A stretch of 33,551 bases of DNA from a virus, in IMG/VR virus record IMGVR_UViG_3300037262_000012, positions 1 to 33,551 of that record. One strand, 5' to 3'. Shown one piece after another: positions 1-33,551 of this stretch. A program made the position numbers and the translations under genes. The notes under the pieces were generated by a model. That model was not told the origin of the DNA. It did not search any database and worked only from the letters and a program-made list of their open reading frames with translations. Positions within the stretch are counted from its first letter, which is position 1. Each line of letters opens with the position of its first letter.

Positions 1-44
1 CCTTCGAGTTCGAGGATCATCGCTATGATTTGATCGCGTGTCAT
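1..44 (-). CDS. 5' end of a gene cut by the window edge, possibly an endolysin
   Basis: Only the first 14 codons and part of the next are present, reading MTRDQIIAMILELE and then a codon starting GG. The ATG overlaps the stop of the upstream holin-like gene in an ATGA arrangement, so it is very likely the next gene of the late operon. An N-terminal helix ending in LELEG at the start of a gene that follows a holin-like gene resembles the start of GH108-type muramidases, where a helix leads into a catalytic Glu-Gly-Gly segment. That assignment is an inference from 14 residues and gene position. The presence of a gene start is well supported. Confidence 0.45.
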   Translation of the reverse strand, partial: MTRDQIIAMILELE

Positions 45-289
45 TTGTGTAAGAACGTCACTAATTGGTGTATGCCTTCCACCACGGCCGCGATCACTCC
101 ACCGAGGGTTGCAAGGGTTTTCCACGAGCCTTTCGCGCGCTGCATGTACCCGAGGATTTCCTTTACGTCTGTCGCGATCGTGTCTACGCGGGTAGACACT
201 GCGACGATTTTTTCGGCGTGTGTCGCGCGGTCCTCGCGTAGTGCCACGACTTGCTCCCGCAGCGCTGCAAATTCGGCTTCGGAAGGCAT
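41..289 (-). CDS. Small coiled-coil membrane protein, XhlA-like, putative holin
   Basis: This 82-residue protein has a charged heptad-like region at about residues 5-45 (many Glu, Arg, Val, Leu) and one hydrophobic segment at about 57-77 (LATLGGVIAAVVEGIHQLV) close to the C-terminus. That layout, a short N-terminal coiled coil followed by a single C-terminal membrane helix, is typical of XhlA/hemolysin-type phage proteins and some small holins. It would sit in the inner membrane and help lysis. It starts directly after the stop of the distal tail fibre gene and its own stop overlaps the next start (ATGA), placing it at the end of the late operon where lysis genes often lie. Holin activity itself is inferred. 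Confidence 0.6.
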   Translation of the reverse strand: MPSEAEFAALREQVVALREDRATHAEKIVAVSTRVDTIATDVKEILGYMQRAKGSWKTLATLGGVIAAVVEGIHQLVTFLHK

Positions 290-1504
290 TTAAGATCCTG
301 TCGCAACGTAATTGACGGACATGCCATTGATCGAGGCGTAGCATACGGCCCCGGTCCGCGAGAGCGAATTGTAACCGGCAAATCCGATATTACTACCGTT
401 CACAACGTTCGCGTGGGTCAACTGTAGGCCCGTGCACGCCGTCGGAAACGCGGGCGAGAACGCGATAGCGGTGCCGGCGTTCGTACACGTGAACGTACCC
501 GATCGCGTTACCACTAGGGCTCCTACCGCTGCCTGTACGAACGCCGTCGTCGCGAGCTGCGTCGTATTCGTGCCAGGGGTCGCCGTGGGGGCTGCCGGCG
601 TGCCCGTGAACGCAGGCGATGCCTTCGGCGCGTACGCCGTGAGGGCCGCCGCAATGGCCGCCTGTACCATGGCGGTCGTAGCTATCTGCGTCGTGTTCGA
701 GGCTGCGCCGGCCGTAGGCGCCGTGGGCGTGCCCGTCAACCCGGGCGATGCGAGCGGCGCTAGACCGGCCGTGCTCACGTTGTTTGACCAAAGATTTAAA
801 CCGTTGTCTACGAATACATTTTGGGCATTGGCGTACCCCCCGGCAGAGCCAGCGCTCAGAAGCGTGACGGAGTTGCCACCCACGGCCGTCTGCAAGGTGA
901 TGCCGAACGCCCCCGCTGTGTACGCGGCGACTGTCCAGGCGGCGCCAATCCATTCGGGGAATATCACGGTCACATTGCCAGTCAAGGTCCCGTTGAATGC
1001 AAGAAGCGGGCACGCGGCTTGGGCTGCCGTCAAAGTAACGGTCCCGCTGGAAAGCGCGACAACCTGCTCACCTTTGGAGGCGAGGGGGACCCACCCGCCT
1101 GAACTCGCGGGCGATGTATCGGGATTGTTCGAGTTGTTCGGCGTGCCGTTGATCCAAAAACCATCATTGGCGGCCATAGCCACGATAGCGCCGACTGGAT
1201 AGCCGCCGATGGCAGACGCACGGGCTGCGCTGAACTGCGGGAACGCGCCGGCTGACAACGCGGCGATGTTCGCGGTAATCATCGCCATCAGGCCGTTAAA
1301 ATCTTGACCGAACGGTGGGAGACCCCCAGACGCCTCGGTCGTCATGGTCGAGACGGGGAAACCCGTAGCGAAGCTCGCGGCGTTCGGTGTCGTTCCCGTT
1401 TGATCAGGAACGGGAATGGGTAACGTGATATACGAGCCCCCGGCCCCTAGGCCGAAGTACTCCGTAATCAAGAAATCCGCAGCATTTGGATCTGGTAGGG
1501 ACAT
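290..1504 (-). CDS. Tail fibre protein (distal baseplate end)
   Basis: This 404-residue protein has the layout of a short phage tail fibre. Residues 1-140 contain the pattern seen at the start of many such fibres (GFPVSTMTTEASGGLPPFG, then a DFNG helix, AIGGYPVGAIV and SSGGWVP). Residues 251-285 and 294-328 are two copies of a repeat built on SP.(L/F)TGTP.APTA...NTTQ(I/L)ATTA.VQAA, common in trimeric fibre shafts. Residues 335-404 (FSPAFPTAC, ending VNYVATG) resemble the gp53-like C-terminal domain. The protein probably attaches to the baseplate and contacts the host surface. It follows the DUF2612 fusion gene and precedes the lysis genes. No tail-fibre chaperone is recognised in the window. 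Confidence 0.8.
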   Translation of the reverse strand: MSLPDPNAADFLITEYFGLGAGGSYITLPIPVPDQTGTTPNAASFATGFPVSTMTTEASGGLPPFGQDFNGLMAMITANIAALSAGAFPQFSAARASAIGGYPVGAIVAMAANDGFWINGTPNNSNNPDTSPASSGGWVPLASKGEQVVALSSGTVTLTAAQAACPLLAFNGTLTGNVTVIFPEWIGAAWTVAAYTAGAFGITLQTAVGGNSVTLLSAGSAGGYANAQNVFVDNGLNLWSNNVSTAGLAPLASPGLTGTPTAPTAGAASNTTQIATTAMVQAAIAAALTAYAPKASPAFTGTPAAPTATPGTNTTQLATTAFVQAAVGALVVTRSGTFTCTNAGTAIAFSPAFPTACTGLQLTHANVVNGSNIGFAGYNSLSRTGAVCYASINGMSVNYVATGS

Positions 1505-1515
1505 TATCGGAAACT

Positions 1516-3918
1516 CTACGGCGTTACAATCGTGGCGGCAACCCCGGGAGGCGTCGGGATCACGCCGGATTGTTCCAAAATCGCCAATTGGATGGCCGAC
1601 GGAATGAATGTGAAGTTATATGAAATCGCCATCGGCCCCGTGTTTAGCACGTAGGCCGCTCCGGCCCCGTAGAGGTTCTGCAGGATACGATTCATTGCGG
1701 GACACGTGGTGACACAGATATTTGCGAACGCCTTCGCGAGGATGAGCTGACGATAGGGATCGTCGTTCAATAGGTACGCCTCGGTGGAATTGAACCCGGT
1801 ATAAAACGGCGCCACGCCAGCTCCGCCCGGATTCTTTGATCCGAAATTATCCCAGTCGACCGAATGCGCGTTCGCAAAACCGAAGTAAGTCGCTGCGTTC
1901 GGGATGCGCAAGAGCCGCGAGACTCCCACGATCGCGCCGAGAATGTCGAGGCCGAATCCGATCGCGGTATCGATATTCCAGATCACCGATATGAAAGTAG
2001 CCACGTTCGCCGACTGATCGAAATACTGATTACAGTTATCGAGCCATTGCAGCAACGTCGGCGAGTTCGCGTATTGCGAGATAACCGTCGGCTCATAATC
2101 GAACACGGCGGAGGCGATCGATTGCCCAAGGGAGACCGTGAACGACACAAGCGAACCTGATGCGACAATCGTCCCGGCTGCCGGGTTCTGCGCCATAATC
2201 TCGCCGGCCGCAAAGATCGAGCTGTTCACGAAATTGACGGAGCCGACTACTAGCCCGAGATTCGTTATATCGAGAATCGCGGAGGGCTCATCCTCAAATA
2301 GGATAAGCGGAACGCGGATGGGTTCGAGACCGAGCGAGACGACGACGGATACCGCAGAACCGAACGAGCTATCGGCGCCCGCTGCCGGCGACTGCGATAG
2401 GATGAGGCCCGCGCTATAAATCGCGCTATACGCCGTGCCCACGGTGCCGAGCACGAACCCCGCGTTTTCTAGGACCATCTCGGCAGAGGGGACCGTTATA
2501 TCTACGACATTCGGCACCGTGGGCGACACATACCCCGAGACCGCGAACGCTATCGCCGCGCCGGCTCCGCCCGAGGCATTCCAATCGCTCGGAAAGTTCA
2601 CCGAAATCGGTGACGAGAGCAGCGTCGGCTGTGACTGCCCCATAACCGCCATGCCCGAAAGGGGTATACCGCTTACGCCGCCTTGCTGGAGGTAAGCGAT
2701 CTCGGCAATACCGGAGGGGAGCGCGGGCGATGAGGTAGCGACGTTTCCGGCGCCCACGACGGCGATAAACGTGCCCGTCTTACTCGTGGTGATCTGCGTA
2801 TCGAGGGCCGCGTAGCCGTTCAAGGAATCGGTGAACGCATAGTTCGGCAAGAGCACCGAGGCACCCGGATCGAATACGCCTGCAAGGTCTACGCCGGTAA
2901 ACGGCATAACCACGGCTTCCATTTCGGTACCGGTGACGGTAATCGTTAGATTCGTCGTGATCGGATCGATGCCGCCATAGACCGCGTACCACACCTCGGC
3001 ATCTGCGAACGTGGGAATACCTGCCGACGCGGCGCCCTTCTGCGCGTACAAGATCCAGTTTAAACCGCTTGTATCCGTGATGCTGACGACCGAGGGCGCA
3101 GTGTTCGCCCGGCCGCCCGCAGCGACCACGATAACGCCTTGTCCGAGCAACGTTACCACATCTGGCGATATGATCGTCGGCGAACCGGGGCTCGTGCTGC
3201 CCGTCTCGACTACTCCCGCTCCGGGTGTGTTGTCGGCTGATACAATGCCGATCACGATCATGGATGCCGCTTGCTCGTTAACGCCGAACGTCCAAGGGGA
3301 AGTAAGTGTAATCGGCGTCGCCAACGGCGCCGAAAGCGTCATCGCATCGATTTCTAATACTTGTTGCCGAAAGCTAAAAATTCCCTCGCTCGCAACGGTC
3401 GAAAGCGGAGGGGGCGCACCCACGTTCGCTTGCTCGCCGTTTGTAATCGCGATCAGCGTCACGCCCGTATTGAACGTGCCGACGGTCGCGACCATGTTAC
3501 TCGCCGGCTCGGTTGTGTTCTCCACGATGGCCGGCAGCGCTGCGCCCGATACACCCGGGTCAAATGGCCCCGAGAGGTTTACATTCATGATCGGCTGAAC
3601 GATGGCTAAGAGCTGTCCCCCGCCGCCGTTGAAATCTATAGTCACCGCTGTTGTCGTGGGTGATCCACTCGGCGTGACGGCATACCATACTTCAGTATCG
3701 CTGCCGACGTTACCGATAGGGTTCGCGCTAGCCGCGTAAGGTACCCATGTCAGCGCGGCGGTATCGACTACACTCGCCACGGTTTGATCGCCTGCCCCTC
3801 CTACGGTGCCCGTGGTCAGCAATAGGAAACAATTCGCGGGAACGGTAAACGATGCGGTCGTCAGCGTGGAGCCGCCACTGTTGCCGATTTTCGTCGCCGT
3901 TAGAAATTGATTGCTCAT
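1516..3918 (-). CDS. Baseplate protein: beta-module duplication + two PASTA domains + DUF2612
   Basis: This 800-residue protein is a mosaic. Residues about 1-228 and 235-460 are two diverged copies of a beta-rich module; both contain EVWYAV, a TT..TI strand and (F/L).G.FDPG.S..LP. Residues about 468-530 and 534-599 look like two PASTA domains (VP.V...S..A...LE.AGFV.G, later ILSQSPAAG and IMAQNPAAG). Residues about 608-800 match the DUF2612 family, with QYANSPTLLQWLDNCNQYFD, IWNIDTAIGFGLDILGAIVG and DDPYRQLILAKA. DUF2612 proteins sit next to gp25/J genes and are thought to be baseplate wedge components, usually of about 200 residues. The start overlaps the J stop (ATGA). PASTA domains are known to bind peptidoglycan, so the extension may help wall contact during infection; that is inference. 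Confidence 0.8.
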   Translation of the reverse strand: MSNQFLTATKIGNSGGSTLTTASFTVPANCFLLLTTGTVGGAGDQTVASVVDTAALTWVPYAASANPIGNVGSDTEVWYAVTPSGSPTTTAVTIDFNGGGGQLLAIVQPIMNVNLSGPFDPGVSGAALPAIVENTTEPASNMVATVGTFNTGVTLIAITNGEQANVGAPPPLSTVASEGIFSFRQQVLEIDAMTLSAPLATPITLTSPWTFGVNEQAASMIVIGIVSADNTPGAGVVETGSTSPGSPTIISPDVVTLLGQGVIVVAAGGRANTAPSVVSITDTSGLNWILYAQKGAASAGIPTFADAEVWYAVYGGIDPITTNLTITVTGTEMEAVVMPFTGVDLAGVFDPGASVLLPNYAFTDSLNGYAALDTQITTSKTGTFIAVVGAGNVATSSPALPSGIAEIAYLQQGGVSGIPLSGMAVMGQSQPTLLSSPISVNFPSDWNASGGAGAAIAFAVSGYVSPTVPNVVDITVPSAEMVLENAGFVLGTVGTAYSAIYSAGLILSQSPAAGADSSFGSAVSVVVSLGLEPIRVPLILFEDEPSAILDITNLGLVVGSVNFVNSSIFAAGEIMAQNPAAGTIVASGSLVSFTVSLGQSIASAVFDYEPTVISQYANSPTLLQWLDNCNQYFDQSANVATFISVIWNIDTAIGFGLDILGAIVGVSRLLRIPNAATYFGFANAHSVDWDNFGSKNPGGAGVAPFYTGFNSTEAYLLNDDPYRQLILAKAFANICVTTCPAMNRILQNLYGAGAAYVLNTGPMAISYNFTFIPSAIQLAILEQSGVIPTPPGVAATIVTP

Positions 3919-5384
3919 CCGAACGTCACTTGCACGTTAGCCGTGGTACACGTCGGCTCTTGATCGATGCCCATCTGTAACTCATTCGACGCGGGCGTAG
4001 AGGTGAATCCGATTTCTATCGAGAGAATCTGCACCTCGGAACCGATCGCGAGCACGGGAGCGTAGTACTGGGATGCGAGGATCGCGGCTCCGCACCGAGC
4101 CCGTAGCGTACCGCTCGTGCCGTTGAACGCGTTTACGATGGCTGCTTGCACGAGCGGGATAATATTCGCAGGTAGCAGCGTGGACGTTTTCAATTCGACT
4201 GCAAAATAAACCGGCGTGTTAACGGGGGTGATTACTCCCGTCTGATACGTCGGGATGGGGTTCGAGTAGCCGCTCGTATCTTGAACTTCTTCGCTAACGA
4301 GAGTCGCCCCGGCCGTTCCGATTTGCTCTCCGGTGACTGCGCCCGATGCCACGGTTCCCGAGGTGCCGACAGTAACGGTCCCCGTGGCGCCGTTGTAAGT
4401 TCCGAGCGCCGTAACCACGGAAGCGGCCTCGACGCCGCTACCGGAGAGCGTCATACCCACGACTATATAGCCGCTCGTGGTTGTGCTGATCGTTACCGTA
4501 GCACCCGATTGCGAGCCCGTGCCGGCAAACGTTGGCTGATAAGCGCAGCCGGCGTTTAAGGCATCCCACACGGCCTGCGCTACTGCTGTCGCAAGGCCTC
4601 CGACCACAGCAACGTAGATAGAATTGGGTGCGACGGGGAAGTTCGTCGAGTTCGGATTTCCATTGATCGAATTGGGGTTCGTGAATGGCGTATTATTCTG
4701 CGTAACGAACACATCGAGCACGCCCGGAACACCCCAACAAGCCGCGTATACGGCCGGCAGGGAACCGCTACCATTCTTCGCGACCGATTGCTCGCGCCGG
4801 TATTCGAAGGCGGCCGGCGACTCCACGTTCGAGCCCGTGGCGCCCTGCGTCGGATTATTGACGACGTCCCACCCTGTGATAGCCGCGTAAATCGTCGTGA
4901 CAGTGTTCGCGGGAGCGGGCGTGGGGCCGGCGACAATGTTCGCGAACGGAAGCGTAATCGAGCCGCCGACGGGGATCTCCCCCGCCTGTGTGCAAGAGTA
5001 GATATTTCCGCTCGTGTCCTGCACGAGAGCACCGACGGGTATCGTGGTACCGAACGCACCGGTACACAGGCAATTAACCACGGTGGCGACGGCCGGCAGG
5101 CGATCGATGAAATAAAACCGGCCGATCGCATCTTGCATGAACCCGGTAGCGTTGTTCGGATTCACCTGATCCACAAGCGTCGCGATGGCTGTGTTCCCGT
5201 TGTTTATCTGCGCGGTCGTGGTCGTGGCTATCTGCCCCTGTAGCGTATTCAGCGCAGGGTTGAGATTGCCTCCGGCTCCGGCGTTTTGATCCGCCTGCAC
5301 GCCCGCGAGAATAGCGGACTCCGTCGGAGTGACGAGGCCCGTCGAGGTGAACTGCAGCGCGGGAACGTTTGTTGTGTTTGCCAT
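3915..5384 (-). CDS. Baseplate J-like wedge protein
   Basis: This 489-residue protein matches the phage baseplate J / Mu gp47 family. Visible signatures include a helical start, EYRREQSVAKNGSGSLPAVYAA (about 194-214), GVPGVLDVFVTQN (218-230), IYVAVVGG (256-263) and, after an insertion, QDTSGYSNPIPTYQ (368-381) followed by a strand-rich end. J proteins form the wedge of contractile-tail baseplates together with the gp25-like protein encoded just upstream. Residues about 285-354 are an inserted beta-rich module that breaks the usual J fold between GCAY and EEVQDTSGY; it is the same module type as in the sheath and cement proteins here. The gene lies 3 bases after the gp25-like gene and overlaps the DUF2612 gene by 4 bases. 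Confidence 0.88.
   Translation of the reverse strand: MANTTNVPALQFTSTGLVTPTESAILAGVQADQNAGAGGNLNPALNTLQGQIATTTTAQINNGNTAIATLVDQVNPNNATGFMQDAIGRFYFIDRLPAVATVVNCLCTGAFGTTIPVGALVQDTSGNIYSCTQAGEIPVGGSITLPFANIVAGPTPAPANTVTTIYAAITGWDVVNNPTQGATGSNVESPAAFEYRREQSVAKNGSGSLPAVYAACWGVPGVLDVFVTQNNTPFTNPNSINGNPNSTNFPVAPNSIYVAVVGGLATAVAQAVWDALNAGCAYQPTFAGTGSQSGATVTISTTTSGYIVVGMTLSGSGVEAASVVTALGTYNGATGTVTVGTSGTVASGAVTGEQIGTAGATLVSEEVQDTSGYSNPIPTYQTGVITPVNTPVYFAVELKTSTLLPANIIPLVQAAIVNAFNGTSGTLRARCGAAILASQYYAPVLAIGSEVQILSIEIGFTSTPASNELQMGIDQEPTCTTANVQVTFG
4323..4532 (-). other. Inserted beta-rich module in the J protein
   Basis: This encodes J residues about 285-354, with the ordered motifs TVTIS, SGYIVVGMTLSGSGVEA, VVTALGTY, GTVTV and SGTVASG. 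The same order of motifs occurs in the sheath (14050-14259) and twice in the cement-type protein (19382-19567 and 19685-19873). The surrounding J sequence is continuous with the normal family pattern once this segment is removed, so it is best read as a surface insertion. Confidence 0.75.
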
Positions 5385-5387
5385 AGT

Positions 5388-5759
5388 TTACGATATCGCA
5401 ACGGTTTGCGAATTTCCATTTATATCAGTGAATTGAACTTGTCCCGTAACGGTCCGGGCTGCTAGATCGAAAGACGAGATAACGCACGTTGCGGCGTCCA
5501 CACCCGGCACCGTAAGCGCTGCAGCTATGAACAGCTCGGAAAACACGGCCGTCGGTGGAGTCTTTCCGAACAGCTGCCCGAAGTAGTCCACGCCGAGCGT
5601 TGTGTCGTAGTAAACCTCGCCTAGCACCGTTCGGCACGCGCTAGCCACGTCCTGCGCGAGAGCGTAGGGATACGTCGCTACGGCGTAGTTTCCATTTGCA
5701 TCTAGGCATAAATCCCACGTACCGACGTCTAAAAGCATGGTGTCGTATGGTGCGGCCAT
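5388..5759 (-). CDS. gp25/W-like baseplate wedge protein
   Basis: This 123-residue protein resembles the GPW/gp25 family, small proteins that link sheath and baseplate and structurally mimic the sheath C-terminal handshake domain. The diagnostic part is the helix with VASACRTVLGEVYYDTTLGV (about 38-57), followed by DYFGQLFGK and a later strand region with GQVQFTD. Its length fits the family. It sits between the large fibre gene and the J gene, the expected neighbour of J. The start directly abuts the stop of the fibre gene. Confidence 0.82.
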   Translation of the reverse strand: MAAPYDTMLLDVGTWDLCLDANGNYAVATYPYALAQDVASACRTVLGEVYYDTTLGVDYFGQLFGKTPPTAVFSELFIAAALTVPGVDAATCVISSFDLAARTVTGQVQFTDINGNSQTVAIS

Positions 5760-7627
5760 TACAAAACCCTCCTGAAAAAATCATAAGTGGCGGAGGCGGC
5801 TTGCGAGGCGTTGATAGTCTCGCCGCCTAGAACAATAAGAGATGGCGACGTGACTCCGTTACTACTGGCAGACTGCGATAGAACGGTGCCGAAGTTCACG
5901 CCGTCCGACGAACACCCCATCGTGTAAGTAGTACCGTCAAACGACATAAGTAGATAATGCCCTAAAATCGCGCTCTGACCTACGGCGTTCGGTATGTTGC
6001 CACCTGAGACAGCCGGTATATTTGAAAAAGGCGTCAATTCAGATTGTGAGTTCCTGTTGGGGCCGTCGCTGACAGAGTGACCGGTGTAGCTGGATGAGTA
6101 ACCGCTATACCAGCATGGCTCACCGTAACTGCTGTGCCACATGTCACCCCACGAGCACGCCGCCCCGGCTGCATTGGCGACGATGAAACCCATAAAATTG
6201 TATGTTTGCGTGAGACTAAGAGATCGTACTTTAACCAGAAACGCCCATGGGGGTGATGGCAAGGGCTGTGATATTCCCTGCCAGGTGCGCGTAGGTACGC
6301 CGCCATCGGGAGGGACTACTAGCTGAATGGCGCTATTCGCTATCGTGTATGTAAGCGGATTGGAACCGTTGATGTTGAACGGGGACCACCGCGCGTTCAA
6401 CGTGGGGCTGTCAAACTCATCATTCATGCTGTTCGGAGTGACCGGAGGCATGTCGGGCGTCCACGGGAAATAAATCCCCGCATCTCCCGTACCGAGAGTC
6501 TCGACGTATCCATTTAAAACATTGATCGATGTGACGCTCGTGACGGTGTTCGTACCATCGGTGATCGCGACCGATCCGCCACCTCCGCCCGTGATGGGGT
6601 ACCATCCCTTGACGCCGCTAGCGTTCGTGCTATACGAGTACGAATTGCCGGGGCTCGCATTGTCATTCACGAGTTCGAGCGCGGAGCCGCTCCACGTGAT
6701 CGAGCCCGTAACCTCGGACGGCTGTAGGGCGGTCCCCGCGAGCGTAAGAGCGGCTTTCGCACCCGTCGACAGATCCACCGTAAGAGTTCCCGCCGTCGTG
6801 ATTGGGCCTCCGCCGACGACGACGGCCGACGAACCCGCCGAGATATCGACGCTCGTAACTGTGCCCGAGCCTCCGCCTCCCGAGCCGTTCGACGCCGCAG
6901 TGATGCGCCCGTAAGCGTCGACCGTGGCATTCATGCTCGTGTAGCTGCCGGGGGTAACTGCCGTCGTGGGCAAATCGATACTCGTCGTCGGCCCGGTCCC
7001 GTTAACGATCGTAAGATTACCGCTCGTTATATTGGTGATCCCGCCGACGCCTCCGCCCGCGTAGGGATACCAGCCCTTAGTGCCGGCGCCATTCGTGGCG
7101 TACACGTAATTGAATCCGGGCGATGCCGAATCGCCGACAAGTTCGAGCGGGCTCCCGGGTGTTCCGGCGCCCGTAATCGAATCCGCAACGCTTAGCCCGG
7201 GATCATAGGGCGGCCACGTGGGCGGAGTCGGAGGGCTCGGGATCGTACCCGGGACGAAAGTCGGTATCGTGGGAGTGCACAAACCTATGCGGGCTGCCGC
7301 TGCGGTAATGGCTGCCGTGAGTGTTGCCACCTCCGCGACTAAGGCCGCCTCCGCTGCGACGTACGCCGTATAACTCGCAAGCTGCGGCGTTAGGTAATCC
7401 GTTATATAGGTTTCCACCCACGAGATTACAGCGGTCGGATTCGTCGGAGGCGTGAGCAACGCGAGGACCGGCGCGATAGTCGCTGTCTGTGCAGTGATGG
7501 ATGCCGTTAACGAGTTCAGAGAATCTACAGCCTCGGTAGCGATCGCCTGTAGCTCTGCACACGTCGTCGAGGCTTCTATCTGCGCTGTCAGATTCGCGAA
7601 ATATTCGGTATTTATTGGTCCGCTCAT
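5759..7627 (-). CDS. Large tail fibre / receptor-binding protein with lectin-like C-terminus
   Basis: The ATG at 7627 gives a 622-residue protein and lies 3 bases after the upstream stop; the longer open frame extends into the spike gene and has a non-natural composition. Residues 1-115 are Ala/Thr-rich and helical. A proline-rich linker is at about 119-144. Two copies of a fibre repeat lie at about 158-188 and 314-345 (LELV.D.ASPG, then KGWYP), separated by Gly/Thr-rich shaft sequence with DAYGRI and GTVTSVDIS. Residues about 402-622 begin DEFDSPTLNARWSPF, a pattern seen at the start of concanavalin-like lectin domains, and continue strand-rich. I read it as a baseplate-attached fibre that recognises the host surface. 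Finding it between spike and gp25 genes is an uncommon position. Confidence 0.72.
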   Translation of the reverse strand: MSGPINTEYFANLTAQIEASTTCAELQAIATEAVDSLNSLTASITAQTATIAPVLALLTPPTNPTAVISWVETYITDYLTPQLASYTAYVAAEAALVAEVATLTAAITAAAARIGLCTPTIPTFVPGTIPSPPTPPTWPPYDPGLSVADSITGAGTPGSPLELVGDSASPGFNYVYATNGAGTKGWYPYAGGGVGGITNITSGNLTIVNGTGPTTSIDLPTTAVTPGSYTSMNATVDAYGRITAASNGSGGGGSGTVTSVDISAGSSAVVVGGGPITTAGTLTVDLSTGAKAALTLAGTALQPSEVTGSITWSGSALELVNDNASPGNSYSYSTNASGVKGWYPITGGGGGSVAITDGTNTVTSVTSINVLNGYVETLGTGDAGIYFPWTPDMPPVTPNSMNDEFDSPTLNARWSPFNINGSNPLTYTIANSAIQLVVPPDGGVPTRTWQGISQPLPSPPWAFLVKVRSLSLTQTYNFMGFIVANAAGAACSWGDMWHSSYGEPCWYSGYSSSYTGHSVSDGPNRNSQSELTPFSNIPAVSGGNIPNAVGQSAILGHYLLMSFDGTTYTMGCSSDGVNFGTVLSQSASSNGVTSPSLIVLGGETINASQAASATYDFFRRVL

Positions 7628-7629
7628 AA

Positions 7630-8217
7630 TTAGCTCGCGTTCGTCACAATGCCATTCTGAACGGTAAACACGGTTCCGGTAACATCGGTTATCGTACCCG
7701 TGTATCCCGTGCCCACCGATAGATTGCCGCTCGTCTGCACCATCGGGGACTGAATCAAAACGCTCCCGCCTAGAAACTGTATGAACTGAGAGGGCGAGGC
7801 GTTCAACAAACTTAGGGCGCCGATATACACGCCGTCGGCCCAATCGAACAGCCGAGCGCTGCCGGGATTCGCGGGGCCTTTCGCGGCCTTGACCGACGCG
7901 ATATCGCGCGAGCAAAATCCGCACAACCCGAGATCCCCCGGCTGGGGATCGCAGATTATCGCATTCGGGCCGCCCTGTGTCCGCACAAAGGGTATCCCGT
8001 ATATCTCCCCGTGCTGCACGGCTTGCCCGTTTCCGGTTAGGAGATTCACGATCACTTTGACCGTAAGCTCGCTATCCGCGATTGCGATAACCTCCACGAT
8101 CGAGAGCGTCTGTACCTTCGTCAGCGCTGCGAGGATCTGTAGGTACGTCGTATTATATTCGTGCTGATCGGCGGAGCCCGTGGCAAGGCCGAATACCGCG
8201 TTCGCTGGCGTACTCAC
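7630..8217 (-). CDS. Baseplate central spike, Gp138 N-terminal type
   Basis: This 195-residue protein matches the Gp138/gpV-type spike family. Residues about 30-125 form the OB-like domain, with VQTLSIVEVIAI, VNLLTGNGQAV, GEIYGIPFVRTQGG, PGDLGLCGFCSRDIASVK and ANPGSARLFDWADGVYIG. The C-terminal part (about 145-195) is a short strand-rich tip with repeating GNLSVGTGYTGTITDVTG-like sequence. Such proteins form the trimeric needle that pierces the outer membrane when the tail contracts. The gene overlaps the stop of the hub gene by 4 bases (ATGA). The stretch with Cys at GLCGFCSR is slightly unusual but otherwise nothing is missing. Confidence 0.88.
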   Translation of the reverse strand: MSTPANAVFGLATGSADQHEYNTTYLQILAALTKVQTLSIVEVIAIADSELTVKVIVNLLTGNGQAVQHGEIYGIPFVRTQGGPNAIICDPQPGDLGLCGFCSRDIASVKAAKGPANPGSARLFDWADGVYIGALSLLNASPSQFIQFLGGSVLIQSPMVQTSGNLSVGTGYTGTITDVTGTVFTVQNGIVTNAS

Positions 8218-9191
8218 GATGTTACCGCCGTGACGCTTGGCGGGTAGAGCAACATGTCACTAAACCATGCACCGTTCGCGGTCTCGCATTCTAGGGTATT
8301 CGTGATTGAGTTCACTACCCAATTTCCATTAGCTGACGCGTTCAGATTTCCCACGGCTGCAGCCGAAGATCCGCCGAATATCTCGACGATACAACCCGAG
8401 ATTGTAATAGGGCTCTTGACGTGAAACGCCGGGTTATACTGCGCGCGAGCCATTAGAAACCCGTTTCCTTGAGGCTGCGGGTATCCCACGAGGCCCGACT
8501 GTGGCGACAGGGTGAATGATTGGCTCTTGTCCGAGATGCCCCGAGGCGAGACGGTGACGAGCGTATCATCGCCCGAGAACACCGCGTCAAGGGCGTACGC
8601 TTGGCACACGGCGCGCAATTGTTCGAGCGGCGATTCGGGACGGTACACGGGGCCGCTCGTAACGCCCGTGACGCCATTGTTTATGTAACTCCGGTTCGTC
8701 TTAGCCACGATCACCGATAGGACCGTATCGAGCGCGGTAGAGCCCGGGAAACTCGACGGCGTAGCGGGGCTCAGTGAATCCCACGCACCCGACATGCTCG
8801 TAATGACGAGAGGCACCTCCGGGATCTGTGAGAAATCCGGGGCAGCCGTGTAGATATTTCCGGCGAACACTGCCGACCATCCCGAGCCCGAGTTCGCCTC
8901 AAGTAGGACGGAGTTCGGTAAGTAGCCGGTTTTTCCCGCGAGCGCTTGCTGAACGCAAAGGGCGTTCATATCGGCCGCGTTCATTCCATAAACCTTAATC
9001 ACGGCCTCGGGCCATGCGGGCATACCGGCCCCCTTGATCGTGGCAGATATCCGCAACGCCGGCCCCGTTGCTGGCGGCCCGAGGCGTAGCACGTTCGCCG
9101 GCTGGCCGTTTGCGTTGCCGGGGAACTGCGCGTTATTGTTGTTCAGAGTGAACGTAACGCGCAGAAGTTTTCGGGTGAAACTAGAGGGCAT
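8214..9191 (-). CDS. Baseplate hub protein (gp27/gp44/gpD-like)
   Basis: This 325-residue protein has the hallmark start of myovirus hub proteins: RKLLRVTFTL near the N-terminus, a region with ISATIKGAGMPAWPEAVIKVYGM (about 48-70) and DMNALC, then a middle region with LEQLRAVCQAYALDAVFSGDDTLVTVSPRG. Hub trimers join the tail tube to the spike and form the channel opening. It is encoded between the plug and spike genes, as expected in Mu-like and Pam3-like baseplate loci. Its start overlaps the plug gene's stop by 11 bases. A length of 325 residues is within the family's usual range. Confidence 0.8.
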   Translation of the reverse strand: MPSSFTRKLLRVTFTLNNNNAQFPGNANGQPANVLRLGPPATGPALRISATIKGAGMPAWPEAVIKVYGMNAADMNALCVQQALAGKTGYLPNSVLLEANSGSGWSAVFAGNIYTAAPDFSQIPEVPLVITSMSGAWDSLSPATPSSFPGSTALDTVLSVIVAKTNRSYINNGVTGVTSGPVYRPESPLEQLRAVCQAYALDAVFSGDDTLVTVSPRGISDKSQSFTLSPQSGLVGYPQPQGNGFLMARAQYNPAFHVKSPITISGCIVEIFGGSSAAAVGNLNASANGNWVVNSITNTLECETANGAWFSDMLLYPPSVTAVTS

Positions 9192-9540
9192 CGAGGTCGC
9201 TCTGCTCGATGTAGATCAATAGGAACTGCGATCCGAGTCCCGTGTAATAGGGTGGCTCTCCGTCGAACGTCGGCGGCCCGCTGCCTGTAACGTCCATAAA
9301 CATAAAGTCGCCCACAAAACCGAGGTACGTTACCGCGAGTAATAGCCGCACGCGGTCGAGGCATCGCACGCCCTGAATGAGATAAGCGCCGTTCGATGAG
9401 ATATCTATGAACAATCCGGCCTCTACGCCGTACGCGTCGGGCTGCGGAGTTTTCTGATAGATGCTGAACGATACTTGCTGATTCGCTAGGACCACGGTAA
9501 ACGTCTGCGAGGGAACAGCATTAATGGGTACGACTTGCAT
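9181..9540 (-). CDS. Baseplate plug protein, Pam3 gp18-like
   Basis: This 119-residue beta-rich protein resembles the cyanophage Pam3 baseplate plug family: PSQTFTVVLANQQVSFSIYQ near the start, LFIDISSNG, GVRCLDRVRLL, YLGFVGDFMFMD and, near the end, YTGLGSQFLLIYIE. In Pam3 this protein sits in the hub lumen and plugs the tail tube before infection. The gene lies between the Dit-like and hub genes, the expected place. Its start directly abuts the stop of the Dit-like gene. Confidence 0.75.
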   Translation of the reverse strand: MQVVPINAVPSQTFTVVLANQQVSFSIYQKTPQPDAYGVEAGLFIDISSNGAYLIQGVRCLDRVRLLLAVTYLGFVGDFMFMDVTGSGPPTFDGEPPYYTGLGSQFLLIYIEQSDLDAL

Positions 9541-10292
9541 TATCGGGTACCCGTCACAGTGATAGGATCGAGCGTCTGTATCGCGGCCGTGGCCTGCGTG
9601 GCGACTTGAGTCGAGGCCGGCTGTGCTTGCACGGTTCCCTGATTCACGGCCGGCACAGCGCTTGCGACAGACGCGTTCGTCGTGGGGGTGGCGCCTGTCG
9701 CACTATACTGCGCGTCCACGGTGGCGATCTGATCGAAATACAATTCGACGTCGATAATATTCGCGTTTTCGGGGCCTCTGCGCATCAGCTCGGCGCGCGT
9801 GCAATTGACGTTCATATACGTTTTTTCGGTCGTCTTTATATTCACGAGATCGAACGAGTCGACCACGGCATCGATTTGATCTAAGAACGCTTTGCGCTCG
9901 TCAGCGTTCCCCGTTTTGCGCAGGTTCACCGAGGTTTCGAACGGTAAAAATACTTTGTTGTAGCTCGCGAACGAGTTCGTCTGCACGGCATACCGCGAGA
10001 CCTTACGTTCGACTCGCCATCCAAAATCAAGCACTGAGTCGGCATCGATCACAATCGCGCCCGGGTTCGAGCCCGTGGGCTGCGAGAACACACCCCAAAC
10101 GGGCGGAGCGTTCGCGGAGTTCCACAGGGCATCTTGTTGCGCCTCGGTGGCGGCCGTTGGCCCCGCCCCCGTGGGGACGGATACTGATCGCGCGAGCTGC
10201 GGCACGCCGGGGAGTTTCGGCACGTTCGGGAACGTCGACAAATTTACCGTGATCGTAAGACCGATGCCGGCGCCTTGAGTAATTACCGTCAT
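9540..10292 (-). CDS. Dit-like tail-tip / baseplate protein
   Basis: This 250-residue protein has a central domain (about 80-190) with FGWRVERKVSRYAVQTNSFASYNKV, PFETSVNLR, ADERKAFLDQIDAVVDSFDLVNI and a closing strand IIDVELYFDQI. This is the pattern of the N-terminal domain of Dit-like proteins of myoviruses. Those proteins join the end of the tail tube to the hub. The tail of the protein (about 195-250) is a low-complexity Ala/Thr/Gln/Val region ending in LDPITVTGTR. It follows the tape-measure gene (ATGA-type overlap near 10289-10292) and precedes the plug gene, which supports the call. A tail/DNA-circulation protein of the Mu gp43 type would be the main alternative. Confidence 0.68.
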   Translation of the reverse strand: MTVITQGAGIGLTITVNLSTFPNVPKLPGVPQLARSVSVPTGAGPTAATEAQQDALWNSANAPPVWGVFSQPTGSNPGAIVIDADSVLDFGWRVERKVSRYAVQTNSFASYNKVFLPFETSVNLRKTGNADERKAFLDQIDAVVDSFDLVNIKTTEKTYMNVNCTRAELMRRGPENANIIDVELYFDQIATVDAQYSATGATPTTNASVASAVPAVNQGTVQAQPASTQVATQATAAIQTLDPITVTGTR

Positions 10293-11887
10293 GTTTGCCC
10301 CGTGTTCGCCTGCGCTACCGTCAGCTTGCGCTGTATCGCGTCGCCCGTCGCATTAGCGGCCGCCTGCGGGTCGTTCGAGCTTACGTGGATAGCATCGATC
10401 TGTACGTTCGTCGTGGTCGTCGTGGCGCCCTGCGTGCCCTCTGCAGGCGCCCGTCCTCCGAGTAGGCCGGGGGTCGTGATCGAGGGCGTACGAATAGCAG
10501 CGTCGGATAGGGCACCCTCTTGCCCAATCATCGCCGCGATAACAGCCTCGAAGTTTGCGCCGTTTAGCTTCGTGTTCCGTTCGAGGCCCGTCGATTTTTC
10601 GACGCGCGCGATGTACTGCGCCGTAGCGTAGGGATCTTTTTGGGTGTCGGTGCCTTCGTACGCCGCGATCAGCTTAGCGATAGTGTCGTCGCCCTTCTGA
10701 ATTTTGCGAACGACATTCCCTTGCATCGCTTCGAGGCCCTCTTGCATTGTAGCGAATATACGGAACCCTTGAGCGTCCACGGGCTGATTTCCGACGCCTT
10801 TAACGTTGCCGGGATTATTGTTTCGCTTCGAGCGGATGTCCCGCGAGTCGTTAACGAGAGCCGCGATTGCATTCGCTACCGTCAGAGTTCCGCCCGTTGC
10901 TACGCCCTGTCCACTTGTGCGTCGATCGACTTCGGCCGTGTTATATTTCTGCCGCGCGGCTGCTATCTTTTCCTCTTTCGTTCGGCCGCCCGCGAGTAGC
11001 TTTAAATCCGCCTCGGAATCTTTGCCGCCTATATAATCCGCGATCACATCGAGCACGTGGGAAATAGGCGCCGAGGCTACCTGCAGGATTCCCGAGCCCG
11101 CCTTTCCGACGGCCTGCCCTACGCCCTGCCATGCGTCGCGGAGATCCTGTGCGCTCTTGACGTTTAGGTTATTGACATTGTTAAACGCCTTCGCCTGATC
11201 GAGCTGCTTTTGCTGTAGGTCGAGGGTTTCGAGCATCCGGTTTATCACACCTTCGGATATGCCCACGGACTGGAAAAGGTTCGCGCGATCCTGATCGCTC
11301 ATGCCCTGAGTTTTTTTGCTCAAGTTATCGAGGATCTGCCCTATCTCTAAGAGGTGGCCTTTCGAGTCTTGGAACGCTACACCCTTTTGCGTGAGTAGCT
11401 GCAGGATCGGGCCGACTTGCCCGTTAAATTGTTTCTGCGTGAACTCTTGCGAGATTTTCGCGAACGTCTGCGCGGCGTCGTCAGCTTTGCCGCCCGCGAA
11501 CTCCACGGCCTTACCGTAAATATTCAGCTGATCCGCGTCCACGCCGAGGCGCTTCGAAAGGTATCCGATCTGCGCTTGCTGGTTGTTCAGATCGCCGAAG
11601 AATTTTACAGCGCCCGAGAGCCCCTCGAACCCGAGGATTGCTCCGGCGAATGCACGCCCGAGGTTCGCAATCGAGCCCGTGGTTTCGTCGACGAACTTTT
11701 TGCGATCCTGCTCGTCACGCTTACGGCGTCGCGCCCGTTCCTTCTCGGCGCGATCGTTCCGTTTGTTGACTTCGTTTTGTTTGTTCTGCCCTTGCTCGGT
11801 GATCTGTTCGACGTCCTTCCACGAGCGTTTATATGGCTCGGCATCGAGCGTCAGCTGTGCGACTAGGGCGTCAACAATCGTGGGCAC
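10289..11887 (-). CDS. Tape measure protein with lytic transglycosylase-like domain
   Basis: This 532-residue protein starts at a GTG and follows the chaperone genes, as tape-measure genes do. Residues 20-66 are highly charged and probably coiled. Residues about 78-290 are helical with a hydrophobic patch near 75-92. Residues about 350-460 look like a lysozyme/transglycosylase-type domain: KRNNNPGNVKG (354-364), DAQGFRIFATMQEGLEAM (371-388), DTIAKLIAAYEG and PYATAQYIARVEKSTGL. This is seen in virion-bound murein hydrolases that open the cell wall during entry. The protein is short for a tape measure, which predicts a short tail. The C-terminus (470-532) is Thr/Ala-rich and probably binds the hub end. 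Confidence 0.82.
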   Translation of the reverse strand: MPTIVDALVAQLTLDAEPYKRSWKDVEQITEQGQNKQNEVNKRNDRAEKERARRRKRDEQDRKKFVDETTGSIANLGRAFAGAILGFEGLSGAVKFFGDLNNQQAQIGYLSKRLGVDADQLNIYGKAVEFAGGKADDAAQTFAKISQEFTQKQFNGQVGPILQLLTQKGVAFQDSKGHLLEIGQILDNLSKKTQGMSDQDRANLFQSVGISEGVINRMLETLDLQQKQLDQAKAFNNVNNLNVKSAQDLRDAWQGVGQAVGKAGSGILQVASAPISHVLDVIADYIGGKDSEADLKLLAGGRTKEEKIAAARQKYNTAEVDRRTSGQGVATGGTLTVANAIAALVNDSRDIRSKRNNNPGNVKGVGNQPVDAQGFRIFATMQEGLEAMQGNVVRKIQKGDDTIAKLIAAYEGTDTQKDPYATAQYIARVEKSTGLERNTKLNGANFEAVIAAMIGQEGALSDAAIRTPSITTPGLLGGRAPAEGTQGATTTTTNVQIDAIHVSSNDPQAAANATGDAIQRKLTVAQANTGQT

Positions 11888-11888
11888 G

Positions 11889-12146
11889 TTACTTACTCGG
11901 GTTATTGACCGTGGCGTGGTTATGAGCGTCCACGCAGATTATCTCGGCGAAGTCGAACGCGTCTTTAACCCCGTAAATCGTCTCTAGCTCTCGACGAGTC
12001 GCGAGCTTACTCGAAACGATCATACCGCACAGGGGCGGCCAATTCACGTACTCAATCAGCCCGCGTGGACGACTTCCGTAGAGGGCTTTAGCCCCATAGT
12101 CTGGATAAGCGCGGGCACGGTAAAACCCGTGTGAAGCTCGAACAGC
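11889..12146 (-). CDS. -1 frame extension of the tail-assembly chaperone (E'-like)
   Basis: In the -1 frame relative to the upstream chaperone gene, the reading frame is open from 12146 to a TAA at 11889-11891, two bases before the tape-measure GTG. It has no convincing start or Shine-Dalgarno site of its own. The encoded segment has a normal protein composition, with IEYVNWPPLCGMIVSSK, then RRELETIYGVKDAFDFAEII and a short polar end. Its position, size and helix pattern match the second frame of tail-assembly chaperones (lambda G-T, P2 E-E'). A canonical slippery heptamer at 12122-12128 would join it to the upstream gene, giving a 215-residue fusion (138 residues upstream, 77 downstream). 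Production of the fusion is inferred; the open frame and slip site are seen directly. Confidence 0.8.
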   Translation of the reverse strand, partial: AVRASHGFYRARAYPDYGAKALYGSRPRGLIEYVNWPPLCGMIVSSKLATRRELETIYGVKDAFDFAEIICVDAHNHATVNNPSK

Positions 12147-12535
12147 TCACGGTGCAAGATGAGAAACGTTTTGATTTCTTCGACCTGGCAGTCGGGACCG
12201 GGTTTGATCGCGATCGTGGGGAACTTCGGGTTATTCGGCTGCGCGGAGTACACCGCTTGCTGCAGCATTTCCTCTAGCAGCGGCGACACATCCGCGTATC
12301 GAGCCCCGAGCAACGCGTCGAACGCGTAGCCGGCGAGGGCACCCCACCCACTTTTAAGAGCCTCGGGTGGGATATGTACGCCGGAGGCTGCGAGGGCTAG
12401 TAGGGCGCGCAACGCCCAATCCTGCCCACGGTAGGCGTCCATCTCCGTAAGAATGAAAGATTTCCCGTTGTCGCGTTCGCCAATGGCGTCCGCGTACACA
12501 CCCGGGATAGTGTGTATTTTTACTCGGCGGGACAT
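12056..12535 (-). CDS. Tail-assembly chaperone, unshifted form
   Basis: This 159-residue protein lies between the tail tube and tape-measure genes, where tail-assembly chaperones are almost always encoded. It starts MSRRVKIHTIPG with the good ribosome site GGGAGGA upstream, and is helical with FILTEMDAYRGQDWALRALLALA (about 27-49) and VEEIKTFLILHRELFELHTGF (118-138). These proteins coat the tape measure while the tube assembles and are absent from the finished virion. The codons for Gly137-Phe138 form part of GGGTTTT, so some ribosomes should shift into the -1 frame and make the longer form. The last 21 residues are specific to the unshifted form. Confidence 0.78.
   Translation of the reverse strand: MSRRVKIHTIPGVYADAIGERDNGKSFILTEMDAYRGQDWALRALLALAASGVHIPPEALKSGWGALAGYAFDALLGARYADVSPLLEEMLQQAVYSAQPNNPKFPTIAIKPGPDCQVEEIKTFLILHRELFELHTGFTVPALIQTMGLKPSTEVVHAG
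12122..12128 (-). promoter_or_regulatory. Programmed -1 ribosomal frameshift site GGGTTTT
   Basis: On the minus strand the sequence reads G GGT TTT in the frame of the chaperone gene, an exact X XXY YYZ heptamer. After a one-base backward slip the same tRNAs would read GGG and TTT, and the next codons enter the -1 frame that stays open to 11889. The upstream -1 frame stop is at 12149-12147, so the site lies inside the short overlap window where a shift would be productive. A second possible slip point is GGGG at 12092-12095, which is weaker because only one codon re-pairs. Confidence 0.8.
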
Positions 12536-12559
12536 GTGCGTGTCCTCCCTAGGATGAGA

Positions 12560-12991
12560 TTAGATGGCTTGGACGGTGAAACTCTCGAAGGTGATTTCGT
12601 AGCTCTGCGACTCTTGGACCTTCTTGGCATCTGAGACGGGCTTAAAGCGCGTCAACGAGCCGTTATTGAACGACCACGACTTACCTAAAGCCGGAGAGTC
12701 GATCGTGGCAGAGCACGGGACGTCGTCCTGCGCGGCGTAGAGCGCGAGGTTCCAGTTATCGAACACGTCGATACTGTCGCTATCGGGCATGAGGTGAACT
12801 TGGACCTTTGTCATGTACGGCGTAAAGCCGGCAGACTTGCGGCCGTCCACGCCCATGCGGGCCTCTACGGGCGAGACGTCCTCGGCGCCGAACGCGTCGT
12901 CGACGGCGTAGCCTTGCAGCTGAAACGGCACGCCCGCGAGGCCCGGTATCGAGAGTTTGAAAATCGCATTTGCGCTTGTGATCGTCGCCAT
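12560..12991 (-). CDS. Tail tube protein
   Basis: This 143-residue protein follows the sheath gene directly, the usual place for the tube protein of contractile tails. It is strand-rich with one helix: SIPGLAGVPFQLQGYAVDDAF near the start, VEARMGVDGRKSAGFTPYMTKVQVHLMPDSDSI (about 42-74), a helix VFDNWNLALYAA (75-86) and a final strand region ESQSYEITFESFTVQAI. This layout, with the GxDGR loop before a long strand and a helix, is typical of phage and type VI secretion tube proteins. It polymerises into the rigid inner tube that passes through the cell envelope. No truncation is visible. Confidence 0.78.
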   Translation of the reverse strand: MATITSANAIFKLSIPGLAGVPFQLQGYAVDDAFGAEDVSPVEARMGVDGRKSAGFTPYMTKVQVHLMPDSDSIDVFDNWNLALYAAQDDVPCSATIDSPALGKSWSFNNGSLTRFKPVSDAKKVQESQSYEITFESFTVQAI

Positions 12992-13005
12992 TGCCTAAGC
13001 TCCGT

Positions 13006-14727
13006 TTACTGTACGTCAGTCGACGACATGGTGATTTGCTGGATCTTGCCGCCGTCCGTATACCAAAAATTGATATTCGGGGAACCGCCTTCGCCACGGA
13101 CCACAGAGCCCGGATCGAGAACCTGCAGGTACCATCCGACGTTCTGCACTGTGTTGCCGGCGTTCGGGTCGCCTGTCAGCGAGATCAAAGTCGCGATCTG
13201 CGAGCCCGAGAGCTGCACGCCCGGAACGATCGTTCCGAAGTTCAGCGCGGCCTGAATATCCGACGCGAGGGTCTCGCGAATGTCGGTGTAGCCGCGCGGG
13301 GCGTACGGGAGACCGTTCGAGCCCGTCTGCAGAGTCATCAGCGAAAGCTGGAATTCGGCGTTCAATTGGATCTGTTCGAGATAAGCGTCGGCCCATTTGA
13401 ACGGCCCCGTAACGGCACTGTTCGCGAAATAGGTGAACCGCTGGTTCCGAGTCGCGACCGCTATGTAGGAGCTGTATCCATTCCCCTTCATATTGTTATA
13501 CGACGTGGTATCGGTGACCTGCGCCACAAGGCCGGCCTGCGAGCGGTACATGAAATCGGTGGAGCCATTCTCAGTGTCGAAATTGATCGAGGCCGCGATC
13601 GCCGTCACGAAGGCTGCGATGCTACCGCCCGTGGTGTCATAGACAGGCAAGCAGCCCGAATAGCCGGCCGCAAGAGCGATCGCGCCGAAGGTGCTCGAAG
13701 CATTTGCCGTCAGCACGGCCGCGCTAGAATCTTGCGGCACATACAGATACTGGTTGTTCTGCCCGTTATTCCAGATCGCGAACGCCTCTTTATTCGAAAG
13801 CGTCTGTTCGGAAACCGTCATATACGTAGCGAAATTCTGAGTCGCAGCCGTAACGGTATTCATCACGCCGGCCGGAGTCGTGGCCGCTGCACCCGGGGAT
13901 AATACGGCGCCGGCCGCTGCAGTCAGCCCGAGGCCGGTCGTCAGCGAGTCGGCAGACGGATAACCGACGGCCGACGTGGCGCCCGTGGTGGGGCTCACAA
14001 TCTGGAACCCGCCTATCTGCGAATTGAACACCACGGTCGCGGACGAGGCGACGAGGGCCGTCCCGCTCGCAACGGTGCCGGAGGTGGACACGTTCACGGT
14101 GCCAGTGCCGGCCGTGGTCGTGTAGGTGCCGAACGTGGTAATCACCGAGTCGGCCTCGACGCCGGTCCCCGTCAGCGTATCGCCGACCGCGAGGAACCCG
14201 GAGGCCGTTGTGGAGATGGTGACGACGCCGGCCGCCTGTGAGGCCGTACCGGTGAATAGGCCGCCCGCGAACTGCAGGCCCGTCTGTACGAGACTTGCAG
14301 CATTTGAGAACGAGGTAGCGGATGACAGATTGATCGCCGCCGTGGTGACTGTGCGGCCATCGATCAAGACCGTAAATCCGGTATCCGAAAGGGCCTGCAG
14401 CTGCGTGATCGTCAGCGTAGAAACGTCAGCGCCGAGATCGTAGCCGGCGACGGCCGCCGTATTGAATTGGGCAAAATACAGAGTCTCGGGCAGCGCGGTG
14501 CAGCCCGAATAACCGGCGAAGTACACTTGCGCGAGGATCGCCTCGGCGGAGCTTGCACCGAAGTAGGCCGCGACGTCGTCGTAGCTGGAAAATGGGGTAA
14601 CGCCCCCGATCGGTATCGTCGGGTTCGACGTCAAGTAAACAGAATTCAGGGAAAGCTCGTTTCCACCCGCCGACAGGACGCCGGGGATCGCGTTCGCAAA
14701 TTGACTTGCCGGGATAGATGGAAGCAT
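13006..14727 (-). CDS. Tail sheath protein (DUF3383 type)
   Basis: This 573-residue protein resembles DUF3383-type contractile tail sheaths. Visible parts are the start with N.VYLTSNPTIPIG and SSYDDVAAYFG (about 48-57), EAILAQVYFAGYSGC (62-76), a central sheath domain, RSQAGLVAQVTDTTSYNNMKGNGYSSYIAVATRNQ (about 405-438) and the C-terminal handshake part ending INFWYTDGGKIQQITMSS. The sheath contracts to drive the tube into the host. Residues about 157-226 are an inserted module of the same type as in the J and cement proteins, which makes the protein somewhat longer than typical. The upstream leader holds an inverted repeat and AGGA as the ribosome site. Confidence 0.88.
   Translation of the reverse strand: MLPSIPASQFANAIPGVLSAGGNELSLNSVYLTSNPTIPIGGVTPFSSYDDVAAYFGASSAEAILAQVYFAGYSGCTALPETLYFAQFNTAAVAGYDLGADVSTLTITQLQALSDTGFTVLIDGRTVTTAAINLSSATSFSNAASLVQTGLQFAGGLFTGTASQAAGVVTISTTASGFLAVGDTLTGTGVEADSVITTFGTYTTTAGTGTVNVSTSGTVASGTALVASSATVVFNSQIGGFQIVSPTTGATSAVGYPSADSLTTGLGLTAAAGAVLSPGAAATTPAGVMNTVTAATQNFATYMTVSEQTLSNKEAFAIWNNGQNNQYLYVPQDSSAAVLTANASSTFGAIALAAGYSGCLPVYDTTGGSIAAFVTAIAASINFDTENGSTDFMYRSQAGLVAQVTDTTSYNNMKGNGYSSYIAVATRNQRFTYFANSAVTGPFKWADAYLEQIQLNAEFQLSLMTLQTGSNGLPYAPRGYTDIRETLASDIQAALNFGTIVPGVQLSGSQIATLISLTGDPNAGNTVQNVGWYLQVLDPGSVVRGEGGSPNINFWYTDGGKIQQITMSSTDVQ
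14050..14259 (-). other. Inserted beta-rich module in the tail sheath
   Basis: This encodes sheath residues about 157-226, with VVTIST, SGFLAVGDTLTGTGVEADSV, TTFGTYTT, GTVNV and SGTVASG in order. It is the closest match in this window to the module inserted in the J protein; GVEA, SVxTxxGTY and SGTVASG are shared almost exactly. It is likely an outward-facing loop domain on the sheath surface. Confidence 0.75.
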
Positions 14728-14738
14728 GTTTCGGGAAT

Positions 14739-14771
14739 CCTATGGGTACGTCACTACGTGGCTTCCCATAG
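14739..14771 (-). repeat. Inverted repeat in the leader of the sheath gene
   Basis: CTATGGG at 14739-14745 and CCCATAG at 14765-14771 are perfect 7-base inverted repeats. Between them lies a second small inverted pair (ACGT ... ACGT). The structure sits 12 bases upstream of the sheath ATG and would be part of its mRNA leader. It could tune translation or be an RNA processing site. Confidence 0.45.
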
Positions 14772-14785
14772 TCTCTGACATAGTT

Positions 14786-14806
14786 CCCGGGTATTCAACC
14801 CCGCTA
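14786..14806 (-). promoter_or_regulatory. Hairpin element after the neck gene (TAGC-GGGGTTGAA-type), copy 1
   Basis: On the minus strand the sequence begins at the TAG stop of the neck gene and reads TAGCGGGGTTGAATACCCGG, able to form a GGGT/ACCC stem with loop TGAAT. A close relative directly follows the stop of another late gene at 21683-21707. The stretch CCCCGCT/AGCGGGG (14799-14805 and 14814-14820) offers an alternative, longer stem. There is no U-run, so a classical terminator is not shown. Confidence 0.45.
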
Positions 14807-15391
14807 CGACTCGAGCGGGGCGAACCCTCCGGCCGGCGTCACCTGCACCGCGTTTACCGGGCCGATCACATTTGCGTATTGCTGCGGAACCGAGATCACG
14901 GGATTAAATTGCAGCACTACCTCAAGTATCCACCGTTGCTCGAACTGCGCCTCGGCGTCATCAAGGGGTGCCATAAGTGCCGGGTTCGTGTATAGCGGAG
15001 CGCACACGGGCGCAAGGGCGGTCACGGTAGCCTGATCGTGCCACACGTTCTCGATCATATGCTTCCAGTCGAACGCGGTCCCCGAGACGTTCCCCACGGT
15101 GGGACCGGAGTACAGATCGAGCTGAACCGTTACCTCATAGTGCCGCTCTATGTTTGTCTGCACGGGATCGCCGTCGGTGGGATCGTCGCCGTCGACAGGG
15201 GTATTCAGCGGGCGCGACTTAATGATAGTCATCAGAATCCCACCCGGAGCCGGGGGCGGTAGTGCCGCGCGGTTCTGATCGCCCTGCCGTACGGCGGTTT
15301 GCGGTAGGCTCGTGAGGGTGACGAGCCACGGTGCGAGCGCGGCAAACAGCTGCTCTTGAGTGATCGAGATAATGTAGTTCGGGCCGCTCAC
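14804..15391 (-). CDS. Neck / tail terminator protein (gp12-like)
   Basis: This 195-residue protein resembles the phage neck terminator family. It starts with a helix (ITQEQLFAALAPWLVTLT), then QGDQNRAALPPP, an IIKSRPLNTP turn region, ERHYEVTVQLDLYSG (about 82-96), FDWKHMIENVWHD (107-119), LAPVCAPLYTNPALMAPLDDAEAQFEQRWILEVVLQFNPVISVPQQ (125-170). These proteins cap the growing tail and join it to the head connector. It lies directly upstream of the sheath gene, as expected. It overlaps the preceding gene by 4 bases. Confidence 0.78.
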   Translation of the reverse strand: MSGPNYIISITQEQLFAALAPWLVTLTSLPQTAVRQGDQNRAALPPPAPGGILMTIIKSRPLNTPVDGDDPTDGDPVQTNIERHYEVTVQLDLYSGPTVGNVSGTAFDWKHMIENVWHDQATVTALAPVCAPLYTNPALMAPLDDAEAQFEQRWILEVVLQFNPVISVPQQYANVIGPVNAVQVTPAGGFAPLES

Positions 15392-15804
15392 GTGGGGTTG
15401 CTCGGGTCAAGCTGACGAGCCACGATCACGCGGCAGAATCCAGTCTGCCACGTCTCCGGGATCGCCTTGCACAGCCACGTATAGACGGCGCCGTTCGTTT
15501 CGGTAGGGTCCGCGAACTGCAAGAGATCGCCGCCCGTTTGCTGTGCGCGAATGATGCCGGCGATATTTCCGTACAGATGCACCGAGCGGTAAACGCCTTG
15601 CTCTTGCAGGAATGAATACCGCCGCAAATCCTGGCCGCCCACGGGCTGAACCTGCGCCGGCACGGTGACGCCTGCCGTGTACGTCGGCGTGACTTTGCCC
15701 GAGGTCGAAACGCCGGTACCCGTGGATTGTAGCCATACGACCGGGATGTCGCCGTTTATGCCGTTGATTACGCCGCGCACGACGCTGTGCATGTTGAGGT
15801 TCAT
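15388..15804 (-). CDS. Neck-region protein, function not assigned
   Basis: This 138-residue protein is beta-rich with VPAQVQPVGGQDLRRYSFLQEQGVYRSVHLYGNIAGI (about 47-83) and a late WQTGFCRVIVARQLDP. Its position between the tail completion protein and the neck terminator indicates a connector or head-tail joining role. The start overlaps the upstream stop in an ATGA arrangement, and its stop overlaps the next start. I recognise similar genes only by position in related phages, so the exact role is open; a head-tail joining or stopper protein is the most likely. Confidence 0.55.
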   Translation of the reverse strand: MNLNMHSVVRGVINGINGDIPVVWLQSTGTGVSTSGKVTPTYTAGVTVPAQVQPVGGQDLRRYSFLQEQGVYRSVHLYGNIAGIIRAQQTGGDLLQFADPTETNGAVYTWLCKAIPETWQTGFCRVIVARQLDPSNPT

Positions 15805-16322
15805 TGTCCTAGCAAGCTCCGTCCGGTTTCGACTCGATAATCGATTTTCCGCTGTAGTACACCCGTGTGGATGAGGCCATGATTGAACCCTTTAATCCGC
15901 GCCCAAGTTTCGCTGTTGTCTGCGGGCCATCTCGCTATCGTCCGCGTCATACGATCTTTCAAGGCTATGCCCACGAGGTTCAGCGTAACCTTTATGTCGT
16001 AATCTGTCGCCTTCAATGTTTTCGCAACCCGGTCGCCGATCGTGTCCGCGATCTCGTTTATTGTCGTTCGGATGAATGGCCGCGCCTTAACGTACTTCGT
16101 GCCAAATTCCATCCAAAAAGCGACTTGCGGGACCGTGACTATTTTCCCGTTCACTTTTACCGGGTAGTCGGACGAATCGATTATTCCGACTTGAACCGAG
16201 CCGCCGTTACCTATTTTGTCCGCGAGTTTCGAAAGCGCCTTGTCGAGATTTGCGCTGTTGAAAGAGAGCTTCGGGCCGGCCACAAGCTCACATCCATCCG
16301 CCGTTATCCCAACCCGGACCAT
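15801..16322 (-). CDS. Tail completion / virion morphogenesis protein (gp10-like)
   Basis: This protein of up to 173 residues carries the pattern of HK97 gp10-like tail completion proteins: a central VPQVAFWMEFGTKYVKARPFIRTTI (about 63-87), a conserved helix region IADTIGDRVAKTLKAT and a final GLIHTGVLQRKIDYRVETG (148-166). Such proteins act at the head-tail junction. The start is uncertain. The ATG at 16322 overlaps the DUF4054 gene by 35 bases and lacks a clear ribosome site. A GTG at 16283, just after that gene's stop, would give 160 residues and no overlap. The downstream stop overlaps the next start (ATGA). Confidence 0.72.
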   Translation of the reverse strand: MVRVGITADGCELVAGPKLSFNSANLDKALSKLADKIGNGGSVQVGIIDSSDYPVKVNGKIVTVPQVAFWMEFGTKYVKARPFIRTTINEIADTIGDRVAKTLKATDYDIKVTLNLVGIALKDRMTRTIARWPADNSETWARIKGFNHGLIHTGVLQRKIDYRVETGRSLLGQ

Positions 16323-16803
16323 AGCCGATATCGCTCGCGCCTATGATCCCGTTACCTTGTGGCGCCGGGATGTAATGCATGGTCCGCAGTGGCGCCGTGG
16401 TGTTCCAAAACATCGCGCCGTATTTCGTTTGCAAGAACCATGCGCTCTGCGCCGTCGTGGGGAAATCCATGCTTCCCGAGACGCTGCCTTCGCTCGCACT
16501 CGATATGCGGCCCACCGCGCCCGAGGGCTGCGATTGGTTCGCGCTGCAGGGCGTAAACAGCAACACCACGTGCGCCGTCAACAAATACAGCAACGCCTGC
16601 CGAACGTTTGCATCCGGCACGGGCGAGCCGCAGCAATTCGAGAGGTTCAGCGTTGCAAGGTAGAACGCCATTTGACACGCCGCCGAGGGCGCAGGGACGA
16701 GCGTCGTCGCGCCGAACTCAGGATAGACCGTGGTGAATTCATCGTAATCGAACTCCACCTCGCCCGTTACTATCGAACTCTGAGCACACGCGACGACGGT
16801 CAC
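16288..16803 (-). CDS. Head-tail adaptor, DUF4054 type
   Basis: This 171-residue protein matches DUF4054 head-tail connector proteins: YPEFG near residue 27, SNCCGSPVPDANVRQALLYLLTAHVVLL (about 55-82), VGRISSASEGSVSGSMDF (97-114) and QSAWFLQTKYGAMFW (118-132). The family forms a ring below the portal. Helical first half plus the conserved GRISSASEGSVS loop is diagnostic. The gene follows a small unknown gene with only 3 bases between and precedes the tail completion gene. Its C-terminal glycine-rich end (YGPGWDNGGWM) is an additional tail. Confidence 0.8.
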   Translation of the reverse strand: MTVVACAQSSIVTGEVEFDYDEFTTVYPEFGATTLVPAPSAACQMAFYLATLNLSNCCGSPVPDANVRQALLYLLTAHVVLLFTPCSANQSQPSGAVGRISSASEGSVSGSMDFPTTAQSAWFLQTKYGAMFWNTTAPLRTMHYIPAPQGNGIIGASDIGYGPGWDNGGWM

Positions 16804-16806
16804 GAC

Positions 16807-17304
16807 TTACGCCACGCCTAGACGTTTACGGGTGGCTTCCTCGGCTTCCTGGTTCTGTCGCTCTGCCGATAGTTTCGCGAGGTGCGCCTTATCCGGGTCC
16901 ACGCTCATTCGTGAATCCTTCCCACTGAGAGGGTCGATTGGCTCAATGCCGGTGCTCAGATCCTTCGTGCGATCTTTGATCTCGGAGGTATACGCATCTT
17001 TGGAATCGACGCGAAATACTGCGCCCTCTTTAACGAACTTCAAATCTTTGTTTCGGCGGAACCATTCCTCCGCGAAAGCCTCGTCCACGAGGGTCAACCC
17101 GAACTTATGCTCAGCGGGGTTCGAGCGCGCGACGCGGGCCTGATTCGCGCCCTGCAGCCATACGCGTTTTTCCGCGACGGGGGCCGGCTGACTAAAACCC
17201 ATTTCCTTGGGTACCGTCGTGATGAGTTCCATAATTAAACCCGTCGCCAGCTTGCAGCCGATGTAAACCTGTTTCGATCCTCGATTCTCTTGCGCGTTTG
17301 CCAT
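16807..17304 (-). CDS. Head-associated protein of unknown function
   Basis: This 165-residue charged protein has an N-terminal strand-rich part (KQVYIGCKLATGLIMELI), a middle segment NQARVARSNPAEHKFGLTLVDEAFAEEWFRRNKDLKFVKEGAVF (about 54-97) and a C-terminal helical tail rich in Lys, Asp and Glu. Similar small proteins lie between capsid and connector genes in related myoviruses. I do not recognise a defined function. It may be a minor capsid or assembly protein. The leader has AGGACATTCGCAC before the ATG. There is no sign of truncation. Confidence 0.5.
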   Translation of the reverse strand: MANAQENRGSKQVYIGCKLATGLIMELITTVPKEMGFSQPAPVAEKRVWLQGANQARVARSNPAEHKFGLTLVDEAFAEEWFRRNKDLKFVKEGAVFRVDSKDAYTSEIKDRTKDLSTGIEPIDPLSGKDSRMSVDPDKAHLAKLSAERQNQEAEEATRKRLGVA

Positions 17305-17317
17305 TTGTGCGAATGTC

Positions 17318-17791
17318 CTATGCTTGGAATTGATACGGTGAAATAATCCCGAGGCAATTGGGCGCGATATTTTCTGCTACCTTCCATCGCGTCGCCACGT
17401 ACCCGAGGGTGTTTGTCCCGTAGAGTATACCCGTCGTGGGGTCCGTGTACACCTGTGCCCCGTACAGAGCCCCTAGGGGCATCCGAACATAGATATCCGC
17501 ACAGGTGATGAGGGTACAGTTCTTGCCGGCGCGGAGCATGCGTACGGGCGGCCCGGGCGGGTTCGGCTGCAAGTACGTGAGAGCCCATAGACCGGGACGA
17601 GGCTGGATAATGCCCATGGCGCCGGCTGTCTGTGAGTTCGAGACTTCGCCGGTGACCGGATCTTGCCAGCCCATGCGGCCTACGGCGATATCAACCGGGC
17701 CGACGACAGTGTTACCGGGGAGGGTAAAAACGGGGTTTCGGGTACCGTAGGCTCCCTCATAGATACCGAAGGGCGCGCGGAAAGGACGCAC
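17318..17791 (-). CDS. Capsid-region protein of unknown function
   Basis: This 157-residue protein starts at a GTG with AGG six bases upstream. It is beta-rich, with VDIAVGRMGWQDPVTGEVSN (about 33-52), CTLITCADIYVRMPLGALYGAQVYTDPTTG (93-122) and ATRWKVAENIAPNCLGIISPY (133-153). The pattern GA.YGAQVYTDPTTG is similar to a motif in cement-type proteins (compare GQAVYADPVTGA in the gene at 19343-20302), so a capsid decoration or cement role is reasonable but inferred. It is encoded 4 bases after a 63-residue gene in the capsid block. Confidence 0.5.
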   Translation of the reverse strand: MRPFRAPFGIYEGAYGTRNPVFTLPGNTVVGPVDIAVGRMGWQDPVTGEVSNSQTAGAMGIIQPRPGLWALTYLQPNPPGPPVRMLRAGKNCTLITCADIYVRMPLGALYGAQVYTDPTTGILYGTNTLGYVATRWKVAENIAPNCLGIISPYQFQA

Positions 17792-17795
17792 GAGC

Positions 17796-17987
17796 CTAGA
17801 TCGTGAAAGAGACGGCCGCCGTAGTGCCTAGGGTACCTACCTGTACCCACGTGCCGGTATTCTCATACAGGTACACGTCTTTCGTATCGGTCTCGATGAA
17901 CTTCGAGCCGATGCCGGCAGCGGGTTTCGTGTCCGTGGAGAGACCCATGTACACGAGACTTGTTTGAGGGGCGTAAGTTTGAATCAT
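17796..17987 (-). CDS. Small capsid-region protein
   Basis: This 63-residue protein reads like a small beta-hairpin domain: FIETDTKDVYLYENTGTWVQVG in the second half resembles short phage proteins with a (F/Y).E.DT..V....G.W pattern. The start overlaps the upstream gene stop (ATGA). Such proteins are often encoded after the major capsid gene. No function is known to me; a role as a small virion component is an inference from position. Confidence 0.55.
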   Translation of the reverse strand: MIQTYAPQTSLVYMGLSTDTKPAAGIGSKFIETDTKDVYLYENTGTWVQVGTLGTTAAVSFTI

Positions 17988-18199
17988 GGTTCACAATAGT
18001 GAGCGTCGATGCCCTCGCCTAAAGTCTTAACGTCCGGGTGTTCCCCGGTCTCGATCCGCTGATGTTCCTGCAGGTGCGCAGCGAGCTTTTCGGCCTCTGT
18101 CAGCGCGGGCGCAGCGAGCTTTTCGGCCTCTGTCAGCGCGGGCGCAGCGGGGGATTTCACCCCGCCGCGCCAGCCCGTGAGCGTCTGTCGGCGTCGCAT
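17984..18199 (-). CDS. Small protein with a tandem-duplicated segment, after the capsid gene
   Basis: The ATG at 18199 overlaps the capsid gene stop (TAATG) and gives a 71-residue protein; a longer frame reaching back to 18277 would run far into the capsid gene and is unlikely. Residues about 20-41 are an exact duplication of an 11-residue unit (PALTEAEKLAA twice), followed by HLQEHQRIETGEHPDVKTLGEGIDAHYC. The duplication is exact at the DNA level (18076-18108 and 18109-18141). Helical, charged, no recognisable fold. It could be a minor capsid-associated protein. Confidence 0.6.
   Translation of the reverse strand: MRRRQTLTGWRGGVKSPAAPALTEAEKLAAPALTEAEKLAAHLQEHQRIETGEHPDVKTLGEGIDAHYCEP
18076..18141. 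repeat. Perfect 33-base tandem duplication
   Basis: Two identical 33-base copies, 18076-18108 and 18109-18141, are followed by the first 8 bases of a third. The unit length keeps the reading frame of the small gene on the minus strand and adds 11 residues per copy. Identity in every base suggests a recent slippage or recombination event. Confidence 0.9.
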
Positions 18200-19296
18200 T
18201 ATCCGAGCATCTGCACGCAAAGGAACGGACGGTACCAGATGGCGCCGTAACCCGCCGAGCTGCGCTTCTGCTTCCACGAGGACGACTCGACGACCATGTT
18301 GTGAGCCATCATCCTGGAACTGAAAGCGGTCTCAACCGTTTTCTGGCCTCCCAATTCGTCACAAATCAGCTGCATGAGCTGGCCCTGTGCCGTGGCGTAC
18401 TGTACCGCCGTCACAATGCGCAAGTTGGGGAAGTTCTCTTTCAGCAACACCTCAACCGAATTGGTGTTGTACTGAGTGATCTGTTTCAAAGCACCGCGCT
18501 GCACGGGGCTCATCGCCAGAGTCATCGGCACGTCTTCTCGGATCACGCCATTCGACTGCGCCTGCAGCTGAATGAACATGCGCACCACGTCTTGATATAT
18601 CGTGTACGCGGTCGCGCTCGCGCTCGTCAGCCACGAGAACTGCGGGGTCAGAGCCGGGGGCAACGTGGGGTCATTGAGCAACCCGTAGTTTTCCAGGTTC
18701 GCGACACCGTAGAAATAAATGTCATTCAGCTGTTTCATCAACGCGAGAGCGTTTGCGTTTTGCTGTTGGGTGGCCCAATCCAGTTTCGCCAAGCCGGCGA
18801 TTTCAAGTTCGCGCTGTCCGTACTGTAGGAACGCTTGGAACACGAAGTTCTGACGGCTCGGAAAGTTCGCATTCACCGTGGTGTAGCCGCTGTTCGAGTA
18901 GTCGCCGTACGCGGCAGTCTTTCCACCCGCTTCAACGGTGATGAACTGCGCCGTCTCGGTCACCCACGTGCCTTTCTGCACGTCGGGGGCGATTTCGTTC
19001 GCCACCATCGGGGATACGAGAACGTTGATGACCTTGGGGTCCAAGAAGTTCGCGAGATACGACGGAATGCCCGCGTTCGAAACGGTCACGAGTTCCGACT
19101 GCGCATCCATGGCGGCCATCGCGCGCTCGAAGTGTTTCAGGTTCACGCCCGGCTTAAGCCAGCGCATTTCGCCCAAGGAGGCATCAAAAATGATGCCCTT
19201 CTCTTCGGCGAGCTGCCGGATCAATTCAGGGCCTTGTCCCGCGATAATCGCAGCACCGAAGGCTTTTGCATCGAACGCCAATTGACGATTAAACAT
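18199..19296 (-). CDS. Major capsid protein (DUF2184 type, HK97 fold)
   Basis: This 365-residue protein matches DUF2184-type major capsid proteins. Signatures include IPSYLANFLDPKVINVLVSPMVANEIAPDVQKGTW (about 76-110), GGKTAAYGDYSNSGYTTVNANFPSRQNFVFQ (123-153), YGQRELEIAGLAKLDW and KQLNDIYFYGVANLENYGLLNDPTLPPALTPQ (about 188-219). It forms the icosahedral shell after scaffold-directed assembly and protease action. The cement-type gene lies just upstream and the small duplicated gene overlaps its stop. The ribosome site is CAGGA in a leader that shares CATCAGGAA with the leader of the cement gene. Confidence 0.88.
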   Translation of the reverse strand: MFNRQLAFDAKAFGAAIIAGQGPELIRQLAEEKGIIFDASLGEMRWLKPGVNLKHFERAMAAMDAQSELVTVSNAGIPSYLANFLDPKVINVLVSPMVANEIAPDVQKGTWVTETAQFITVEAGGKTAAYGDYSNSGYTTVNANFPSRQNFVFQAFLQYGQRELEIAGLAKLDWATQQQNANALALMKQLNDIYFYGVANLENYGLLNDPTLPPALTPQFSWLTSASATAYTIYQDVVRMFIQLQAQSNGVIREDVPMTLAMSPVQRGALKQITQYNTNSVEVLLKENFPNLRIVTAVQYATAQGQLMQLICDELGGQKTVETAFSSRMMAHNMVVESSSWKQKRSSAGYGAIWYRPFLCVQMLG

Positions 19297-19303
19297 GTGT
19301 TTT

Positions 19304-19315
19304 TCCTGATGTCCT
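19304..19315 (-). promoter_or_regulatory. Ribosome binding region of the capsid gene
   Basis: The minus strand reads GACATCAGGAAAAACACATG into the capsid start; AGGA lies 7 bases before the ATG. A near-copy (GCCATCAGGAACAAG) precedes the cement gene at 20302. The two genes are likely the most abundantly made virion proteins, so a shared leader is plausible for strong translation. Confidence 0.5.
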
Positions 19316-19342
19316 AACGATTACGCTATGGGCCTACCGCGC

Positions 19343-20302
19343 TTACTGCGGGAGGCTCGTGATGACGCCGACTTGACCTTGCTCACCGGTGATCGTGGTG
19401 GAGGCAACGGTGCCGCTCCACGAGACGAGGTACGTTGAACCGCTGCCGCCCGAGCCCGTGAGTAGCTGCAGGATCTGCACGTTCGCCGGGATGCCCGTGC
19501 CGCTGATGAAATCGCCCACGCTCACGGTTCCGGTCGGAGCCGCGCCGAGAGTCAGCGTACCGTAGAGACCGGTCGCGCCCGGAGCAATCGTAGAGGTGGC
19601 AACCGAGAACCCGGCATCAACCGGGGAGCCCACGGTGTAAATCGTCTCTTGCGGCCCAAGGGTCGATCCGCCCGTGGTGGCGCCGACCGCCGCAATGGCG
19701 GTACCGTTCACGTTCGCCAGGTTGTAGGTACCGTCACCCCCGGTGCCAGTGCCGAGGCTCACGATGTAGGTGCCCTCAGGCAATGTGCCCAAAAGAACCA
19801 GCTGGCCCACGGCCAGGGTACCCGTAACGCCGGTGACGGTCAGTACTCCACCCGCAGCCACAGAGCCCGCAAGCGCCGTGGTGCCAGCGTTGCTCGGGGC
19901 GCCGGCAGTCGCCGCACCCGTGACGGGATCCGCGTAGACGGCCTGTCCAACGGTGGCCCCGCCCGCGAAAATCGCGAGGTAGTCACCGTAGCTCATGCCG
20001 GTGACCATGTTGCCCGGGACGACGGTCAAAGTCGCGATCCCGAGGAACTGAGTGATGAGGCCGTTGTTTTCGCGATGCACGAACCCGAGGAAACCCGTTG
20101 CCTTGTAATAGTTCGAGGCAATCCCCGTGGTGGGATCGAACCAGGCGAACGAGCCGACATTCACGCCGGCAGCGGGAGCCACGAACTGGTTGGGGCCGGC
20201 GACAATGGCCGCACGAGGGTTCACCGAGGCGAAATCGCCCGGGACACCGATCGGCAGTTCATTGTTGACGAACTGTTGAAAACCGTTACGAGTAATGCTC
20301 AT
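19343..20302 (-). CDS. Structural cement / decoration protein with two beta modules
   Basis: This 319-residue protein begins like cement proteins found directly upstream of DUF2184 capsid genes: NGFQQFVNNELPIGVPGDFASVNPRAAIVAGPNQFVAP (about 6-43), VGSFAWFDPTTGIASN, GFLGFVHRENNGLITQFLGIATLTVVPGN (70-98) and ATVGQAVYADPVTGAA. After about residue 144 it carries two beta-rich modules (about 144-206 and 246-307) with the TLTV..V.GTLAVGQ / GTLTLG..PTGTVSVGDFISGTGI pattern, Gly-rich turns and a VASTTITGEQ end. These are not needed for the basic cement fold and are of the same type as insertions in J and sheath. The protein probably coats the capsid surface. Confidence 0.72.
   Translation of the reverse strand: MSITRNGFQQFVNNELPIGVPGDFASVNPRAAIVAGPNQFVAPAAGVNVGSFAWFDPTTGIASNYYKATGFLGFVHRENNGLITQFLGIATLTVVPGNMVTGMSYGDYLAIFAGGATVGQAVYADPVTGAATAGAPSNAGTTALAGSVAAGGVLTVTGVTGTLAVGQLVLLGTLPEGTYIVSLGTGTGGDGTYNLANVNGTAIAAVGATTGGSTLGPQETIYTVGSPVDAGFSVATSTIAPGATGLYGTLTLGAAPTGTVSVGDFISGTGIPANVQILQLLTGSGGSGSTYLVSWSGTVASTTITGEQGQVGVITSLPQ
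19382..19567 (-). other. Beta-rich module in the cement protein, distal copy
   Basis: This encodes residues about 246-307, with LYGTLTLG, GTVSVGDFISGTGIPANV, ILQLLTGSGGSGSTYLV and SGTVASTTITGEQ. The GTVAS...TGEQ ending matches the end of the J-protein module (GTVASGAVTGEQ) closely. Confidence 0.7.
19685..19873 (-). other. Beta-rich module in the cement protein, proximal copy
   Basis: This encodes residues about 144-206, with GGVLTVTGVTGTLAVGQLVL, a short GTLPEGTYIVSLGTGTGG turn and DGTYNLANVNGTAIAAV. It has the same order of strands as the distal copy, but the loop after the second strand is shorter (PEGTY in place of GTGIPAN). Confidence 0.68.
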
Positions 20303-20326
20303 GTTTGCTTGTTCCTGATGGCCTGA

Positions 20327-21025
20327 TTACTTGCCGAAAATCGAGCTGATGTTGTGTTCGGTCGAGACCGAAGAGGCATCGAACGCCGGGGAGGCCTTTT
20401 GCTTCCGGGCGCCGATATGCGCAGCCACGACCGCATCGAGCGCGGACGCGTGGATATGCTTGTGCGGAACCTTGATGGCGTCCAATGCGAAACGGTACAC
20501 GGCTTCGGCGCTGTCCATCGCGACAGTGATCGGCCCGACGAGCGGGGCGACGTCGCGCACGGCTTTGTGCTTCGCTTCGTTCGCGGCGACGGCCGCGATA
20601 GCCGCGTCGGTCGCGAGTTTCGTCGCCTGTACCACGCTCACGGAGTCGGCCGCCTTGCGCCCGCCTGTCCCGTGACTCTCGGCTTCTTTCTTCTCTTCGT
20701 CGGCGGCCTTTTTCTCAGCCTCATCCTTCGCCTTGCGATCGGACGCACGCTTGTCGCGAGCGGCCTTGCGGGAGTCGCGGGCCTTCTTACGGTCGCCGCG
20801 AGCTACCTCGCCTTCCTTTTTCTCGTCAGCCTTTGCTTCGGCCGAGTCCATCGATTCTTCGCGCTCGTCGCAGGCGGCCTCGCGCTCGTCGACTGCACCC
20901 TCGTCTATATCGTTTTCCTCGTCTTTCGCCTTCTTGTCGAGAGCGAGTTCGAGGGTTCGTTTCTGCGCCTCATCGAGTGCCAGGGCCGATGCGGCTACGG
21001 CGAGAATGGTTGCGAATCGTGACAT
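20327..21025 (-). CDS. Nested scaffold protein from an internal start
   Basis: An in-frame ATG at 21025 ([19 protein letters not shown]) is preceded by TTAGGACTGTCGAAC, with AGGA nine bases before the start. It would yield a 232-residue protein without the protease domain, covering the charged coiled region and the conserved end. This arrangement is the lambda C/Nu3 design, in which the scaffold is a separately started C-terminal part of the protease gene. The start and ribosome site are seen directly; that it is used is inferred. Confidence 0.68.
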
Positions 21026-21661
21026 GTTCGACAGTCCTAATGGTAGAGAATCGTTTACGAATACGTCGGGGCCTGCGCGCCCTTCACGTACTAGCGCTAC
21101 GTGGTTTCCAATAATGTCGCGCATCACGCCATCGTAATCAACCCCCTCCGGTGAAACACCCGGGGACATGTCGGCACGGTAGCGGTACGAGCTAGAGAGC
21201 TGCGCTGTTTTCTTCGCGAGGATATTATCGATAGCGCTCTGATCGTGGACAGTCAGAGACGCCTTAAGATAGGGGTGTTCGAACCGCACGTCGCTGCCGA
21301 GAGAGCCTACCCAATTCTCGCGCTTCGGGTCGTCCGCGCTTACCGCGACGTGGGTGTCGAGTAGCTGCAGGCGCGCGAACGTCGGCGCAGATTTCGCAAG
21401 CTCCACGGGGTCGCGGTAGAGTTTGTACACGCGCTCGGGGTCGAGCCCGAGTTCGTGCGCGCCCGGGATTTCCCGCCCGTAGTAGGGGTTTACCGTCGCC
21501 TTAGAAATGTTCGTGACGGCAACATGCAAACGATTGTCTTTATCGTAGGTACGCGAGGAAGGCGCCCGATCTGTAGCGAGCGTTAGCGAGTGGATCTCGC
21601 GCGTAAGCCGGGACGGGCTCGGTGCGCGATCAAAGGCTAAGACTTCGTTACGGAGGGGCAT
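20327..21661 (-). CDS. Prohead protease with C-terminal scaffold region (DUF2213 type)
   Basis: The ATG at 21661 gives 444 residues and falls just after the stop of the preceding gene. Residues about 1-205 match DUF2213 capsid maturation proteases: [25 protein letters not shown] (about 43-67), [75 protein letters not shown] and [23 protein letters not shown]. Residues about 232-340 are extremely rich in Lys, Glu, Asp, Arg and Ala, typical of a scaffold. The C-terminus (HNISSIFGK) may bind the capsid protein. An internal start at 21025 likely makes the scaffold part alone. The protein would cut itself and the scaffold during head maturation. Confidence 0.82.
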
Positions 21662-21682
21662 GACGGCAGTATCCGCGTCATG

Positions 21683-21707
21683 CCCCCGGGGTTTCAACCC
21701 CGTGCTA
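21683..21707 (-). promoter_or_regulatory. Hairpin element after the DUF5664-like gene, copy 2
   Basis: On the minus strand the sequence begins with the TAG stop, then CACGGGGTTGAAACCCCGGGGG. CGGGGTT pairs perfectly with AACCCCG around a GA tip. Copy 1 is at 14786-14806. The element sits just before the protease start at 21661 and could be a terminator-like or RNA processing site, or part of a late promoter. Confidence 0.5.
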
Positions 21708-22163
21708 GAAGTTAGGCGCTTTGATCTCGCGGAACACATGTTCGGTAAATACTTCGGCTCGTACCGGTGCTACGGCTTTCGCCGGCAGACGCGCACCCGG
21801 AGCCAACGGCGCCCCGCCATATTTCTCGTGTAGCTCTTGCGACCACATCAGCGCACGCCACGAGATCTGCGAAACTTCCGAGAGTAACGCCTCGATTACC
21901 TGAGGGGAGACGACGCCTTCACCTCGCTCGATCACTGCTATAATGTCTGCTACGTCCATCGTGTGTCGGACCACGCAGTCGGCATGATCGGTAGATTTCC
22001 CTCGCGCGTGGTGGAGCGGTTCGCCCGGGTTGTGCTTATCGTTCCCGGCCTTCGAGACGCGAGCCACGCCCGCGAGCGCTGCCGGCGCGTACTTGAGAAC
22101 TCCGCCGTATACGGGGACGTCCTTACGCGCGTTCGAGTCGGTGGGTAGGGTTAGTTTGACCAC
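21705..22163 (-). CDS. DUF5664-like protein, dATP/dGTP diphosphohydrolase N-terminal type
   Basis: This 152-residue protein resembles the DUF5664 domain also named as the N-terminal domain of phage dATP/dGTP diphosphohydrolases: [54 protein letters not shown] (about 17-70), then a helix and [19 protein letters not shown] (about 97-115). The conserved [22 protein letters not shown] segment is characteristic. A catalytic MazG-like second domain is not present, so activity is uncertain. It starts at a GTG with AGGGGGTC upstream and overlaps the HD protein gene by 13 bases, so the two are probably made together and may act on the same nucleotide pool. The C-terminal quarter is Ala/Pro-rich. Confidence 0.65.
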
Positions 22164-22789
22164 GGGAGACCCCCTGCGAGCTTGTGCGCGCGTGCCGTGA
22201 ACACCCGGCTCGCTTCCGTCGGGGACATCCCGCGCGGGGCGAAATACCGAGACGCGATAATCGGCGCCACCTTCTCGCGAAAATCATCTGCGGGTACGGG
22301 CCAATCGTCCGTAGTGCCTTTGGGGAAAAACTCAGCGGCCTCGATAAAGAGGGCGTACCAATCCGCGAGCTTTACGCCCGAGCTGATCTCGTTCGGTAGG
22401 CCGAAGCACTCTCTCATTTGTGTTTCGAGTCGGTGCTCGATCTCGCAGTACTCCGGTACGAGCGACTTCCACGGGCTCGGCATGTCGAGAAAATACGCCT
22501 CGTGTGCATCGTGCAGAAGGCCCTCGTACGACGCCGCAACAATGTCTAGGATCTTTTCGCCCGAGCGTTGGCAATCCACGATCTCGAAGCATAGGCGCGA
22601 GACGAGAACCGAATGCTCGGCGACGCTGTAGAACCTCGGGACGTGCCCCGAGAATCGGCATTGCATCGAGAGCGCATGTGCTACTTCCTCGATGTGAAAC
22701 TGGGGTTCGTCAATAAAAAACTTACGCCCCCCGTTCGTGTGAATCCATTTTTTCGGTAGGGTGGCGTATGCCTCTGCGGAGCTTTGCAT
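22151..22789 (-). CDS. HD-domain phosphohydrolase, YfbR/DatZ-like
   Basis: This 212-residue protein carries a clear HD phosphohydrolase core: IEEVAHALSMQCRFSGHVPRFYSVAEHSVLVS (about 33-64, metal-binding His59), LLHDAHEAYFLDMPSPWKSL (91-110, with the HD pair at 93-94) and a third metal-binding Asp in VKLADWY (139-145). The family hydrolyses phosphates from (deoxy)nucleotides and includes DatZ dATP phosphohydrolases of phages. It would act in the cytoplasm of the infected cell to adjust dNTP supply. It precedes the DUF5664-like gene. The ribosome site is AAGGA eleven bases upstream. Substrate cannot be decided from sequence. Confidence 0.78.
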   Translation of the reverse strand: MQSSAEAYATLPKKWIHTNGGRKFFIDEPQFHIEEVAHALSMQCRFSGHVPRFYSVAEHSVLVSRLCFEIVDCQRSGEKILDIVAASYEGLLHDAHEAYFLDMPSPWKSLVPEYCEIEHRLETQMRECFGLPNEISSGVKLADWYALFIEAAEFFPKGTTDDWPVPADDFREKVAPIIASRYFAPRGMSPTEASRVFTARAHKLAGGLPWSN

Positions 22790-22819
22790 GTGCGTGCGGT
22801 TCCTTTGTTACGGTCGTTA

Positions 22820-24307
22820 CTAGGTGCGGTATTTTCCATCGATATATCGAATGATCTGTCGCTTACTGTCCCATTGCGTGAGTACGTCGGCGTTCGTCCA
22901 TCCGTTCAATCCATGATTATATTCGAGGCGTAGGCGCGTCTTAGTGCCGGCGCCGTAGTTTCCCTCATAGATATAATCGGTGTGACGGTGGAACGTGACC
23001 GACTTGTCGCCCATGTGCGCGAATGATTTCGCCGATCCCTTCGCGCCGTTCGCGCCGATGTCGCCATGTAACCCATGCTCGATGCCGCCCGGAGCGAACG
23101 ACTCGTCGAGGTGTAGCAGTCGGATGTTTGGGCGCATCGGCTCTACGTTCGGGTGCCGGAACCAGTAGTGCAGCGGGTCCGGGTACTCGGCGCCCTTCTC
23201 CGTGATCTTCGCGTTCCGGCGCATAAACAGCGCGGTCTCTAAGCCGAACTCGGAATTCTCGTGATCGGTGCGCCAATTGAATTCCTTCGCGATCCATCGG
23301 CGGAGCATGTCGTTATGGTTCGACGCTTGCACAACCCATAGTGCGTCACGATATTTAGCCGCGTTATTACGTGTCCACTCGATCGCGCGATTTACCTCGC
23401 GTCGGATGTTGTGCCGGCCTGCGTCATGCTTCGCCGCCGCTATCATCGGGTCGTCTTTATGGTGCGGGTTCACGGCGTAGCTATCGAGCAAATCAGGGAG
23501 AACGATCGCCTCCGGGTTCACCTCGCGAATGAGTTCCTCGGTAGCCTTCCACGTAACCGGATCGATGTAGTCGACGTGAATGTCGCCGCAGCCGAGAGCC
23601 TTCGCGCGGGGAGACTTCGAGACCTTGCCGTTCGGATGATACGTTAGGCCGATCGCCCCGTCGGTGGCATTGTTGTGATCTTTGGAGTAGTGGAACTGCC
23701 GAGTGTAGAATTTGTCGCCGTCGAGATCGATGAGCATCGCGCAGAGCGCATGATGGAAAGATCCGATCTTACCGCGCTTCGTGAGGGTGAAATTCTCTTG
23801 AGTGACTGCGCCCGTGGTCGATAAGAGCTTACCCATGCGGCCCGAGGGCACGGGCACAATGTGGCTCTGTAGCTTCACATGCCCGTAGATCGCCGAGGCC
23901 GGCCCGCTCATCGCGTCGAACCCGGAGAGCGGGGCGACGTCTGTCGGCTGTGTGGGAACGTCAGCGAATAGCGTTAGGTTCTTATTCACGCTGATCCGGC
24001 GTGACCACATGAAGTTCGCAAGCTCCGGCGCCCAATGTTCCGCATTCTTTTGCGAACCGCTCCATACACTCGTAGGGTTCTTATACCGAAGCGGGATAAC
24101 GAAAATCTCTCGCTTGTCCCGCTTCGCTTTGAGCTTAATGATCTCCCACCATTCGGGGTGTACGGGCGTTGCATTCTGAGCCGCGACCACGATCGCCCGA
24201 TTCCATCCGCTCGGCAGATCGCGACCGAACTCGATCGAAATTTGCGAAGCGTCTGCGAATGGGTTCGTCAGCGTTCGCAGCTCTGCAAGGGTGCCCGTAC
24301 TTTTCAT
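22820..24307 (-). CDS. Calcineurin-like metallophosphoesterase, T5 A1-like
   Basis: The ATG at 24307 gives 495 residues and falls just after the stop of the upstream gene; GAGG lies upstream. The C-terminal half has the metal-binding motifs of calcineurin-like phosphoesterases in order: GCGDIHVD (239-246), Asp-rich LPDLLDSY (270-277), ASNHND (328-333), HGDIGANGAKGS (414-425) and FHRHTD (439-444). The end, GNYGAGTKTRLRLEYNHGLNGWTNADVL then KRQIIRYIDGKYR, closely resembles the end of the T5 A1 (DNA transfer) protein and its relatives. In T5, A1 is needed for second-step DNA transfer and host DNA breakdown. The N-terminal 1-235 is beta-rich and less recognisable. A nuclease role in this phage is inferred. 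Confidence 0.72.
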   Translation of the reverse strand: MKSTGTLAELRTLTNPFADASQISIEFGRDLPSGWNRAIVVAAQNATPVHPEWWEIIKLKAKRDKREIFVIPLRYKNPTSVWSGSQKNAEHWAPELANFMWSRRISVNKNLTLFADVPTQPTDVAPLSGFDAMSGPASAIYGHVKLQSHIVPVPSGRMGKLLSTTGAVTQENFTLTKRGKIGSFHHALCAMLIDLDGDKFYTRQFHYSKDHNNATDGAIGLTYHPNGKVSKSPRAKALGCGDIHVDYIDPVTWKATEELIREVNPEAIVLPDLLDSYAVNPHHKDDPMIAAAKHDAGRHNIRREVNRAIEWTRNNAAKYRDALWVVQASNHNDMLRRWIAKEFNWRTDHENSEFGLETALFMRRNAKITEKGAEYPDPLHYWFRHPNVEPMRPNIRLLHLDESFAPGGIEHGLHGDIGANGAKGSAKSFAHMGDKSVTFHRHTDYIYEGNYGAGTKTRLRLEYNHGLNGWTNADVLTQWDSKRQIIRYIDGKYRT

Positions 24308-24311
24308 TTCA

Positions 24312-24656
24312 TTATGCCTCGGTGGATTGCATCGCGTCTTTGATTTGTTTCTGTTCCTTTCGAATCGTAGCCGCATCGGCCGGATTCGGGAACCACACTT
24401 GCAGCGGCGCCTTTGTGCCCTTCTTGCCGTTCTGTAGCTGTCGCACCTCGGCGGTATGCTTCTCGAATTGCTTTTTGACGAGGCGCATATGAACCGGAGC
24501 GATCTGCAGTTCGCTCAAAAGCTGGCCCTCTGTTTGGTACTCTACCCCCGCCTTTTTCAGCGCTGCAAGGTGCGCTGTGATTTTCGACGCAGCTACTACA
24601 CGGGGGTCAACAGTGGCCCGGAGGCTGTCAAGGGTTAAAGCGGATTTCTTTTTCAC
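24312..24656 (-). CDS. Putative winged-helix partner of the metallophosphoesterase
   Basis: This 114-residue basic protein starts at a GTG with AAAGGA upstream. Its core, EYQTEGQLLSELQIAPVHMRLVKKQFEKHTAEVRQL (about 39-74), has the helix-turn-helix-like pattern seen in small proteins that lie directly before T5 A1-like metallophosphoesterase genes in other phages, and the end has QVWFPNPADAATIRKEQK. T5 A1 works with a small DNA-binding partner, A2; this could be the analogue, but sequence similarity to A2 is not claimed. The gene ends 4 bases before the phosphoesterase start. DNA binding is inferred. Confidence 0.5.
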   Translation of the reverse strand: MKKKSALTLDSLRATVDPRVVAASKITAHLAALKKAGVEYQTEGQLLSELQIAPVHMRLVKKQFEKHTAEVRQLQNGKKGTKAPLQVWFPNPADAATIRKEQKQIKDAMQSTEA

Positions 24657-24685
24657 GTGCGATTTTCCTTTGAAGTTACAGAGAG

Positions 24686-25057
24686 TTACTTACAGAGAGA
24701 CGAGAGGGCCTCGAAAACTCGGCGCACCGTGCGATAAGCTGCGCCCATGATGCCACCGAGAGATACTGACGAATGGGGTTTACCGGACGGCGCCGACGAC
24801 GAGGCGGCCGAATAGCGAGCCCTGTTGACCGTTATATACGTGCCGACGAATGCGCCGGCCGCGCTGTCTATCAGCACCCAATGGTTCGCGAGCCACAGCT
24901 GCGTCGAGAACGTCCCGGTTAGAACGATCATCATAGACCATAGCGCGGCCTTCGCCGGCAGCTTATCCGCCGACGTCATGTTGTAATTGGCCCAACATAC
25001 GTCCACCACGAACGTCAGGACGAATACGACGACGTGCGGAAGTACGACGCGGATCAC
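24686..25057 (-). CDS. Small membrane protein with three to four helices, possible holin-like
   Basis: A GTG at 25057 overlaps the upstream stop (GTGA) and gives 123 residues; an ATG at 25084 would add nine residues and overlap the upstream gene by 31 bases. Hydrophobic segments lie at about 2-22 (VLPHVVVFVLTFVVDVCWA), 40-60 (AALWSMMIVLTGTFSTQLWL) and 62-80 (VLIDSAAGAFVGTYITV). The pattern ...W.....A.WS...LTG....W...D.A.GAFVGTY is seen in small membrane proteins of many tailed phages whose role is unsettled. The C-terminal 40 residues are Ser/Arg-rich and likely cytoplasmic. A holin-like role is possible, but the gene lies in the head block rather than next to the endolysin. Confidence 0.6.
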   Translation of the reverse strand: MIRVVLPHVVVFVLTFVVDVCWANYNMTSADKLPAKAALWSMMIVLTGTFSTQLWLANHWVLIDSAAGAFVGTYITVNRARYSAASSSAPSGKPHSSVSLGGIMGAAYRTVRRVFEALSSLCK

Positions 25058-25260
25058 TGGTTGAGTTCCAAGGCGACGGCCCACGATGAGGGGAATTGTC
25101 CGACGAGGGGGTTTTCAGGCGTGTCAGCCCTGCCGGTCTCGCATACCGCGTAGAACCGCTTGCTCTTATCGGCGAAATAGACCCACAGCGCCACCCCATA
25201 ATAAGTAACCTCTTTCCCATCCGGGGAGATCGCAAATACTCTCTTAGCACCATATTTCAT
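25054..25260 (-). CDS. Small protein of unknown function
   Basis: The ATG at 25260 has a textbook ribosome site (GAGG, six bases upstream) and gives 68 residues; a TTG at 25272 would add four residues. The sequence MKYGAKRVFAISPDGKEVTYYGVALWVYFADKSKRFYAVCETG is a short strand-rich domain and the C-terminus is unstructured. No family is recognised. It overlaps the stop of the gpF-like gene region by spacing of one base (TAG then TATG) and is itself overlapped by the membrane protein gene (GTGA), so it is translated as part of the same operon. Confidence 0.6.
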   Translation of the reverse strand: MKYGAKRVFAISPDGKEVTYYGVALWVYFADKSKRFYAVCETGRADTPENPLVGQFPSSWAVALELNQ

Positions 25261-25261
25261 A

Positions 25262-26101
25262 CTAGTCCTCAAATCCGGGGATAATTGCAGACGAGGTGCA
25301 GCGGCAGTTTATGAGCTGTCCCGGCTGCACGAAACGGCCCTTACCCTTGCCGTCGGCGTCGGGGTCCCACATGCCCGTCTCGATCTCGAAAAGCACGCCA
25401 TCGAACTCTACGTGCGTCGGGCGCGGTTCTTTGCCGGCTGAGCTGTGCTGCCATCGCGCCTGTGTCAGCCCGAGCTGAAGCCGGCGAACCTTGTCGATCG
25501 TGGCTGTCGCCTTCGCATTTTGATCGCGGGCGATGAGGGCCGCGCGGTTCACCGATACGCCGTATTCTTTGTGGAGCGACTTCGATAGGTCCGACATTTT
25601 GCCGCCGACGCGTACACTATTCCACACGGCCGACTGAACGTTTGTTTTATACTGATCCGCTACCGCTTTAATGAGGTTCACGTTTTCGGCGATCTCGCCT
25701 TTGTACGCGTTCAGCGCCTTTTGCGTCGGCTGAAATTTGATCGTAAACCCTGCGTCGGCGAGGTTCTTTGCGAACGTCGCTTGCGACATGGTGAACGATT
25801 TACCCGCGAATTTCTTCGATATATCGAGCGACATTTTATCGAGCTTTAGTGTCCATTTCTTGGACCAATCCTTAAGCGTTCGGTCGATGTTGGCTTGCGG
25901 GCTGCGCTTGCGCGCGTCGTGGGTAATGCCATCGGGCGGCGTCTCCGCGAATGCGAGTGAGAGCTGCAGGGATATGTCGAGATGCATCTCGCCGATAATC
26001 GCCTCTAGCTGCTTTTGGTACCACACGCGTACGCCCGCGTTCGGCTGCGTCGCGCGAACTACTACAGCTTTGCGGGTGCGGCCTCGAATCGTTACGGGCA
26101 T
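25262..26101 (-). CDS. Head morphogenesis protein, Mu gpF-like
   Basis: This 279-residue protein matches the Mu gpF / SPP1 gp7 minor head family. The C-terminal core contains VNRAALIARDQNAKATATIDKVRRLQLGLTQARWQHSSAGKEPRPTHVEFDGVLFEIETG (about 182-243) and ends PGQLINCRCTSSAIIPGFED. The Arg-Asp-Gln-Asn helix, H/S and the CRC turn are diagnostic. The protein is a minor capsid component associated with the portal and often needed to start head assembly. The N-terminal half is helical. It overlaps the stop of the 59-residue gene by 10 bases. Confidence 0.82.
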   Translation of the reverse strand: MPVTIRGRTRKAVVVRATQPNAGVRVWYQKQLEAIIGEMHLDISLQLSLAFAETPPDGITHDARKRSPQANIDRTLKDWSKKWTLKLDKMSLDISKKFAGKSFTMSQATFAKNLADAGFTIKFQPTQKALNAYKGEIAENVNLIKAVADQYKTNVQSAVWNSVRVGGKMSDLSKSLHKEYGVSVNRAALIARDQNAKATATIDKVRRLQLGLTQARWQHSSAGKEPRPTHVEFDGVLFEIETGMWDPDADGKGKGRFVQPGQLINCRCTSSAIIPGFED

Positions 26102-26271
26102 TTCTTACGCTTCACGTCGTTCTGTGCGGCCATGTAGCCGGCTCGCCACGCTGCCGCGAGTCGCATCCTGCGCGACGTTGTCACCTCGGGTTTTACGCGG
26201 ATGTCAGGCGGAATGCGGTCCTGTGCGTACAGGTAACCGCGATGGAGTAGTGTCGGTGTGCGCCGGCTCAT
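26092..26271 (-). CDS. 59-residue basic protein between portal and gpF
   Basis: This gene is too short to be found by most length cutoffs. It reads MSRRTPTLLHRGYLYAQ... with a good ribosome site (AAGGTG before GACGACATG) and ends ...RLAAAWRAGYMAAQNDVKRKKCP. It is rich in Arg, Lys and Ala; the AWRAGYMAA motif recurs in the plus-strand accessory protein at 32690 (AAWLAGYRAA). No function is known to me. Its coding status rests on composition, the ribosome site and the tight fit between the portal stop and the gpF start. Confidence 0.6.
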   Translation of the reverse strand: MSRRTPTLLHRGYLYAQDRIPPDIRVKPEVTTSRRMRLAAAWRAGYMAAQNDVKRKKCP

Positions 26272-26287
26272 GTCGTCACCTTATGGG

Positions 26288-26307
26288 ATATCGCAGTTTG
26301 TGTCAAT
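26288..26307. repeat. ATATCGCA-NNN-TGTGWCA element, copy at the portal end
   Basis: The plus strand reads ATATCGCAGTTTGTGTCAAT. A related 20-base sequence (ATATCGCAAACTGTGACATA) lies at 30255-30274 over the terminase start. Fourteen of 20 positions match, in the same orientation. This copy overlaps the portal stop codon. A regulatory role is speculative. Confidence 0.3.
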
Positions 26308-27892
26308 CGCCCTTTGCGCTCGGCTCCGGCGCGTCGTCAGGTTCTCCGCCCGGGGGAGCAAACGGCGCCCCGGTTTCGGGATCAATCACATTGGGGTCTT
26401 GGGGCGCCTCGGGCGCATCCCCCACGAGCCACGAGAACCCGCTATCGGGGTCCATCCGCAGCGCCTCGCGGCCCTCGTCGTTATCGATCACATTTTTGTC
26501 GATCAGCGTCCCGATCAGCTCGGCATTAGCCTTGCGCGTCTCGGCGACTTCCTTGCGGGTTGTCTCTACTAGTTCCACGAATTCGTAATCGAGATCCTCG
26601 TCGATCTCGCCGAACTCGTCCAATTGAATGACGTCGAAAATCACATCGAGGCCCGGCTCTACGTGGTTCTCTTGGATCGAGCCCACGTACTCGTGGAATA
26701 CCGTTATCTCGCCTTCGCTCGACGCGTTTAAACCGCTCGGCGTGATACCCGTCAGCTTGACGAGGGGCACGTGCGACGGGGCCGCCATGTGTTCCTGTGC
26801 CTGCGCTTGTAGGTGGTCGAGGCCCGAGAGGGGCACGGCAATCTGATCGAGTTCTTCGGAGTCTTTATCCAGTAGCATCATGCCCTGGTTATCGCGCGTC
26901 GAGGTGAACAGCTTCGCGCGATTCAGTACGCCGCGTGTGTCAACGCTACGCCCGGCTAGAATCGTCATCAGGTTCGTACGCAGGGCAATGATCGAAAAAT
27001 TATTGATTAGCCGGTTCACTCCGTTGACCGTCTGCAGCCAACGCTGAACGTAGGGTTCCATCAGCTGCGTTAGGGACACACCCCCGAAATTGTACGCCGG
27101 CTTCAAGATATCCGGCACGGGACGAGAAACGAGGGTTATCAATCGCGTGTGATGCACGCGCATACCGAGAACGAACCACGCAATCGGGCGGTAGAAATCG
27201 GGGGCCGTGGCGTCGCTGGAATTGTAAGAGAGTGGCGTAGTCCATATGGGCTCAATTACCTTGAAGCCTCGGAGGCTCCCTTTCGCGATGGTTTTTGAAT
27301 CGATCGTGAGAGGCTGCGCTTTGACTTTCGGGTCCTCGCTCCCCTCGATATCGATGTATATCTGCGAGCGTCCGAAAAACGAATCAATCTGATTCGCCGA
27401 GCGAATAATCTGTCGCACGTTATGACGCTTAAACGCGGACTCTAGCTGTTTAAATTTATCGGCCGCCTTCGGGTCTTTCGACTTCGATACGAACCGGACG
27501 AACTTACGCGTCACCTCGTCGGAGATCGTCTCGGAGGGCGCGCGATACTCGGAGCGCTGCGAGAGTTCGGACAGGTACGCATACCCGGGAAACCCGAGGC
27601 CGCCCATGTTCTGATTCAGCCACCCGTAGAAATTCTGCCCCGTGTTCGGGAACGAGTCGCTCGCGAGCATCGGGCGATACGGCGGGAGGTGCGCGTAGTC
27701 GGCCGCGTCCATCGCGAGGGCGGATGCCTCGGGCACCACGCCGGGTGCGGGCTTGTAGGGCACGATCTTACGCGCGATCACCCTCGCATTACCGAACTCG
27801 GCGAGGGTCTCGTCGGAAACGTTCAGACGCTCCCTAGTAACGGCCGCTACTTTTTTCGGCGCCGGTTTTCTGACGGTGGATTTCCGTTTCAC
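26303..27892 (-). CDS. Portal protein (DUF1073 / phage_portal type)
   Basis: This 529-residue protein starts at a GTG (GAGG six bases upstream) that overlaps the stop of the small helix-turn-helix gene. It matches the DUF1073-type portals: FPNTGQNFYGWLNQNMGGLGFPGYAYLSELSQRSEYRAPSETISDEVTRKF (about 81-131), ADKFKQLESAFKRHNVRQIIRSANQIDSFFGRSQIYIDI (143-182), LRGFKVIEPIWTTPLSYN, VHHTRLITLVSRPVPDILKPAYNFGGVSLTQLMEPYV and VKLTGITPSGLNASSEGEI (about 400-418). The dodecameric ring sits at one capsid vertex and is the DNA gate. The Asp/Glu/Pro-rich C-terminus is typical. Confidence 0.85.
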   Translation of the reverse strand: MKRKSTVRKPAPKKVAAVTRERLNVSDETLAEFGNARVIARKIVPYKPAPGVVPEASALAMDAADYAHLPPYRPMLASDSFPNTGQNFYGWLNQNMGGLGFPGYAYLSELSQRSEYRAPSETISDEVTRKFVRFVSKSKDPKAADKFKQLESAFKRHNVRQIIRSANQIDSFFGRSQIYIDIEGSEDPKVKAQPLTIDSKTIAKGSLRGFKVIEPIWTTPLSYNSSDATAPDFYRPIAWFVLGMRVHHTRLITLVSRPVPDILKPAYNFGGVSLTQLMEPYVQRWLQTVNGVNRLINNFSIIALRTNLMTILAGRSVDTRGVLNRAKLFTSTRDNQGMMLLDKDSEELDQIAVPLSGLDHLQAQAQEHMAAPSHVPLVKLTGITPSGLNASSEGEITVFHEYVGSIQENHVEPGLDVIFDVIQLDEFGEIDEDLDYEFVELVETTRKEVAETRKANAELIGTLIDKNVIDNDEGREALRMDPDSGFSWLVGDAPEAPQDPNVIDPETGAPFAPPGGEPDDAPEPSAKGD

Positions 27893-28065
27893 TTCGCACC
27901 TCGGGAGATCGCGGCGACGTGCCGGTTCAGATTGCGCCGGCTGATCTTATGCCGCTTCGCGATCTTAGACCACGACTCGACGTACTTGCGTCGGCGGAGC
28001 TGTGCTTTAATTACCTTGCGTAGCTCGCTCGTCAGCTTCGATTCGGTGGGGTTCTTGCGACTCAT
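27889..28065 (-). CDS. 58-residue helix-turn-helix protein between terminase and portal genes
   Basis: This gene is short and easily missed. It begins at the ATG at 28065, overlapping the endonuclease stop (ATGA), and its stop overlaps the portal GTG. The protein is strongly basic with a helix-turn-helix-like pattern WSKIAKRHKISRRNLNRHVAAI near residues 32-53. In tailed phages a small DNA-binding protein close to the large terminase is often the small terminase, but this one is very short for that and lacks an oligomerisation domain. It may be a packaging cofactor or a transcription factor; I cannot decide between these. Confidence 0.65.
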   Translation of the reverse strand: MSRKNPTESKLTSELRKVIKAQLRRRKYVESWSKIAKRHKISRRNLNRHVAAISRGAK

Positions 28066-28511
28066 TTAAACATCTCCAGTAGTTTCGCGGGGTCGATACC
28101 CTCGTGATTGCAAATATAAATCAAAGCGAGGGCCACGCCCGCAGCGGTGTCGCCGAGGTGTCCGATTCCTAAATTACAGCGATTGCAAAGCCTCCCGCGA
28201 AACTCGCCAGTCCGATGCACATGATCTAATGCTAGAGCTTGTCTCGTCTGGATACAACCGCAGCACTCGCAATGTATGGGCTCGGGGCGCGCCGGGAACG
28301 GCAAGCCCGTTATGTGTCGTTTATAGTTTCGACGTTCCTCGGCTGTCCGCTTGCGGTTATGAAACTTTACCTTTTCCGGGTTCTTCGCGCGCCATCGAGC
28401 CGTGGCCGCTTTCGCCCGCTCGGGATGCGCTTTGCGCCATCGAGCCGCAGCTTCACGCGCACCGTTCGGGTTTCGCTCTCGCCACCTTTGCTGTGCGGTT
28501 TTTTCCGTCAT
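28062..28511 (-). CDS. Endonuclease VII-like HNH nuclease
   Basis: This 149-residue protein has the zinc and catalytic pattern of recombination endonuclease VII-type HNH nucleases: CECCGC (81-86), LALDHVHRTGEFRGRLCNRCNLGIGHLGD (93-121). C83/C84, C109 and C112 would bind zinc, and D96-H97 with N113 form the HNH core. The N-terminal 60 residues are a basic helical region with RWR...NP repeats (RWRERNP, RWRKAHPE, RWRAKNPE), typical of free-standing phage HNH proteins. It overlaps the terminase stop (ATGA) and the next small gene (ATGA). A role in packaging, resolving branched DNA, is plausible; a homing role is possible. Confidence 0.8.
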   Translation of the reverse strand: MTEKTAQQRWRERNPNGAREAAARWRKAHPERAKAATARWRAKNPEKVKFHNRKRTAEERRNYKRHITGLPFPARPEPIHCECCGCIQTRQALALDHVHRTGEFRGRLCNRCNLGIGHLGDTAAGVALALIYICNHEGIDPAKLLEMFK

Positions 28512-30256
28512 TCGAAATCTTCCGGGGGTCTACCGAACGCCTCTAACACGTCGTCATTGATCTGGAGGGCGGGCCTGCGATATGGAAAGAGCATCATGAC
28601 GGTGTCGCCGTTGTTCGGGCTCGCGACGCCGTCGGGGGTTTTATCGATTACCATTTTGCCGGCCTTGCTCCACGTCCATACGGGCTGCGATAGCTCGTCG
28701 GTCGTCTTGTTCAGCTCGGGGCAAGCTGGATCGATCGATACAATCTCGCTCGGATCATACTCGATGGGGGTACCCTCTGCTAGGGCGGTTACGGCCTCGA
28801 ACGTCACGCGGAACCGCTGCCGCAAGCTCCACCAGCACTGCGCCTTATAATTCTCGAAAAAATCCTTATTCTTTCGATCCGAGCCCGAGCACACTACCTC
28901 GGGATCTTTCACGGCTGCAGAGCCTCGGAACATCACGGCGCCGATAGCCGGCAACCCGAGCAGCTCGCGCTCGTCGTTTATCTTGTCTGCATCGCCGCGC
29001 ACGGCCGCACCCATGCCGTCGGCGTCATAATCGAAGTTACGGATGCCCCGGGCCACGCATTCGCGCACCACACGTTCGACGCTCTTGTAGATCGTGGAGT
29101 TCGTACCGCGCCATGACTCGATGAACTTAAGCTCGATACCGTACGCCTCGCCGAAACAGTTTTTATCGGCGCCTCGATCGGCGACGTCATACGCCGCGCG
29201 ACGTTCTCCGCTGACATCGATCCCGAGTTTTCCGGCCGCACCCACGGCCGCGAGTACCCATTCTTGCGGGATAATCACGCCCTCGATCGAGGCCATGAAA
29301 TCGCACTCGTATTCCTGCGCCCACACCACGGTATCGGCTTTGCGCTTTTTCTCGGCGAAAAACGGCTGTAGTACGATCTGTACGCGGCCCTTCGAATCGA
29401 TCGCGCGGTAGGATTTACGAGGGTCGTCGCGGTAGTGGAAGTCGAACCGCGTCACCTTGCCGCCGCGTGCGCGCTCGGCGAATACGTTCGCGAGTCCCTG
29501 CACCGTGGACATTTCGATACGGCAGTCGGTATTAGCGATCAGGTTCGAGTCGACGAGCTTAGGGCGTTCGACGACGGCGAACTCGTCGACGAAATACATT
29601 GTCTTACGGCCGCCTCGCCCGATGTTATCGCCGCAGTCGCCGTTAATGCTCGATCCTGTCTCGGGGAAAAACAACATCATATCCTGCGAATGCGCCTTGT
29701 TTTTCACGTTCCAGCCGCCCGTAAACTCGGTGGGCAGGAACTCTAAGAACTTGCGGCCCTTGTAGAACAGGGTGTCGGGGTTGCCGGCGTCGTCGACTTT
29801 TTCCTTTAGCGCCGATCCGAACCCGAACGTGTAATCGTCTTCCATCAGGCATTTTGTGATAGCGAAACTCATCGCCATCCACGAGGCGCCGCAGTCGCGA
29901 GACTTCACGAGGATACCGTCGTCACGCAGCGCGAGGCGATCCTCTAGCCAATTCACGAACTCGATTTGCTTCGGGAACAGGATGAACGGCAGCATCAGCG
30001 GGCGGCCCGTGCCGGCGTTGCGAGGGTCGTAAGTCACGCCCCAATCATTTATAAAATCTGCGACGTGGTTCCGGTAATACTCTTTTGCGAGTTCTATCCT
30101 ACCGGGTTCCTCATTCATCCATATACGTTTTTCCGCCCGGATACGCCAAATCATATCGTAGTCGGGGTTTACCCAATCGAACCCGGGGAGTTCCTGCCCG
30201 AACATAAACAGCTTGGGGGGCGGTACTGGGGTTAATTCGGAGGTGATATCGCTCAT
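28508..30256 (-). CDS. terL: Terminase large subunit
   Basis: Counted from the ATG at 30256, the protein has 582 residues. The ATPase part shows KQIEFVNWLEDRL (about 96-108), the Walker A-like KSRDCGASW (118-126), Walker B MYFVDEFA (220-227) and STVQG as the coupling motif (250-254). The nuclease part has AYDVADRGADKNC and later DYDADGMGAAVRGDAD, consistent with an RNase H-like fold. The enzyme pumps phage DNA into the head and cuts it. The start is uncertain: a GTG at 30280 would add eight residues and neither start has a good ribosome site. The gene is the first of the minus-strand late operon. Confidence 0.87.
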   Translation of the reverse strand: MSDITSELTPVPPPKLFMFGQELPGFDWVNPDYDMIWRIRAEKRIWMNEEPGRIELAKEYYRNHVADFINDWGVTYDPRNAGTGRPLMLPFILFPKQIEFVNWLEDRLALRDDGILVKSRDCGASWMAMSFAITKCLMEDDYTFGFGSALKEKVDDAGNPDTLFYKGRKFLEFLPTEFTGGWNVKNKAHSQDMMLFFPETGSSINGDCGDNIGRGGRKTMYFVDEFAVVERPKLVDSNLIANTDCRIEMSTVQGLANVFAERARGGKVTRFDFHYRDDPRKSYRAIDSKGRVQIVLQPFFAEKKRKADTVVWAQEYECDFMASIEGVIIPQEWVLAAVGAAGKLGIDVSGERRAAYDVADRGADKNCFGEAYGIELKFIESWRGTNSTIYKSVERVVRECVARGIRNFDYDADGMGAAVRGDADKINDERELLGLPAIGAVMFRGSAAVKDPEVVCSGSDRKNKDFFENYKAQCWWSLRQRFRVTFEAVTALAEGTPIEYDPSEIVSIDPACPELNKTTDELSQPVWTWSKAGKMVIDKTPDGVASPNNGDTVMMLFPYRRPALQINDDVLEAFGRPPEDFE

Positions 30257-30274
30257 ATCGCAAACTGTGACATA
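30255..30274. repeat. ATATCGCA-NNN-TGTGACA element at the terminase start
   Basis: The plus strand reads ATATCGCAAACTGTGACATA and overlaps the terminase ATG (30254-30256). It matches the copy at 26288-26307 at 14 of 20 positions. Between this and the plus-strand start at 30315 lie the only bases available for divergent promoters. Confidence 0.3.
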
Positions 30275-30314
30275 CTTCACATCACGAATGGAACCCCGAG
30301 TTTAGTATCTACCC
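30257..30314. promoter_or_regulatory. Divergent intergenic region between late operon and accessory cluster
   Basis: The 58 bases between the divergent terminase and accessory starts must carry signals for at least the plus-strand cluster. TAGTAT at 30303-30308 is a possible -10 box for the plus strand, but no matching -35 box is seen at 16-18 bases; TTCACA at 30276-30281 is spaced 21 bases away. I can therefore point to the region but not to a defined promoter. Confidence 0.45.
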
Positions 30315-30467
30315 ATGCGCTACACGAGCTTTTACAAGTCCTACCAAATGTTCATCTACGACGACGGCCGCGCCTTCGTGGTACTGCCGGGCGAGTCTCG
30401 CTGGTTCGCCAGCAACCCGGACGCGAAAACTGGGATAACGAATTTCCTCAAGAGGTTACGAAAATGA
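30315..30467 (+). CDS. 50-residue protein at the head of the accessory cluster
   Basis: This short gene begins at the ATG at 30315 and ends with a TGA overlapping the next ATG (ATGA at 30464). It reads MRYTSFYKSYQMFIYDD... followed by GRAFVVLPGESRWFASNPDA and a basic end KRLRK. The composition is natural for a small folded protein. It lacks a clear ribosome site, which may mean translation from a leaderless or very short leader. No family is recognised. Confidence 0.6.
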   Translation: MRYTSFYKSYQMFIYDDGRAFVVLPGESRWFASNPDAKTGITNFLKRLRK

Positions 30468-30973
30468 AGTTTGAAATCAAGTCTAGGTTCAATGCATCAG
30501 TCTTATTCACCTTAGAAACGGAGTCGTTAAAACTCTGTGTGAAAGCTGCCGTAAAAGCGAAGGCGAACCTGTATGGCGCGGACCTGAGTGGCGCGGACCT
30601 GAGTAGCGTGGACCTGAGTGGCGCGGACCTGAGTGGCGCGGACCTGAGTAGCGTGGACCTGAGTGGCGCGAACCTGTATGGCGCGGACCTGAGTGGCGCG
30701 GACCTGAGTGGCGCCTTTCTCCAAATCGGCGAGAAAAAACTTACGCTCGTCGGGGAACGGCCGTTACTATCGATCTCAAACCTCGGGTCTCGAAACGCTA
30801 CGCTACTCGCCTTCATTACCGATGGCGGCGTATACGTGCGAACCGGCTGTTTCTTCGACACAATCTCTAAATTCTCAGCGGCCGTTAAGAACACCCACGG
30901 GGCCAGCGTCCATCAGAAGCAGTATTCGCTGGCGGTATCCCTGATAAAACACCACGCTCGGGTGTGGAAATGA
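30464..30973 (+). CDS. Pentapeptide-repeat protein
   Basis: This 169-residue protein has an N-terminal part with FEIKSRFNASVLFTLETESLKLCVKAAVKAKANL, then ten consecutive five-residue units of the A(D/N)L(S/Y)(G/S) type at about residues 34-83, and a C-terminal part of about 80 residues with GERPLLSISNLGSRNATLLAFITDGGVYVRTGCFFDTISKFSAAVKNTHGASVHQKQ. Pentapeptide repeats form a right-handed beta-helix; some, such as MfpA and Qnr, mimic DNA and protect or inhibit gyrase. Only about 2.5 turns are predicted, so a full DNA mimic is doubtful. The C-terminal part is a separate domain that resembles short phage-encoded domains (TDGGVYVRTGCFFDT). Role unknown. Confidence 0.75.
   Translation: MKFEIKSRFNASVLFTLETESLKLCVKAAVKAKANLYGADLSGADLSSVDLSGADLSGADLSSVDLSGANLYGADLSGADLSGAFLQIGEKKLTLVGERPLLSISNLGSRNATLLAFITDGGVYVRTGCFFDTISKFSAAVKNTHGASVHQKQYSLAVSLIKHHARVWK
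30563..30712 (+). repeat. Ten tandem 15-base units encoding pentapeptide repeats
   Basis: Ten 15-base units follow without gaps. Most differ from gcggacctgagtggc by one to three bases. Units 2-4 and 5-7 form an exact 45-base higher-order repeat (ADLSG-ADLSS-VDLSG twice), and units 1-2 and 8-9 repeat ANLYG-ADLSG. The near identity at silent positions suggests recent expansion. Confidence 0.9.
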
Positions 30974-31371
30974 ACTACCGAGTCACGGCGTTGATTCCGA
31001 ATATCATCGAACCTATCCACGACAAACGGCCGGAATGGTGGAATCACCTACAGTCGCAGGTTATCGCATGGCGGGATGTGTGCCGGGCGCAGCTCGCGGA
31101 TCTGTTCACCCTGCGTACGGCCCTGACGGACGCACAGCGAGCCCTCGCGGCCGCGCGCGCCCGACGTCGCACTCTCGAACGGGAAGTCGTCGAACTCAGC
31201 GATCGGCTCATGGTGGCGGACCGTATCGGCACGCACCGAGGGTCGCAAGTCATCGCGCTCTCGAAGGAACTCGCCGACGCGCGTAACGTGATCGTGGAGC
31301 TGCGCAAGTTCATCGAGCGCGATAATATCGAGCGGGCGCAGCGGGATTTAAGTCAACCGAGGAAACTATGA
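30970..31371 (+). CDS. Coiled-coil accessory protein
   Basis: The ATG at 30970 overlaps the stop of the pentapeptide gene (ATGA) and gives 133 residues. The first part is NYRVTALIPNIIEPIHDKRPEWWNHLQSQVIAW; the rest (about 35-125) is a long charged helix with heptad-like spacing (LTDAQRALAAARARRRTLEREVVELSDRL, then SKELADARNVIVELRKFIERDN). Most likely a rod-like or dimerising protein. No family recognised. It continues the coupled chain of small genes, so it probably shares their expression. Confidence 0.65.
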   Translation: MNYRVTALIPNIIEPIHDKRPEWWNHLQSQVIAWRDVCRAQLADLFTLRTALTDAQRALAAARARRRTLEREVVELSDRLMVADRIGTHRGSQVIALSKELADARNVIVELRKFIERDNIERAQRDLSQPRKL

Positions 31372-31562
31372 ACGAACGCCGCAAACATCGCATCCGCAAG
31401 CTAGAGGCCGCGCTCGCTAACCTCGTGGTCAAAGCGATAGAAGATACTCAGGTAGGCGGCACGCTGCGCACTAAATGGGACAATGGTCCATTTCGCGAGC
31501 CTATCGGCCTTTTCGATGCTATCCACGAGCTGAAATCCCTACGCGCGGAGGTATCCACGTGA
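31368..31562 (+). CDS. Small accessory protein, paralogue A
   Basis: This 64-residue protein begins at an ATG with GAGG five bases upstream and overlaps the previous stop (ATGA). The N-terminus HRIRKLEAALANLVVKAI and C-terminus AIHELKSLRAEVST match the corresponding parts of the next gene (RIRELEASLALVLDKSL and IYELNSLRAQAAS), so the two are probably tandem duplicates. The short middle (TLRTKWDNGPFREPIGLFD) is unique. It is likely a small helical protein. Function unknown. Confidence 0.62.
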   Translation: MNERRKHRIRKLEAALANLVVKAIEDTQVGGTLRTKWDNGPFREPIGLFDAIHELKSLRAEVST

Positions 31563-31924
31563 ACGCCGACCGCTGCAAATATCGCTCCTACGTACGCGGC
31601 CACATGACGTCGGGACTACAGTGCTCGAACCGTCCGAAGCTAGATGGGTACTGTCTCATCCATCACCCCAAGATCAAGGCGGAGAAAAACGCCAAACTCC
31701 GCAACGCGTGGAACCGTCGTTTCGAGGAACGGCAAGCGGGCCATAAACGGGCCGCACGCATCCGCGAGCTAGAGGCGTCACTCGCGCTCGTCCTCGACAA
31801 GTCACTAAACATCGCCTCGGCGGTCCCTAACGGGTGGCTGATATTCTTTACGGACGCGGAGTATGCGCAGATCTGCCGGGACATTTACGAGCTGAACTCC
31901 CTGCGTGCGCAGGCGGCCTCATGA
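31559..31924 (+). CDS. Small accessory protein, paralogue B with Cys/His cluster
   Basis: A GTG at 31559 with GGAGG seven bases upstream gives 121 residues and overlaps the stop of paralogue A (GTGA). Residues 6-36 hold CKYRSYVRGHMTSGLQCSN....LDGYCLIHH, a Cys/His arrangement (Cys6, Cys22, Cys32, His35/36) typical of small treble-clef-like zinc ribbons seen in phage proteins. Residues about 60-121 repeat the helix-loop-helix of paralogue A (RIRELEASLALVLDKSL, then AYAQICRDIYELNSLRAQ pattern). Thus the gene looks like a zinc ribbon fused to the paralogue A fold. Possible nucleic-acid or protein binding; function unknown. Confidence 0.62.
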   Translation: MNADRCKYRSYVRGHMTSGLQCSNRPKLDGYCLIHHPKIKAEKNAKLRNAWNRRFEERQAGHKRAARIRELEASLALVLDKSLNIASAVPNGWLIFFTDAEYAQICRDIYELNSLRAQAAS

Positions 31925-32163
31925 CCTACGCAGCCCCTTTTAAGGTACGTATCTGGCGCGTACGAGTCGCAGGGGAGCCGATGTGGGTCTGTGGCTATCG
32001 TATGCCCCTGAACGGCCGCTCGTCGTCCCTGGGGCTCGGGGTAACGCCGGAGCGGGCGTGGCAGTCGTTCAAGCGGGGCACCGACACTCCCGGATATGTT
32101 CTAGGCGAGCGCACCCGCAAACGGCTGTCTATGGAGGAGTTTTTCAAACGGTGGGCGCCGTAG
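31921..32163 (+). CDS. Small accessory protein of 80 residues
   Basis: The ATG at 31921 overlaps the previous stop (ATGA) and gives 80 residues: a strand-rich start FKVRIWRVRVAGEPMWVCGYRMPLNGRSSSLGLGVTPERAWQSF and a basic end with RTRKRLSMEEFFKRW. It resembles short phage proteins with a three-stranded sheet and one helix. No named family. It is the last gene of the first coupled run; an 84-base gap follows. Confidence 0.58.
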   Translation: MTYAAPFKVRIWRVRVAGEPMWVCGYRMPLNGRSSSLGLGVTPERAWQSFKRGTDTPGYVLGERTRKRLSMEEFFKRWAP

Positions 32164-32247
32164 TTCTATTCTGTGACACGGTTCGCGGTCGCTTATCGCA
32201 CGGTGGGATATCTTAGACCCATCAGCAACGCACACGGAGCCTTCGAA

Positions 32248-32490
32248 ATGAGCAACACCAGCAAAATTATCATCCTCGCCCGCAAGCATGTCGGCAACGG
32301 TGCCGCGATGGAATCTAGCGCGCGGCTCTGCTTGGAGGACGCGGTAAAGTTGCAGGACGCCGGCAACGCCGGTTCTACTTCGGATCTCGCCTACGCACGC
32401 GAGCGCGCCATCAAGTCGCTTGGGTACTCGGTCGGCATCATGCACGAAGATTACAAAACGGCCGTGCGGCTTCACGAGGCTAGCCGCTAA
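32248..32490 (+). CDS. Small helical accessory protein
   Basis: The ATG at 32248 has GGAG nine bases upstream and gives 80 residues: MSNTSKIIILARKHVGNGAAMESSARLCLEDAVKLQDAG... then LAYARERAIKSLGYSVGIMHEDYKTAVRLHEAS. It is almost entirely helical. This gene starts after an 84-base gap, so it may have its own promoter. Its stop overlaps the next ATG (TAATG). No function is recognised. Confidence 0.62.
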   Translation: MSNTSKIIILARKHVGNGAAMESSARLCLEDAVKLQDAGNAGSTSDLAYARERAIKSLGYSVGIMHEDYKTAVRLHEASR

Positions 32491-32693
32491 TGATCGAGGC
32501 TATGGTGTTGACCGGAGCCGGCCGCACCACGCGGTACGTGTTCACCTTCGAGCATGCGCTAGAGCACGTGCGGGAGAATACGTACAAATGGGTGAACCCG
32601 ATCTCGGGCGCCCACGAGGGTTACGCGGTCGCCGAGCCCGTGGTGTACGCGTCCACGTTGCAAGAACAGTTTTTACAACAGAGGACGAAATGA
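32490..32693 (+). CDS. Small accessory protein of 67 residues
   Basis: The ATG lies in the TAATG overlap with the previous gene. The 67-residue protein has VLTGAGRTTRYVFTFEHALEHVRENTYKWVNPISGAHEGYAVAEPVVYAST and looks like a small mixed alpha/beta domain. It ends overlapping the next start (ATGA). No family is recognised. Confidence 0.58.
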   Translation: MIEAMVLTGAGRTTRYVFTFEHALEHVRENTYKWVNPISGAHEGYAVAEPVVYASTLQEQFLQQRTK

Positions 32694-33034
32694 AATCATC
32701 GTACGTTTTGAAAGCCGAGCGCTACGGCCGGCGCGTGGTCCGAGGGGCACCGTATGAACCCGCAGAGGCAAGAATACTCGCCGAGGCTGCGTGGCTCGCC
32801 GGCTATCGTGCAGCTACGCGCGATACTCGGAAAACGATCGCCGAGAACGTCACGATCTTGCGCAACCACTACTTGAAGGTGCTAACCGAACAAAGGGATT
32901 ACGCCAGACGCGAGGGCGAGGCTGCGCTACGAGCGGCTACCATCGCGGCGCAGAATTACCAAACGCTACTAGTGGCCAAACGCGCGCTAGAGGACGAGGT
33001 TAGCCGGCTGCACGCACAGGCGTTCGGGAAATGA
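32690..33034 (+). CDS. Coiled-coil accessory protein with AWxAGYxAA motif
   Basis: The ATG at 32690 has GAGG upstream, overlaps the previous stop (ATGA) and gives 114 residues. After RYGRRVVRGAPYEPAEARILAEAAWLAGYRAATRDTR the protein is a long charged helix with two Ala/Leu-rich blocks. The AWLAGYRAA segment recurs as AWRAGYMAA in the small minus-strand protein at 26092 and weakly as YEAGYVRAT in the next gene. Likely a rod-like protein. No function recognised. Confidence 0.6.
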   Translation: MKSSYVLKAERYGRRVVRGAPYEPAEARILAEAAWLAGYRAATRDTRKTIAENVTILRNHYLKVLTEQRDYARREGEAALRAATIAAQNYQTLLVAKRALEDEVSRLHAQAFGK

Positions 33035-33402
33035 GCGTACGTAGAATCATGGTGATCCGCAGAGTCATAGAGCGACTGTTCGATACGTGGCGCGCTCGCG
33101 CTATCCGACGGGGATTACAGTCGAACGATCTGCACCGAGCGTACGAGGCCGGCTACGTGCGCGCTACGAAACACGCAAACGTGGTTCTAGAGACGGTGGC
33201 ACGGGAACACCTCGGCGGTCTCGATGTCCTGCGCGCGGAGGCCAACAAATGGCGCAACATGAGCGAGGTGTTCTCTGCCGAGGTACTCAAGCTCAAGGCA
33301 GAACGCCGGCTACTCAAGGCTACGGCATCCCTGCCCGAACTCACGTCCGCGATACATGCGGTACTAGAGGCGGGCGGGCGCGTGTGGATACCCCCCGGAT
33401 AA
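33031..33402 (+). CDS. Coiled-coil accessory protein, last gene of the cluster
   Basis: The ATG overlaps the previous stop (ATGA) and gives 123 residues. It starts with a basic amphipathic segment RRIMVIRRVIERLFDTWRARAIRRGLQ, has LHRAYEAGYVRATKHANVVLETVAREHLGGLDVLRAEANKWRNMSEVFSAEVLKLKAERRLL and a hydrophobic C-terminus TSAIHAVLEAGGRVWIPPG. Likely helical and partly membrane-associating at the N-terminus. Role unknown. The gene ends 22 bases before the convergent partial gene. Confidence 0.58.
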   Translation: MSVRRIMVIRRVIERLFDTWRARAIRRGLQSNDLHRAYEAGYVRATKHANVVLETVAREHLGGLDVLRAEANKWRNMSEVFSAEVLKLKAERRLLKATASLPELTSAIHAVLEAGGRVWIPPG

Positions 33403-33423
33403 ACTCAAATGAGCCCCCGCGCG

Positions 33424-33551
33424 CTAGCCTAGCGAATGCCAAGCCTTGCGGATCTCATCGCCGCTCATGGCTTTCAAGCGTTCACGTAGCGCCGTGGCCG
33501 CGCCGGCTCCGGCAGCTGCGCCCGCTGCAGCACCCCTGGCCACGCTAGCCG
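33424..33551 (-). CDS. 3' end of a minus-strand gene cut by the window edge
   Basis: Only the last 42 codons are visible, ending ...ALRERLKAMSGDEIRKAWHSLG and a TAG at 33424-33426. The visible part begins with an Ala/Gly-rich stretch followed by a charged helical end, a natural protein C-terminus. No stop occurs in this frame to the right edge. It is convergent with the accessory cluster. The product is unknown. Confidence 0.55.
   Translation of the reverse strand, partial: ASVARGAAAGAAAGAGAATALRERLKAMSGDEIRKAWHSLG

Follow-up and report, generated by a model that had tools for sequence, protein, structure and literature searches.

The four segments described here are likely to represent a single beta module, phage-borne and self-folding, that measures about 75 residues, is lodged in loops of virion proteins and is copied from gene to gene. 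They lie in a 33,551-nt stretch of viral DNA (IMGVR_UViG_3300037262_000012, hereafter the window) from a phage with a contractile tail, of the same kind as E217, XM1 and GF-2. The copies are homologous, are inserted in loops whose empty counterparts are found in near relatives, have moved between genes, are restricted to certain virion proteins and are nearly restricted to phage DNA.

Four homologous copies in three virion proteins

The genes hosting the module encode a baseplate J-like wedge protein (hereafter J), the tail sheath and a cement protein, all on the minus strand within one structural gene cluster. Profile matches outside the inserts make these assignments firm: J matched PF04865 over the cut-off and phrog_6 with E 3e-51, the sheath matched DUF3383 with E 1.2e-101, and the cement protein matched PF23982 with E 9e-20 and PF22758 (XM1 gp53 minor capsid) with E 3e-11. 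The relevant features of the window are as follows, residue numbers being profile limits.

3915..5384, minus strand: baseplate J-like wedge protein, hosting one module
4305..4541, minus strand: module copy in J, residues 282-360, core position 275/276
13006..14727, minus strand: tail sheath (DUF3383), hosting one module
14035..14256, minus strand: module copy in the sheath, residues 158-231, core position 155/156
14804..15391, minus strand: phrog_1876 protein adjoining the sheath gene, tail terminator by position, without module
16288..16803, minus strand: head-tail connector, without module
19343..20302, minus strand: cement / minor capsid protein, hosting two modules
19373..19588, minus strand: module copy 2 in the cement protein, residues 239-310
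19667..19882, minus strand: module copy 1 in the cement protein, residues 141-212

An initial annotation had placed related segments in J, the sheath and, twice, the cement protein; all four were found there, each of about 75 residues and homologous to the others, and the host families it had named agreed with the profile matches. The J and sheath copies shared 58% identity over 65 residues (pairwise blastp, E 3e-14) and 71% identity over 110 nt of DNA. Cement copy 2 matched the J copy (E 4e-7), the sheath copy (E 6e-6) and cement copy 1 (E 2e-5). Against composition-keeping shuffles, z was 16 for J-sheath, 6.2 for J-cement 2, 5.5 for sheath-cement 2 and 5.0 for cement 1-cement 2. Direct matches of cement copy 1 to J and the sheath were weak (E 0.1-0.3; z 1.1 and 2.9, respectively); its match to the iterated family profile had an E of 6e-11, this profile having been seeded with copy 1 itself. 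Cement copy 1 also matched ribosomal protein uL2 weakly, which was put down to chance.

The module is rich in Gly, Thr and Ser, so that convergence of low-complexity sequence could be held to explain the likeness without common descent, and the cement copy 1 values against J and the sheath, hardly above those of shuffles, would fit such an account. It is nevertheless very improbable given the E and z values for J and sheath, the likeness of these copies at the DNA level, a motif that keeps its order along about 75 positions in 302 domains, and a strand pattern that is identical in models of the lone module and of the whole sheath.

Four further observations concern other genes of the window. 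The DUF2612 baseplate protein (1516-3918, minus strand) is extended at its N terminus by about 600 residues that include two PASTA domains; its reference homologues have about 200 residues, and several relatives of the window are also extended, the whole protein reaching up to 866 residues. A second, shorter cement-like protein (17318-17791, minus strand) is encoded on the opposite side of the major capsid gene to the cement protein with modules, and its homologues carried the module in 0/24 viral and 0/1 prophage cases. A long ORF without family matches (5759-7831, minus strand) lies between the spike and sheath-initiator genes, and in several relatives a stretch related to its product is fused in one ORF with the spike. 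A small protein encoded at 30464-30973 (plus strand) contains pentapeptide-like repeats (ADLSG).

Loop insertions and empty sites

Host proteins in the window are longer than those of reference phages: 573 residues versus 488-495 in eight phages for the sheath, 489 versus 369-410 in seven phages for J, and 319 versus 160-174 for the cement protein. Alignments of the sheath and J with reference phages closed cleanly on both sides of the module, and near relatives provided empty sites. In loci L011, L024 and L029 the J protein reads (A/G)YQTA-(T/A)GSAGA where the window has AYQPT-[module]-GTAGA, and in the sheaths of L040 and L073 the residues QTGL or QTGI run directly into the next strand. Because homologues from known phages lack the modules and close relatives offer clean empty sites, the modules are loop insertions. 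In the alignment the two cement copies also look like loop insertions, since core sequence reappears between the copies and again after the second; the insert boundary is less clean in this protein than in J and the sheath. No target-site duplication was noticed when filled and empty sites were compared. The module is thus a separable insert, as the initial annotation had proposed; far from being present in all sheath and J homologues as part of the fold, the segment is absent from many.

In the sheath, all copies but one occupied one shared site, and copies in the head-tail connector were also at a single site. J accepted the module at three sites, at core positions 233-241, 275/276 and 376-385 of 405.

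Distribution among virion proteins

Scans with single sheath proteins found no relatives; scans with alignments did. Sheath and J alignments yielded a viral set of 160 loci, some of them overlapping, and a separate scan of bacterial genomes yielded a prophage set of 80 loci, about 240 in all. Starting from the four copies in the window, an iterated profile detected 302 domains in 226 proteins. In the viral set, whose counts include near-duplicates, the module was carried by 56/83 cement proteins, 77/142 sheaths, 58/132 J proteins, 14/102 head-tail connectors, 6/127 phrog_1876 proteins, 11/124 tail fibres and 1/119 of one further neck protein; sheath and J queries favour loci with inserts in those two genes, a bias that leaves the counts of the other genes untouched. 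Three further module-bearing ORFs fell outside the assigned families. By contrast with these carriers, no module was found in this set in 137 tube, 107 tape-measure, 124 and 136 hub, 136 spike, 69 protease or 70 major capsid proteins. The prophage set gave 15/61 for cement, 11/81 for sheath, 14/61 for J, 13/77 for phrog_1876 and 1/65 for the neck protein, and none for 80 tube, 34 tape-measure, 60 and 66 hub, 70 spike, 61 protease and 67 major capsid proteins, nor for connectors and tail fibres. Upstream of the sheath gene, locus L036 contains three cement-like ORFs with two modules in each.

Seven host families thus carry the module overall, with sporadic presence, empty sites and repeated gain and loss. 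When families were classed by location according to PMC10329688, PMC11042391 and PMC10457771, a classification made after the counts were seen, carriers comprised 7/13 exposed and 0/8 buried families (one-sided hypergeometric p about 0.015). Exposure is not sufficient, since the major capsid protein, DUF2612 and the sheath initiator are exposed and never carried the module in the loci studied. Host counts in the two sets, combined with locations published for related phages of solved structure, agree with the earlier suggestion that the module decorates virion surfaces, its hosts being restricted to proteins that lie on the outside of the particle in those phages.

Among 16 whole bacterial genomes, 11 contained the module, always on the prophage-bearing contig apart from a few copies that two of these genomes had on another contig. 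Named carriers belong to Rhizobium, Mesorhizobium, Bradyrhizobium, Methylobacterium, Rhodovarius and Paraburkholderia, among other genera, with Rhizobium freirei PRF 81, Bradyrhizobium oropedii and Methylobacterium variabile as examples; in relatives of Rhizobium freirei the module was found in 0/60 genomes. Searches of isolated phages by tblastn with the module returned little or nothing, which low-complexity masking may explain. The module fold was also present in predicted viral proteins from uncultured phages, among them an HK97 capsid protein and some that resemble fibres, so the module extends beyond the phage group of the window. In the capsid example, BFVD A0A6J5SIT1, a predicted major capsid protein of HK97 type contains the fold (TM 0.79, rmsd 1.4).

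Position on the particle

The myophages E217, Pa193 and XM1 have sheath, J wedge and connector proteins of the same families as the window and a cement protein of the same Pfam families. No module is present in their sheath or J, and their sheaths are about 18-24% identical to that of the window. The model of the window sheath matched the Pa193 sheath with Z 36.7 and the E217 sheath with Z 35.9. The insert falls between Pa193-equivalent residues 148 and 156 and thus inside the equivalent of the flexible domain (residues 91-210) that the authors of that structure set apart from the core (PMC11042391). All three J sites lie in the part that matches domain III of XM1 gp16 by position, and J-type wedges form the outer baseplate layer (PMC10457771). 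Minor capsid trimers of the XM1 gp53 type are located on the capsid surface (PMC10457771). Neither the cement profile nor two neck proteins found relatives in the PDB, so virion positions for these three rest on Pfam or PHROG labels, gene order or published work. By analogy with the E217, Pa193 and XM1 structures, we infer that the modules are exposed on the outside of the virion. If the stoichiometry of E217 and Pa193 applies (204 sheath, about 12 J and about 180 cement subunits, the latter with two modules each), a particle would display several hundred copies (PMC10329688, PMC11042391).

Movement between genes

In a tree of 55 modules, seven J copies of the window type were placed within a 20-member set that otherwise consisted of sheath copies only (support 99/98). 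AU tests rejected trees in which all J copies were held together (p 0.0008) or all sheath copies were held together (p 0.005). In a larger tree, J copies from site 376-385 (the J377 class) were placed among cement copies. The modules are short, the trees leave many forks open and bootstrap values had not yet converged. Since trees and AU tests reject a single origin per gene, the module moves between virion genes; these results and the three J sites bear out the initial proposal of a domain that spreads between structural genes. Copying from sheath to J and from cement to J would be the simplest directions, judging from unrooted trees. The nearest neighbor of most copies lies in the same gene, indicating that vertical descent dominates and that movement is occasional. 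On the tree of sheath cores, module presence changed 10-11 times per gene.

These observations suggest a mechanism in which a new host gene would receive its module as an in-frame copy from a different virion gene within the phage lineage. J copies of the window type would derive from sheath copies, and those of the other J class from cement copies; modules would then be gained, lost and duplicated in tandem. Placement in loops of virion proteins would leave the core folds undisturbed. J and sheath copies from the same phage had a likeness of 0.455 versus 0.372 in permuted pairs, a figure that includes shared descent.

Coordinated decoration of capsid, sheath and baseplate, which had also been put forward, fared less well. 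Raw co-occurrence in sheath, J and cement was strong, with none of the three bearing a module in 28/72 phages and all three in 22/72. After correction for kinship, sheath and J gave 4.0 concordant versus 0.7 discordant pairs, a tendency that was not significant.

Fold, composition and database matches

AlphaFold predicted the lone sheath module confidently as a small six-stranded beta fold, and the same strands were obtained in the model of the whole window sheath (pLDDT 92). Top-ranked among the PDB fold matches were domain 2 of translation factors and the F1-ATPase barrel, all weak (Z up to 6.7); they suggest a barrel, the probable form of the module, but are too weak for a fold to be assigned. 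Sequence searches with the module in Pfam, NCBIfam and the PDB found no relative, and a PDB profile search gave nothing significant. Internal stretches of two PHROG families correspond to the module: 21413 (unknown), matched by 79/120 members, and 38233 (tail fibre), matched by 64/120. Both are whole-protein families of large proteins in which the module itself is undefined. The motif strings had no match in the literature searched, where the only precedents found were Ig-like.

An ordinary Ig-like domain, of the promiscuous class known from phages, would behave in the same manner, occurring sporadically and on the surface in several classes of virion genes (PMC7602432; PMC9230969). This identity is unlikely for the module: Pfam scans of 120 members gave no Ig family at the cut-off, the best being Big_1 at E 0.043 in one member, and the top PDB matches were the barrels mentioned above, although such weak matches are not proof. 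Ig-like families were not among the PDB fold matches listed, which is no evidence of a different fold. No match to BACON was obtained in the Pfam scans. An Ig-like or BACON fold, with which the initial annotation had proposed a comparison, is not supported by these matches.

Modules are made up of 21% Thr and 17% Gly, with few aromatic residues; Gly and hydrophobic residues account for most of their conserved columns. In loci L011-L170, charged residues amounted to 3.3% in modules versus 8.4% in the rest of the host proteins, and Lys plus Arg to 0.4% versus 3.1%.

Putative role

Hundreds of copies might alter the behavior of the virion surface through weak multivalent contact. Tentatively, and with low confidence, we suggest that numerous weak contacts made by the copies change how the virion meets its surroundings, the likeliest form being low-affinity adhesion to polymers of the cell surface or extracellular space. 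The scarcity of aromatic and near absence of basic residues count against adhesion, and the former speaks mildly against a classic sugar-binding platform, sugar binding having been a tentative proposal of the initial annotation.

The same anatomy and spread would also suit a different purpose, that of a neutral, uncharged, Thr/Ser/Gly-rich spacer or shield that binds nothing and lowers non-specific sticking, proteolysis or recognition. The low charge, the Thr and Gly content, the few aromatics and the type of conserved columns all agree with shielding, but composition by itself demonstrates no function, and tail fibres, where a binding part would be expected, also carry the module. Taken alone, shielding is rather unlikely; at low confidence it appears nearly as plausible as weak adhesion, and stabilization less so. 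For the latter, modules would contact neighboring subunits and staple cement trimers, sheath rings or wedges. Extra sheath domains have been suggested to stabilize the disk of phage 812 (PMC9230969), and cement proteins reinforce capsids (PMC7602432). Stabilization is nonetheless improbable, given that the repeated loss and gain in near relatives described above implies dispensable modules and that one module is unlikely to find matching contacts in unrelated geometries.

Discussion

Promiscuous surface domains of phages are already known; in the present case the module is another one, and its passage from gene to gene can be followed with unusual clarity. The Ig-like domains found in tailed phages (Fraser et al. 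2006, cited in PMC9230969 and PMC7602432) are described there in several virion classes (fibres, baseplate, tail, head and decoration proteins), at the surface and as dispensable, traits shared by the module. Unlike them, it has no assigned Ig family or fold, and it offers several copies per virion gene set, traceable copying between genes and empty sites. Like the extra domains of tail sheaths (PMC9230969), for which weak adhesion or stability was likewise proposed, it is added away from the tube-facing core; unlike those Ig-like sandwiches, it also occurs in capsid, neck, baseplate and fibre proteins.

It is quite possible, if somewhat short of an even chance, that a phage-exclusive domain is copied among the genes of one virion and lands in surface loops, either those it already used or new ones; capsid, neck, sheath, baseplate and fibres of a particle would then have one interchangeable outer coat in common. 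One group of tailed phages appears to re-dress its outside by shuffling a single domain between structural genes. For known promiscuous domains, the route into many structural genes has mostly been deduced from sporadic occurrence; here, thanks to empty sites, three J loops and nested gene trees, the route can be tested, and this in prophages whose bacterial hosts are named and culturable. As an unnamed domain that marks insertion-tolerant loops on contractile-tailed phages, the module also aids annotation and the reading of virion structures.

Follow-up and report, generated by a model that had tools for sequence, protein, structure and literature searches.

A metallophosphoesterase that resembles A1 of phage T5 and is encoded directly behind a small winged-helix protein, in the midst of phage head genes, raises the question of what such a pair does and whether it is the counterpart of T5 A1 and A2. 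Among known host takeovers that of T5 is one of the fastest, and it requires A1, whose mechanism has been debated for decades, the protein being regarded as a nuclease, a modifier of RNA polymerase or a counter-defence enzyme. The stretch of DNA analysed here (the window), a virus record, comprises 33,551 bases and is a fragment in which the genome ends are not seen. Both ORFs were found on the minus strand where the initial annotation had placed them, and read in that direction the genes are TerL, endonuclease VII, portal, Mu-F protein, two small ORFs, the winged-helix gene and A1, followed by an HD dNMP phosphatase, a PF18909-like gene, a DUF2213 protease, cement, a phrog_264 capsid, sheath, tape measure and baseplate. 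Profile matches of these neighbours identify the setting as a myovirus head operon, as the initial annotation had proposed; it had made no mention of the HD dNMP phosphatase and PF18909-like genes immediately 3' of the pair. The features considered below are as follows:

24312..24656, minus strand: predicted winged-helix protein, 114 aa, GTG start behind AGGA
22820..24307, minus strand: A1-family metallophosphoesterase, 495 aa, proposed nuclease subunit, ATG behind GAGG, phrog_1745 at 1.7e-102
22151..22789, minus strand: HD-type dNMP phosphatase (YfbR-like), 212 aa, phrog_318 at 2.1e-52
21705..22163, minus strand: PF18909-like protein (dATP/dGTP diphosphohydrolase N-terminal domain), 152 aa, PF18909 at 5.4e-4, below cut-off
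25262..26101, minus strand: Mu-F-like head protein, upstream context, PF04233 at 2.8e-13
20327..21739, minus strand: head maturation protease DUF2213, downstream context, phrog_2229 at 2.1e-112

A longer ORF of 518 aa is also present for the A1 gene, the length of 495 aa being that from the chosen ATG. The endonuclease VII gene, at 28062-28511 between TerL and portal, has a second copy in contig L001, where it lies just before Mu-F.

The match of the 495-residue product to phrog_1745, annotated 'DNA transfer protein', spans profile positions 87-540 of 542 and bears out its assignment to the A1 family. Comparison with A1 of the T5-like phage Spc35 gave 28% identity over 474 columns, with residues 37-493 homologous and the same ligand residues, and a tblastn search with the window A1 returned matches in 1121 of 50,697 phage records. 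The ligand pattern DxH, D, NH, H, HxH is complete, and D242, H244, D272, N330, H331, H414, H440 and H442, which the calcineurin-type motif pattern predicts to be the ligands of a two-metal site, are conserved without exception in the 28 aligned A1s, a set that takes in Demerecviridae (three), jumbo, Autographiviridae and Cellulophaga phages; the complete ligand set claimed at the outset, including H331 and H442, was thus confirmed. In an AlphaFold2 model of the enzyme (pLDDT 88.1), residues 232-492 adopt a metallophosphoesterase fold whose nearest structural neighbour is the PolD DP1 exonuclease (Z 13.1, 198 residues, 3.2 Å), followed by SbcD/Mre11 (Z 10.8-11.5), while few structural matches reach the N-terminal region at residues 37-231. 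Close behind these nucleases come LpxH, a non-nuclease (Z 11.0), and Ap4A hydrolase, another member of the superfamily, such that the predicted fold favours a nuclease without proving one. Despite this likeness in predicted fold, A1 differs from SbcD/Mre11 and DP1 in having no detectable sequence match to them, an N-terminal region of its own and a partner. Searched against the sequences of solved structures, the window A1 gave no phmmer match and, with a profile, one weak and irrelevant match; a scan of bacterial genome contigs for relatives yielded 50 pattern matches, none of which was confirmed.

For the 114-residue product, AlphaFold2 predicted (pLDDT 83.5) three helices and a beta wing with one extra N-terminal helix (residues 9-16), and most PDB neighbours of this model are winged-helix proteins, the highest Z, 6.6, being modest. 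Model and neighbours agree with the small winged-helix partner of the initial annotation, which had further implied a parallel between the pair and T5 A1 and A2. Like A2 (phrog_1725, 'DNA binding protein'), the small protein is encoded upstream of A1, but the identification as A2 was rejected, as BLASTP against Spc35 A2 gave an E-value of 4.0 and phrog_1725, the family into which Spc35 A2 falls, was not matched; the part of the window most similar to A2 (E 0.99) lies outside the small gene. The window has a winged-helix gene where T5 has A2. Two queries of an annotated phage collection found no homologues of the winged-helix protein.

We searched for the pair in other phage contigs, and it recurs: the winged-helix gene immediately precedes a metallophosphoesterase gene in 20 of the 20 contigs that have it (L003, close to L004, and L086, close to L085, being counted separately), with an A1 as partner in 17 and an exonuclease-annotated enzyme in three. 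Second copies (L005, L077, L078 and L089-L091) were merged with the window, L002, L010, L083, L085 and L086, respectively. Scans baited with A1 located a homologue of the small gene immediately 5' of A1 in ten contigs and the window, while a scan baited by the L010 small protein alone returned ten contigs, of which nine had not been reached with A1; in all nine the next gene encodes a metallophosphoesterase (A1 in six). A profile of 18 small proteins detected no further small gene among the 9,343 ORFs of all loci then in the set. L082-L084 have another enzyme as partner, 355-365 aa in length and assigned to phrog_284 'exonuclease' from the match of the L083 protein (6.7e-47), the one of the three that was run against PHROGs. 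These enzymes, and that of L088, have a calcineurin-type ligand pattern as A1 does, but belong to another subfamily, and a profile comparison with A1 reached only E 0.12. The pairing of the winged-helix gene with a metallophosphoesterase gene is thus real, contrary to the prospect that it would never be seen elsewhere.

The A1s that adjoin a winged-helix gene share a further property. All 17 have a short tail before the core in place of an N-terminal extension, whereas an extension of 59-156 residues is present in 62 of the 65 A1 records without the gene, a set that includes L011 (cut at the contig end), L070 (two ORFs), several near-copies and the partial enzymes L059, L065 and L066; L019 and L058 have short A1s with neither extension nor winged-helix gene. 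The window A1 has 36 residues before the core, counted from the chosen ATG, versus 101 in Spc35, and is therefore without the T5-like extension of about 100 aa, although the count would be 59 from the earlier ATG and this region varies in length across the family. The extension of RcRhea A1 matches HTH_8 over the cut-off; other matches fall below it, such as zinc ribbons in L012 and L017, and most extensions reach no Pfam cut-off, those of L028 and L074 having no Pfam match. Those extensions that can be recognised from sequence resemble HTH or zinc ribbons. Extension and winged-helix gene are mutually exclusive, and the small protein corresponds better to the fused extension than to A2.

In the tree of A1s, the split enzymes come close to forming one clade, which is nested among zinc-ribbon forms, and the split state requires at least two changes, one of which is forced by well-supported branches. 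Given this near-confinement to one clade, the 17 A1 cases are not independent and largely represent one lineage; the phrog_284 pairing is a second enzyme case beside it. In L088, the N-terminus of the phrog_284 relative is HTH-like (HTH_50 at 7e-4, below cut-off), with no tag of the kind described below in the enzyme sequence and no winged-helix gene found there by profile. The N-terminus of the A1 family appears to be an exchangeable DNA-binding module, one that may also exist as a separate protein; this points to DNA as the substrate of A1.

The small proteins and their partner enzymes also have in common a motif near the N-terminus, which takes the form LxxFRxxHD in most of them; in the window it reads TLDSLRATVDP in the winged-helix protein and TLAELRTLTNP in A1. 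A profile built from the tags of the winged-helix proteins only was run against 8,460 ORFs, from which the small genes had been removed and L003 and L086 left out, and its best ten matches are all partner enzymes (from 1.5e-4 for L079 to 0.29 for L081). Fourteen of 18 partner enzymes stand among the 40 best matches, those of the window, L001, L002 and L027 being absent from these 40. Assessed locus by locus, tag similarity is strong in L003, L004, L010, L013 and L014, weak in the window, L001, L002 and L015, and at chance level in L009 and L027; for the window pair, an equal or higher score is reached by 12 of 300 shuffles and by 3 of 131 ORFs. A regular-expression hit in L025 was taken as chance. 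The tag is therefore clear in the wider group but weak in the window itself. Tags of a locus's own pair are more alike than those of mixed pairs (20,000 permutations, p = 0.006), a comparison in which shared descent is uncontrolled, so we claim no co-variation. Possible roles for the tag are binding of the two proteins to each other, docking of both on some third partner, and signalling export or packaging. A literature search by title and start of abstract, which mostly did not extend to subscription journals and preprints, returned no description of the winged-helix partner or of the tag.

These observations bear on the possibility that the winged-helix protein is not a targeting subunit but, like an antitoxin, keeps a toxic nuclease in check as its inhibitor or as an autorepressor. 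Although a small DNA-binding gene preceding its enzyme, and often overlapping it by 4 bases, would suit such an arrangement, the gene is absent from all 65 records of other A1s, nearly all of which are extended, a distribution that replacement of a domain explains better, and the tag common to both partners likewise speaks against restraint; we regard it as unlikely.

Immediately 3' of A1, an HD dNMP phosphatase is encoded in 8 of the 20 contigs (the window, L001, L003, L004, L009, L027, L085 and L086), while in L002 a DUF4406 protein takes this position. HD motifs of the window enzyme are conserved in 7 of 7 aligned homologues, and its Pfam YfbR-like match is below cut-off. The next gene scores 20.3 against PF18909, short of the 27-bit cut-off, whereas the L085 homologue, at 41.5, exceeds it, and in phage Paso, of a different family, the gene immediately after A1 is itself PF18909 (9.6e-24). 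In T5-like phages too a deoxynucleoside-5'-monophosphatase follows A1, the order in Spc35 being A2, A1 and this enzyme. The likeness to T5 Dmp is one of position and activity; we rejected homology, as BLASTP gave no meaningful match and the HD protein belongs to phrog_318 versus phrog_415 (a weak HAD match) for Spc35 Dmp. A 2-aminoadenine genome, a candidate suggested by the pairing of HD and PF18909 genes, was likewise rejected, with the PurZ family in none of 12 records, all possibly fragments. The recurrent link to dNMP and dNTP enzymes fits host-DNA breakdown.

The initial annotation had suggested, among other readings, a head-bound or injected nuclease. If the pair were loaded into the head, the shared tag would be its head-targeting signal, and both the head-operon position in the window, L001-L004, L009 and L015 and the occurrence of one N-terminal tag on two non-homologous proteins speak for this reading; the internal proteins of T4 likewise share an N-terminal tag. 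The tagged pair is, however, also found within replication modules (L013, L014, L027 and L085) and after tail genes (L083 and L084). Moreover, the head genes of L015 are closer to those of the window than are the head genes of L004 (TerL 53 vs 43% identity, Mu-F 49 vs 38%), whereas its A1 is more distant (39 vs 64%) and groups with those of L013 and L014 on the tree, so that A1 seems to have been exchanged in place, independently of the head genes. Given these locations and this exchange, the position in the head operon looks like residence rather than function. Replication-module location and the HD dNMP phosphatase favour host-DNA salvage over virion delivery, which we consider improbable. 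What stands of the initial annotation is an A1-family enzyme with a winged-helix partner, but neither the T5 A2 equivalent nor the injected nuclease. At L015 6729-8563, a winged-helix gene resembling those of the window and L002 precedes an A1 of another clade, an apparent recombination between the partners.

T5 provides the closest functional precedent. Host-DNA degradation by T5 is described as requiring A1 in passages of PMC13250531, PMC8541194 and PMC3556154, the first of which also has Dmp degrading the nucleotides so released, and a passage of PMC8108384 gives A1 as essential and dmp as dispensable; nuclease activity of A1 itself is called unreported in a passage of PMC8541194. The T5 gene lies in the first-step-transfer repeat, the terminal repeat injected first with its pre-early cassette, but the window pair lies between the Mu-F and protease genes of a 33.5 kb fragment. 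Damage to host DNA is attributed to a mycobacteriophage metallophosphoesterase in a passage of PMC12287305.

Two other functions have been put forward for A1. According to passages of PMC3556154 and PMC8541194, T5 A1 and RNA polymerase co-purify, a role at the polymerase being the one favoured for phiCbK and KASIA, and an A1 in a replication module is read there as binding RNA polymerase only; A1 might by analogy bind the host polymerase while the winged-helix protein sets promoter choice, with no nuclease role. A catalytic ligand set complete in 28 of 28 A1s and the swapping in of an exonuclease-type enzyme in L082-L084 make such a transcription switch very unlikely. Alternatively, A1 could destroy the cyclic nucleotides or oligonucleotides by which host immunity signals alarm, the winged-helix gene merely regulating it. 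A passage of PMC7824862 predicts counter-signal activity for T5 A1 orthologues, and LpxH and Ap4A hydrolase do score near the nucleases, but a module that looks DNA-binding recurs either fused or in trans, the neighbours are a dNMP phosphatase and replication genes, and the alternative partner is an exonuclease family, for which reasons we hold this counter-defence role to be unlikely.

The explanation that we judge to have slightly better than an even chance is a split A1-type nuclease, in which DNA binding would be supplied by the winged-helix subunit; activity, substrate and timing are here extrapolated from the evidence above. Catalysis would fall to the 495-aa protein, as a two-metal phosphodiesterase that belongs to the T5 A1 family but lacks the usual N-terminal extension, and the 114-aa protein encoded just before it would bind DNA in trans, the short helical tag on both probably joining them or docking them on a common partner. 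Such a complex would attack host DNA, and the released dNMPs would be dephosphorylated for salvage by the adjacent HD enzyme, with the PF18909-type enzyme possibly reducing the dNTP pools. The scheme would follow the logic of T5 A1 and Dmp, but with a different phosphatase and placement in a structural operon. For a nuclease that acts early on host DNA, a place in a late operon is unusual and counts against the split-nuclease explanation.

More tentatively, and with somewhat less than even confidence, we propose that the system is modular, one family of tagged winged-helix proteins serving interchangeable A1 and phrog_284 nucleases. The split form would replace fused HTH or zinc-ribbon modules and would have arisen at least once per enzyme family, the common tag acting as an assembly code; the phrog_284 enzymes of L082-L084 bear the tag, and their partners come from the same winged-helix family. 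The split form offers a soluble two-part version of A1 for purification, together with a short tag open to simple mutations.

Several minor observations concern the surroundings of the pair. An HslV-like peptidase gene (phrog_1040), not found in the window, lies immediately 5' of the winged-helix gene in 10 of the 20 contigs:

L001 6645-7109; L002 7192-7635; L003 1168-1617; L004 7171-7620: HslV-like gene
L009 812-1255; L015 6274-6723; L079 5475-5927: HslV-like gene
L080 1929-2390; L082 5517-5978; L083 5465-5935: HslV-like gene

Contigs with a zinc-ribbon A1 have an HslV-like gene just 3' of A1 (L017 6997-7428, L018 9353-9784, L020 9347-9778 and L021 9330-9761), and in L013 a Band_7/SPFH membrane-scaffold gene (7152-7688) is immediately 5' of the winged-helix gene. 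The small protein of L087 has gained an additional HTH-like stretch (below cut-off). Elsewhere in the window, positions 1516-3918 encode a structural protein in which one or more PASTA domains adjoin a DUF2612 domain.
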